From Bryoerythrophyllum caledonicum (taxonomy: Eukaryota > Streptophyta > Bryopsida > Pottiales > Pottiaceae), in contig OZ020526.1 of assembly GCA_963971425.1 (NCBI GenBank), positions 17,761,173-17,825,172 of the forward strand: a DNA stretch of 64,000 nucleotides, read 5' to 3'. Both the position numbers and the translations under genes were made by a program. Under the pieces are notes generated by a model. That model had not been told where the DNA came from, searched no databases, and was given only the letters and a program-made list of their open reading frames with translations. This document shows positions 1 through 64,000 of this stretch, piece after piece (the first letter of the stretch is position 1; each line of letters starts with the position of its first letter).

Positions 1-72
1 TGGCACCACATCGCTGCCACATAGGACATGGTCATGTTTGAGTAGGAGCGGGGACTAATGCCAAGAAGGAGG

Positions 73-160
73 TGGGGCGGAGACGTCCCCGCCCAACCTG
101 GGCAAGGGCGGAGACGTCCCCGCCCGTGTCCGTAAAGGGGCGGGGAGGTCTCCGCCCCTT
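73..160. repeat. GC-rich palindrome cluster
   Basis: Three inverted units built on GGGCGGAGACGTCCCCGCCC, centred on GACGTC. The same units recur at 2377-2411 plus 15005-15031, at 33230-33274 and at 37307-37393. They bracket the kinase, RING and hAT genes, so they behave like terminal or subterminal repeats of one mobile family. I could not fix an element end here. Confidence 0.75.
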
Positions 161-579
161 CATGAGTTAGTTAATAGTGTTTAAAGTTACAGTATGTTGG
201 TAAACTAAAATTTATGTTTAGTGTAGTATACACTAAATGTGAACCCATACACCAATTGCAAATGAGGCACTTAGTGTAGTGACATAACCGGACACTAAAT
301 GCCATTTACTACACTATGTATCAATTTGGGTAAAAATAATAAAATTATTTCTTTCACTTGTGCACATTTAGTGTATAAATAGTGTATCAATAGTGTATCA
401 ATAATCATTTGTGCTTGAAGAAATGCAAATCTCGGACTGAAAATTTAAGATTTGGACGTATCCAATATTGATTAAATGAGACGTATGGCAATTGCCAAGT
501 ACACATATTCTTCTACAAAGATGTCGTATTGCCTACTTAACCACTACATGCGAAACTAATGCAGCTAATTAACAAAAAA
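161..579. other. AT-rich spacer with TTTAGTGTA repeats
   Basis: Non-coding stretch downstream of the minus-strand kinase gene. It holds repeated TTTAGTGTA/TACACTAAA motifs, including a near-perfect inverted pair at about 213-237 and tandem AGTGTATCAAT units at about 367-405. No gene seen. Confidence 0.5.
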
Positions 580-2160
580 CTATTGTCGATAACAACATAG
601 AGGCATAGTCCAATTGTGGGGGGGTTTCATTAATGTGTCTAAAACATCTGGCACAGAAGACCGTTCTTCGAGCACTTGTTTTTGCAACGCTGTAAATTTT
701 AGCTTCAGATTTATATATTGCTCCGTGTTTTTGGTGGTGAAATACGAAGTGTCCCAATCTTCTTTCCAAATTTTTTTACAAATCCAACCCACCGCAAATG
801 GAACTGCTGCCTTGGAATAGAGGTGTGACCGTTGCATAACTTCAAGCGAGTTGGTGGAGTCCCGCGGCCCAAAAACATAGAACAATTCTGGTGCCACAAA
901 CCGTCGCCGCTCTCTCTCTTGCTGAAGCTCCTCCTTGAATTGATAACCATACCTTGATGGCTCATTCTCCACAACCCGACTAGATAGCCCCCAATCGCAA
1001 ATTCCGATGTACACTGTATCGGGTTTCCACTCATCAAAGTGGAGCAAAACATTCGATGGAGAGATGTCATTGTGAATATAATTTGCGTCGTGGCATTTCC
1101 CCACAATGACAAGCAAGAATAGCGCGAGGTTCACTCGATTTTGGCGATAAGTTTTTACCCACCGAAGCTCTTGGATTGACAACCCGATATTCGGATGCAT
1201 CTCAATCCGTTCAAACGGCAATACTTCGTCCACTTTCAAGTCAAACTTGGACCAAAAAGAAGCCAGAGATCCCCCATTCCACCAGAGCGTATACCCTTCC
1301 ATAGTTTTCGGGTGGATGTACGCAAGTCTAATGATCCTTGGATGCACTATCGGACACCCTCCAGCCTTGTTGATGATGTCTTGGCGCTTCTCCCTCTCGT
1401 TGGTGATGGTCAGAGTCTTTCCGGCAAAGTAAATCCAACTTGGAATGTTTTCCAATTTGGTTATCATCACCTTCCGTACAGCCCCATAGCCACCCACCAC
1501 TTTCTGTCCTGGCATTGGAATCACCTTAGCACAACAATCAAGCCACTTGAAAGTTCCACCAACGCAGTGAGCCAAAATTTGCTCCTCAATAGTCGCTTTC
1601 CAAGGAGCTAGTTTCTTCTTACGGGAAGAAGAGTACTGTTGAACAAAGCCCTGTATCATCCTCATCTTCGCCACTAGTGCGTGCTCCTCCAGGTTCCAGT
1701 TGCTTTCATTCTCATTCTTCCCCGTGACGTAACACCAGTTTGCAACAATATTGGTGGTCAGTGCGGTCACTTGTGTGTCCAACCACTCCGAATGCAACCA
1801 ATAATCTGAGAAATTATTAAATTTCGCAGATTTATCAAGGTTTGACATTAATTCGTGTCGCATGTCAACCGTCAACTTGTGGTATCCCTCTTCGTTGTGC
1901 GCCAAATAGCTCCTCATCAACGCCCCTCTCGTTCGGCGGTTGTAAAACTCGACGGCAATCCCTCTACATTCAACCATGTATTCATGCGGGGGCATGTCCG
2001 GATTTAGTGTCTTCTTCCGCCTCTTCCCGCTCGATGACGACGGATTCAATGATCCCGAAGTCAACTCCATGTTGGTAGACGGAAGCACCGTCTCACCAAC
2101 ATCATCCAAATCCATAAATTGGGGGCGCTTCTCCATCGACCTACTTCCTTCTCCCGCCAT
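580..2160 (-). CDS. Protein-kinase-like protein with variant catalytic motifs
   Basis: A single-exon 526-residue reading frame. The C-terminal half has the protein kinase layout: a glycine loop GGYGAVRKV (about 223-231), a candidate ATP lysine in YFAGK (248), a catalytic loop YIHNDISPSNVLL (about 361-373), a Mg-binding motif CDWGL (388-392) and VAPEL (422-426). HRD is replaced by HND and DFG by DWG; the catalytic Asp and loop Asn are kept, so activity is possible. The N-terminal 200 residues hold a basic patch SGKRRKK (44-50) that may be a nuclear signal, and are otherwise unrecognised. The gene diverges from the broken RING gene at 15194; before element A inserted, the two starts were roughly 440 bp apart. 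The ATG at 2158-2160 is the first in frame. It is likely a gene carried by a mobile unit, because GC palindromes flank it. No disrupting lesion seen. Confidence 0.7.
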   Translation of the reverse strand: MAGEGSRSMEKRPQFMDLDDVGETVLPSTNMELTSGSLNPSSSSGKRRKKTLNPDMPPHEYMVECRGIAVEFYNRRTRGALMRSYLAHNEEGYHKLTVDMRHELMSNLDKSAKFNNFSDYWLHSEWLDTQVTALTTNIVANWCYVTGKNENESNWNLEEHALVAKMRMIQGFVQQYSSSRKKKLAPWKATIEEQILAHCVGGTFKWLDCCAKVIPMPGQKVVGGYGAVRKVMITKLENIPSWIYFAGKTLTITNEREKRQDIINKAGGCPIVHPRIIRLAYIHPKTMEGYTLWWNGGSLASFWSKFDLKVDEVLPFERIEMHPNIGLSIQELRWVKTYRQNRVNLALFLLVIVGKCHDANYIHNDISPSNVLLHFDEWKPDTVYIGICDWGLSSRVVENEPSRYGYQFKEELQQERERRRFVAPELFYVFGPRDSTNSLEVMQRSHLYSKAAVPFAVGWICKKIWKEDWDTSYFTTKNTEQYINLKLKFTALQKQVLEERSSVPDVLDTLMKPPHNWTMPLCCYRQ

Positions 2161-2376
2161 ATGTGAGAGTCAACTCCCTACCGTGGTCGAAATTCCAAGT
2201 TGATGGTTTTAAAAAAAACTGCAAAGAGTCTGGGTGCAATAAATGGGCCAAGCCCGACCACCCACCAAACTCACTTTCAGGCCGCAAAGCGAACTGACAT
2301 GTGAGGCCTAAGGAGTGGACTTGGCAGAGAATAAGGACAAAAGTACCCTATTTATGTGGTTTAGGGTTTTTTTGCG
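2161..2376. other. Upstream region of kinase gene
   Basis: Non-coding 216 bp between the kinase ATG and the GC-rich palindrome. It presumably holds the kinase promoter. No defined motif found. Confidence 0.4.
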
Positions 2377-2411
2377 AAGACGTCCCCGCCCCACCCGGGC
2401 AGGGGCGGAGA
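2377..2411. repeat. Left half of a GC palindrome split by element A
   Basis: The sequence runs through AGACGTCCCCGCCCC to GGGGCGGAGA at 2402-2411. That 10-mer is repeated at 14995-15004, immediately after element A. Joining 2411 to 15005 restores a continuous GGGGCGGAGACGTCC palindrome arm, which confirms the insertion and its 10 bp target duplication. Confidence 0.85.
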
Positions 2412-2610
2412 CAGGATTGCTAGTTTGTGAGCAATGAGCGATGAGCGATGAGCAGTGGGATGTGAGCGATGAGCGATGAGCGATGAACGACGGCCTAGAT
2501 TTTTAGAGAAGCAGGGTGGTTAACCGTGGAAAAATGCCAAAAGAGGAACCTATAACCGTGGAGATATGGACAATTTATAGCCTATTAATCGTGGGAAGTA
2601 GTGAAATTAT
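2412..2610 (+). repeat. Left terminal region of element A
   Basis: About 85 bp of tandem heptads (GTGAGCA/ATGAGCG type, 2425-2490). These are followed by subterminal CTATAACCGTGG-like motifs at about 2520-2600 (three variants). The same two-part end occurs in elements B, D and E. Confidence 0.8.
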
Positions 2611-3171
2611 AGCCTGAATCTTTTTAAAAATTTCAATAAATCCACCTAATAATAATTCATTTTTTACTTGTTTTCAATTTGTTTTCAAATTTGTTTTGAT
2701 TTATATTTTTGAAATCCATATTATGGAATACACATCATTGGAACATTTTTAGAAAAGACTATTTAATTCTTTAAAAACATTAAGGACTTTGAAAGAAGGT
2801 GTGCACTACCAACCGATGCGTATAATAGTAGGCATTTACGATAATCATATTATACGTAAAGAACTAATCAATAGAATGATTGAAAACTCATCCTTGTAGG
2901 CATACCATAATATTAGAGATGAGATCATTTCTCCAAATTACAAGAAATTCTTATTGTTTATCTACAGTCCATAAATTCTACGTATGTCAGTCTGTCCCTT
3001 GGTTTATAGAGGTCTTCAGAATGAAATTCAGTTGTTAAGTAATGTTGTAAAATAGAACATTTACTTTCACATCAAAGAATGCGTGCAATTACAAAGATTC
3101 AAAGAGAAAACACTGAGAGCTCCATTAAAAACAAATCAACGGTTGAAATAGAAGAATTACGAATCCTCCGC
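2611..3171. other. AT-rich internal spacer of element A
   Basis: AT-rich sequence between the left end and the 3' end of the methyltransferase-like gene. It probably includes that gene's 3' UTR. Nothing else seen. Confidence 0.4.
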
Positions 3172-6100
3172 TCAAAACTCATCAGAGTCACACTTGTACA
3201 AATAAGGGGCACCAATATCAGACCCACTATCAGCTGCCTCATCGTCTACAAAATGTCTTGCTGCGGACATACGACGGGCTACACGAACAATTCTTGGAGG
3301 AGATGGTTGTGCTACCATTGCATCAGCAACTGTAGCATCCCATGGAGTCAAATCAAATGAGCGTAGAGGGCTCTTCAGTTCCTCGGAGTGTAGTGATAGC
3401 ACTGCCGCGTGCATTGTTGATTGTGTAGCCATCAACGACGCCGACCGACTAGAAAGACCCAAAGGCACATCATATTTAGAGTTAGGGAAAAAATATAGAA
3501 GTTGTAAACTACCATTCAACAACATGAACATAAGAGGAAGAGGACTTACTTACAAGTTCTCTTTGGAGCGGTCTTCACCTCTAGATCGTCGTCATCCACT
3601 TCGAGGGGGCGTTTGCGAGAGGCTTCTTGCTCTGAAGACGACGGAGTTGAGTCCACCTCCACGGTGCAAGGAATCAAGGGTCGGAGCACCTCCTCAACCA
3701 AAGTCGGATCAGACTCCAAAGCCAAGATGTGGCGCTTTAGGGCTTTGCAAGCCTTGATGGATGCCCCTGTATGAAAAATCAAGTCAATTGGTATTTCTGT
3801 TGAACACCATTATGAAATGCAATTCCATACGAAGTACTAAGAATACTTACCAGTCGACGCTGTCAAGTCCAGGAGAATGTCATCCTCTCGAGTGCACATG
3901 TCAATCAACGCTTGCATGAGGTTGACGGACTTCTCCCGCGCTCCACGCCATGGCTCCATCGTGCCCTTCTTCAACGTCAAAGTGTCCTCCGTTATGAGGT
4001 TGGTCAAGTGACCGTCGGTGGAGAGCTGAATTCCCTCGCGGATGAGTTCCACCCTATCATAGAATGAGAATGGAGCCTCTCCGTCAAACTTCCTCACGAA
4101 GCACTTGGCCATGAAACACTTTTGAGTACGCCCAGGCTGGCCATCGCGAGAGAGTGGGAGGCCGTTGATAATGAACCATTTTGTTTCCTCCACAAGGCCT
4201 GCCCAATCTGCCCAACCCAGAAGTTCATTGGAGATGAACTTTGAGTCTGGATAGAATACAATCAAAGGCGCACCGTCGCGGAGAAGTTCTCCCACCATCT
4301 CAAAACAATTGTGGATGAAGATGGACTCCTTCCTCCCTCTATCATTTAGCCGGGTTGGATGCTCGTTCCAAACTGGAACTGTGGAATCTGCATAAATTCC
4401 AGGGACCGGCAACCCCTCAGGCACGTCGATGATAACCATGTCTACCAAGTCACAGGGCTCACCACGCAAGCAACGGATCTTTGAGCCAGAGTGAGCCTTC
4501 ACAAACTGGAGCAATTCTGTCCAAACTGCTGGGTGGTCACCCTCCTCAGTGATGTTGTTAAAGAGAGGCATGATAGAAAGGGCGCTCTGACACATCACCG
4601 TCACTCCAACCGAAGAATCCCCTTGCTCAATCACTGGGATTGTGTAAACCGTTTGAGAGGGCTTTGCGACATAAGGAGAGGGGCGGCTGCTAGCTGATGG
4701 TGAAATTCCCTACGAAGGAGCAACTTCAGAAGTGCCAATAAATGCTGCCGCACCCCCCAGTTGAGTAAACAACTTTTGTGGGCCTTCCTTTGCCACCAAT
4801 GCCGCAAATTCCTTGTACCTCTCCTTCGTCTCTTTCTTCTCCTTCTTCGCGGTCTCCCTCTGTAGCCTCCTCTCCTCTCGCTCCTGCTCTTTGATCTGCG
4901 CCTTCGCTGCCTTCTCTACAAGCGTTGCCTTTGCCTTCTCTGAGAGCGCAGGATCTTCTGCTATAGCTTCAGGAACAATAGACAGTAGAGCCACGTTGCC
5001 CTCACGAGAAGATAATGTGATCGATTGGCAAGCAACACGGAACTCAACCTCGTCTCCCGGGGTGGAATCGGACTCTCTCATCTCCAAGTACCATGGGCAC
5101 TGTACAAGATGGTGATGCGAGAACCGGCGCTTCTGAGCATCTGTAAAGACACACTCCGATGTAGAGGTGTCCAACCACTTTGTGAAGCGGATGGGCAAAT
5201 CTCCAGCAGCCAAGGCTCCATTTGCAACTAGTACCCTCCAGAAATAACGCATTACTACACGCTTCACAATCTTGTCGCAATGGTCCTGCGCCATAAACTC
5301 CAAGCTCTTTGAGTAAGAGCCACCCTTTCCGATATGGCTGGAGAATACCTTTGTCCATAATGACATGCTCTTTGCCTCAATCCACTTTCCAATGCTTGGA
5401 ATAGGATTTGGAAGCCCGTTTGTTTTGAGGATGATGTTGTCCTCAAGGATTATCTCACCAAAGAGCTTCTCGCTTTCCTCCTCTAGCTGCAACCAATATT
5501 TCAAGTAGTCAAAACATGAGTACACGACATAGTATTTTAAAGAGGACTAGACAAGATTAATTAAAGGAATATACACCAGCAAAGAACGCAGCCTTGTCAA
5601 TCCAACCACGCAGAACAAGGTCCGATGCCGGCGACGTAGGAAAGTTGTACTCCTGTCTACTACCCTTGCTCAAGTTCCACCACCTGCACCAGCGCCCCTT
5701 GAAAGTCGCGGCTACTTTGGCAGTGGCAATTAGCTGGAGCTTCTCCAGTGTCATTTCAGGCTTCCTCTGATACACATCAAAGTGACGGTTCACCTGAAGC
5801 AAAAAGGTTTGCAGTAAGACTTCACACTCATTAAATATAAACTCACCACAGAGAATGCGAACATTGAGGGCCAAAATTGTACCTCTCTAAAGAAATCCTC
5901 TCCGTTGGCCGGATTGGCGATAGCAAGATAACGGTTTAGCTGCGTCTGACACGAGGTCTTCTTCCTTTGCACGGCGTCCGCGCAAAGGCTCACCAATTCA
6001 GTTGTACTACCATGGCGGTCTTCACCAACACCACTGACCAAGTTGTCCTTAAACTTCTGAATCTGCTCTTCTTGGACCGCAATAAGGTCACGCTGGAATG

Positions 6101-7083
6101 AAAATGAAAATCATGGCCAATTAGAAATCCTCGATTTAAAGAAAAGAAATACCAATAATTTTTATTACAAAACAAGGAGTCCTTTACAACATACCTCATA
6201 CATGAGCTTCACAAACGCATCAAGAGTCATGTGATACCACTTCGTTCCTCCCTTCTTTGACCACTCCAGGATGCTGGCTTCATAATCGTCGTCACTAATG
6301 AGGCCCTTCAACTGCTCGAAGTCCAAGAGGCCCAAATGCTGGACTCGCTTCAACTCGTGTGTTAGGTGCTGCGAAACGTGGTCAGTCTCCTTTTGCCTGC
6401 CAAGATGAAAGCATTCAATACATATCAAAGAATGTTAAATATGACAGGAGTTCAACAATTCACATTGCTGAAATACTTTATTGAGATGATTTCAAAATTT
6501 ATACATACCTGTTCCAGTCTGACATTGCGTTGAGCAAGATGTGCCGGTTCTCCAAGCACGGCTCAATAACAAGTGCCCTCACGGGAACATGGAAGTTTGG
6601 GTCTGTGGTGTGCAATTGAGAAATCACCTCACACCATGCCATGTGACGGTGATTGCCATTCCAAACGAAGAAGAACTTGTTAGAGAATGCTGCAAACTCC
6701 GGCCGAGTACTCAAGAGCGCCTCAAACTTCTGGTCTTCTTGCCGCCATAGCGCGGACCATGACTCACGATCTTCGGGAAGGACATTCTTCTCCACCAACG
6801 AGAAACTCTTCAACGATACGTAGAAACACGCGGACCCTGGTCTATACCCCGTGACAAACTCCCCCTTAAGCTTCTCCACATCGCTTCGTAGTGGTGACCG
6901 GACCATAGTCATGGGAATCATCCGACAAAGCGGAATGTGGAGCTCACCGGCCGCGCAACTAATTGAGCTCTGCAAAACGTTGTAAGAGATACCACGAATT
7001 GACCTCCGCTATGACTGCAAAGCTGATGCCAAGCCGGTCTCATCCACAAGATCACTGACGGCCTGGTCGTCGCATGCGGCCAT
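3172..7083 (-). CDS. ParB-like / N4-N6 DNA methyltransferase-like fusion protein (seven exons, two in-frame TAGs)
   Basis: Exon model on minus: 7083-6509, 6396-6195, 6092-5883, 5793-5577, 5482-3851, 3766-3550, 3448-3172. All junctions are GT-AG, the phases are consistent and the total is 3330 nt (1110 codons). Codons about 50-175 resemble a ParB N-terminal domain: IPLCRMIPM, then FFVWNGNHRHMAW (the GxHR/GERR box), then HVPVRALVI. The middle is helical and charged, with a KEKKETKE-rich stretch. The C-terminal part has group-beta methyltransferase order: motif IV position DMVIIDVPEG (about 753), a motif X-like AREKSVNLMQALIDM, then motif I LDLTASTG continuing across the exon 5/6 junction into IKACKALKRHILALESD. 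Motif IV lacks DPPY. In-frame TAGs lie at 7009-7011 and 4710-4712; otherwise the frame is open. The tail is acidic. Element B carries a decayed homologue at 27119-30568. DNA binding or modification is inferred, not shown. Confidence 0.72.
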
Positions 7084-7469
7084 CTACAACAGAACAATGA
7101 TGATCAACATCCTCATCAACACATTTTACACAACAAAATAGAGCAAACAGTTTGATTACAACATAGATGTCACATCAATGATGTTGAATTCTACGTATCA
7201 AGTGTTTGGAATACAAATCAAGATCAATGACAAAGAGGACCGGAACACTCTGCCCATACACCCACATGACCAATGACAACATTTGCCAACGGAGATATGA
7301 GAGTATTATATATGAAATAGACACTATTGATAGAGGATTTAAAATAAAAAACTCAACATTGATAATTTTGATTCCATTCGTTCTTTAATCGGTCACATTT
7401 TCTTGCACAAATCCCGACAAGTAGGCAATTATTAAGAATTTATTTCAAACACCCTCAAATCATCAACAA
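7084..7469. other. Spacer or intron upstream of the ParB exon
   Basis: AT-rich, no coding signal. If the exons at 8288-9888 belong to the same gene, this is part of a long 5' intron. Confidence 0.4.
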
Positions 7470-8199
7470 GACTTTCGGATCCAAAAGTCAGGTGTTGTGT
7501 GAATAATTTTACAAAAACGAAGATGACACCTACTCAACAAGTGGCAAAACTGCAACATTTGATGAACATGACAGTCATTATATCATTGACCAACTAATTC
7601 TCAGAAGCAATTGCAATCTTCAATCACCCCACATTGCCCACAATGCTTATCTCATGTCATTCTTATGGAAAACAACGATGCTGAAAGTTTTTGTTAAAAT
7701 CAGGAAGACAATAATCGAGTTTCGGATCCGAAAGTCTCTTTTGCATCAAAGAAATTTCTAACCATTCATAAATACGGAACCAACTGTAATAGTCACAAAC
7801 AAATTCTTTTCAAAATGAAGAACCGGTGAATGCAGTTTCGGATCCGAAAGTCATAATAAAATTAGATATTTTTACAAACATCATTAATTATTGAACCAAC
7901 ACAAACAGTGACTCAAATGAAATTTTCGAAAATGAGGAACCTAGTGAACTACTTTCGGATCCGAAAGTCACATTTGCAGCAGAGAAGTTTACAACTAACC
8001 CAAATTAATGAACTAACAGAAACAGTGATTCAAAATACTTTTTTTCAAAATGAGGTACTTGTACATCTAGTTTCGGATCCGAAAGTCACATTTTCATCGA
8101 AGAATTTTTTAACTCTCACTCAATAATGAACCATGTGAAACAATGACTCTTAATATTTCTTAAAAGTTTGGAACCTTGCAATCTACTTTCAGATTCAAA
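7470..8199. repeat. Tandem ~117 bp repeats carrying palindrome TTTCGGATCCGAAA
   Basis: The 14 bp palindrome occurs exactly at 7720, 7836, 7953 and 8071, spaced 116-118 bp, with a near copy at 7473 and a degenerate one at 8186. Further near copies sit at 8636 and 8804. The best copies extend to the 20 bp palindrome GACTTTCGGATCCGAAAGTC. The motif is confined to element A in this window. The flanks also repeat, so this is a tandem array and not scattered chance sites. It lies between the divergent element genes. Confidence 0.9.
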
Positions 8200-8287
8200 C
8201 ATCTTCAAAGCAGCATCAAACTTCACCGCACATTGAAGTGCATGAAACAGTTATCCCACTCGGTTTCAAGAAACAGATGTCACACAC

Positions 8288-8567
8288 CTGTGCAGGATCC
8301 GAGGTTGGTGAAGTTGTGCACTGCACGCCTGCAAAGTCGGCACTCAGTGCTTCCTCCTCCATCACCGACGATGCAAAACTTGGGACCTTCAACATCAACA
8401 CCCAGTTTCTATGGTTAAGGGTTTCATGTAATTTATAACAGGTTTGCTGCTAAGGCTCGGTCACTTACATGACGAGGAGACAAGGTCGGTGAAGATGTGC
8501 ACCTCTCGCCTCGCAAGTCGGCATGGCTCGCTCCATCCTCCATCCCTGGTGCTTCAAAATCACGCAC
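8288..8567 (-). CDS. Two duplicated 99-nt exons, likely 5' part of the ParB-methyltransferase gene
   Basis: Exons at 8567-8469 and 8386-8288 are each 99 nt, phase 0, flanked by AG before and GT after. They encode related 33-residue peptides with the shared pattern V..F....ME..A..AD..G..CT.SPT. The pair looks like a tandem exon duplication that copied a neighbouring palindrome too. They sit on the same strand as the ParB gene, between it and a basic first exon at 9888-9541. Membership in that gene is inferred from order, strand and phase; function is unknown. Confidence 0.45.
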
Positions 8568-9540
8568 CTATAAAAACGACAGAAAATATCTCTCATCAGT
8601 AAGGTCGCCGAACAAGGTGATTGAGTTTCGGATCCGAAGGTATCAATTTCAGCAACAAATTCTACAACAATATTAAGTGAATGAGCCATGTGACAGACCC
8701 TCGCAGAATCTGATTTCCGAAAGTAGGTAAAAGATCAGTAAGCTCTAAAATCGGAATCCCTAAACTGAATCTGTTTTACAAAATAGGAACCTCGAATTCT
8801 GACTTTCGGATCCGAAGGGCCTTCCCAAGAATCCCACGCAGCACCTTCTTGCCACGAAACCCTCACAACGCCTCGTGAAGATTGCTTGCGATTCGGCCTG
8901 CCTGTCGAAACCCTAGCTGCACCTCAATACCCTCGCAGCGAGGGGGGCACGTGATTTTTAAAAACAAATTTGGACGGGAGGGAGAATGTGGGATGAATGT
9001 TGGTGTACCGCATGTTTCTCAGTTCAGCAGTTGCTCGTCAGAAAAGTATGGAATGACGGAAAGGTAATGACTATGGATCATATCCTAAAAACCCATCTAA
9101 TTAAAAAATAAAGCAATTTTTCCTATAGAAATTTTGGCAAATTTTACTAAATTTAGTACATTTTTCCCGGGGCCCTACAATCCCCCCGGGGAGTCGTCGA
9201 GACAGTAATGGTTGATAACACAAAAGAATCTGAATTCAAAAGCTTCAGAATCTAGGGTATTTTGGCTAACATGCTTCTTTTGCAATCAAGTTAAATTTTC
9301 CTATTCAAATGAATTTGGAATACAATGCTATTTATGTAGAATACCATGACCACCAATGAGTCCTTCTGAAGTCTAATTTTAACTCCGCATCCTCTACCAT
9401 CCCATCTCCATCCATACTAGTCACAAATTGTCTCTATTTCCTACATATTCATAAAATCATGCCTATCTCTTTCAGAATTATGTTAAAAGTACAACAAGCA
9501 TAGCACTTTAAAAACAAAAACATGTAACTGGAGCACTTAC
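8568..9540. other. Intron-like stretch of element A
   Basis: Between the 99-nt exon and the basic first exon. It holds two more near copies of the TTTCGGATCCGAA palindrome (8636, 8804) and a GC-rich CCCGGGG inverted pair at about 9169-9200. No gene supported. Confidence 0.4.
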
Positions 9541-9888
9541 CTGTGATGCTATTCTTGATTCTCTTCCTTCATCATGTGCTCCATCTTCCACTAACTCCAC
9601 ACTTGCTGTACTATTGGCACTCTTTCCCTTCCCTCTACCTCTTCCACGTTTCTGAAATTTTCCTCTAACACTTTCTAGTGGACCCGTCTATGAAGGCTGC
9701 ATATCTCTATCAAAGTCTGGAGTACATGTTACTTTATCAATACCCTCGTACCGTCTACCTGACCTCATCTTCGACTGACGTAAAATCTTTCTCGAGGAGA
9801 ACCTAAATGCACTCTTCCTAACCCTTCTTCGAGCAGGTGCCACTCGAGACTGAGGTTCCTGCATTGGTGTGTGGAACAAGCTAGACAT
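9541..9888 (-). CDS. Basic first exon (Arg-rich), candidate start of the ParB-methyltransferase gene
   Basis: An ATG at 9886-9888 opens a 348 nt, phase-0 exon ending in a strong donor (CAG then GTAAGT at 9540). The product is Arg/Lys-rich in its first half and has KRGRGRGKGK followed by an acidic stretch, like a nuclear-localised DNA-binding tail. One in-frame TAG lies at 9688-9690. It diverges from the transposase start 610 bp away. It may be exon 1 of the ParB-methyltransferase gene or a separate small gene; I cannot decide without transcripts. Confidence 0.4.
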
Positions 9889-10497
9889 CACAATCCAACC
9901 ATCTCCCCATAACTATCCCCTCTCACTTCCTTAGTCCACTACCCGCCCAGCAATAAACTATATTTAAATTACCAGCCTACTATTACCTGTACTCATATTT
10001 TCAAAATGTGAGTACAGGTAATAGGCGGCGCCTCCTCCAAGAAAAGCATATCTTTAATGTCAACTTTCTAAGATTGAGATGTAGCCTGACAACCTACACT
10101 CTGACACTTTTGACGACATCTTTCAAATTATGTAGACTCTATAACATAGCTCTTCCAAACATAACATTTAAAAATCCTGAGAGTTACTTTCCAACTCACA
10201 TCCACCTCAACAAACTCGGATGTGTACTAATAACTCCATCCTTGCGACGGCCACCTGCTTTAGTACATCTAATTTGCACTACAATCCGCCGCCTAAACCT
10301 TGAACCACGTTCTCCTAAAAGATCCATCATTGTTTTTTTTAATTTTCTTTTGTCACATTCTTCACACCGCTCAATGTCACTCTCTAAACTGAATTAGAAC
10401 TCCACTACCAACATATACACCACCATCGCTCGTAGCATTCAGTAACTTGTTAGCAATTTTTACGAATCTTCTTTGCCCCATTGCATTGTCCTTAGAG
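9889..10497. promoter_or_regulatory. Divergent intergenic region of element A
   Basis: 610 bp between the candidate first exon on minus and the transposase ATG on plus. It should hold both promoters. No TATA box or defined element could be assigned with confidence. Confidence 0.35.
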
Positions 10498-13400
10498 ATG
10501 GCTACACTTAGCACTGAAGGAGCAAAGCATCTAATTCGACATCCACTAGGACCTAACGGTCTTGCCATAGTTCCTTCCGTATACCTAGCAGTCCGTTTTG
10601 GTTTCCAGGAAGAGTCTATCTATGTTGAGAAGGAGGTTCTCAATGTGGACGGAAATGTTCAATACACCGTCACTCAGCTCAGTTCCCTAGTTAATGGTCA
10701 GAAGACATGGTCCTTGGAGGAGGGTACTTACAAAGTCTTTGGTTTGTCTCAAATGCAGATGCAGGCATCCACGCACCTGTTGACGCCCGGGAAGTTCACA
10801 ACGTCTAGCATCCACGCCCCACTTTGCACTCCAGCAACTAGCGTAGCCGACATCCCCCCGCCCTTGAAGCAACATCAGGCGCACTCTCCAATCTTCATTG
10901 ACGACAGCGATGATGACTTCCGCGTGGAGGACATCACTGCCTCCACTCCCACCTCTTTTCGCACCCCGCCGCCATCCACGTTCGACGAGCACCGGCAACC
11001 CCCAACACCGTCTTCCGCTGCACGACCTCCCCTACATCCTCAAACATTGGGACGTACAAGTGTTGTTGCGTGCTTGAAGAGCTTGGCGTCTAGACCAAGT
11101 ACGAAGAATGTGCTGTAGAATATGAACTATGCTTCAGTGCCACATCGGACAGTTGACTTCCTACCCTCCATGTACGATGGTGATGTCATCTTTGAGTTGC
11201 CACCCGTTGCTGCTGGTGCCAATTCGTCCAAGGCCAAGAACTTGCAGGGTATGGACAAGAAGCACGATGGCCATTGTTGGTGCCTCACAAAGACCTCCAA
11301 CATCTCAAATGACATGGGCCTTACCTTCCGGAGATCCTCATGTGCTGGCCATCTCAAGTGCGGAAATCTGGATTGCGATTACCTAAAACGACCGAATCGT
11401 GAAGACCCCTACAATGAAAAGGAGTGGGAAGGGACAACTCCCATTCCCTTCGTGCCGGGGAGGGAAGACCCTCCGAAACTGTCCACCGTATGTTGCAAGG
11501 TATGCAAGACTCCACCTAAGGCCATTGCTACATGTGACGCTATTATTTACTATGTCATTGGACCACCGGGTATGACCCGAGCTTGTGTGCACTTGGGCGT
11601 CCATAATCACCCCGTTGCATTTGGCGTCTGCCGCGAGTCTGAGAATACTATCATTTCCTTGATCGGCGAGCAAGTGGAGCGCACTCCGTCCGCAACAAAT
11701 TCCTCCATTGCCATGGCTGCAAGTAAGGAGTTCCTTGCGAAGCATCTCCTCCGTCCACAACAGTGCGATACGACCATGACTGTGGAGGACATGAAGACCG
11801 TTATGGAGAAGTACGCCAACCTCGCCTCTCCAAACATCAAGAATGCTATATCAAACTTCAAGCACGTCGGGCGCACTAATCCCATGGACGGCATCCGCCA
11901 GATGAGAGGATGTACGACCTGGCCCTTTGTCCAACGAAATATGTTTCCGGGACAAGGCGCTGACAACGACAAAGTCTTCGTCTTTAAGATGAGTGAGGTA
12001 GGACCTGGCTCCGGTGTTGACCTTGTCACTAGAATGCAGCCAGGAGGAGACTTGCAAGATTCTTGGCTCATGTTTGACCACGTCAAGCGCGTCAATAATT
12101 GGACCACTATGGCGTGCCATGTCTATGATTCACACTATTGTAGGGTGATGACTATTGCAGTATGTGATATGCAATCTGAGGATTGTGAGGCCCAATGTGT
12201 CATGTGGAAGTGCCTCAACGAAGTCATGGCTAGGCATGGGCTCATGATTGTCAACTTCAAGGGATTCATGGCGGATAGCGCTGGTGCCAATTGGAATGTT
12301 GTTCGCAAGATCTATGGAACCGGAGATCCACACAAGGAGATGCCTAATCGTGAGCGCACATGCCTCCTTCATTGGACCACCTCCATGAACCGCCATACAG
12401 ACAATCATATCAAGAGTGAGTTCCAAGAACAACATCGTCTCCTATGCAAGCAATATAAAAATTCGAAGACCTCCGCCGAGGCTGAGGTTCGATACCTTGA
12501 AATTCGGGCATGGTGGCAATCGTGTGGAGCCGTAGACGATACAGCACTCAAGCAGCTTGACCAGTGGCTTGCTTTCTGGCATTATCGCTACCGGCAATGG
12601 GGAGCCTCCATGCAGCTGGTAAGTCATTCTTTCGCCTAGTACATTGTCCTGTGGACTCACTTGTTTGTGCTAGCAATCAATGTTGGCTAAATTCCTGGAT
12701 GTCTTTTCCAGGACCTCACGGATGAAGAGCGTGCTGAAATGCCCTCCTGCAACTTGTCGGAGACCGTCCATAACCGTTGGCTTCAACAGTCTGGCAATAG
12801 GGGGAACGATTTGTACGACGCTACAATGGACGACTTCGTACGTGCATTCATGCAGTGCACAAACTACTACAAATTTCTAAAGGGTGGGCGGCCCGGAACT
12901 GGGCCTTCAAAACAAGAGTTGAGGCTACGCCAAGCCCAGCAATCGGGCAGACTAGATAAAGTTGTTGACGCAATGGAGACGATGGCAGAGGGGAAGGAAT
13001 GGTGCACCCGTACCCCACATTTTGAGGGTGAGGAGGTCTTCGAGTCTACCGCACGCAAGCTAGACCTCCCTCTTGGATCTGAGTTTGATAGTCACCGCTC
13101 AGACAAGATGAACTTCTCCCGTCCCAAGGTCCAGACGAGAACAAGGAAGGGCCGCCGTGAGAGTGCTCCACCAGCAATTGATTTATCTCCCCCTTCTTCA
13201 CCTACTTCTTCTAACGACGTTCGCATTTTGTCTCCACCAGCATCAGCATCCAATGTTGTAAGTGCACAGGTGAAGCATGTGACTAGTGTCCAAGAATCTG
13301 ACTGCGATGTGAGGCAATGGCACATTGCCCGACTCCTAAAGACTTCCAAGAAGAAATGCTTTGCCAAACAAGCACGAACTGGAAGAACTTGTTCAGAGAT

Positions 13401-14169
13401 GATTATACGTCTAGGTAAGAGTACTCCTGCCCCTACCTATACTGGAGTGTTGCACATTCGCCGTCTGTTGAAAGACAAGATGATGGAGTTCTTCCATTGT
13501 ATGGACGATATCGAACGTTGTGTGAAGGGAACCAACCAAAAGTGGGTGGTCGGCGCCCGACCCTAGGTGCCCAACGTTTGGCCCGTACTCAAGGGCACGA
13601 AGCTCACAAAGGGGGAGATTCTTAGACTTGAGCAGGCTGGATTCCAACTTCAAGAGCGCCGAGAAATTTCACCTCGGCGTCTCTTTGGACACTCCAAGAG
13701 TCACATTGCCGAAGTTACTGCAGTTCCAACTCCAGAAGCACCCGATGCATATCCAACACTCCGTGATGGGCGCCGCATCCGACGTCTACCACAAGGCAAG
13801 GTGTCCGTGAAGCAAAGGAACCGTTGGGAGTCAGCCGCCATCATTGATGCCCGCATCAGCCAGGTTACTCCCATTCCATACCCTGTCAATGGAGGTATAG
13901 TTTTGTTGCACTGCAAAAAGGCGCAGAGAACGACAGAGTATCGCTTGACTATTGGGACCACCCCGGATTGCTCTTGTGAGGACTTCAAGGATATGTTCGT
14001 CCGGACAAAGAAGCGAGGCGCTTGGTACTATTGCAAGCATTTATACTACATCTTTCGTGTGTTGTGCCAGTTTCATTTGGAAGATGACCACTTTGTTCAT
14101 GCACCGACGTTCAGCTTCAACGAAGTGAAGAAAGTAATGGACAGCGGTGTGGGTCGTTTTCTCTATTGA
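10498..14169 (+). CDS. Mutator-like (MULE) transposase with SWIM zinc finger, one intron, two in-frame TAGs
   Basis: Exon 1 is 10498-12618 and exon 2 is 12712-14169 (GTAAGT donor, CCAG acceptor, phase 0), about 1192 codons. After a variable Ser/Pro-rich N-terminus comes a zinc region of the WRKY/GCM type: CAGHLKCGNLDCDY, then a CxxC, ending HLGVHNHPV. The catalytic core fits MULE: a first Asp in FDHVK, a second in GFMADSAGANW, a CLLHW box, and the Glu of NLSETVHN near the start of exon 2. The C-terminus carries a SWIM finger CSC...YCKH (13969-14040). Two TAG codons (11116-11118, 13564-13566) interrupt an otherwise continuous frame with sequence conserved on both sides. The copy in B is homologous throughout. 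ATG 10498 was chosen because B starts with a similar MASL peptide. Confidence 0.85.
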
Positions 14170-14924
14170 CTACATGTAGAAGTTAGCCAAGGTCATAATG
14201 ACTAATAACTATGGATGTGTCTCCAAGTCCTTAATTCTATGATGTTTATAATATAGTTGTTGGTACCAACAACTAAAGTAGCTACCACTCATAAGAAGTA
14301 CATGCCCCCTAGTGTAACATCAAAATGTAAAAGACTTGGCCACTTCAAACTATGTTGTCTACCTATATTCTCTGAAGTTTTTTTTTTCATTTTCTTTTTC
14401 TTGATTTTAATTGTTGGCGCCAACAATTAGACTAGCTACCTCTCATGGGGCTTGCATCCTCCCTTCACTATTTCCCAACAACTTAAAATGTTAAACTCGT
14501 AATATCCAAGCCTTGATAAATCTAAACCCCTAGCACCCCTTATTCTCTATACTATTCAAAATCTTGCTTCTTTTTAAAGCCTGATGCTCCCTCACACCAC
14601 CATCATCATCTTCTCTCTCAACTTGGTCTACTAGTTCTTTTAGAAATTCTGGCGTTATGTACAAATCTGCTACAGTCAATGTCATCTTCACTATTGCTAG
14701 CCATTGAAATACTCCACTGTTCCTATAAGCAATGTCCTTTCCAAATACTGAACTTCTTTAAATCTCAGAAAATAGGGGGGCTTGATGATTTTACGGTATG
14801 ATTTGAGAGGCCCTAAAATCCCAACAATTGAGTTCAATCCACGGTTATAGGTCCAAAAATTTACTTAAAATAGAAATATTCTCCAAAATTATTCGAATAA
14901 ATATAATTTTTTAGTAAATTTGTG
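14170..14924. other. Element A internal spacer downstream of transposase
   Basis: AT-rich. Holds two inverted-repeat stretches, TTGTTGGTACCAACAA at about 14258 and TTGTTGGCGCCAACAA at about 14411, which are palindromes of one type. No gene. Confidence 0.5.
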
Positions 14925-14994
14925 CTCGTTGCTCATGAAATGACCGCTCATCGCTCATTGCTCATCGCTCACAGCTCACAAACTAGCGTCGTTG
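14825..14994 (-). repeat. Right terminal region of element A
   Basis: Inverted match to the left end: CGCTCATTGCTCATCGCTCAC heptads end in CTAGCGTCGTTG at 14994. A subterminal CCACGGTTATAGG lies at about 14840. Together with the left end this defines the terminal inverted repeat pair. Confidence 0.85.
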
Positions 14995-15031
14995 GGGGCG
15001 GAGACGTCCTCGCCCCTCCCCGGGGACCGTG
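14995..15031. repeat. Right half of split GC palindrome, with target duplication
   Basis: GGGGCGGAGA (14995-15004) duplicates 2402-2411. It continues CGTCCTCGCCCC, the other arm of the palindrome cut by element A. Confidence 0.85.
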
Positions 15032-15193
15032 GACCAGTGCTTCGTCTATCGGCTATATAATATCGTGCACACCCCTAATTGTCCCCGCCTTACATACTCC
15101 CTCTTCATCCACCTCTTAATTGAGTTGGTTGTGGGCGTCGTGTGAGGACTTCATCCATTTGCATCACATATATTATTCAGATTTTCCCCATCC

Positions 15194-17476
15194 ATGGCCA
15201 CGCCGGTAAAAATGAATAAAGAAGAACGAGACAAAAGTCGACTACGATCGGCAAACAAGCAGCGGAAGAGGTTGCATGTGCTTCGGAATCCTGTTAAATT
15301 GGCTTTTAAAGGTTGGGAAGAAGTTTCGGAGCCATGGAGTTTCGAGGATTGCGCAAACTTCATCGAGTGGTGCCATATCGACAAGGCTTTCCCGGAGGAG
15401 CGACACAATTATCACCGACGCTTTCACAAGGCAAATTTATGGAAGTGCACCGACGAGGCGTTCAAGAATCGGTGCATTGAAGTGTACCAGGTCTTGTACG
15501 ACATCCCTTATATCAAACGCAATGAAGTAAATCTCTTCCTTGCGCGAGGTGTCGACGCGGAGGTAAAGTTGGGCAAGAGGGTGGATTGGTCCACTTTGAA
15601 AGCCATGAGAGATAACATAAAAGTTCCTTCTCCGGCAAATGGATTGATTCCAATGGGGACACGGAGGTATCCAGAAGGCGGATTGGGGAAATTGATGGCG
15701 AAGACTGAACCGGTCGACACGTACGAGACCGATTCCTCAAACACGGATACAGACTCTGACAGATCCCACGTTCCAATCACAAGGAGCCAAAGGACACAAG
15801 CACGCACTAAACGAAGGAGGGCGGAACAGACGGTTAACGTAGTCGTTAACGATACCGTTAATGAAGTTGTAGCTCAGGTACAATCCCCCGCGGTTGTTGA
15901 TCGAACGTTAAAAGCCTCTATGGTGCTATTTTTGCCAGCACTATCCAAACCTTGTTGAAACAATTGGAAGGGAAGACGACAGTACTATTGTCATTGCGCG
16001 ATGAGGTTCGCAAGTTGAGAGTTGAAGTCAATGATAAAAACATTGTTATTGACCAGCAACGACTTGATATGGAGGAGCTCCGACTTGCCCTATAAGCTAG
16101 TACAATGACCACAAAAGATCGGAATCCACGACGGGAGGAGGAAGGGCTTGTACACGTGTCAACCCAAGACGATTCATTGTCGTTTGATGAGGCCCCTACC
16201 AACGGAGACAAAGCTATGGTCAACAAAGAAGAGGGTGCGGCGAGTGACGGCGGCAAAGACCTCGCTAAAGCACTTGAAGAGAATTCAAGACTACAAAGTC
16301 GCTTGGATGTGTTGGTAGAACATTACTATCAATGGAAGTTGGCATGCGTCTTCACGGTCGATCGGTATGACAATTGGTGGCGGATTCCAAAAAATCGACA
16401 ACAATTATACCGAAAACAACCAGGAGAGGGTGTTTGGTTTGACGTCGTGGGCCCTCGTAGATGATCTTTTCAAGATGGATGAAATGGCGATGGTGAAAAC
16501 CGCCGGTGGGCAAACAACCATCGATTGGTCCCGTTACAAATGGGATTTTAAAAAGGAGGTTTCATCCACCCTCGATCATCGGGGCAACCCCATGTTATTG
16601 TGGCCACAACCTTCGAGATTCGTATCTTACGGTACGACTTGCTCAATTTGTCTAAACCCATTTAGTCCAGAAGGTGGGATGCATCTAGGCACTTGTGAGC
16701 ACTTGTACCATCCATTTTGCTTGATTAGCTTGATGGTTGTACGCCGGCGGTGCTCATTGTGCAAGGCCCCTTTTCACGAGCCATTATACGAACTTTTTGG
16801 ATTAGTTCTATACATGCCTCCGCATTGGAAGTTCAATGTGACGAACGCTCCTGATCAATCACATATGTAGGAAAAGGATTTGGTGTGGAGCTGGAAACTG
16901 AAAATGCACTTGTTGGATAAGATGCACCTCTCAAACAAGTGGGGTTGGAAAAGGGACTCGGAGCAGATTGTCTGGGTGTGCAAGAATTTGATCCCGTTAA
17001 AGGACAAATTCGGTCAAGGTAAACAAAATTTCTTCTACCAATGCTTTAATGGCCATTGGGACGAGAACGGGGAGCAATTTCGTTTCGGACCTCTTCCACG
17101 GCAATGGTTGTGGGCCGATGACGGAGTTCGCATCACAGATGACAACGGGGATCGCATTTCTCACGACATTGACCAACCGGACCCGCAAGAACTAAGACAA
17201 TCATCGGAATCAGAGTGGAAAGAAATTTTCCAAAATGACGGAATGGACTTCTTGCTCGATGTGCACAGTCCAGGGACATGGCAAGCGCTCGATCAGCTCA
17301 TGCAATCCCAAATCCTAAGGGCCGTGTTGGATGAAGATGGATTAGCGAGGAGAACACGATCGGCGTCTCGTAGACTTGTATTGGGCTCAGATGAAGACCT
17401 ACATATGCACGTAGGGGCACACGACAACGAGGCAGGGGCGAGTGGCACTACTAATAGCCCGATGAATATTGACTAG
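15194..17476 (+). pseudogene. Broken gene with coiled coil and RING-type zinc finger
   Basis: An open frame from ATG 15194 encodes an unrecognised N-terminal domain with conserved-looking Trp and charged residues, then a basic and acidic linker. The frame shifts near 15910 and continues as a coiled coil (LSLRDEVRKLRVEVNDK). It meets TAA at 16093, continues in frame from 16105, shifts again near 16370-16400 and meets TAG at 16868-16870, then runs to TAG at 17476. The middle part has a RING-like cluster: CSICL, then CEHLYHPFC, then CSLCK (about 16635-16775). RING proteins are often ubiquitin ligases, but here that is inference. With four lesions it is almost surely dead. It diverges from the kinase gene across the GC palindrome and was probably in the same unit. 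Confidence 0.55.
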
Positions 17477-17719
17477 GTGTATTTTTTGTTTTTGCCGTAC
17501 CAAGAGACATTTTTCTTACAATGCTTCATCTTTTAGTGTTTAATATATTTTCCCATTTTTGTACTACATTATGGATACTAAAAAAATATTAATAGTAGTG
17601 TCTACATTCTACTTGATAATAGTGGTGTGATTATGGATGTACTTAAGCCTCATAAGGATTTCTGTGTTTGTATAAAAAAAATGGTGTGGACCAAGTTTTA
17701 AACCTCCAAACATTTTTAA
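17477..17719. other. Spacer
   Basis: AT-rich sequence up to the TTAA at 17716-17719 where a short transposon copy begins. Confidence 0.4.
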
Positions 17720-18465
17720 TCCCTAAAGGACCAAGGCATTTTTGCACCAAAAACACTTCAAAACTGCGAGGCTATAGTATAATGTCTAAGAAGGGAGACA
17801 AAACCTTTTTATTTCTACATCTAACCGTAGGATCTCAATAAATACTTCTTTGTTAATGTCCCCACAAAATTTTATAAATTTTAACCACAGGGATTGAAAG
17901 GCTTGCATAGCTCCCATGCTATTTACTACTTGGTATCAAATTTTTGCACTAGATAAGGCCTAAATCCATTACTAATGGTAGTTTAGGATGATGTTGGTTC
18001 CTTATACACCAATTGTTAGAGGTAGAAAAAGGGTGTAGCTTATTCAAGTCAATATGCTAGTAGTGGAAGCTAAAAAATGGGCAATTAACGTTTTAGTTTT
18101 TACTAGAGTTTTTAGATACTTGATATGTTTTAGATTGATGATCCAAACGGTCAATATGAAGGTCTACACCACATATTGTTGTGGAAAAAATCAAAAGTAT
18201 AAAAAGTTAAAATCTCTAAGTTTTATGTGATAAGACGTTTTTGTTCTTGGTACCTTGCCTGTTTTATTTTTGGCAATATGTGAAAATCTTTGACTTGAGT
18301 TGAAGCGTTATTTTCTACTAAAGACAAGGATTTTTTTTTAAATTTGAAAGGAAATAATTTTCTACACTCTTATGTTTGCTCCAAAACTAATAGGGAGCTA
18401 ATAAAGGTGTTCCTTATTGGAGAGCATGCCGTCAAAGTACAAAGGTTGTACTTTCCATTTCGCCT
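17720..18465 (+). mobile_element. piggyBac-like short element, copy 1 (right end unclear)
   Basis: Begins TCCCTAAAGGACC straight after TTAA, as do the copies at 30944 and 23561. Its body matches those copies, for example around ATCCAAACGGTCAATATGAAGG at about 18142. I see no matching right end before element B starts, so it is truncated or diverged. TTAA target plus CCC-starting ends is the piggyBac pattern. It has no coding capacity. Confidence 0.5.
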
Positions 18466-18475
18466 TCTTTCCTAG

Positions 18476-18765
18476 GGGGAATGCTATTTTGCGTGCCCAG
18501 TTTTGCGAGCGGTGAGCCGTGAGCCTACGTTCGTGAGCGTAGAGTGCAAAAAGTGAGGTGTTAATAAAAAATGGACTGAAGAAAATAAATGCATAGGCGA
18601 TTTTTAAGAAGAAAACTTGTTAATTCTATAAATGAATGGACCTATAACCGTGCTGAAGGTTCAAGATACAATAAGTAAGGAACGTGTATTATTGACAATA
18701 CATGTAGTACATGAAACCAAGGAGTTGTTTTTCTTAGAGAAAGTGACCTATAACCGTTGAATCTA
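18476..18765 (+). repeat. Left terminal region of element B
   Basis: Terminal motif GCTATTTTGCGTGCC, then GAGCGGTGAGCCGTGAGC heptads (18507-18540). Subterminal CCTATAACCGTG motifs lie at about 18641 and 18746. Confidence 0.8.
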
Positions 18766-19265
18766 ATATCTCCAATGAAGGAAAAATAGAATCTCCTTGG
18801 GTCAAAAGGTAATGGCAAGAATAGCCACAAAGAGGAATAGTAGGAGAGGGGAGGAGGTTGCCAGAAATTAGGAGAAGGTCAGGGTTTAGGGATACTCGGC
18901 AAGAGAGAGAAGTGGGGAATTTAAGACCAAGGTTTAAGGATTTAGGGTTAAGGATCAGTGAGTGGGAGAGTTTGTAAAAATTTGTTGTAAAATACTGTAG
19001 GTTTTCTATAAATTTACATAATTTGAAGAGAGTAGTAAAGAGAAGCAATGGCAGTGTGTGAGTTTAGATTCATTTCATCAAATTGCAAATTTGGTCTAAT
19101 TTTTTATCTAGAGTCACCTTCCCTTCCTTCTTTCCCTCAAATATAGAACATGTAATGAACAACATCATGTATGGACTGTGGAGGTCGCCCTTTAAATCTC
19201 ACCTCCTATTCATAGATATAAAAGGCCGCAGATTGCAGTACAAAGCTAAAATATATTTGTAATAT
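18766..19265. other. Element B spacer
   Basis: Non-coding stretch downstream of the minus-strand transposase remnant. Nothing recognised. Confidence 0.4.
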
Positions 19266-22200
19266 CTATGCACCGTAGTATTTAAGGAGCAAAATCTGTA
19301 GAACCCGTTTAATCTCATTCCAGTTGAAGGTAGGAGCGTGAATGAAGACATCTACCTCAGAATCAAATCTACACACTACATTGACGATGTAATAAAGGTG
19401 CTTACAATATGTCCAAGCACAACATTTGCCGAGTGACTTTGCTGACATCTTCTTAAATGATTCGCAATCGCAGCTTGGAAACTAACCAATCGTCAACAAA
19501 TATCTGGAAACCTTAGAAATGTTCGAAGACTCGAGGGTCACAATGGCACCTAGAGCTGGAGGTGGGACCATTAGAATACCGCAGATCTTTCCGACCACCA
19601 AGAGCGCTGAGGCACAGTTGTTATGGTGTTTGGTAATAGGGGCAGACGAGTTTCTACGAATGTTTTTATCAAATCTCTTTGTAGGGTGTTCTGTAGGATT
19701 TAGGGGAGTAGGATAATTGTCCAGGTTCACAGAGGCGCCATCTACAAACAACCGCCGTGGGGACAGCTCTACGCGCTCCGCAAGACGAAAGTCGGCATTT
19801 TCGAGGGCCAGAATCTCCTTTCTGCTCAAGTTTGTTCCCATCTTCACTGGCCAAAAGTGAGGGAGAGGTGGTTTAGAAACCACCCACTTGCGCTTAGTGC
19901 CTTCGACACAACGCTCAATGTCGTCGTTGCAGTAGAAGAATTGCATTCTCTCCAATCTATTTTTTTTGTAGCTGTCCATCATCCCCGTGTATGTTGGAGC
20001 AGCCGTACTTCTCCCATCTTGCACAATCTTAGCCACACACTTTTTTTTGTTACAGCTTATTGGGCAAAGCAAGCTTTACCAGATGTCTTGGGAAGCCTTG
20101 CTATGTGCCATTGCTTCTCATCGCAGACAATCTCTTGAACATATTTGACGTATTGGACCCGAGCTGAAGTGGCCGTTGAGTGGGGGGAAAGATCTTCGGC
20201 CACAGTAGGACGAGGATCAAATTCTGGTTTGGGATCTTCTCCTGTTAGGTCTACAATTCTTGCATCAAGACGACGAGCCTTTATCCTTGGCCAGGAGACG
20301 CTGATCTTGTCGGGGCGATGTGAATCGAATTCAGAACCAGGAGGAAGATCAGCTTTTCTCTTCAAAGACATAAAAACTTCTTCACCTTCCAAGTGGCGAT
20401 CGCGTGTACAAAATTCATCCGCACCAGGCATATCGGCTAGCGCTGCATGAAGGACCTTTGAATTTTCCGAACGTTGGGCACTGCGCTGAGCAAAACTCAA
20501 ACTAAGTTCCTCTTTTCCAGGCCCGGTACCCGGCTTCTCACCCTTCAGAAACTGGTAGTACGCAACAACCTGCATGAATGTGCGGACCATGTCATCGACA
20601 GCTGCAACGTAGAGATCATTCCGTCTTTTTCCAGAGTGTTGCAGCCACTTATTGTGTATGGATTCGGCCAAATTACACGAGGGCATCTCAGCGAGCTGTG
20701 CTTCAGAAAGATTCTGCACATAAACAATTAGGTTAATATTCCATTCGACGTGTGAGGCAAAAAAATGAATGGAGGAGAAGAAGGACTTCTAGTAGAAGTA
20801 CAAGATTGAAAGATAATTAAAAGAGGGGCCTTCGTAAGTACTGCCGATGTCGGCCGTGCCTGAGGAGTAACTTCGGGGTGAAATTCACTGCAAAAATACG
20901 GGGGTGTCCATGACAAGTGCCAAAGAGAACAAGTGTCATTAGTTCTCAAATCGGTAATGCACATGAACCAAAAATTAATATCCAATTCAGGCGATGGCAA
21001 GCAGGGGTGCCGATTTTAGCATTATATGTGAATGAGAGATGTGAAATATCTGAGTTTAATTAGAACGTACAAAATGATAGGACTTATAAGCTGCATGAAG
21101 CCTCCCCATTGTCGGTAATGGAAATGCCAGAAAGCTAGCCATAACTCCAATCTTGGTAGCGCTTCATCAGATGTTGCTCCCGACGACAACCACCACGCTC
21201 GGATTGCCAAATACCTGCTTTCTGCCACCTCCAACGAGATTGAGTTTTTGTATTGTTTGCAGAGGCGACGGTGTTGATCTTGCAAGCCAGCTCTTATATC
21301 TGCCTTGGGTTCTCTCACGGCTGTCCATAGGGACAGATGGGTCTCCAGTACCGTATACGATACGAACCGCGTTCCAGTTGGCTTGTGCACTCTCGGCCAT
21401 GAAACCTTTGAAATTTGGATTGATTATGTCGTGTTTAACTGAAACAGCGTTCAAGTTCCTCCAGAACACTTATTGGGCTGCCACATCCTCTGATTGCATA
21501 TCGCAAACGGCAATAGTCATAACTCGGCAGTATGTGGAGTCATATACATGACAAGCCATTGTCGTCCAGGACTTCACATGTTTCACATGGTCAAACATCA
21601 TCTAGGAGTCCTCCAAGTCACCTCCAGGTTGCATCCGCCTAACTAAGTCAACTCCACTACCAGGGCCCACCTCGGCCATCTTGAATATAAAGACCTTGTC
21701 AGAGTCCGTTCCTTGACCAGGAAATCGGTTCTCCTGGATGAATGCCCAATTACTCGACCCTCTAAGTTTAGTGATGCTATCCATGACACTAAAACGACGC
21801 AGGTATCAAAAATTGGTAACCTCATTTCGAATATTTGGGGAGGATACGTGCTTGAACTTGTCCAGCACAAGGATTAGCTCCTCAAATCCAAAATGATTTT
21901 GAGGAACACCTTCTGGGCATAATAGCAACTCTCCTAGGTACTCCTTGCTAGCCTCAAGGACAATTGAGGAGTTGGTCGCAGATGGAGTCCTCCCTACCTG
22001 CTCAGCAATTAGTGATCGGAATTTCGCGGAGGACTCTCTATAGTTTCCCTTCTTCACAGTATGACTGTGTATTCCAAGATGCACACATGCACGTGTCATG
22101 TGGCTCTCGGCATGTTCGTAATAGATCTTAGCCGAGCAACTTTCAATGCATGAGGGTGGAACCTGGCACATAGCGCAAACGACAGTAGAATGAGGAGGTG

Positions 22201-23160
22201 GGTCAGAACGTGGATGAAATGGAGTTGAGGCAGTACCCTCCCACTCAGTTTCATTTGTTGGTGAGGTCCGGTTCAGACGCTTTAGGTAGTCACATGAATC
22301 ATTTGTACACTAGAGGTGGCCCAAACAGGCAGACATCTTAAATGTGAGGTGGAACTCCGATTTGATGTGCGATGTGATAGTTCGAGTCCACGCGTGGTCG
22401 TCGTCTCGCTTATCCATTCCATGAAGTTGCCCAGCCTTGGATGACAATGGGTACTTGCCCATCGGCGAAAGTTCAAAAATGACATCGCCATCAAATTTGG
22501 GGGGAAGAAAATCTTCTTTCCGAATTGATATTGAGTTATAATCTAACTCACTGTGAGCTGACTTTGCTCCCCATCTGGCACCAAGAAGGCGGAGGCATCG
22601 GACAATACTGTCTACAGGAGGAAGTGGGGGTTTTGAAGTGGTCGGACCAATACAAGGAGATGGGGAGGACTCAAGATTCAGAGAGGCGGACTTAGACTGG
22701 GGAAGAGTAGAAAGAGGGATTACAGGGAGGCATTTACAGTCAGAGTCGTCACTAAGGATGAAGACAGGATCATCAGGAGGCTCAAGTTTTACCTTCTGCA
22801 ACAGCGGAGTAACAACCGTTCCAGTGGTTGACCGTCTTGGTGTTAACGTATCCGCAGACACCTTGGAAGGACGGTCTTTGGTTCCATACACTCTATAATT
22901 CCCCGACTGCAATTTCCAGTAGTCACCACTATCAGAAGGAAACGAAATCTATGCTTCAGTGTGAGAGTTCTTTCGTGATCGGATCGACTACATCCTTGTC
23001 AATATGCAAACTGCCATCTAAGATGTGGAATCGAGCAGCTAAACGACTTCCAGTAACAATGGAGAAGCCATCCTCTCCGACTACAAACGAAATGGGCACG
23101 GCAAATCCACTCCCGTGAATCAGAACAGGTTGGGACTCGGCATCCAACAGGGACGCCATG
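19266..23160 (-). pseudogene. Decayed MULE transposase of element B
   Basis: Homologous along its length to the element A transposase but spread over several frames. From ATG near 23160 it shows the N-terminal MASL peptide, a zinc region with MSACLGHL and HLGIHSH, a core with GFMAESAQANW where A has GFMADSAGANW, the third catalytic Glu in NLAESIHN (about 20650), and a SWIM finger CDC...YCKH near 19390-19465. Lesions include frameshifts near 22930, 21800 and 20060 and a TAG just before the SWIM finger. The intron donor reads ATAAGT where A has GTAAGT (about 21085), while the acceptor is intact. The second catalytic Asp position reads Glu. It cannot encode an active enzyme. Confidence 0.75.
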
Positions 23161-23556
23161 CAAAACAAATCGAAAGCAGAGGAATAGGAAATAAATCTCG
23201 AGCAAAGAATGGTGGAGGCAATGGGGAACTATGTCTGAACATCTGAAGGCATTGTTAAATTATTTTTATCTTCTATCAAACATATTTGCACGCCGTAATG
23301 GACAAAGTGAGGTAGGTACCAGAAACAGTAATGTCATTCAAATACGCCGTCAATAGAAGACGAGAATTAAAGTTAAAATGGAATTGGTTGTTGAATAGGC
23401 ATTACTGTTTTCTTACTAACAAATGTAGCAGTGATCAATATAATACAGACTGTCCGGTAGGAGCTTAATGTTTACGGTGACAATAATAGCGGAGCCCACA
23501 GAAAAAATCACAAATGGAGTACCTGTCAGAGCAAGATAATGAGCCCCTTGAATGTC
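23161..23556. other. Upstream region of element B transposase
   Basis: Non-coding, between the transposase start and a short inserted element. No motif assigned. Confidence 0.35.
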
Positions 23557-23560
23557 TTAA

Positions 23561-24102
23561 CCCCTAAAGGACCAAGCGTCTATAAATTTTTCAATTTATA
23601 TTTTTTCCACAACAATATGTGGTGTAAAACTTTGTACAGAGCATTTGGATTATCAATATAAAATATATTAAATTCACAACAAAATAAAGTGTGAATTAAC
23701 AAATTTTGAACCTCCACTCCATGCGCAATTGTTTTCAATATGCTTCACTTACCCTCTACCTCTAAAAATTGGTGTTAAAGGAAATGACATCATGCTTAAC
23801 AAGATGGTAATAGATGAAGACCTTGTAGTGCAAGAAACTGACACAAAGTGAAGTCACAGTTTGCTGATCCACTAAACGCAGGGAAGATAATGAACCATAT
23901 GCTTCACTTCAAACACTATAATTTTTCAATCCGTGCGGTCAAAGTTTATGAAGTTTGGTTGATATATTAATTCATAAATCTTAATCGAGTTTTTACGGTT
24001 AGAACTGAAAATCAAAGTGTTTGTATCCTTCTATGTTAATTGCAACAGAATCTAACATTTTTAAAGTGTTTGTGGTGTAAAATTGTCACGGTACCTTAGC
24101 GG
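23561..24102 (-). mobile_element. piggyBac-like short element, copy 2 (inverted)
   Basis: Starts CCCCTAAAGGACC after TTAA (23557-23560) and ends with a degenerate GGTACCTTAGCGG before TTAA (24103-24106). Its inside matches the other two copies in reverse, for example CCACAACAATATGTGGTGTAAA at about 23619. It is non-autonomous at about 540 bp. Confidence 0.65.
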
Positions 24103-24261
24103 TTAAATCAACAGGTAACCGCCGATTTTGTCATCATGCCCTCTGATCTAGATACTATAATATTTAATAACATACAAGATTGGCGGCCAACCAAACTTTC
24201 ATAAACAAGCAACTAGGTATCTGAAACTATCCATAAATGAGATTTAGTTGTAATGGAGTGC
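24103..24261. other. Element B spacer
   Basis: Short non-coding stretch between the piggyBac-like element and the tandem repeat. Confidence 0.3.
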
Positions 24262-24520
24262 CGAGCATGGTTGAGCGCTGTGAATGAGTTGCGGATGACG
24301 GCAGTGGTAAACGTTTTTTTTGGGTTAGAGCATCACTTTAGGGCGTCAGGAAAAACCGTACCTAGATGAACGCTATGAAAGGGTTGCCGATGTCGACAGG
24401 CGAAAACGTTTTTTTTTTGTTAAAGCTTCACTTTAGGGCGTCAGGAAGAACCGTACCTGGTTGAGCGCTGTAAATGGGCTGCCGATATCGGCAATGGTGA
24501 ACGACGATTTTTTCTTAGTG
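24262..24520. repeat. ~97 bp tandem repeat with TTGCCGATATCGGCA-type palindromes
   Basis: About two and a half units sharing GGTTGAGCGCTGT...CGTTTTTTTT...CACTTTAGGGCGTCAGGAA.AACCGTACCT. Each contains one version of the palindrome: TTGCGGATGACGGCA (24289), TTGCCGATGTCGACA (24384) and TGCCGATATCGGCA (24480). Other copies of GCCGA(T/C)ATCGGC lie at 25519, 25668, 26519, 26753 and 28147, all inside element B. Confidence 0.85.
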
Positions 24521-25610
24521 ACAGCATGACTTGAGCAGCTTGACTGGAGCATGACTTGAGCTTGACGGTAGTATGCTAATGGCGCAATGCGCGCCAAGTA
24601 TCGAAAGGGGATCGGGTCAATATTCCCAAATCGGGACGTGGCAGTGGGCGGTGACTGAATACCGAGACTCCCCTGGATGAGTTCTCTTTTCTTTTAAAAA
24701 GCCTGTCCACCCTGGAATCGGTTCACCCGGAGATAGGGTCCAGCGGTGTCAGCTGAAGCTGTCGATGCTAAAGGAATCCCGATGTGGATGTTGGTGTAAG
24801 GTCACGGTCATGTTGCAGGTGCTATGGTGTGATTCAGGTTGGAATGTGAGGTCGAGGTTCAAGTATCATCGCATCACCAGCCTGGTGCAAATGTAAACTT
24901 CATGTTGTTATCCTGATTTCCTCCCTCGCGACTGTGGGGTCAAATGGGGCATGCATCAGGATGTCGGCATTTCCAAGTCTCATAATCTCGATGCACACCC
25001 TTTGACCTTTCAATGAGAAAACTCAGAACAAGGGGGCCGTCAACGTTGTGACGTACGTAAAATTGTAGTACACAGTTGAGGGCTTGAACTGCCATTTTGT
25101 TGTCGGATATATTATTGACCTGTTCATGGACGCGCTCTTCCGTGACGACAAATCACGGAGCTTGCGGAGAGAACATTCGCCTGACCAGGCTACCAATACA
25201 GCTCTCACCATCTCTGGATAAGGACGTCTCACTCCACAATTTCGCACCCTTTCGTGGATCATATTCCAAGACACCGATGGTGCGTGAAGTTTTCTGGGGT
25301 AATGCACTGATCATGCAGTATGAAGTATTGCTGGCGTTCGGCATCGCTTTGGTATCCCTCATGCTAGGTTTGCACTGGCCGCTAATGAGCGGTGGCACCG
25401 CCTAGGCATCATGGCGCTCGTGCTGATGCAGGTTTGGAGTGGCCGCTGATGAGGGCTGTCATTGATGAAGCTGGAGCCTATCCAGCTGGTGTTCTCGTTG
25501 GGATACTTACATGGCATCGCCGACATCGGCAGACCTCGGGACCTCGGGACCTCACGACCTCGCTGGGTACTCCGGACCTCGATACCTCGGGACCTCGCTG
25601 TGTCCACTAG
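24521..25610. other. Element B internal region, no gene assigned
   Basis: GC-richer than its surroundings but with no supported coding frame. It contains a palindrome copy at 25519-25530 and a run of GACCTCGGGAC repeats at about 25530-25600. It may be a 5' intron or promoter region of the decayed plus-strand gene. Confidence 0.4.
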
Positions 25611-25611
25611 C

Positions 25612-26612
25612 ATAGCATCGCATACATCGACAGACTATGTGGAGTGAAGATGCACTCGCATCGCTTCGCCGACATCGGCAGACCTATTGACTCGCATGAC
25701 AATGACGTGCATCGTCAGACATATTTACTTGCATGGCATTGACTTATTGACTCTTCGGGAACTTCGCGCAGCCGATGACAAGCTCGTTCGTTCGATGAAG
25801 GCTCACTGGATCGCGGTAGTTTAGGGTTTAGGGTCTCTGGTGCAGTTGTCCTCTTCATTCTCTTGTACAATGTTTGTCGGTGTGCTTGTTTAACAGGTCT
25901 AGAAAGTGTTGTGTTCTGGTTTTGATTAAGGGTCTCTTTTTCTGAATTGACGAGATCCTTTCACGATGTTGCTTATGAACCTTTTGGTACTGAGGATGAT
26001 ATCAGTGAGGATTTGTTGAGGTTTTGCTGGTCTCTGTTGGGAATGTTCTCGTTTTTTTTTACAACGTTTGTGGGTGTGCTTGTTTAACCAGATCTAGAAA
26101 GCGTTCGTGTCTGAATTGAGTCATTCAGCTTTTTGTACACGATCTGTCCATCGGATCTTTAATTCGTGGTGATCGTCAGTTTGGTAGAGATGAGAGTCAT
26201 GCAGTACCAGTGTTGCTAGTCAATCAGGTCGAAGAATTCGGTAGTTTAAGCGATAATTACTGTTAAAACATGCCATCAGAAAGTCGAACTGATTCTCCAA
26301 TTCTTGGTCCAGGTGTGCATCCAATACTTGTTCTTGCTACTAACTTATATCATCGGCTTCAGCCTGCACTGCCAAGAATGCTGTAAGAAAAACTAGGTAG
26401 AAGTCCTCGAACTAGAATTAATCATGAAGATGCAGAATGTGAGGCATGATTCTTTCCGCGCAGGTGAATCGCATACATCGGCAGACTATGTGGAGTGAGG
26501 ATGCACTCGCATCGCTTCGCCGACATCGGCAGACCTATTGACTCGCATGACAATGACGTGCATCGTCAGACATATTTTCTTGCATGGCATTGACTTATTG
26601 ACACTTCGGGTA
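25612..26612 (+). repeat. Direct repeats with palindromes in element B
   Basis: A unit of about 145 bp at 25612-25760 is repeated with few changes at 26466-26612. Both start at CGCATACATCG.CAGACTATG and include CGCCGACATCGGCAGACC. A second direct repeat, around GTGTGCTTGTTTAAC, lies at about 25880 and 26075. No coding frame is supported between them. Confidence 0.8.
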
Positions 26613-27118
26613 CTCGGGACCTCGTTGGGTCCACTAGTATGGCATCTATGGGTCCACATGCATCGCTGGGCCCACTAGCAGGCAGCTACGTATTGACTCA
26701 GTTGTGCGGAGACCTCGGGTGATATGCCCAGACCTCGGGTGGCAGTATCATCGCCGATATCGGCATTAGTTGTGTCTCCACAGGATTGAGCCTGGTTGAA
26801 CGAATGCACGGCATGTTAAATTGAACCAGATCTATGAGTCGTTGGTTAAATTGATTACTCTGCAGCTCTTGCTCATTGGCCACTTTTTTTATTTTGTGGT
26901 TTTATGCTCTTAACGTGCGATTGATCTAAGAAGGCCTACTTTGTTGCTTCTACACAGCGGTGGATTCAGCGAAAGTAGGACTTGTTGATTCAATGGTGGA
27001 TCACTAAGAGTCACCTCAGCCTCATATTGGAGTACCTGGTAAGTATTGTTTTTGTCTTGTCTTCATGATTTTTTGATGAATAATATCCTAATTGAAGAAA
27101 TTGAGATGAGGACTTTGA
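26613..27118. other. Upstream region of the element B ParB-methyltransferase remnant
   Basis: Contains a palindrome at 26753-26764 and a possible donor (CCTG then GTAAGT near 27030). No further support for an exon. Confidence 0.4.
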
Positions 27119-30100
27119 CAATGAGGGAGACGAGGACATGCAAGATCATGATTCTATGCCCCTGGAAGACGAAAGTCAATATTTGACAGCCATGTCTGTA
27201 GAAGAACTTGGCAAGAAGATGGATGCCTTGGTGGTTAAGGAGTCTGTGAACACAAATATTGTATTGGATAAGCTTCGTTTAAAGCCACGGAGCAAGTCCA
27301 AGTTAAATATTTCCTTGTGTCGCATGCTTCCGCTAGCTGCTATAAGGCCATATCTTAAGAACGATGTAATGGCATTATGTGCTCACTTCGTAAGTACAGG
27401 TTACATGGATGGCCATGGCGTTTATTACGTGGCCTGTAATTTGAGGCTTGTAATAACTATTGTCAGTATTAAAAAATTTACTAGAACCAGGTCCTGATTT
27501 GGAGTTGTTATGAAAGAAAGGAAGAATTTGGAAACTTTTTCTTTCAAATAGTGTCAAATACTTACAATTCTCTGAATCTGCAGGAGGAATCAGAATTGCC
27601 AGGTGAAAATGAACCTAGTGCATAAGCTATACCGCATCCAGGGAATTGCCGGTCAGCCACTCTAGTACTTCGAGAATCTTGTTTCAGAGGAGGAACTCAA
27701 TGACGCTGAGAAGAAACAATTGTCGAAGAACCATGGTTGGTACACTCTTACGATGGACGGCCTCATTTCAGTTCTTTACCAGGTACAAAACGAAATTCAT
27801 TTAACTGTTCAATTCGTGGACTGTGTTAAACCTTGAGCCACTTACGAGAATATGTTCTGTTGGCAATTGGCAATTGTTCATCACAATGTAGAACTGTGAT
27901 GCTAACTACATTGTGAAGCTTGTTATATAGCATCTGATACATTGTTTTTAATGATCTCATTTCAATATGAGATAGGCAACAAGTTTAGGCAGCACTTATG
28001 TTCTTATGGCATGGGCATCACTTATGAGATGGGCAACACTTAAGGACAGCTTTTATGTTTTAATGTTTCAATATGAGATGAGCAGCACTAAATGGGCAGC
28101 ACATGTGTTTATATAGGTGTACCATTCTAGAACTATAAATTGGGTTGCCGATATCGGCACCCTTACTGCTCGCTCCTTAATTTCTCTTCATCATCAAACC
28201 TGCTAGTGACGGATAGTTGAAGTAGGGTTCTCATTTGTTTTGTTAATAGTGCTAAATGCCTGCTGTGGACGTGCCTAGAAATTTTTTTGCCCTTGCATGT
28301 GTATCATATTTCATACTACGATATTTAAATATATTATCATGATTGACCTTTGCTTCATTGTTTTCAGCAAGAGCTTGGAGATGTTGTGGCCCATGCCACA
28401 ACGAAATTCAAAGAAAAATATCCGGAGAAATCAAGTGAGTGGACAATTGGTAAGCTGCACGAGGAAATAGGAAAAGCCGTGGATAAGGTGAAGAGAGAGA
28501 CCTCTTCTGAATTGAAGAAGCAACTTCCAATTGCTGATCCAAAGCATATCCCACAGTTCCTGGAGCAAGTTAGAAGGCATTACGAAAAGCGAGAGGACCA
28601 TCCAGAAATGTCTCAGGAGAAGTTGTGGTACCTTACAACGTCTGCAATGGAACCGGCTGTGAAGGTGAAGTGGCTTGAGCGCTGGAACTTGCCAGCTTCA
28701 CTTCGGGATGTTGTGCGGTTTCCAAGGAGCAAATTTGCTTACCACGCGTTCCCCGTAAAAAATGGATGTTGACATTGACGTCCTTCAGGTGATACCAGAG
28801 TCAACTCCTGTTATCACTTCCACAGTGGCCCCTGTCAATTCAGTAACTGCAGTTGAGGGCGGAATCCGGATCAAGCTTAATCTCCATACTTTTGTAGAAG
28901 CTGAAGGGGAAGGTGGCATCTAGAAGATCATTGTCTACCTCCAATATGTCCCAAGAAGCGTCAGTTCTTGTCGAAAACACTAGTCTTCTGAAAATTTTGA
29001 AGGTCCTGCCCGAGATTCATCCTTCTCTGCTGAACCTGAGCAACTTTGTCCTTAAAGTAAAACTCTCCCCTTATTTCTCTTCGTTTTTTCCTCTTCTGCA
29101 CTTTCCTTCAATCAACTGTTTCTTCTCATTGAATTGTGTTGATTTAGTGTCCTCTGATTTCTCAATGTTGTTGATCCAAGGCAAGCATTTCTTGGGCATT
29201 TATGGTATATTATCTCTCGATTTCTGCTTCTGCTTGTAAGTCCCTGCTTGCTTGTCCCTTGTTTTAACACTATACTCCGTCATTTTTACATTATTCAAAT
29301 GAAGAAGGAATCTGGAAGTGCCGCACTCTCGACTCATTGCCCTCATAGCGGGTTCGACCTGATAATAGGTGATCTGAAGGATGGCATGATGGTTCCTGGC
29401 ATTTCAATGAGCCCCACTGACGTTCCAAATTGGAACGAATACTCAGTGCACGATACAAAGAGTTTATTTGAGTTTGCTGAGTACTTCCTTCATAGTGAGG
29501 GTGGGCTGCTTCTTTTTGTCCCTGACGTCTTAAGCATTCGATGCGACGTCCTCTCATACGCCGAAGGTTACAGTTTTCAGCTATTTCGAGAGTGGTGGAG
29601 AATTAACGACCTCCCATCTTCCTCCCTTCTCAGCCCCGGACTTAAGGTATAATGTTCAATTTTTCACCTTCATTGTCCAATTCTGCTTGCAACCGACTTT
29701 GATTCTACCCTCACCTAACATCGACTATTCTTTGATTCTACCCTCACAGAGTAGAAGGTTTCGAATTCAGCTCTTCATTCACAGTAAGTTGTCCCTGGAC
29801 CGCTTCTCTATTGCAGTAAATGAAGATCTTGCCGAGGTCGGTTTAGGGGTTGTGGAATCAAATGTGCTCTTCAATTTCACAACCGCCCAGTCCAATCAAT
29901 TAATCACGCAGTCCCATGGAGGGGCGCTCGTGAGTAGGATGCGGTTTTCCTACAGATGATCATTGAGGCTTTCACCAAACCGGAGTCTATGGTTCTCGAT
30001 GCATTCGCCTCTATTGGTATGTTTCCTCTTGTTGTTGCCTTGTATTTCACAAAGTACTAGATCTAATTTTTGTCATGCAACTTCAGGAAACTCCATTCTA

Positions 30101-30568
30101 GCTTGCAAGTCAGCCAGCCGCCACATTGTGGCCTTGGAGGAGGACGCTATTGTCTTCAATGCGAAGCTCATCCATTTTTCTTTGGCTCGACCGACACCTC
30201 AACTTTCTCCTTCAATTCCGCAGGTGCCACTGATTGTCGACACCGACGTTCCCATCCGCAAAGTGACGAAGAAAAAAAGATTGAGTAAGTAAGTTTCAAA
30301 CTCTGAATTCTACTCCAATGCCATCCTTACTTGATCATTTTACTCATCTGCGTGTGGCTTTGCTAGACTGATGGCAGCGATTCTCTCGCCGAAGAAGGTC
30401 TTTGCCATGGCTCCATGGGATGCTAAGGTAGCACAGGGACAAGCGGCAGCATGGTCTCCAAGTTCCTCTTCGCGAGTTCCACATTGTTTCAATAGAGGGG
30501 TGCGTAGATACATTGACGATGAAGCTGAAGTTCGGAACCCTACAGTCACTTCATCCTCTGAGAGTTGA
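27119..30568 (+). pseudogene. Decayed ParB-methyltransferase gene of element B
   Basis: Pieces align in order with the gene of element A. An acidic N-terminus leads to LNISLCRMLPLAAIRP (about 27300-27430), matching the ParB start. The GNHR box is missing, apparently deleted before the exon at about 27606-27782 (GWYTLTMDGLISVLYQ). Then come exons at about 28368-28771 and 28913-29058, the motif IV region DLIIGDLKDGMMVPGI (about 29356-29405), and DAFASIG at 29997-30017 joining across an intron to NSILACKSASRHIVALEED, which is methyltransferase motif I. The final exon ends in an acidic DDEA tail like A and stops at TGA 30566-30568. Frame changes, a TAG in the second exon and the ParB deletion make it a pseudogene. 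Motif IV again lacks DPPY. Confidence 0.7.
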
Positions 30569-30943
30569 CGCCAATTGTAGTTTCTTCTATGAACTTTTCC
30601 CCCACTCCTTGAAACCTGAGTCAAAGTTCAGTTCCCCCTTTTCGAGCTATCGTTTGCATTTGGTACAGACATTGAAGCTTCCATATCCACTAATCCTAAA
30701 CCCTAAATAGAACTGGATACAATTTACTTCATTGTCTTGATTATCAATTGTATTTTCAAAATGCTTCCTGTAGTGTCCAATTTTTTTTGTCAAGAATACA
30801 ATCAAAGCTAAAATCCACAATACTATATAGCCTCTCTAGGACCCAATCAATTTTTGCCTTCCACCCCTACACCTCATGTACCATCCTTCGACAACATACA
30901 TCAGTATGGGTTCTCCATCAGATACTTACTTACGTTCCCTTAA
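30569..30943. other. Spacer in element B
   Basis: Non-coding stretch between the gene remnant and the inserted piggyBac-like element; likely holds the 3' UTR. Confidence 0.35.
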
Positions 30944-31874
30944 TCCCTAAAGGACCACGACCACTTTCGCACTAAAACCAGTCCAAAACTGTGACTGCCA
31001 AAAAGAGACATGAAAATCACATTCTAAAGTGAATTTTGGATTTTGAACCGTAAGATCTTAAAATAGACTTCAATTTAAACATGCCGCAAACTTTTGGTTG
31101 CAATCCACCGAACGGATAGATAGATTTTAGTGTTCAAAGTCAAAACAATGGTTATTTTCTTCCTTGCGTTGAGTAGATCAACAGACTTTTAGTTCACTTT
31201 GTATCAATTTTTTGCAGTGTACAAGGTCTAAATCTCTTACCATTGTCTTAAGCATGATGTTATTTCCCAAAACACCAATTTTTAGAGGTAAAAATAGGGT
31301 GTAGCATATTCAAAACAAGTGTGGAAGGAGTGGAGGTTCAAAAATTGCCATTACACTTAAAAAAAAATTTAACTACGTATGTATTCGAATGATAATCCAA
31401 ATGGTCAATAAGAAGGTTTTCACCACATATTGTTGATGAACAAATTAAAAGTGAAAAATATGAAGATCTATAGGTTTTATGTAGAAAAGATTAATTTTTT
31501 TCCCCCTTTGCCCGACAATGTGTGAAAATGTTTGACTTGGAATATAATGCCTTTTTACACTAAAGAGAAGATTTTTTTTGAATATTTCCAAAGAAGAAAA
31601 TATTCTTTATATGTGTGAAATACTTCAATGTCAATAGAAACTTTTGTCAAAAATGTTGGAGGTGCCCAGAGTCCCCACTATTGGCTTTAAGTGGTACTAA
31701 CTTTCAAACCGGAAATCCAAAAAATAAATTAAAAACCTCCATGAATGGAATTCGTGAAATCTTTATCACATGCTATCTTTTGAAAAAAATTCAATTCAAA
31801 AGGATTTTTTTCCGAATTGTAGGTACATGCCCAAAATCTAATTGACCTCGGGGGGACGTTTAGTCCTTTAGGGG
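30944..31874 (+). mobile_element. piggyBac-like short element, copy 3 (complete)
   Basis: 931 bp between two TTAA sites (30940-30943, 31875-31878). The ends are TCCCTAAAGGACC and, inverted, CCCCTAAAGGACT. Body sequence matches copies 1 and 2. No transposase. This copy gives the best definition of both ends of the family. Confidence 0.75.
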
Positions 31875-31878
31875 TTAA

Positions 31879-32719
31879 GTACCTTTTCTCACTTTTCTTT
31901 GTCAGGACAACAATCCCTTCACTATTTGGGAGGTCTTAAAGAAGTTTTTGAGTTATCTTTAATCTCTACCAGAAAGAAATAAATGAAGGAAGCCTTTGAG
32001 AAATTTGAAGTCCATATTTACGCTTACACAACATACACATGCATGTAAAATCATATCCTAATTTATGGTTGTGAAACTCATGCAATACCGAGGAATACAA
32101 ATGATTACCCCTGAATAACAGTGAAATACTATGTGTTGCATGTCTTATGCTTTATTGGCTCCATTCATATACAACAGATTTATGCTCTGAAATTCTGATG
32201 GAGACCTGTCTTCGGATGAGATTGCAATTTGGTTCTCATATTTGCTATCTCTTTCATAGCGTACAAGACTTTTGTTTTAGGACATTTCCTTTTGGCACTT
32301 GACCTAGTAAACGATTAATTTATCTCTGGAAATTAGTTATTACTTTGTATACAATATGTCATTGTAAAACTGTGTATATAGCTTATTATTTGACTTGTAA
32401 TTTAATAGTAACAAATCATTGGTATATTTTCTTCTTACATGAGCACAGTAACCTCTCAATTCCACATTTTCTACTATGTAAACAAGGTATCTTTAACCAT
32501 TATTATCTATATCCTATAGTATTGCATGTTTTGCAGATATTATGCAAAATTTAGGTATTATGTTAAATAGTAAATATTATTTTGTAAAGTCATGCGATAT
32601 AATTAGGCATAACATTTCATTGAACGCTGGTATAGTGAATACATCAACCAAAATACTGGTTTCAAATAAATTTGATGTGGAAAATTAGGGTTGATAATGC
32701 AACATCACTTATTGAGGGG
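31879..32719. other. AT-rich stretch of element B
   Basis: About 840 bp, very AT-rich, no coding frame or repeat family recognised. Confidence 0.5.
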
Positions 32720-33028
32720 TGTTTTTGCAATCCACGGCCATAGGATTCCTACATCCCTTCCCAAGCTCATTACATGCTCTCTTCTCAAACAGTACCTCCC
32801 TAGATAGAATGGAATACATTACCAAAAAAAACACAAAAGTTCTTGGAACCCACGGCTATAGGGCCTCTACTGTCAACTCTGGTGAGAATTTTCAATTTTT
32901 CATTTGTTTTATTTTCAACTTTATCACTTTGTTTTCCCAAAAAATCCCCAACTTCAATGCTCTAGGCTCACCGCTCACCGCTCACCGCTCACTGCTCACC
33001 GCTCTAGGCACGCAAAATAGCTTCGTCC
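32720..33028 (-). repeat. Right terminal region of element B
   Basis: Subterminal CCACGGCCATAGG (about 32737) and CCACGGCTATAGG (about 32850), then GCTCACCGCTCACCGCTCAC heptads (32966-33003) and the end motif GGCACGCAAAATAGC. Inverted match to 18476 onward. Confidence 0.8.
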
Positions 33029-33229
33029 TCCTTCCTAGAACTAGGGAAAGACATAATTTGCATGTTATTTTAAGTGCAGTAGGATCTTGTCGGAACCAAA
33101 AATAATACACCCCATATTTAATTGTGCACCCGCCTCATGGAGATGAGGAGTGCCTCGGCCAAGGAAGAGTGGCCTCAAATGCCTCCTTCTTGAGTTTTGT
33201 GGGGACGAACCCCCCCCAATTTACAAGCA

Positions 33230-33274
33230 AACGTCTCCGCCTTACCTTGGTAAAGGCGGGGATGTCCCCGCCCT
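33230..33274. repeat. GC-rich palindrome upstream of hAT gene
   Basis: ACGTCTCCGCC...GGCGGGGATGTCCCCGCCC, the same unit type as at 73-160. It lies 280 bp before the hAT start. Confidence 0.7.
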
Positions 33275-33551
33275 TGGCGTGTCAGGTCACACTCGTTCTT
33301 GGCTCGTGTATAAAAGGATCGGGGAGGGCCGTTTGTCCTCATGCTTGTCACCTTGGCCTCTATCCCTTGGACCTCAATTCAATTTGAGCTCCTTGCGAGT
33401 CTACTTGGGTGGCAGGCGGCACTGGTGTGCGGCTGAGGTGATGTAAAAATTGGTTCAAGCAGTGCACCAGCGCTATCAGACCTCACATTTTCATGTGATT
33501 CTATACTATAACTAGCCCCGTATTTTGGCTTAGACGGGACTTGCACATTAT

Positions 33552-35824
33552 TTGGCATATGCCGTGAATGCAATGGGAAGTCAAAGGAAGCAAACAAAAG
33601 AATGGGAACCTTGGTACAATTTTGGTGAGAACGGGGGCAAAGTGAGTTGTGTTTTCTGCAACTATACTTTTAGCTACAAACGTGAGCGTGCGTTCGCTCA
33701 CTTTGGATATGGTGCCAAGTCAGAGAGGTCGATTTGTCGTAGCCTACCTCCCTATGTGCGAAGTCAATTTGCCAATTGTGGAAACATTGTTCCGCAACGA
33801 ATGACGGGCGGGGACATGTATGGCGGAGATTCAGGTCCGAGTGGTCCATCAAGGGCACCAACTATTGACACTTCAAGCGAATCCGACGCTCAAAATAATG
33901 TGGCGGGTGGGGTAACAAGTGGGCCTCGGGAAGGAGTGCCTAGTCTCTCTGAAGGAAACGACCGCGAACATGTGTTGGGTGGTCTTACCGCCTCGAATTC
34001 TACTAGATCTGGGCAACTACATCAACAACGGATGCTTGATGCTTTTAACATTGCAAAGAGGAAGGAACTTGATGAGAAGTGGGCGACCTTTTTCTATCAG
34101 GCGAAGGTGCCTTTTAATGTGGCGCGAAATCAGGCATTCATCGATGCAATGAGGGCAACATCCGTGGCGAAGTTTGAGTACACTCCTCCTACATATCACC
34201 AGTTGAGGACTAGATTGATTGAACCTAAGAGGTTGCAAATTGAGAAAGAGATTGAAGCCAAAGTTGGTTTTGCAATCAAGAATTATGGGGTGTCGATATG
34301 CACGGATGGTTGGGATGATGTCCACCGGAGGCCCCTCATGAATTTAATGATGTCGAGCCCCACTGGTGATGTATTCTTGGGGAGCATAGACACCAGTGGT
34401 GAGAAGAAGTCCATGCGTTATGTAGCGGACCAAGTGAAAGTTTACATTGAGAAGGTGGGTTCCAAGAATGTGACACAGATTTGTACAGACAATGCTCCCA
34501 ACATGCTTGGAGCGATGGATGATATTATTCTCACATACCCGCACATTCACAAGCATTGGATCTTATGTTGGAAGATTAGGCGAAGGTCCAAGAATTTAAA
34601 GATTTAATAGAGAGGGCAAAGAAATTGTGCAAATATAATAGAAACCATCATTCGACAATGGGGACACTTCATGAGTTGAGTCCAAACTTGCATATTATAG
34701 TGCCCACTGAAACCCGCTTTGCTTGTAATTTCCTTATGTTGGATCGATTGGTGAGACTCAAAGGAGTGTTGGAGCAGCTGAAAGACCACCCCCGTGTTGT
34801 AAACTACTTTGCAACCCTACGGAATAGACAGAATGGAGAGCAAGCAGCAACCGCAGCGCGTAATGTCGTGCTCACCATCGAAGATATGGCCTTTTGGCAA
34901 TGATGTCAGAATTACGTGCACATGACTGGGGATGTTTTGAAGGCATTGCGTGTGTTTGATGGCCGCGAACCAGCCATGGGTCGTGTGTGGCTTGTGATGC
35001 ATAATTTGCGAGAACACGTGTAGTCTTTGAGAGAGTCACCCTTTACTCTACGAGCTGACATAGCATCCACTCTTGAACAATCTTTTGATGCCCGGTGGCA
35101 AATGGTTTTTACCGATGTTCACTACGCTGGGGCTCTTTTGAATCCGTACCTCAAGGATAATGTGGCGCTTAGGGCTGACGGAATTGCACAAAGAGCATTG
35201 AATCGGGTTGTTCGCAAAATGATGGAGGTATTGGAAGTCTCATACGACGACGTCCAATATGAGTTAACACAGTACGAGGAGGGCACATGACCATATGGCC
35301 CTACCGAGGCATCTGACATCCGCCAGACAAAGCTTCAACTCCACCAATGGTAGGTCAGGATTGCAGACAAAGCATTGTCTAAAATAGTTGTTCGTATTCT
35401 AGCCCTTACATGTTCAGCTAGCTCTTGCGAACGAAACTGGAGTATGTACTCGTTTGTTCACAACAAGAGCCAAAATCGATTAGCGGCAGAAAAGGTTGCG
35501 TCATTGGTATATATTTATACCAATAGCCGATGCCTTCAACAAAGACCAGGGGCCGATCCCATTCAATTGTACGATGTGAATATTCACTCGGAGGATTCCG
35601 ACCCAGATGCCCTGCGGCCGGTCCCGGTGGGTGAACCTAATCGTGAATTTGATGTGTTGATAGCCGAGGAAGAGGAGGAGCACAATATGGCAGCTCTCTA
35701 CTCTCCGCTAGAATACCGGGGACACCCTAATCTTTGGACGGAAGGCGCCGATCATCTTGAGGAAACGAGAAACTATTACGAAGATGATGACGATGTGGAA
35801 GAAGAATTGGCTCAAGGTCGTTGA
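33552..35824 (+). pseudogene. hAT transposase (BED zinc finger, DUF659, hAT dimerisation), broken
   Basis: The N-terminus has a BED-type finger (WYNFGENGGKVSCVFC, then FAHFGYG). After a Ser/Gly-rich linker comes a DUF659 region: ICTDGWDDVHRRPLMNLM, then QICTDNAPNMLGA. The C-terminal dimerisation part has CSASSCERNWSMYSFVHNK (about 35410-35465). A frameshift near 34570 is followed by stops at about 34901 (TGA), 35022 (TAG) and 35287 (TGA), with family sequence resuming after each. Not functional. GC-rich palindromes flank it at 33230 and 37307 and may be its terminal repeats; no 8 bp target duplication was identified, because other insertions and decay obscure the edges. Confidence 0.8.
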
Positions 35825-37088
35825 GGACCTTGGAATCAAAGTCCTTGTCGCAGTCCTTCGCTTCATCTTCCTCAAAATGAGGGCATTCATGAAGTGCAAC
35901 CTTTGTCTACTTCCTCACAGAGCGACATCCCAAATGTGACTAACCTTGAAGAGCCTGAAACGGGGGGGGAGCAATGTCGGGAATGTTCGCGACGATGATA
36001 ATTCCTCATCAGACTATGGAGGTGGAAATGGAGATGCCGACAACAACGGAGCGGGAGAGAACGCAGTAAATACTGCGACTCGAAACAACCAAGGATCGGT
36101 TGAAAACCGGTATGGCCAAGAGAGCCCTATTGGAATGGGTGCATCATTTCATAGCACTGGAGTCGTTCGAGGAGACTCTAACACAAATGTTGTAATCACA
36201 ACAATTGTAGGGACGACTCGAAGAAATGAAAGGGTTGTTAATCAACGAAAGCGTTTTGACCCGGAATATGTAGACCCCGATGATGCTTTTGCAATCACAG
36301 AGGACCTTGAGCCACAACCATCTCCGGTTGTGGTGTTGCCTACGGTTATCAATGACCAGAATGTACCAGCGCCGCCTTCCCGGAATTCCTCTTCTCCTAG
36401 AACGGCGAATGCTATGTATGGACCTTTCCAACGAAGTGTAGGCGTTGAGGGGATGAGTCTAAACACTTCCGCAACTACTACCAGAAATGACAGACCCCCT
36501 TTGGCCGCTACAAGGACGCCTCTTCATCCAATGGGTCAATATATACAACCGAGTGCAAGGACTAATGCTCGTGGAGGGTCTAGAGGCCGTGGAGCGGCTA
36601 GAGGCCGTGAAGGAAGAAACAACGGTGAAGCATCCTCCTCAAGGCATCATAGACGTCCCCTCCTTGGAATAGGGGCACGAGATCTGAACGTGGTTGTACA
36701 ACCGTTTTTGGACACGTATGTTCCAGGACGCTCTTCAACAACTCCGGCGTTTGTTGTTCCGATTCGAGTAATTCGTCCTACCAGCAGCCCAACCATAAAT
36801 TCCGACGGCGATGATCCTCACGCACATCGACAAAAGAGATTCAGACGCTCGCGTTGTGATGGTGAAACAGTTGTAGAGCTTCGCAATGACAACTCTGAAA
36901 TAGAAGGCTTTTGGACTACGGATGGTAGCAATGGAGAATTCTCAGATGAGAGCGATGAAGGAGCTGATGATGACAACCGTCCAGATTGCGATGAGGCAAC
37001 AGATGATGATGATATCGTCCCTCAAGATGCGGTTATGGGTGGCCCGTCCACCGAAGGAGTGCGCAGATCGGACTGTTTGAATAATTAA
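35825..37088 (+). CDS. Low-complexity acidic and Asn/Arg-rich frame after the hAT gene
   Basis: An open frame from 35946 to TAA at 37086-37088 (380 codons). It is rich in Gly, Asn, Asp, Thr and Arg, with an RGGSRGRGAARGREGR block and an acidic end (ESDEGADDDNRPDCDEATDD). No domain seen. The hAT frame ends 120 bp upstream and the intervening sequence can encode a continuation, so this is probably the disordered tail of the hAT protein separated by a frameshift. It could also be a separate gene. Confidence 0.4.
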
Positions 37089-37306
37089 AGGACAAGAAAA
37101 GTAACTACGAATATGTATGCGAAATCAAGAGAGTTGTGATAATTCATAGAAGAAGGTAGGAGAGAAAAAAGTTTCTTAGATAACTAGCGCCGATATTACT
37201 TCGTTTGGAAGTATGAGATTAGGGAATTGTTGTTTTATCGTGAAACGATTTAATGTAATAAACATATTTTGCTTCCAGACATTAAGGTCTCTCCGTTCAA
37301 TGATGC

Positions 37307-37393
37307 AGGGGCATAGATGTCCCCGCCCCTAGGGAGGCGTCCCCGCCCCAAGGGCGGAGACGTCTCCGCCCCTCATGGAGACGTCCCCGCCCT
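37307..37393. repeat. GC-rich palindrome cluster downstream of hAT
   Basis: Four units of the GACGTCCCCGCCC type, including the perfect GGGCGGAGACGTCTCCGCCC core at about 37352. Same family as at 73-160. Confidence 0.75.
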
Positions 37394-37532
37394 AGTGCCA
37401 CGGTGGCGTGACACGTCCGAATGTGACGTAGCCATCACAGTAAAAATTTCTTACTTGCAAAAAATTATTGGGCGCACTTTAGGCAATCCGTCCGAACCGT
37501 CCGTCCGTGCGGTCCGGACCGCCCGTCCGGTT
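37394..37532. other. CCGTCCG-rich flank of the CACTA element
   Basis: Tandem CCGTCCG motifs (about 37488-37530) continue on the far side of the CACTA element as CCCGTCCG at 39487 and 39510. The motif run therefore pre-dates that insertion. GTT at 37530-37532 is the target duplication. Confidence 0.65.
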
Positions 37533-39482
37533 CACTATAAGAAAACCATGTTTTTGGTGTCGTCAAGGCTGTCACGTGTTGTATTTTCTGTGATGTCACA
37601 CGTTAGTCGAAAAATTGCTACAGTACCTCGAATTTAGTTTGACGTTGCATCAGACGTGTTCCTATTAAAGACAAAATGCGTTGATGTCACCATAGACATG
37701 CACGTTTTTTGTGACGTCAAAAGAAACGTGACCACGTCAGACTGTGACATCATAGAAAACACGGGATGTCCACGTCAGCCACAGTTGCATTTAATTTTAC
37801 TGTAGAATGACAGCAGCCAATTGCCCAAAAGCAGAAACTGAGAAAATGGACAGCTTTCATCCGTAGTGGATGAAATATGTCGCAAGAAAAGAAGAGCCGA
37901 AGGGCGACTTACACAATAGCAACCTCCACAGCATCTACACTTTACTATTGGGAGTGTGGGTGAGAGCAAATTGAGCTTAGGTGATAGAAGTGGGAGGTGG
38001 GAAGCGGCGAAGCTCACTACAACGCTAAGAGGAGGAATATTAGGAGAACAAGGAGTAGAAAGAGGCAACTTGAAGGTGATGGAGCAAAGCAACGACGGCT
38101 ATGGCGGTGGCTATGGGGGTAGCTATGGCGACAGCTATGGCGACGGCTATGGCAGTAACTATGGCGACGGCTATGGCAGTAACTATGGCGACGGCTATGG
38201 CGGCAGCTATGGCGGGAGCCATGGAGCGGTGACGACGGAGCTAGCTGGGAGCAAGGAAGGCGATCTGCGGCAAATCAAGAATGCAAGGGGAGAGCTCAAA
38301 GGGAAGAAGAACGCAGGGGAAGCTTTGGCCATAGCCGGCTAACCCCAGCCATAGCTGACCTCAGCCATGGCTAGGAAACCCTAGCCATAGCCAAGTTCAG
38401 CATTCGCCATCGCGGAGAGGCTGCTACAGCAGCAAGGCCGGTACATCCTCCACTCACTTAGAACTCGTGACGCACGTCGTGAGGACTTCGCATCGAACTG
38501 CAGGTACGTTATTCTAACACGAACTTGCGCGGAGCCCCACCTGGCAATCATCTTCGCGCCGAATTCCTCCTCGTGGCGTAGGTCGTGCCAAGCTGCAAAC
38601 CGCAGCTCTCCCATCCACGCAACACCGAACTCCAGCTCTGTAGATCCTCTTGAGCGCCGAAGCTGTGACCTAGGCTGTTGCACTCCTCCAACGTAGTCTG
38701 AAGAACAATTTTTAGGCACCCTAAACCCTTCCCGAATGCCCATGCTCGTTCATCAATTGCCCTAGCAAGCGCCAAGTCACACACATTAGGGTTTTGATCA
38801 TTTTGGGTAACTGTTTATCTTCACGTCATGGCTGACAAATGCTTGACGTCTTCACTGACATTGTCACACGTTCATCCCACGTTAAAGAGCACATCACGTA
38901 GAATAGCTGTTTTTTAGAAACATGTTTAGAAAAACGTTCAAAAGGACATACTAGATGTTCCAGTGAACAGAATCTCCACCATGAAAAATGTCAATGACAA
39001 CATATAGGCAGAACGCGCCAACGTCAAGATTGATGTCATGAGCAACACGAGCATGTCAAAACAAACGTCAAAAGTAACAACCTTGAGTGGACGAAAAATA
39101 TTCTAAAAACGTGACGTCAGCTGACCAGGGTTGTCCACGTCATAATTCTTTGGGTCCAAGTCAGCAATTCTTAAATTCCACGTCACTGCCCACTCAAAAT
39201 GGAATTGGATGAAAAAAATCCCGCGTGGCGCTGCCCAAAAGAAAACATAGCTGATAGGGACATGGGCCCCCCTCCACGTGGAGCCCTTTCCCATACATTT
39301 CAGGCCACGTTCAGTTGGATGTCAAGAGGTTGACATCCATGTTACGACAAATTTTTCAACGTTTTTGGCATGTTCATCTTGATGGATTTTAGGTGACATC
39401 AACATTGACGCAAGAGCATGTTACTTTTGACGTTCAGGCATGTTTTTCACCGTATTACAAAAAACACGGGTTTCTTATAGTG
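37533..39482. mobile_element. Non-autonomous CACTA (EnSpm/CMC) element
   Basis: 1950 bp. The ends read CACTATAAGAAAACCATG and, inverted, CACTATAAGAAACCCGTG. A 3 bp target duplication GTT flanks it (37530-37532, 39483-39485). This is the CACTA hallmark. Both subterminal zones (37533-37790 and 38815-39440) are packed with TGACGT/ACGTCA motifs in both orientations, as expected for transposase-binding subterminal repeats. No transposase is encoded, so it depends on an autonomous relative. Confidence 0.9.
37956..38342 (+). CDS. Gly/Tyr-repeat frame inside the CACTA element
   Basis: 128 codons. The centre (about 38098-38222) is a 12 bp tandem repeat giving GYGD/GYGSN/GSYGG peptides, similar in composition to glycine-rich wall or RNA-binding proteins. 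The other strand of the repeat is an Ala/Ile-rich frame, so the reading may be a by-product of the DNA repeat. A downstream run of AGCCATAGC (38325-38397) is the inverse of the array's GGCTATGGC. Real translation is doubtful. Confidence 0.25.
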   Translation: MGESKLSLGDRSGRWEAAKLTTTLRGGILGEQGVERGNLKVMEQSNDGYGGGYGGSYGDSYGDGYGSNYGDGYGSNYGDGYGGSYGGSHGAVTTELAGSKEGDLRQIKNARGELKGKKNAGEALAIAG

Positions 39483-39485
39483 GTT

Positions 39486-39812
39486 GTCCCGTCCGATCAC
39501 CTCAACCCGTCCGTTATGACAACCCTGGTTGACGCCCAAACTACTTGTTCTTTTTTTAATAGCACATCTTAGGTGTGATCCGAATGTATAAGTGAGAGTT
39601 GGTCTAGTGCCAAGTACCGAATACCATGTCAATAGGTTTAGTGTTCCTTGTGAGTAGGCGTAGCGCCGGATTCTGTTGTTTTGGTGAACGAAATATTGGT
39701 TCAGACATGCTTGGACAGTTTCACATGGAAAATATATGTGTATGGAGGTGCTGTATATGTGTGCGTCATAAGTAAACGTGTTCACTTTACTAAGACCTAA
39801 CATATTTAGAAG
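39486..39812. other. Spacer
   Basis: Holds the remaining CCCGTCCG motifs, then unremarkable sequence up to the next gene. Confidence 0.35.
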
Positions 39813-41362
39813 ATGGTCATATTTGAGGGTGTTTCTTTGGACAACATGGGAAGGCAAGAGAAGAGAGTCCTTCGGGGGGCTACCAGGAGAGAGGCCTCCA
39901 TCACGAGTAATGAAGATCGAATTTCGGCGGATGACTCTGACGGCGAGGATGATGCCAAGAACGACGTGGAGAAGGACGTTGAAGTTGTCGAATTCGACGC
40001 TGCTGTGGAGGAGAGGGAAGCCGCACTCATCGAAATCGATGCCAAGATAGGGATGATGCTCAGGGGTGCCCCTCCTCGTGCGATTAACTACAAAGCTTTT
40101 TTGGGACCATTACAATCTGCATGCCGGTGGGCTGAATCCACACAAGCACCATGAAAAGCATGATGTCAGTGACTTAGATCTTGCTCAGATCTTTGGTCCT
40201 CGTCGGGCGGGCAAATCCGGGTACTCTTTTAGGAAGGTCTCCGATGCTAGGATTACAAAGGCAATAGAAAAATACTATTGTATTTGTTATCAAAAATCCC
40301 AGGTGTCTAGCACGAAGCTAATAGGCAAGGACTTCGCTATCGCGGTTGTAGCAAAGGTTGTGATGGATGTTGAGGTTGACTGGGCAGGGTTTGCCACTAT
40401 AACCAACACTAATCAGCGCTCAGCCTGGCGGAAGAAAATGGTAGGTTTTGTGAAAGAGAAGGCTCGGATTCTTGGCAAGACATTCGCTGAAGTCGTTGCA
40501 GAGGATGAGCTCGGGAGCTATTTAGACGGGGGAGTGCCGGTGAAGATAGAGGGCACTAATCCATCTGCGGGCATGGACATGAAGGCCCCGCACAACTCTT
40601 TGTGGACGGAGAAGAAGAAGGGGGAAGTGCAGGATGTTTTAGCGCTTATGAGGCTGGAGATCGAGGCGGCCAAGAAAGAGATGGGGATCGTGAAAAAGGA
40701 GCACCTTCAACATGTGCATCAGATGGGTACTCAGAGATAGCTAGTTGACACTATGGAGGCATCACGGGCTGTTGCAAGGAAGCGAGTAGAGGAATGCACG
40801 GATGACAGTCGGATTTCAAGCCTACAAGTTCACCTAGACTTTTATGATGACATGCATCGGGAGGCTTCAGACAAGCTTGGCATACTACAGGCTGATTACG
40901 AGTGCAAGGGAGTCCAGATAGGAAGGTTGACTTGGCGTGGAGATATGCTGGGCAAGTAGGCCAAAGACTTGGTGAAGTGCACCGCGGCGTTAAAGGCAGG
41001 TTACAACGGACTATCAGTTTTCCCTCATCCCATGGTATACCTTGAGGAGGCTGAGGGTGAGGGATGGACTACACTTCGGTCTCGCACATGCGCGGTTTGT
41101 GAGTTGTCGTTTCCTCACAATGCATGTCTGTAGTTGCCTACATGTCTATCATCCATGGTGCGCTCGGGTTTGGTTTGTATCAAATTCCAGGTGTGCATCA
41201 CAAGATTGCGGTATGGTGCACCCCGATTGGTACAAGAGCAACGGATATGGAAAGTTGCCTAATGACCTTCAGCTGCAGCCAGAAAGCTTGGATTGTGGCA
41301 TGAGTCGAGTGTTGGCGATTTCAGCAAGGACCATAGCATCAAAGAAGAACTGCAATACAGTT
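39813..41362 (+). pseudogene. Broken gene ending in a PHD/RING-like zinc cluster
   Basis: ATG 39813 opens an acidic, helical N-terminus. The frame shifts near 40085 and continues through a conserved-looking domain (DLDLAQIFGPRRAGKSGYSFRK). It passes TAG at 40738-40740 and TAG at 40957-40959, and reaches a zinc cluster split over two frames: CAVCELSFPHN, then CSCLHVYHPWC, then CASQDCGMVHPDWY (about 41093-41230). It ends at a donor-like GGTAACT near 41363. It precedes the SET exons on the same strand, so the two may have been one chromatin-type gene. I cannot assign a known name. Two TAGs and two frameshifts mean it is dead. Confidence 0.45.
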
Positions 41363-42190
41363 GGTAACTCTTTCTTCCATGTCACCCTTCTCTTGTTTCC
41401 TTCAATTTGTATTTAGTAGTCAATGCCCAAGGTACACTTGTTCACCTATATTTTTTGTTTGTGTCGAGTATAATGTGCTGTAGATGGCACAATATATCAG
41501 TTTCTGGTGTGAAGTTTATGGTAGCCCAAGGTATAGTACATGACACCCTTGTGTGTGTTATCCTATTTGTATGCAGTGCGTGTGAGTCTTACCTGTGTCT
41601 CAAGTGTGTTTCATATCCTTCATTCTCTCTCTCTTTAGTTTGTGGTTTTGTTTATAATTCTGCTTAGGTTCCTTAAGTATATTGCGTAGTATGCAGTTGT
41701 CTATTTGTGAGGTATTTTGTCCCCTTGTGTAGACTTAGTGTACTGTCTTAGAACACCACGTAGTAGTGCATCATTGTATCTTAACTTTTATTGAATGAAA
41801 CTTTGTAGGGTCACCTATACGATGATATACTGTGTGGTATATAGTTGATACTATGTGCAGTCTCAAGGACTAGTTGACCATGTGTTTGTTTTTAGGTATG
41901 GGTATTCAAAATTGTTTCAATGTGTATGAAGTAGCCTCTTATGCTTCACCAGACACTTCCATATACTCAAATAAAAAATAACTAATACTTTGCAGTATTC
42001 AATTTAGTGTATCTTACTCTACTACAGTACTAGTTGGTTCAAGTAGTAGTATAATATATCCTATTCTGTGATAGTTCATACTATGTCTTTGTATATTGGG
42101 GTACTAGACATGCAAAAAGTTATGTTCCAAGCTTCAGTTCATTGCACTTCTGTGGCCAACATAATTGTCTGGTTGTTGTCGTCATTGCAG
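41363..42190. other. AT-rich intron-like stretch with AGTATA/TATACT motifs
   Basis: No coding signal. Repeated GATATACT, TAGTATAAT and similar short motifs also occur at 43360-43530, 45500-45720 and 50090-50530. Confidence 0.45.
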
Positions 42191-43033
42191 GGTTTTCAGA
42201 TGTATTTCATAGTTCTAAATCCACCACCACCTGCACGTACAGTGTAGGGGAGACTAGCCACGTGAAATTGAGCTCAGCAATTGATGACTCTCGTCATTCT
42301 GCGGGAAAAGATGTTATTCAGGCTGAGTGCATTGTAACTAGCCCTGAGAAGTTCTCCAAGAATTTAGGCCTTGGCATAGAGAAGAGTGACTTTGCTACCC
42401 CACCGAGGAGAGTCTTATACTCAGCAGCCCTGAAGAAGCCCTTGAGCATGCCAAAGAACGCATTGGGAGCCTGCGTAGAACCACTAGTTTCACGGCCCAA
42501 CGTGGTGGGACTTTCACCGGCCAAGGACCTAGTCTCACCCTTGCAGGCACTTCCATCACATGTGAAAGAGGCGTCAAACTCTCAACCTCTACTAATGTGC
42601 AGCCTACCTATGCATCCCCCAACCGAGCAAGCATGCAACAAAGAAGGTACGATGTGCCTCTCATTCGGGTAGTGTTCAGTGACGGGGCGGTATCCACATG
42701 TATTGACAAACCTCGTGGGTTGTAACATTGGGAGCTTCAGGTCCTGAGAGTGACATAGAGGGGAAGGACGGAGATGATGGTGTTTTGGAGGAGGCAACTT
42801 TGCTTGCTGAATATCAGCTGAGAATTGCAGAGTTGAAGTCAAAGAAGGTGAAAAAAGGTATTGTTAGATGGAAAGTTGCTTCCCCTGCCATGATTGACAC
42901 TAGCAACGCTGGAGCACAGACGAGGGGTAAGCGGAAGGACAAAATCAAAACACGACGCGAAGGACCTACCGAAGAAATAGGTGAGGTGTCTACAGGGAAG
43001 ATGAAGGCGGCAAAAAGGAAGAAGGTTGACTAG
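42191..43033 (+). pseudogene. Exon-like pieces between zinc cluster and SET domain
   Basis: An open stretch 42191-42648 begins after CAG at 42190 and ends at a possible donor (AAAGAAGGTACGA). A second, 42728-43033, is Lys-rich (KKVKKGIVRWK, KRKDKIKTRREG, KMKAAKRKKVD) and could be a nuclear signal before the SET domain; it ends at TAG. No domain is recognised. Treated as linker exons of the same broken gene because of strand and order. Confidence 0.3.
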
Positions 43034-43662
43034 GTAGGTTCTGCAGATATAGTGGGCACTGAGGTTGGCGATCCGAAAGGTGGGAAGGTAAAGAGATAAT
43101 GTAGGAAATAGTAGTGAATTTGAAGTTTCGAGATTTACCTGTTGTAGATACTTCATGAATCATGCGGGATGTGCATATCCCCATTCTTGTGGCCGGTGGA
43201 TTGCAAATGGTACGTTTGTATACACGCTAGTAGTGGGGCGACTTTTGAATTTTTGGTATGCTATTATGTATGGAGACGTTGAGTCACCATACATAGAACT
43301 TTGTGTATGTTAGTTTCTGCAACTGCAGTCCTCTAGAATAGGCCACATCGAGCCAGGCTTATATATATGTTATTATACACTACAAATATTCTAATGGAGC
43401 TAAAGTTGACAAACGTGAGTGGGCAACAGTATTCTAATGAAATGCAGTAGTACTTTAAGTGGTGCAATATACTCTATCTCAGTATATTTTACACTATACA
43501 TTTTGTAGTATTATACAATATTGTAGTATAGGAAGTACTCACCTTCATTGTCGGCTTTACGTATAGATGTGGCTTGGTAATTTCATTATTATTGATCATG
43601 TATGTATAGAAGGCAAGTCATGTTTTTGCCATTGTGATGCAGATTTGTCTTTTTGGTTGCAG
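43034..43662. other. Intron-like stretch
   Basis: AT-rich, with dense AGTATA/TACACTA motifs at 43360-43530. The polypyrimidine-like tract and CAG at 43660-43662 fit an acceptor. Confidence 0.4.
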
Positions 43663-45103
43663 GATGCTCGGCTACCACGAAAGTCGTATGATTTATCCAA
43701 AGGAGCTGAAAGGACTCCCATAAGCGTGGTTGTCATGGAAGACCCATGCTTGGGACGAGACGGCTTTGACTACATTTTACAAAACTCACTCGTTGGTGTT
43801 GTGTGTGTAGATCTGGACCTGACAGTGGCAGAAGGGAAAGGTTGTTGTGGCTGCAAATCTGCGTGTGGAGTATCTCGGAGAAATGCATGCGATTGTGCTT
43901 TCTATACTGCAGACTGTGCCCCTTATACTGGAGGGAGCGTACTTCACGAGCACTACATCGAAACGGTATGGCTCTTATTTCCAACATCAACATTAGTATT
44001 AGAATGTCAAAAATTAAAGTTTAGCTCCCTACTTGTAAAACGAAGTGTCATATCTTTCATGATGTGGATTCTTTGCAGGCGCTTAGGGAGACATTGGAAC
44101 GTGATACAGGCTTATACAAATATTGCCAGAGCGCAAGTTGTTCAAATGTCGTGAAGGGGAGATGTATGGGCCACATAACCAGGACTTTTTTAAAGGAATG
44201 TGGGCCTGGGTGTCATTGCGATTTCGTTTGTGCTAATCGTGTTGTACAGAACGGATTAACACGACAACTCCAGGTATGTGTTCTTTACTACATTTTTTGT
44301 TCTTTGCTGGTTTTTTGTACAAGTTTTTTTCCTGATTCTCCTTTTTGGCTTTCGCTCGTTTCATGCAATAGAAGATTTCTCGTTACAATTGTACGTTTTC
44401 ACAGGTTTATTGGGTCAATAACGACAAGGAGTGGGGCATACAGACATTGGAACATTTACCTATAGGGGCGTTTGTCTTTGAATTTCTAGGAAAGGTTTTA
44501 TCTAGCGAGAACTTGGATACCCACATGCGCTCCCATGGTAAGTATGCCCTTAATTTAGATGCAAATTGGAGATTAGAAGATGAGCTCAGCGATGCTGAGT
44601 GTCTCTCGAGTCTCAATTGATGCGACCGGAGAAGGAAACGTCTCAAGATTTCTGAATCATAGGTTAGTCAAATTTTATATTTTGATTTAGGCAACATTGT
44701 CTAGAAGATGTTTGTTGGAGAAGATGTATTCAAATCCAATCCAAGTGGTCTGAATGTGGAACGCAGATGCCATGATGCAAATTTGTTATAGATTCCAATC
44801 GTTATTGAGACGCATTTGACTATTGACAGGATACTATCACGTAAGTATCTTCCACAATATGAATGGTCTAGTATTCCTCCTTCTATAAGAATGTTGAATG
44901 TGTACTTGAAATTAACATACTCAACTGTGGTTTAAAAGCAGGTTGCATTCTTCACTAGTAGGGATGTGGTGGCCGGGGAGGAGCTCACCTGGGACTACGG
45001 TATCGATTTTGAAGACACTACTAATGAAGTTCCAAGCTTTCATTGCATCTGTGGAAGCAAGGAATGTCGTGACCGAAGAAGTCGCCATCAGAAGAAAAAG
45101 TGA
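43663..45103 (+). pseudogene. SUVR-type SET-domain histone lysine methyltransferase, broken
   Basis: Exons 43663-43965, 44079-44273, 44405-44662, one near 44700-44835, and 44942-45103, mostly with GT-AG borders. They encode, in order, DLSKGAERTPI typical of plant SUVRs, pre-SET cysteines (CCGCKSACG, CDCAFYTADC, ECGPGCHCDFVC), the SET start VYWVNNDKEWGI, the NHR box (GNVSRFLNHR), AFFTSRDVVAGEELTWDYGIDF, and the post-SET CICGSKECRD. The family methylates histone H3 lysine 9. Lesions: a frameshift near 44610 just before DATGEGNVS, a TAG after RCHDANLL (about 44789), and a frame change near 44830. The last exon is intact to TGA at 45103. It is either a decayed host copy or a captured gene; the neighbouring transposase-like gene converges on it. 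Confidence 0.72.
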
Positions 45104-45836
45104 CCAATTTAATGCAACTCAATGTTGTTTGAAAGCTACTGCCATTGCATATAGCTTTTTCCCCTGTATTTGTATGACAGTGACTATATGCTATGGTGTA
45201 CTGTGTGCTTAGGGATGTTTTGGGTTGCCGTAGAAGCACTTGTTCATTTCTTGCTTGCGTAGCCAACGGGTAATGAATTGTACGAGATAAAACATGGTGG
45301 TGTATATAAACAAAATGTTAATATAGTAAATACGACGCCCTTTCCATTTCCAAGACTTCCTGGGCACAATATCTTCTTTACCTACTAATTTAGAATTTTG
45401 GAAATGTAGCTAACATGTAAAGCAAGGATAAATGTCTTACCAAGTAGAAAGCACTTTGTTATCTCTCATGGGAAAGAACAATTACCTTCAATTATACATT
45501 TTATGTCTATAGTATACCAGAGCTATGGAATGATCGATAAGTATATCAAATATACTATCAAGTATGCTGACTAAATAATAGAGGTAGTACCTATACTATC
45601 AATGTATCAAAACATACTCTAGGTGTATGAATCTTACTTAAAGAATAAACATATAGCACATACATGGGGCGAACATATGAAACACAGGATATATAGTATT
45701 GGTGCACAGTCTAGAATATACTAGAATGAGCCACACTTGGATTCGCTAATTGCATAACTGACATAACCTGTGGTTCCTACACGTATAGAAACCAGAGCAG
45801 ATCAAAAGAACTAACCCAAACATGTGTTTGGAATAA
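45104..45836. other. Intergenic region between converging genes
   Basis: AT-rich, with clustered AGTATA/TATACT motifs at 45500-45720. No gene. Confidence 0.4.
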
Positions 45837-46280
45837 TCAAAAACCTTCAAGAGCCGTTCTTATGACATCTATGGATTCGTCTGGAAGTTGGTAGACAAGG
45901 TCACCTCCCTTGACCCTGTGTGTCGCCGGCAACATTGAGAACTTACAAGCAAGAACTAAATCTGCATCAATGTGAGCAACTACACTATTTTGAAGGAAAA
46001 CATAAGAGTTAGGACTATTGCCCCATATCTGATAATAAGTCCCCACAAGTATGTCGTCCCCCACGTCAAACTCACCTCCCCACCTGTAAGTGAACTTTTC
46101 ACGAACGACTTCTTTTCGAAGTTGGCACTGAAGCACATAGAAATCGACGCCCTCCTCGTTTCCGTCATCCGCCGGAATAGCAAAATTGTCCCCGATTTCC
46201 ACCAAATCTCCCAGACTTTCGTCAATAGCATAGTCCCATGGATCTTCATCTCCTTCGACCACTTGCCCCTGTTGCATAAC

Positions 46281-48576
46281 CAACGACGCTAGGATGTGAG
46301 CGGTGAGCGGTGAGCGGTGAGCTGTGAGCGGTGAGCTGTGAGCAATGAGGAGGGAGGATAAAAATGGACATGCATATTCTAATTATAGGAATTTTCTATA
46401 AATGATATTTGGAATTTTCTTTAAAAAGTCAAATTTTGCAACCTATTACCGTGGTTTACAAATGTCTTCTGTGATTTTTCACTTACAAATGGGCTATGGA
46501 ATTGCTTCACATAAAAATAAATGTTGAATTTTATTGACAAACCTAACTAAACTTTAATGTGGAGTTGACTATTTCTCGTCATTAAATGGATGAATAAGTT
46601 TGGATGATATATCTCATGGATGGACAGAGTTTATGGATGAATGAAGTTTAGGGCATCCATTCAAAATCTCATCTAGTTTTATGAAAAATTCTCTATGAGC
46701 GACATGAAATTTAATGGGAAACAAAAATTATGTTAGTTTACAGTGCTTCATAATTCATGCCGCTTAAAAAAATATACTTTTCAAGAGTGAAGATGAATCA
46801 CTGAACTACAAGATTTTAAAGAAGTCAAAAGAGGTTCTTTTGTGCCAAAGAGCCTACTAGGCCCATTTTATTTTTATTTTTTTGTCTAATTTATTTGATT
46901 TTTTTTCCCATTCCCAACAATGAGTAAAACATGTTTTAAAAAGTTTTTTTCCTCAACAAATTCTATTATTTCTACAAGTGAGAATCGTTGAACTTCACAA
47001 GTTTTTTGTGAAGCCCAAAAGGGTTCCTCGGTACCAAGGAGCCATTTGGGCCCTCCAAAGTTTTGTGTAGTTTTCAAAGTTAAACTATAAATGAGGCAAT
47101 AACTTGCCATAACTACTATGACCAAAACAAGAAAAACTTAGAGATTACTATTGCGGAGTAGAAGCTGTACTTCATTGAAACTAAGACTTGGTGCATGTAT
47201 TTACTTGTCGTCTTCCACGTTTGCCTTGCACAAAAATCTGTATACATAATACAAGTGTTTGCAATTCACCCTCGCTTTGCGTTGGCCTAATGCTCCACTG
47301 CGATGAAGATTATAGCGGAAGCAAGAATTTTAGTGTTCAAAATTACATTAAATTTTGGAGTGTCAAATGGGCACTTCGGTACCGAGGTGCCATTTTTCCC
47401 CTCACTCAAACTATGTAAAGTTATAGTGGAAGCAAGAATTTTAGTGTTCAAAATTTCATAAAAGTTTGGACTCTGGAGTGCCAAATGGGCACTTTGGTAC
47501 CAAGGTGCCATTTTCCCCCTCACTCAAATTGTAGTGGAAGCAAGAATTGTAAAACTATGTAAAATTGTAGTGAAAGCAAGAATTTTTGTATTCAAATATA
47601 CGGAGAAGTTTGAAGTGCCAAATGGGCAATTTGAATAACCCCTTAACGAGAATTTTTCTTAATGGGCGATAATTTTTAATTTTTAATTTTTTTAATTTTT
47701 TAATTCTTTTTTTGGTTTCCCTTGGTTTTGCCCTCAAGGCACTCCTCTGTACCGAGGAGCCCCTCAGCCTTTTTTTATTTATTTTAATTTTTAATTTTTT
47801 TTGGTTTCGCCCTCAGGGCACTCCTCGGTACTGAAGAGCCCCTCGGCTGTTTTTTTTTTTTTTTTTTGGTTTCGCCCTCATGACCCTACTCGGTACCGAA
47901 GAACCCTTTGGCTGGTTTATTTGTTTATTTGTTTTTTTTGTTTTTTTGTTTTTTTTAATTATTTATTTATTTATTTATTTATGGTTTCGCCCTCATGACC
48001 CTGCTCGGTACTGAGGAGCCCTTTGGCTGGTTTTTTTGTTTTTTGTTTTTTGTTTTTTTTTTGGGTTTGGCCCTCATGGCCCTCCTCGGTACCGAGGAGC
48101 CCTTCGACTGGTTTTTTTGTTTTTTTGTTTTTTTTTTGGTTTCGCCCTCATTGGCCCTCCTCAGTACCGAGGAGCCCTTCGGCTGGTTTTTTTTTTTTTT
48201 TTTTTTTTTTTGGTTTCGCCCTCAGGGCCTCTCTCGGTACCGAGGAGCCCCTCTGTTGGTTTTTTTTCTTTTTTTTTCTTTTTTTTACTAATATTTTAGA
48301 AGTTGCTATATTTTTTTTAACTATAAGCTGAGCAATCATTCATCTACATTCATCTATCTACATTCATCCAAATATCCTCCAAATAGTTTATTTCCGGGTT
48401 TTTTAATCCAACCTTCTTCCATTTTGATCTTTTTTCATACCACAGAAATAGGTCACAATGTAAAATTGTTTCTTGTAAATCACCCCAAATCTCTGGTTAT
48501 AGGGTGCCCAACTGAAAAAAATAGATTGCTTACTATTCACTGCTCACTGCTCACTGCTCACACTCTAGCATTCTTG
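46281..48576. mobile_element. Element E: 2.3 kb non-autonomous Mutator-like element
   Basis: The ends read CAACGACGCTAGGATGTGAGC and, inverted, CAAGAATGCTAGAGTGTGAGC, followed by GAGCGGTGAGCGG heptads. A perfect 9 bp duplication TTGCATAAC flanks it (46272-46280, 48577-48585). The subterminal motif ACCGTGG occurs at about 46449 and GGTTATAGG at about 48494. It splits the transposase-like gene in frame: both sides encode the same VMQQ residues from the duplicated 9 bp. It has no coding capacity; long T tracts (47690-48290) create only artefactual Phe-rich frames. The ends match element A best, so A-type transposase is the likely mobiliser. Confidence 0.9.
47024..48249. repeat. Array of CTCGGTACCGAG palindromes in element E
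   Basis: Ten copies at about 47024, 47371, 47489, 47739, 47821, 47887, 48001, 48081, 48156 and 48229. The best extend to CCTCCTCGGTACCGAGGAGCC-like arms. Early copies use GCAC...GTGC arms, later ones CTCC...GGAG, and bases change in matched pairs in the two arms (GCACTTTGGTACCAAGGTGC at 47489), as expected if the palindrome itself is under selection. Confidence 0.9.
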
Positions 48577-51534
48577 TTGCATAACGTCTCGTGCAAACGT
48601 CACATCTGTGGGAGCAAGCTTGTTGACTGTCCATGCCTTCACATGCGACATCTTTTCACAAGATGGCCAATCTCCATCCAAACAGTGGCAGCAATAACAT
48701 GAGAGGTTTTGCACCATTGGCAATGTTGGATCGGTTGCAGAAACTCCTCGAATTGAATGTAGCTTTCTAGACCCTTGAATTGTGTGGCATCTCTTCGGTT
48801 GTCGCCGGTCTACACTGTCCACGCCAATGTAGTGGAAGTATCTATGAGATACTATTCTGTCGTTGACAACCGAGCTTTCCACCAAACCCGCCATCTTTTC
48901 TTCCAAGAAATTCACCGCGTCTCTTGCATCCTGCCAGCTTCCGGCACGGATTGTCAAGTTGTTCAGTCCGCAAGCTCTCTTGATAACAGCGCCTGCGCCA
49001 TCCCACTCTCCCTTCCTATGTCGCGTTCCGAAGTAATTCCATTCCATAAGACAACCTTCTGTAAGCCCTGCATACCTACTAACAAAGTATATAGACCTTG
49101 CACCTTTGAATTATCTGGCGCACCCGTCGGTCCACACCCAATGTTGGTTCACCTGTATACCACGAGACTTCAGCCAATTCCAGTGCCTCAAGAAACAATG
49201 TTGCACGAACAAGGTATCATGGGTTCTATCATCTGAAATATATAAATGGGTCTCTTTTACTACGCCATTAATATTAGGCACATGACGGTAAGTAATGTGC
49301 ACTAAAATTGTAATTTGTGTAGATTGCCAATGCATGGATTGTATCTCATTCTGGATCTCAAAGGTATAATTTTCGGCAAAATCAACATGAGATAGTATGG
49401 CATCAGTAGGCAAATCATCCATGCTAAGTCGGCATTGCACATCCTGCCACCTAGCAACAAAATTATGGATTATGAACTTGTGCAGCCGGGGCACAAGGTA
49501 CTCAAAGAACTGAGCTGGAGATGTCTCTTTGTAAACCTCTCCAAGGCGTTTCCGTGGCTTCCTGTTCTCGTTCACTCCCACCACCTCCGAGTCAAAACGC
49601 CGCCACTTCAATTGGACTGCTGATGGCATTGACTCACGCTGACAGATAGGAAGCGTATGTCTTCCACAGCTAGTACATGTTCCCATCAAGCACTCCAAGT
49701 GATGGAACTCCTATGTGTTCGGCTTCGGGCACACCACTACCTCCCACAGTTTTGTAACCCCATCAAACTTATTCAAATGTGCTGAACATCCATCAGAATC
49801 TACATTGTGACACACAATGCATGCGCAATTACAAGAAATCTCGGCGTGGAATCCTCGTGTGGCCTCTCTGACTGACGATAAGGCCTGTCAAAGCATTTCT
49901 AGCTCAACGTGGTATTTATAGCAGCATATGTTGCGGTCATTGCATTTTTTTTCGAAGTAAGGCCGCATTCTCTCAAACGCTTGCATGAAGATGGGCTCAT
50001 TAGGATGTGCAGCCTTGAACCTCTCGTACAAGGACGCCTGCCAAAGACAGTGCCCAATTTGCATGTCAGCAATGGACAAAATATACCTTACGAGTATGTA
50101 CAACGACTATAGAAGTATAACATCAGACTACAAAGGTATGCCAATAAACTAAAAGAGTACATTCTGACTTAGACATGTGAGTATATACCTTGTTTTTTTA
50201 TACTCAAAATGAGTAGATAAGTGTTACAAGTACTTGTACAGAGTATATTATAGTATATTAGCAATGTAAACTAAGTTCTAGGATACCATGGTCCAATGTC
50301 ACAAGTATAGCTATAGACTATGTGGGGACTTTGAATAACCTCAATAGTATTCACAAAGTGTCTATAACTCTACATGAAGAGTGTGTTGTAGAATAACCGA
50401 AGCCTATTGCAGAGGATCACGTCGGTATAACAACATACTCCAGGTGATGAGATGTGACTTCACAAGTGTATCACGTACTCTCAAGGAGTATGTACACGGA
50501 CAAGTTTAGCACATTCGAGTCTACACGAGTATCAACGAGGACCACCCATGTATTCCATTGAACTACTGTTGTTAATTACGCACCAAAAAGTACTATATAA
50601 TTATAACCTAGGGTAAAAAAAGATACAAGGAATGTGTATCAAATGACTATTGGAGTGTTTAACGACGACAAGAACGAGATGTTGACGATACTAACCAAGT
50701 TTGATACTATGATAGTGGTCGAATTACAAATGGGACCACACGGAATTATTCACATACAACCAAAGAGGGTGCGGTGAAGTACCTGACTTTCAAGCAGCAA
50801 GTGCGTTGGATGACTTTCGTACACCCTCTTCTCTATCCGTTTTCTCCTGACATCCTTCTTATTGGGATTGACTCGAGTCTTCGTAGACCACCACTCATTC
50901 ACAAGCTCCCTTGTATGAATCGACAATGCAGCCCTCTTTCTCCGCTCAACAAGCTTAAAAAGCGACGATCGAGTGGATTGTAGACTTCGCTGTCAATGTA
51001 GGGCTGCGACTATGTTCCGTGTTTTCGTATGAAGGATCCTCGATACCACACGTACTCCTGTGCCATTTGTATTAATAGCAGCATCGAATAATGCCTTCCT
51101 CCTCAGTAATTTTTCTCTAGAGTATGGGTTTCTGAGGAGCTGCAATTCGTTCCTATAGGATTGAATGATGGCATGGCTAGTTTTTGCATCATCTTGATCA
51201 CGGTAGCATTTGGGTAAATGGTGAACTATAATTTTGAGAACAAAACTGTCTCCAGTACAGCCTGTCGGAACCCTAAACCCTCGCCAACATCTTCGAATTC
51301 CTTCAAGATGAATTCAGAAATCCGTGTAGAGACTCTATTCACATCCCTACATCCAGAATTGTCCCCACCAAGGTCCTCACTGGCAAGAGCCAATCGCAGC
51401 GACCGCTCCGCCAAATCCCTCTTTCTCGCTCTACAACGTCTTTGACGTTCAGCTGCTTTCTCCTTAGCTAAAGCAACCTCTTCATTCAATGGTCCACTAA
51501 GTTTAGGCCTAGCTGCACGCCTCCTAACCATCAT

Positions 51535-51894
51535 GTAAAGCTAACATAACAAAAGTATGTGAATACCATGTCCCTGAACGTGAACATGCAAAAATCACAT
51601 TCTGTGAAGCTGGAAGCATTTACACACATGTAGTAAACGATCTTTTTTTTGAGACATGCAGACTACTTAATGTTCATAGAGAGTCATATGAAGGTACCTG
51701 GGATTTCATGAGCTTCCTCAGGAAACGCACCTAACTTCTCAGTGGGCTAAAAACTCCATACATGATTTTCAGAGTGCATCTGTACAATGCCAATGTCTCA
51801 AAACGTCATCATAAAAAGTACACGTATAGAAACCAAAGTAGATCAAAAGAAAAGGTATCATTAGATTGTCATATGAGAACTGCGTGATAAGCAC
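51535..51894. other. Spacer
   Basis: Between the basic first exon of the transposase-like gene and the DUF674-like exon. Nothing recognised. Confidence 0.3.
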
Positions 51895-52077
51895 CTGAGT
51901 GACGCTTACGGTGATCTCGTCGCTCTCCGGGTCGTCTACTGAAGTGATATTCAACTTCGGGCACAAACTCATACTTGCGTCAATAGAGAACAGAATGATC
52001 TCCAATTTGTCAGTGACTATGAACTTCAAATTTCCTTCACAAAGCCATTGACCGGCACTGTCGTAGTGTGCATTGTA
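51895..52077 (-). pseudogene. DUF674-like exon
   Basis: A 183 nt open exon with AG before (52078-52079) and GT after (51893-51894), phase 0. It encodes an N-terminal stretch with WLCEGNLKFIVTDKLEI, then SIDASMSLCPKLNITSVDD and ESDEITVSVTQ. This resembles the repeat unit of plant DUF674 proteins (a VTDDL...S..LL..... pattern). Only this exon is convincing, and the rest of a gene was not found, so it may be a fragment. The function of DUF674 is unknown. Confidence 0.4.
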
Positions 52078-53916
52078 CTAAAGAGATGTGATTTTTTGAA
52101 GATTAATTGTCTTTTCAGTGTGCATAGGATAAAAGTAGAAAGTTAGTTTACAAATAGTTAGTTAAGGTGTGAACTTTCACCTTATTTTTTGGATAGTGTG
52201 AAGACTAGTAGTCGACGGTTAATGGCGGCTAAGATATGAAAAGACACCATTGTAGTTTCGGTAGTTATAAGTTTAATAGTTAAGATCCGAGATACTAATA
52301 GTCACAAAAGAATGTTAAAACGCCTTCTGATGAAGGTGAACACACCACATTTTCATGCTCAAGTGTGTGTCCTAGGCCGGTGTATGTAATACTTAACTTT
52401 TGGAATACAAGCCTAGCTTTGTTACTGGACTATTTGTCAATCTGTATGCTGAGTGAAATGATCTAAAGTTGGTGATTGATGCTATGATAGAATGGAGCAA
52501 AATGATTAATTGTAGAAGTGAATTACTTAAGACAAATAGTATTTGACTTTGCAATTTGAGTATGATTGAACTGTGCTGAGTGTTGCACAAAGAACGAGAC
52601 ATGTAATCAGACAAATATTCTAAAGCATCATCCCTCGGAAGATGAATTGTCACAGTGACAAGAAATTCATAATAAACTTCCATGATTACTCGCAAACAAT
52701 TAAGATGGAAGTGAGCATAATAAAGGCAATTTGTTGAATGACACAATTAAGAAAATCCATTGTCATATTTCAGCATATTATTGGACAATTTGTGGAAATA
52801 TTCTATCAATAATCACTGTTGTCAAATCAATGTAAACAAAGAGTGGTAAAAGTACAGTGTTGAAGCGATCAATAGTCTTGTTTGGCTTTGGTAATGTAAA
52901 AATTTAATCCACTAAGAGAAATCAGAGAAGTTGATATAAATAGTGTCTGTGAGGTTATGTCATACTAATTTATACATATACATTGTTGAGAGAATTTATG
53001 TCTATGAGTGAGATAAGGATTGATCACCCTTGAGCGTAATACAAAGTAAACCATAGTAATTTTCTCAATTAAGAATTATGTCATTGTAGTATGAAGAGAA
53101 GCATTAAAAGATCAAGTGAGAGAAAACATGACAAATAGTAAAGGTATGTGAGGGATAATATAGTTAACTATTGAAGGTTAAGATTATGGAGCCATGAGTG
53201 GGCCCAGATAGTGTGGAGAAGTTATAGAGTGACCATGTTGTCATGAGTAGGGAGAGAATTCCCTTTTGAAGTTTGGCTGAGTGCGCATCAAGTCAGACTA
53301 AATTAATATAAATAATTATCTATAGAATTATGTCCCATGAGTAGAGACATAAAACAAGACCATTTGCCATAATGAAGAGTTAGTGAAAGGATTTATAGAT
53401 TATAGATATAATCAGAGTGACCATTATGAAAGAGATAAGATTTAATGGTTGATTAGTGCTTTCAGGAGTGGATGCTTTGGCAGGCAAGCTGGAATGACTA
53501 ACTTTGGAGGCTGACTAGAGGAGCGCAAGTGGGAAGTCAGGATAGAAACTTTATCTCTGAAACCCATGGCAAAGTAGAGTAGATAAGATAAATGTGAACA
53601 TAATAATTAAGGAACCTAGTAATTAGGATTAAAGATAAATTGTGCAAGACAAATTGTATCACACACAAAACTACGTGTCAAGACTATTTGTGTCCTATTA
53701 GATGAAAGAACCTACCTAACCACAATTGTATGCTTGAACACTAATTGACTGTAAGAGTGTAGTGTGCATTCACGGGAAAAGCACAAGGGATAATTAAAAC
53801 ACCAATAATGGATTATACGCTATCCTAAGCAAGTTGTAACATAAACGACATTCCTATCTAACATATGACCTTAGTTGTTTAACGATAGACTGATTTAGCC
53901 TCTCCTAGATCCCCCA
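52078..53916. other. AT-rich stretch, purine-skewed, no gene
   Basis: About 1.8 kb. From about 52900 to 53700 the plus strand is rich in GAGA/AGTG runs. No coding frame longer than about 117 codons and no recognised repeat. Confidence 0.5.
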
Positions 53917-55142
53917 CTAGGGAATTGTCTTGGATTGTTTTTTTCTTTGCAAGACAAAATTCTCTTCTACATGCATCTTCTCCTGGAATTGCACACGGGT
54001 CGTCGGCTCGCAAGTGCAGCCCTCAACTGCAGGTCTTGATTGTACAAGATGGACCTTGTCCACACACAAGAAAGACGAATCCATACTCTCTAAAATGCAC
54101 GAGATTCCATCAATAGAGTTCACCTGAATCCCTGATTGTTCCATACCAGACAAAAACTCATCAGTTGCAAAGGAAAAGAGAGAACCAACGATGAAGCAGG
54201 AACTTTCCAAAATGTAGAGCCACAAATATGCTACCCCAAATAGTGTTCAATATGAGCTACGGTCACTCACGACTGGCATTTCATTGATCAAGAATGTGGA
54301 CTTTAATTTTTCACAGTCGTTTTCATAATGTTTTGGTAGAGTTACATTTACCAAGTGATTTAGAGCATGTTTATTGTAGAAACACACGTCTCAATTTACT
54401 CATGAGCACTGCAAACTGACTGCATGCCCGGTTATAGCTGACCATATTCAAAACAACGATCAATTTTGGAATGGGGATCAGCAACTAAGTTCCTCACACT
54501 CATTGTATCTATCAAAGCATGGAAGAATGCAATATAGAGTCATACCTTGAAGAACTGAGTTTGCATATGTCGACCAGATATCTGCGAAACCCTCTTTCTT
54601 GTAGCCATCAAGGTATGTTGTCGCCTGCGGTTTTCTAGACTTTGATCAATTCCAAGTACTACATTGGCGCTTGGATCTAGAACTTCTTCGAAGATTCCCT
54701 AAACTCTTTAGATTGCAAAAAACCACGTTAGTATGAAGGACTCGGTATATCTTGTCAGCAATAATTTTATCACTAGGTAGGAGAAAAAGATGGTCTAACC
54801 TGTACATGTTTGCACTGGAAGAAGACGTCGATGCAGATCCCGGCGAAGTTGTAATCAATAGACCTCAAAGGTTTGTAAAGTGGAGAAGACGACTCTATAC
54901 CAGTTACAGCGAGTAGATCTCTGAGCTACAGTGGCATTGATGAGATCTGATGCAGTATTGAACCAACATTGGCGACTCAAGTTCTCAACGTTCACAGATG
55001 TGGGAACTTCAGGCCGGCGGCTGCACATCACCTTCATCCATTGGGAGTTGTGCTCTGCAGATTCTGGGGAAAGGCGCCGATAAATATGGAGTGACAGGAG
55101 GAGAACATGTGTCGAATTTTTATTGGCACGATTCTGACACAA
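53917..55142 (-). other. Possible exons of an unrecognised minus-strand gene
   Basis: Short open stretches at 54225-53917 (with a CTCEP pair), 54858-54646 and 55142-54855 have protein-like composition and could be further decayed DUF674-like pieces upstream of the exon at 51895. The evidence is strand, order and weak resemblance only. Confidence 0.2.
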
Positions 55143-56835
55143 CAGTCGTATATTGGAATACTATGGAGGTTGGGAAGATACCAAATATACTTTGCAGTAT
55201 GTTCGTTTAGTCAGGACACGGTTTCCTTAATTTTAAAGAAAATGATGAAATTTCAAAGTTTTTTTACAAATAACAAATGGGTCGATATTAGAGTTTGTGT
55301 AGGGTGTAGAGCCCCAATTTTTTTTAAAAAGCCTACATTAACCCCCATTCTAAGTGCTCTAAAAAATCAGCCCTTTTATTTCTGTTACAAGGAAATTAAA
55401 GTCTCCGATCATAAATTTTCAATTGGAATGATTGAAAAGAACATGTTTTGCATGTAAACTGAAAGTTTTGTAGAATTGTGAACTTCAGGTCTCCCACAAG
55501 AAGTATATTTGTAACATTTTAAAAACTGTGACAAGTATATAGTAATTAATAATATACTTCTTCTCATTGAACTGTAGACCGGTTTAGTGAAATTTTTTGA
55601 TGTGTGTGATGGCATGGAAGTCAGGAATCACATTTTTGCAGACCAACATCTAAAATCAAAGGCAAATTGGACATGTGACACGAAGGAGAAGTTGTGACAT
55701 TGGAAAAACCGGTTTGTGACAGTTTATTTGTACCACCTTAGTCGACTATCACCCTACATCGCATCGGCAAGGTGACCGAGGAGGTAGACGCCGCGAAGAA
55801 AAAAGCGTTGAAGACAAATGTCAAGGAAGCATTGCAACATCTGGAAAACATCAGGGAAGTCGTTTCACTGAAAGCAAGTCGCGCAGGTCCAAGTAACACA
55901 TGATATTCATTAGGGTTTCGGGTTTTAGGTTTAGGGTTTCAGCTTGGTGGTCAGAAATGATGGGAAACTATGCAGGTAATTTTTTTGTGGTCTATTTGGG
56001 AAGAGAAATGAGGGTTTTGATTAGATGGAGGAAACATTTTATTGTCTTTAACATGTAAATTGTTGTATGGTGAACCGGATTCATCGTTTCCTTTTATGTA
56101 CATGATGTTTTATATGAAAGTTGCCATCCGGGGAAAAGCTGTCATCAATTACCATGGTATCTATATCGAAGCGGGAGCTGGAGATCGCCCGTGCCGAGAA
56201 CATGAAGATGAAGGACGAGGAACTTTAGCTTTGCAAGACACTTTTAATTTTCACTTAGAAAGATTATAAAAAGTGTATATACATAGTTTACAACACTATC
56301 TATCTACCACATCATTCATCTATCTATATCTATAAAAGAATACAAGATGAAGGACAATCCTCTTGGATGAAGGCGCCGGATGAAAAAAACGTTGAATGAA
56401 TGAACGCGCCGATGAAAAGTCGGAGTTAGGGTTCGTGACGTCTCGCTCTCTACGGCGGCATTTTGCGCGCCCTGGTTTTGATCGCGCCCTGGCACCGCAC
56501 GCTCTTGCAGGGCTTCCGTTTGAGCTCTTTCCTGGCCTCAACAGTGCAGGATTCGTCGTTTTCTAGGGCATGCTCTTTATTGGAAGCTCAGGTTGCTGGT
56601 TCTTTGTCCAGGGTTCGCTCTCATCTTAGGCATGGTTGTGCGAAGAGATTCTTTGTTGGAGAGAAGGGAGAAGAAGGAGCGGCGGGGAAGGGAGCTGCAG
56701 ATCAGTGGTTGATTGCGATTCGGACGCCTAGATGAAGTTAGGGTTCTAAAGTGCATTTGCGTGGATTAGAGTTTGATCTAGCATTGGACATGGCAAATGC
56801 GGAGGTGCTTGTTGCAGTTTGTAGAGACAGTATCC
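55143..56835. other. Mostly non-coding, with two short helical frames
   Basis: A plus-strand stretch at about 55743-55900 encodes a helical peptide (IGKVTEEVDAAKKKALKTNV), and about 56155-56225 encodes another (ELEIARAENMKMKDEEL). They may be remnants of one coiled-coil gene. Telomere-like TTTAGGG motifs at 55910-55945 are too short to matter. Confidence 0.3.
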
Positions 56836-59800
56836 CTCCGGAATGCACCTTATCGTCACTAAGTGCTTCCAAAGTAACCACTCCGGTTTTGTTCCCACAG
56901 AGAGCTAATGTTCTTTTCCAAATACTCCAAATTACTAAACCTATCACAGCAAATCGTTTATAAGTTAGCTATAATCTTTCACTTACGTAGGGTAGATCCG
57001 GATCCTTCCGGGGTCCGGATTTTGTACAATGGTTTCCGGAAAGTAGTTTCCAGAAGTCTGGAGGGTAGTTTGATTTGTCTCTGTTCCTCCTCAGAGAGTC
57101 TCCTGGAGTTTTTAAGCGAGTGGCAGGAGTCCACTGATCATGTTTTGTGTAACTGGTTGGATTTTCCACTGCTGTGTGACTTAAAGTGGCTAGGCACCCA
57201 CTGTCCGGAACTAATTGTGACCGAACACCACTCTCCCTATACTACTAACTGGTGATTTGATTGCTGCTGCTAGACTTAGACTCTCACGACACCCAAAAGG
57301 CCTTCCGAATGCGGTCACATAGAGACAAGTCTGGACTACAACGACATTCCGGTAAGTAAGATTGCGATTCTCCGGAGGAAGGCTACCATTTGAAATAGGG
57401 TACTTGGTGTAGATTAACGTATCAGGCTTTTTCCTATCTTGGGGGAAAATTTCGGCCTTGACTGGAATCCAGTTTAAAACGGATTCTTCTGTGATCTAGA
57501 GATTACCACGAACACCTCTGCAATTCATCTCTTCCCCTCTTAGCTACTTCCGGACCCTGGAGTCTACCAGACACACCTCTGCAATAGCCCTCTAGCTCTC
57601 CCAGGCGATCTCCTGACACAAATCCGGACCAGTTTCCCTCTAGCAAAACAATTGTATCACTCCACTCCGGAAGAATACTACGCAACGACACACACAAGAA
57701 TGGATCCGTCGCTCACGAAGTTCCACACATTACACCACAAGTACAAGATAGCAAGTCTAAGTACAAAAGGGCAACGTATATTTCCAGGTGAGAAGAACAA
57801 GATGAAAGGGTTTTTCCCAAAACCTCTCTACTAAGTACTAACTAAGTCCCTGCTAAACTTAGCCTTCCTCCTAGCTATCCTATGGGAAGTCCGCTAGATC
57901 TTATCTAAGAGATCCAAGAAATCCGGAAAAGTTCCAGATCGGATCTCAGATCCTAAAATCTCGGAATAGTTTCGGCTCCAGAATTTCGATTCTATCTACA
58001 AAACTGGCTCTCGATTCCGTCAGCAGCCGGCTGCACTTAGGGCCTATCGTTAATCGCTACTAATCGGAAATCTAAAACCAAAAAAAATACTAAACCTAAC
58101 TAACCTAAGTCGGAGCACTTGGTCCCCGGTTTCTCCCACTCCTACGGGAGGGGGAGATCTCCACCGGAGTCCACTGCTTACCCTTCGCCTTCTTCGATGT
58201 CGCGGGTGAAAGGTTGGTCTTCCGTGTGGATGGTCCGGCCGCTGGAGAAATCCGTGCCACCGGAAATCTGGAGGCCGGCGGTGGGGGCGGCTGTTCCGTG
58301 AACCTTCCAGAATAGGAGGCGCTGGTGGTTCCATCTTGGAAGCTGACCTGGTCTCCCCGACCAAGTCTCTGTAGCTTCCGGAAGGACTCCTAGGTCCGGG
58401 CGCCAATCTCCGGGACACGGACTTTGGTGGTGCCGGAAGGTCGCCTTCCGCCGGAGGATGTGGCAGACGCATGTTGGGTGGCGACAGCAGATCCGGAAGC
58501 TTCTTCAGTATCTCACTCGTACTCGGATTGGGAGGTAAGATACCCTCCATCAGTGTCCGAGGTGATGGAGTGTCGAGAGACTCCAGATTCGCCAAAGTAC
58601 CCGGAGTTGGAGTTGTCTTGGCCGGTGGTTTCTGAGGGGCCGTGGTCCGTTCCAGGGTCGTGGCGCCTTCCGGAAGCACCTGGATGATGTTGTCAACCAA
58701 TATTTTCATCTGCTCCCAGGTCCGTCCCATCTTCTCCGCTTGATCCAGAAGAAACCGGATGATGTTAGTCCGGGTCACCTTCTCCTTCTCCACCAGTTCG
58801 GTGAAGAATTGACTCCGGTTGACCACATCAATCGGCACCTCCAGAGCCTTCCGAACCTCCATCAGAGCAGTTGTGGAGGCATTCGCCTTTTCCTCTGCCA
58901 GTTTCCGGCCCATCACAGCCAGAGCTGCTTCTTGAAGGTAGTGCTTTATCTTCTTCTCCATCTCCGTGATGGCCTTGTACATGGAGGAGATTTGGAGATG
59001 CAGCGCCTTCGTGTCCGTCTCCCAGCTCCGGAGTTCCTCCACCTTGGTGATGGCGTCTTCCAACCTGTCGACGTCCAGACTCTGGAAGATTTGCTCTACG
59101 CTGGTAGTGATGATGTAGTTGGTCTCCTTAAGGGGACCAATTCTCTAGCCAATCTCGCATGTGAGCTCGTTCATCAGCTTGAGTTGACCCTTGGAGTCGT
59201 CCCGGTCAACCTTCCTCTTCTTCCGGCTGGTTTCCGCTTAGGGTCCGGACTCGTCTTTTCCGCACGACGTGGATGAGCTGAGGGTCTCTGGACCCTCCAA
59301 CACTGGCTCCTTTCCCCTAGGTCTCTTTGGAGCCCTTCGGCCTCCCGGACTACCTGTGGTTGTTGCTTCCGGCACACGCTCCTTCCCTCCGGATTCTTCC
59401 TCCGACTCGTCACCTCCGTACTTCTAGAAGTTGAGAATTTTGTCGTACTGCCTCACCTCCGCCGGAGTTAGCTGCTGGTGGTGACAGTAGAGGTGCACCA
59501 CATATGAGGCCAGAGGTGTTGCCAATTTCTTCACCTTCTGGAGATTGGCCATGAGACAGTTGATCATCTCGGTCATGCGCGTTCCGCAGTCTACGACTAT
59601 CTTCTCCCGGAGCGCTCCGAGGAAAGTGCAGGCCCACTTCGCCACCACCCGTCTCGACTTTTCCGGATGGAAGATAGGGTTTAAAAACTCTAGCACGAGC
59701 TAGGCGTCCTGGTGCCGGAGGTCTTGTAGGTTGTAGCCATCCTTCAGGTCCACTGGTCCTGCGAATTCGTCCGTCAGGATCTCGTCTCGCCGTTCCACCA

Positions 59801-60640
59801 CCTTGGTGCGGCCGGCCCGGAAGTCGTACGCCTGAGACCATTCCGGAACTCCCCAAAGTTCCAAATGGGCTCTCATCAACCCCTTGTACTTTTTGTCCGG
59901 GGTGCCGACAAGTTCCCGGACGTAGACCTCCTCCTGCATGCCCCAGGCAACTTCGAGCAAACCCTCGTACCCCATCGTCTTCAAGCTCTCCTTCAGCAGG
60001 CTATACTCGTCTCGGTCTGCTGGGATGTTCGGAATAATGCGGGTCAAGGGAGGGAGCGCAACGGCCGGCTCTTCGTCTCTCCGGCCGCGCCCATCTCTAT
60101 TAGTTTGCTTCTTCTTGGCCATTGGGGCCGTCTTCATCGGGTAGACCTAAGTCCTTACTTTCCCTTGATGTTATCCCTACACGCATCGTCCTCACACAAA
60201 CCCTCCCTAACGGACGCACGTCCGTTCTAACCGTCTAAGCTTCTCAATCCTAACGGCAAGCGGCTGAAAAACCGTAAGAGTGATAGAAAAAGAGAGAGAG
60301 CGCTGGAGGGAAACCTCAACACACGAAGACGAAGTGAAAAGAAAGAGTTTCCCTCCGAACCCCAGCCTTTTGTAATCTGGCCGTTAGTACGGCTCATGAT
60401 GACAGTTGATGGTGACCGCTCCGCCTGACGGTTCCGAATAACAGACTGACGTGGAATTCCGTTAATTACTCCGGCTCCGCGTTTAGCAGCTTTAGGCTCA
60501 ATTAGGGTTTGCAGCCAAGTCCATCCGGCTTTATTTTGACATGAAGACTATAGGCTGTATTCCAACACGAACTATCGTAACTAATTAACTAATTTTTTTT
60601 GTTTTGGCCGGAATTTAAGGTTAACTTCCGGCACCATGTG
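56836..60640. repeat. TCCGGA-enriched unit
   Basis: The hexamer TCCGGA, often as TTCCGGAA, occurs roughly 18 times by eye here (for example 56838, 56998, 57035, 57375, 57665, 58377, 58488, 58672, 59393, 59843). It is frequent in both coding and non-coding parts and rare elsewhere in the window. About one copy would be expected by chance in this length. Confidence 0.7.
58050..60137 (-). pseudogene. Retroelement-like structural protein (gag or plant ORF1-like), broken
   Basis: From ATG 60137 a single frame runs to TAG at about 58050, interrupted by TAG at 59698-59700, TAG at about 59424 and TAA at about 59240, with like composition across each stop. The first part is globular, with many Trp/Tyr/Leu (LLEVAWGMQEEVYVRELVG, then KWACTFLGALREKIVVDCG). 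It resembles the ORF1/gag-like domains seen in plant Athila-type elements, which is a tentative match. A basic patch (SRKKRKV) and a coiled coil (about 58800-59060) follow, then a Pro-rich tail. No protease, reverse transcriptase or integrase is in the window. TGTTGGAATAC near 60570, on the same strand, could be an LTR start; no second LTR was found. Confidence 0.4.
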
Positions 60641-61999
60641 GAAATGGAGTCCCACAGTGCTCCAGTTACGAGACGTTCACCAAGGCGTGGAAATGAGTCT
60701 GCACAAGCTCATCCTGGGCATTGCATGGGCATCACTGTGTTGCGCCTGGCGTCGCCCCGGCAGTGGCTCAACTTGGTCCTCTACGGCTTCGCCTTCTCCA
60801 TCTCCACCTCCGTCGGCGTAGCCATCAACATCCTCATGAACACCACCGCCGAAAACACCATTGCCAGTCGAACATTTTTGTTTGTAGATGATAACTAAGC
60901 ATGGACTTGGAGCTCTACTATATCTAGAGATGGTTATGAATTTGTCTCCGGAGGCCGCCGGATCGGCAGCCCCGAACGGCGGGCAATGCCTGCCATCTCT
61001 CTCACATTCTCCCTATCAAACACAACAGAAGGCTCCATCACACCATTGACACTTCTCCATGCACTCCAACAAGAGCAAACCTCATCACTGGCGCACAATG
61101 CACGCGTAGGGTTTGCAGAAGTAAATTCATGAGAACCCAAATCAGACATGCGTGTGTGTTGGGCGTGCTCGGATTGTACGCCGGGGCGTGCACCACGGCG
61201 TCCACGCGTGAGTCGGGAGCCCGAGCGTCACGAAGAAGTTGGCAGCTTCCTCCACGTTCCCGTCGAACCACAGACATGGAGTGATCTTCGACATGGCTCA
61301 GCAATCACTGCAGAACATGATCGCAATAAACTCACTTACGATGGCATGAACCCTCAAGTCTATTTTGAGGAACACTGGAATCCACCACACACGATATATG
61401 AGAAGGTTTGTGCTTAATTTCTCAAGTGCCTCGAAGACTGTCGGAGGGGGTGATATGCCAGCAAGTCCAAATGGCAGATGTTCTGTTAAGTTCCAATACG
61501 GAGATTTATTTTCGATTGGGTTGCATTTCCAAAGGGATTGAAAGATTTATGAGGTGATTCATAAAGAGACCTTTTGTTGGAGTAAGTTTTCGAAGGGGAA
61601 CATCTGGCAAATAGTTGTTGTTGCACTCAGTTGCAAGAGCGTGCGTGCATGATGCTCGGCGAGATCTGTTTAGGTTTTCAAACTATTTGAATTGGAGGCT
61701 CTATGTAGCAGAAGAAGAAGAAGAAGAACGCTGGTCTCCGAAGGAGGCCGGCGTGAATAAAGTGTCTGTTCGTTCCACTACTAAGACCATGCCCACTGGA
61801 CAAGGAATTAGTAAGTTGGAACTACTTCCCTCTCTCGAGGATAGACACTATGTAACAAGAAGCCAAGGAGCCACAAAACAATCAACCGACCAACAAATCA
61901 CAACCCAAGCGACTAGCCAACGAACCAACCATAAACCAAGCAAGAAGTCAAAAAACCTCAAAACAAGCAAGTCATGATAAATCAAGGTTGGGGAGGAAT
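60641..61999. other. Unrecognised region; likely holds the LINE 3' UTR
   Basis: Several overlapping open frames on both strands (60599-60898 plus, 61304-61038 minus, 61615-61977 plus) have no recognised domain. A hydrophobic segment (LNLVLYGFAFSISTSVGVAI) is encoded at about 60770-60830. The last 150 bp, on minus, probably form the 3' UTR of the LINE, with imprecise TTGGTT repeats at about 61860-61940. Confidence 0.3.
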
Positions 62000-63461
62000 T
62001 TAAGGGGGGTCCTGTGTATCTGGGAGGACTTGATTGTTTTCGATTTTGCGTTTATGCAGGAGAATGGACATGGCATATTGAATAGCTATGGTGTTAATGT
62101 TTTTAAAGGAGGTTTTAATTGTTTCAATGGGTATCTTGAAGTTATCTTCTAGAGATTTCATAGATGGGGTAAAGGTGGTGGCACTAGCGCTGGAAGTGAT
62201 TACAATAAGGGGGTCGACATTCCATCCGAGGGCGATGATGTCGTCAATAAGGGGTTGGTATTTATCTATTTTATTTTGGATTGTTTCCGGGGAAAATCCG
62301 TCATTGCAATATGTGAACTCAATGAATTGAATGGTGTATTCTTGGTTGATGTTATCGGGTGGTGGGTCATTATATGGTAAACCTTTAACGCAGAGGATGT
62401 CCGGTTTGAGCCGAGCGTTACACTGACATCTTTGGGTCATACATGAGCATGGGAGTAGCCAAGGGGGGACCGTATTTTCTTGTGGATTATTATTAAAAGT
62501 GTCGGCGTTCATTAATATGAAACATCTCGATTTATTGTAGGATGTAATTAGTTTTCGAACTTCCCATACCGCTTTATTGTGTCTTTTAACAATTAAAGAG
62601 TGAATGTGGTGGTTTTGGCATTTGAGTAGAACATGAAGCCATGTGTCGGGGTCCATTGAGGGGCATATGGGACATGTTATGGATGGGAATCTTTCTGTTC
62701 CAAAGAAGAGTTGTTTGCGAGCGTTTCCCATATACTGGCCAGTACGGAATTTGATGAGGCATGTTATTTGTGAGTCTGAGATGATGGGGTTTTTCCAAAA
62801 GTTTGTAGAGAGTTCATTGTCTATGTCGTTATTGTTAGTCCATTTATCTATGTTAGGAATATTTTCTGAGATTGTGTCAAGGTTGTTGTAGAGGTCTTGT
62901 TTTTTGAGATATTTGCCCAAAAATCTAATTGGGCCTTTGTCGGGGGTATCTTCTTTGGAAGGCCAATCTTCTTTTTGAAAGTAGTATGGGGTGGCATGGG
63001 CGTGTTCGTGCGGGTCTTTGGCATTTTTGTGTATTTTTTCTCGGCCTTCTTTTGCAAGTTTGTCTGCTTGTTCGTTGCCATCAATGTTGGCATGGGCTCT
63101 GACTTTGTGAAGGGTTGTGATTTGTGTGCGGTTTTGTAACATTTGCACCATTGATGTTAATATGGTTTGGTCGGGGTGACTGTTGTGAAGGGTTGGGTGT
63201 GTTATTTGAGTGTTTAGCAGGTAGAGTGCATTTATACAATCGGTGAATATATGTGCAGGTTCATTTATGTATTTTGTTGTGATGATTTGTAGTGTTTTGT
63301 GAATGGCCATGAGTTCTGCTCTGAGGATATTTTGTAGTCCATGGAGTCTTTTGGCTAGTTTAATTTCTTTGGTAGAATTATATATGCCATATCCAGCTTT
63401 TTCTCTGCGCCAAAAGCCCGGGCTAATTTGTTCCGGTGGTTTAAAGGAGCCGTCGGTGTAA
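62000..63461 (-). pseudogene. LINE ORF2 3' part: RNase H, CCHC and restriction-like endonuclease domains
   Basis: The minus frame starts where element D cuts it (63461). It encodes an RNase H domain: YTDGSF, AELMAI, IFTDCINAL and a C-terminal RAHANIDGNEQADKLA, giving the D-E-D-D set. Next is a zinc motif CPICPSMDPDTWLHVLLKC (CCHC), then VKRHNKAVW, a CSCMTQRCQC cluster, KPDILCV and IQFIEFTYCND. The PD...E.T pattern after CCHC and RHN is the layout of the restriction-like endonuclease of early-branching LINEs. The frame is open to TAA at 62000. The reverse transcriptase part lies beyond element D, outside the window, so this copy is interrupted. Confidence 0.75.
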
Positions 63462-64000
63462 GGGGAATGCTATTTTGTGAGCGGTGAGCGGTGAGCGGTG
63501 AGCAGTGAGCAGAAATAAAATGGGTTTGAGCAGAAAAAAATGAGTTTAGGGTTAAGTTTACGTGGTTAAGAAATAGTTTTTTAGCTTGGAAGAGGATCTA
63601 TGGCCGTGGATTATTTTACACTGTAATTGAAATTTTGGTTTAAAACAAAAGGGTGAATCATTATAGTTTTATGAAATGCCCTATGGCCGTGGATGAAATC
63701 TAGTGTATTTTTTAATAGGAAAATCCAGAGTTTGATGTGTTAGCATGATCTATACTGTATTTGAACATTGATTTAGAAACTTAGAATTTTGGGTTTAGGG
63801 TTTAGGATTTATAAAATCAAGATTGTATCTATATTGTACAATTATTACAATACTCTCCAAAATCTACCTCTTCTTGGTTTTCTATACATTTTTTATATTG
63901 ATATTTTGTATTAAAAAAATCATGTATTTATTTGCTCATCATAAAATAATTCATTTATTTTCTTTGAATGTATTTTTGTATGTACGGTTTAGGGTCCTAG
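63462..64000 (+). mobile_element. Element D: left end of another Mutator-like element (runs off the window)
   Basis: Starts GGGGAATGCTATTTTGTGAGC, nearly the same as the left end of element B, and continues with GAGCGGTGAGCGG heptads. Subterminal CTATGGCCGTGG motifs lie at about 63598 and 63683. It interrupts the LINE frame exactly at 63461. The right end and target duplication are outside the window. Confidence 0.8.

Follow-up and report, generated by a model that had tools for sequence, protein, structure and literature searches.

Two MULEs in the window (the whole stretch of 64,000 nucleotides that was analysed) carry a second gene, in the following gene 2, which is read divergently from the transposase gene. 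In family A, to which the first of the two elements belongs, gene 2 is a regular constituent, and it is present in further lineages. We consider it an even call whether this is a MULE family with a fixed accessory gene whose product recognises the element that encodes it and acts against silencing, convergent with VANC. To our knowledge, there are few examples of transposon proteins that act against host silencing by recognising the DNA they come from; VANC is one of them.

Elements A, B and C

Element A is a MULE of 12,583 bp at positions 2412-14994; its limits are based on ends shared with sibling copies and on the duplications of these copies. Its termini are CAGGATTGCTAGTTTGTGAGC... at 2412 and ...GCTCACAAACTAGCGTCGTTG at 14994, and the perfect 10-bp duplication GGGGCGGAGA flanks it on both sides (2402-2411 and 14995-15004). 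Arrays of 7-bp units occupy the left end (GTGAGCG-like, 2427..2481, plus strand) and the right end (14946..14979, minus strand). Among the ten sibling copies fetched, whose boundaries were judged by eye, the right end was found in all and the left end in nine. Eight siblings have a 9-10 bp duplication of their own (six exact 10-mers, one of 9 bp and one 10-mer with one mismatch); of the other two, one has no duplication and in one the left end was not located. Element B (14,553 bp, 18476-33028) lies between TCTTTCCTAG (18466-18475) and TCCTTCCTAG (33029-33038), a duplication with one mismatch. The first-pass annotation had described A and B as separate insertions with their own ends and duplications, which is what we find. 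Element C (46281..48575) is a gene-less derivative with A-type ends, bounded by the exact 10-bp duplication GTTGCATAAC. At 10 bp, the target duplications of A, C and (with its mismatch) B all lie in the 8-11 bp range characteristic of MULEs.

The transposase gene of A comprises 1192 codons in two exons (10498-12618 and 12712-14169, plus strand). Its product contains blocks of the DDE type and, towards the C-terminus, a SWIM-like motif (CxC...CxH), which was also seen in the A2 and A3 transposases; an alignment of the A, A2, A3 and B proteins, inspected by eye, displays the D blocks, the C..H and the E block. By these features, it is predicted to be a Mutator-type DDE transposase with a zinc finger. 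In a Pfam scan, no Mutator/MULE model matched the scanned pieces of the A transposase; the only such match was PF00872 to a piece of the A3 transposase (E 0.049), under the model's cut-off. The window copy of A is interrupted by five premature stops; two affect the transposase, the other three gene 2. As all of them are TAG, a changed code with TAG as glutamine was considered and dropped, because none of the ten siblings shares these stops.

Element B is decayed. It retains a transposase remnant (19299..22918, minus strand) and a gene 2 remnant (27105..30570, plus strand) with an incomplete ParB-like exon, in which by eye the segment containing the GNHR box is missing, and with the methyltransferase-like part present. 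In the aligned pieces, B is 44-62% identical to A in the transposase and 24-43% in gene 2. The layout is divergent in both elements; the pair of a SWIM-finger MULE transposase and an intron-rich gene, as originally described, was thus read in A and B, with the SWIM-like motif being seen in A.

Gene 2 and its two parts

In element A, gene 2 (9888-3172, minus strand) was modelled by hand with ten exons and nine introns, all of them GT-AG. Exons 1-5 are located at 9888-9541, 8567-8469, 8386-8288, 7083-6509 and 6396-6195, and exons 6-10 at 6092-5883, 5793-5575, 5486-3851, 3766-3550 and 3448-3172; exons 1-3 are tentative, and one of the three premature stops lies inside a tentative exon. The window copy is broken, and intact copies exist elsewhere. 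A contig from another source (L032) contains an intact gene 2 of 1136 codons, which is 63% identical and has six introns the same as A; the last seven exons of the A gene have exon-for-exon counterparts there.

In the genome of the window, gene 2 is found on the opposite strand at a distance of 5.3-5.8 kb in 20 of the 21 listed near-identical copies of the A transposase; in the exceptional copy, the distance is 28.5 kb. These copy counts are minimum values, as the scoring covered 40 of 1154 and 40 of 434 candidates, and one listed gene 2 copy, C1:132361, has no adjoining transposase copy among those listed. Gene 2 was also read in lineages A2 (one copy), A3 (three copies) and B. The original claim that the second gene is a standing component and not a chance capture is borne out by these data; the expectation that copies with matched ends keep it as a rule applies to family A, but not to element C. 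Gene 2 is open in only three of the ten A siblings, with a fourth lacking only the stop, compared to nine of ten for the transposase, which suggests that single copies need no gene 2 in cis. Judged by a dN/dS value of about 0.14, determined with dS near saturation, purifying selection has evidently maintained the gene. The comparison leaves out one row ('middle'), which was not in frame.

The methyltransferase-like domain (3550..4709, approximate limits, minus strand) has the motif order IV ... X-I-II, with D-V-P-E replacing DPPY. Its fold was assigned by means of sequence profiles. An hhalign comparison of the C-terminal part of gene 2 with CcrM gave an E-value of 4e-6 and a score of 51.4, compared to at most 22.5 in 30 shuffles, and PF01555 matched in eight of 29 relatives, with an E-value of 1.7e-5 for their consensus. 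These values support the beta-class amino-methyltransferase fold and motif order, combined with a changed catalytic loop. A pattern search of 87 relatives left 51 that were readable at this loop; 39 of them have D-x-P-E at the place of DPPY, and the DPP of the catalytic (D/N/S)PP(Y/F/W) occurs in none. By eye, motif I deviates from its usual form as well. Due to the D-x-P-E replacement, the product of gene 2 would be methyltransferase-like, with ordinary 6mA/4mC activity being doubtful. A phage search with the methyltransferase-like query P0011 gave just three places with E-values of 2-3, and viral contigs gave none; PHROGs yielded weak matches alone, the best one being a DNA methyltransferase family (E 0.14). 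A text search of a paper on 6mA across eukaryotes found no passage on land plants.

The ParB-like exon (6509..7083, minus strand) contains a GNHRxxAW box, and the assignment of this half is only suggestive. No ParB model was found in Pfam scans of this part, NCBIfam gave no match to its consensus, and the score of a comparison with Spo0J was below those of shuffles. Sulfiredoxin reached 24.1 (at most 17.8 in 30 shuffles) in an alignment of 40 columns at the GxHR box. Phages searched with the ParB-like query P0091 gave no match, and neither did viral contigs. A sequence-based search of solved structures produced no methyltransferase or ParB match for the parts of gene 2; its top scores, eL24 (E 0.005, ParB-like profile), RPN2 (0.05) and PRMT1 (0.06), look like chance. 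Of the ParB-methyltransferase fusion proposed at the outset, the methyltransferase fold therefore stands, but DPPY is lost and the ParB half remains suggestive.

Palindromes and the possible role of gene 2

Each gene 2 lineage read, and also the gene-less element C, contains a noncoding array of lineage-specific palindromes. In A, these are seven sites of (C/G)TTTCGGATCCGAAAG, not all of them perfect (1-2 mismatches); they lie at 7472..8818, between the two genes, inside the 5' introns of gene 2. Element B has eight sites of TGCCGATATCGGCA (20842..28159) and element C nine sites of CTCGGTACCGAG (within 46281..48575), all within two mismatches; 20 sites were counted in A2, nine in A3 and four in L032. 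Shuffles of each sequence (100) gave at most two sites; note that each consensus was picked from the same sequence on which its sites were counted. There are none across 28 kb of the remaining window. In A, A2 and B, sites are 85-92% alike, a value inflated by their choice according to similarity, versus 26-43% for the flanks; for C, the flank value is 56-64%. Tandem units of 117 bp (A), 126 bp (A3) and 233 bp (A2) exist, and all nine A3 sites, three A2 sites and about four A sites are non-independent members of tandem copies. The number of sites varies among siblings; two older A3 copies retain only three sites each within two mismatches, including a single perfect one per copy. Cross-matches occur, with the C consensus at three places in L032 and the A2 consensus at two in A. 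No such palindromes are described in the literature searched.

Between A and A3, the ParB exon is 70% and the transposase 45% identical, and the palindrome is nearly the same; between A and A2, the values are 38% and 72%, and the palindrome is different. Gene 2 and the transposase thus appear to have separate histories, and the palindrome type seems to follow gene 2, on the basis of these few lineages (A, A2 and A3).

In the mechanism that we propose, the N-terminal ParB/sulfiredoxin-like part, probably dimeric, would bind its lineage's own palindromes in the manner of ParB at parS. The methyltransferase-like part would then bind DNA, SAM or a host methylation enzyme and would not be an ordinary 6mA/4mC enzyme; the DNA of the element would be marked or kept free of silencing, and the transposase expressed. 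The closest working parallel would be the VANC protein of VANDAL elements in Arabidopsis; gene 2 would achieve this by means of different domains. Somewhat short of an even chance, in our estimation, is a more specific version, namely a parS-like self-recognition in a plant transposon: a ParB-like dimer would read scattered palindromes of its own, the rebuilt methyltransferase fold would act epigenetically, and gene and sites would move between transposase lineages as a unit, independently of the transposase.

An active DNA methyltransferase, placing 6mA or 4mC on its own palindromes as a permissive mark, would agree with the beta-class motif order, the recognisable SAM region, the GATC or GATATC inside several palindromes and the proposal of the Ectocarpus authors according to which these proteins modify the transposon that carries them (PMC12477816, in the part available). 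This reading is unlikely, since it has to accommodate D-x-P-E in 39 and DPP in none of the 51 readable relatives (87 searched) as well as the unusual motif I. The broken state of both window copies would suit a gene picked up by accident from a host or a bacterium, or a pseudogene; the fixed spacing in 20 of the 21 listed copies, the occurrence in several lineages, the intact relatives and the dN/dS value of about 0.14 refute this in practice and render it highly improbable.

For maize mudrB, a role in end pairing, integration or target choice has been proposed. If gene 2 were such a transposition cofactor, with the palindromes as assembly or enhancer sites, the constancy of the divergent pair in family A and its presence in other lineages would be explained, as would the ends and palindromes kept by the gene-less derivative. 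Most sites, however, lie mid-element and in introns, away from the ends with their separate 7-bp arrays, and the methyltransferase fold would be left unexplained; we rate this reading slightly below that of the active enzyme. Less probable still is a reading of the palindromes as dynamic tandem repeats or as transcription signals unrelated to gene 2. The tandem units in A, A3 and A2 and the differing site numbers of siblings point in this direction, but the sites in A, A2 and B have unlike flanks, each lineage has perfect palindromes and not mere repeats, and the site changes with gene 2.

With regard to our preferred reading of gene 2 as a self-recognising accessory gene, it would be another type of protein accompanied by candidate sites. 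As the copies are recent and in part intact, the specificity of the protein for its sites, and how this changes with time, are open to a joint test. It adds a methyltransferase fold in which the catalytic loop was replaced and then conserved.

Comparison with known systems

Bacterial ParB binds parS, palindromic sites in arrays. The ParB-like box and arrayed palindromes are common to both systems; in contrast, gene 2 sits in a eukaryotic transposon, its ParB-like part was unmatched to Spo0J above shuffles, and no ParA partner came to notice as the elements were read. With the beta-class enzyme CcrM, the C-terminal part is collinear across 189 columns, but DPPYN is replaced by D-x-P-E-(N/G), and the part is fused to the ParB-like one.

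In the available text, Sola1-1_Ec32 of Ectocarpus is described as encoding a ParB-like and amino-methyltransferase-like protein of 1104 residues on the strand opposite the transposase, and green and red algal transposon cases are cited alongside (PMC12477816). By this description, both proteins are two-domain, of about 1100 residues (1111 for gene 2 from the start of exon 4) and opposite the transposase; gene 2 corresponds to such an accessory protein, subject to the doubt about its ParB half. The superfamilies differ (Sola1 versus MULE), and the available text describes no palindrome array for Sola1-1_Ec32, unlike the elements with gene 2. The assertion that no ParB-methyltransferase was known in a plant MULE needs modification: the literature searched contains no MULE case, but such proteins have been published for algal transposons, the MULE setting being new as far as we found. 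Gene 2 would extend them to a MULE, with a candidate target.

VANC of the VANDAL MULEs is likewise a MULE accessory gene; according to the part of the report available (PMC5735166), its repeated motifs are specific to the lineage, lie within introns and between genes, and differ between related elements. The likeness, drawn by description, does not extend to the form of the motif, which is YAGTATTAY for VANC (PMC5735166) and a perfect palindrome for the elements with gene 2.

Element A, its siblings and its neighbours

According to the first-pass annotation, A and B are two independent MULEs, each with its own ends. The target duplications bear this out: GGGGCGGAGA stands on either side of the window copy of A (2412-14994) as an exact 10-bp duplication, and B (18476-33028) is bordered by a 10-bp duplication with one mismatch. 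The genome searched for family copies was that of the window itself (437 Mb, 894 contigs). When ten further copies of A, here called siblings, were aligned with the window copy, all fell into one common element from 2412 to 14994, with an identity to the window copy of 99.3-99.5% for aligned bases; the left end was not recognisable in one sibling. Eight of the ten have a 9-10 bp duplication of their own, one has none, and one was unreadable. Since each of the 11 copies carries only 17 to 41 private changes in gap-free columns, the burst of A is recent. All ten siblings lack the window copy's five premature stops, and the transposase is an uninterrupted frame of 1192 codons in nine of them. Gene 2, the accessory gene opposite the transposase, is open from its start in exon 4 to its stop in three siblings, and in a fourth only the stop is missing. 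These open frames, together with stops private to the window copy, imply that intact copies of A exist. All five premature stops in the window copy are TAG. Among these few siblings, gene 2 is open less often than the transposase (three versus nine of ten); the copies are too few to choose between unequal decay and weaker selection on individual copies of gene 2.

Near-identical copies number at least 21 by the main transposase exon and at least 22 by the main gene-2 exon, both being lower bounds, as the best 40 candidates were scored in each search. For 20 of the 21 listed transposase copies, gene 2 lies on the opposite strand at a distance of 5.3-5.8 kb; for the remaining one it is found at 28.5 kb, likewise on the opposite strand. 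Both genes are also present in two further lineages of this genome, namely A2 (one copy, C7:1104984-1121034) and A3 (three copies, two of them degraded), and in B. Gene 2 is a standing component of the family, as had been proposed.

B is decayed, and its transposase and gene 2 each match A in a translated search. Inspection by eye showed that the stretch with the GNHR box is missing from its ParB-like exon and present in the apparent B-type relatives P0100, P0101, and P0105 from the protein database. Element C (46281-48575) is a gene-less MULE derivative bounded by A-type ends and a perfect 10-bp duplication; it carries a palindrome array of its own, and its transposase remnant comprises 43 residues only. 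A fourth element of B-type begins at about 63462 (63462-64000) and continues beyond the window. Arrays of a GTGAGCG-like 7-bp unit (27 matches versus 0.85 expected) mark the element ends at 2427-2481, 14946-14979, 18505-18524, 32966-33006, 46296-46343, 48542-48561, and 63477-63510. Elsewhere in the window, the minus strand has an open frame resembling a protein kinase (583-2169; Pkinase, E 2e-6). Further open frames lie between A and B (15146-17476), and one of them, judged by eye, has cysteines in a RING-like pattern. Inspection by eye also showed an apparent BED/hAT-type transposase in pieces (33534-35824), part of an apparent SET-domain gene (43567-44465), and an apparent retroelement RNase H end (62000-63469).

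Age and domains of gene 2

When a collection of genomes from bacteria and archaea was searched with the ParB-like alignment, one contig matched, L032 (CADCWO010000058.1), which is titled uncultured Synechococcales cyanobacterium. From the ParB-like exon onward, its gene 2 consists of seven exons with 1136 codons and no internal stop, and its six introns are positioned as in A; because of this structure, the contig is probably eukaryotic contamination of a metagenome bin. The MULE type, the introns and the name of the L032 bin, which probably denotes a desert soil crust, suggest a plant as host, perhaps a moss. Compared with gene 2 of an A sibling, protein identity is 62.7% over 1111 codons, with dS 2.0, dN 0.28 and a ratio of 0.14, which is approximate as dS is near saturation; for comparison, the first transposase exon of A and A2 gave a ratio of 0.13 at dS 1.4. 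With a limit of E 0.01, the protein database yielded 86 sequences related to the methyltransferase-like part and 72 related to the ParB-like part, many of them fragments. Judged by these comparisons, gene 2 is old and constrained.

The two domains proposed in the first-pass annotation fared differently in their details. For the methyltransferase-like part, the fold is well supported by profile comparisons. PF01555 was matched by protein P0001 (E 0.01) and by eight of 29 aligned relatives (best 4.7e-4), and the relatives' consensus reached 1.7e-5, slightly under the curated cut-off. The profile of the 29 relatives aligned with CcrM along 189 columns, scoring 51.4 (E 4e-6), whereas the top score of 30 CcrM shuffles was 22.5. 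In this alignment, DPPYNL of CcrM pairs with D-V-P-E-N-L. Among 87 relatives searched, 51 were readable by pattern; at the catalytic place, D-(V/I/L/M)-P-E stands in 39 of the 51 and DPP in none. In known enzymes the aromatic residue of this motif holds the flipped base; here, an acid occupies its position. Ordinary methyltransferase activity is doubtful.

The N-terminal part shows the conserved pattern IPLCRM..MP.VRP.L..DV..L...F..GY......YV ... FFVWDGNHR..AW ... V.SV.LD, whose resemblance to ParB/sulfiredoxin makes it probably a domain of this type, although the statistics are weak. No Pfam ParB model matched among 29 relatives; PF06245 (DUF1015, which we take to be a member of the ParB clan) was found in two and PF20188 (DUF6551) in one, at E 0.14 or worse and ranking below other chance matches of the same Pfam list. 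Against the ParB-like profile, Spo0J scored below its shuffles, and sulfiredoxin reached 24.1 versus 17.8 for the top of 30 shuffles.

Palindromes and module exchange

Gene 2 of A carries, in its 5' introns, seven copies of (C/G)TTTCGGATCCGAAAG with at most two mismatches, and the 12-bp core occurs five to seven times per sibling. Comparable arrays with other letters exist in every gene-2 lineage read: TTGTTGGATCCAACAA in A2, CTTCGGATCCGAAG in A3, TGCCGATATCGGCA in B, and GGTCTCGGATCCGAGACC in L032; that of C is CTCGGTACCGAG. With one to four mismatches allowed according to length, the site counts were 7 (A), 20 (A2), 9 (A3), 8 (B), 9 (C), and 4 (L032), versus at most 2 in 100 shuffles each; elsewhere in the window, the 28 kb scanned contained none. 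Sites picked by similarity in A, A2, and B are 85-92% identical versus 26-43% for their flanks (A2 duplicate units excluded); in C the flanks are 56-64% identical. Tandem units hold the A3 sites and some of those in A2 and A. Two older A3 copies retain three sites each at two mismatches or fewer, one per copy being perfect.

A and A2 are 72% identical in the transposase and 38% in the ParB-like exon; for A and A3 the values are 45% and 70%. The palindrome is near-identical between A and A3 and differs in A2. In these three lineages, the palindrome type appears to follow gene 2, as expected of a reader and its site. At the sequence level, the elements combine a second gene that is fixed and under selection, a methyltransferase fold whose loop has been rebuilt, and noncoding palindromes specific to each lineage. 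We propose that the ParB-like part would read the palindromes and that the methyltransferase-like part might then target DNA or the host's methylation machinery there, so that the element would evade silencing.

A eukaryote-wide survey of MULEs catalogues accessory ORFs and domains (PMC6446971), and the string "methyl" is absent from its main text. Among the literature titles and abstracts listed, few of them from subscription journals, there was no further ParB-methyltransferase protein in a MULE. Proteins of this type are described for algal transposons such as Sola1-1_Ec32 of Ectocarpus (PMC12477816). Relative to these, the MULE superfamily as a setting, the altered catalytic loop and the palindromes appear to be new here, and probably the host group as well. 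The action proposed for gene 2 resembles that of VANC, which is described as allowing Arabidopsis VANDAL elements to escape from silencing via short intronic and intergenic motifs that differ between related elements (PMC5735166).
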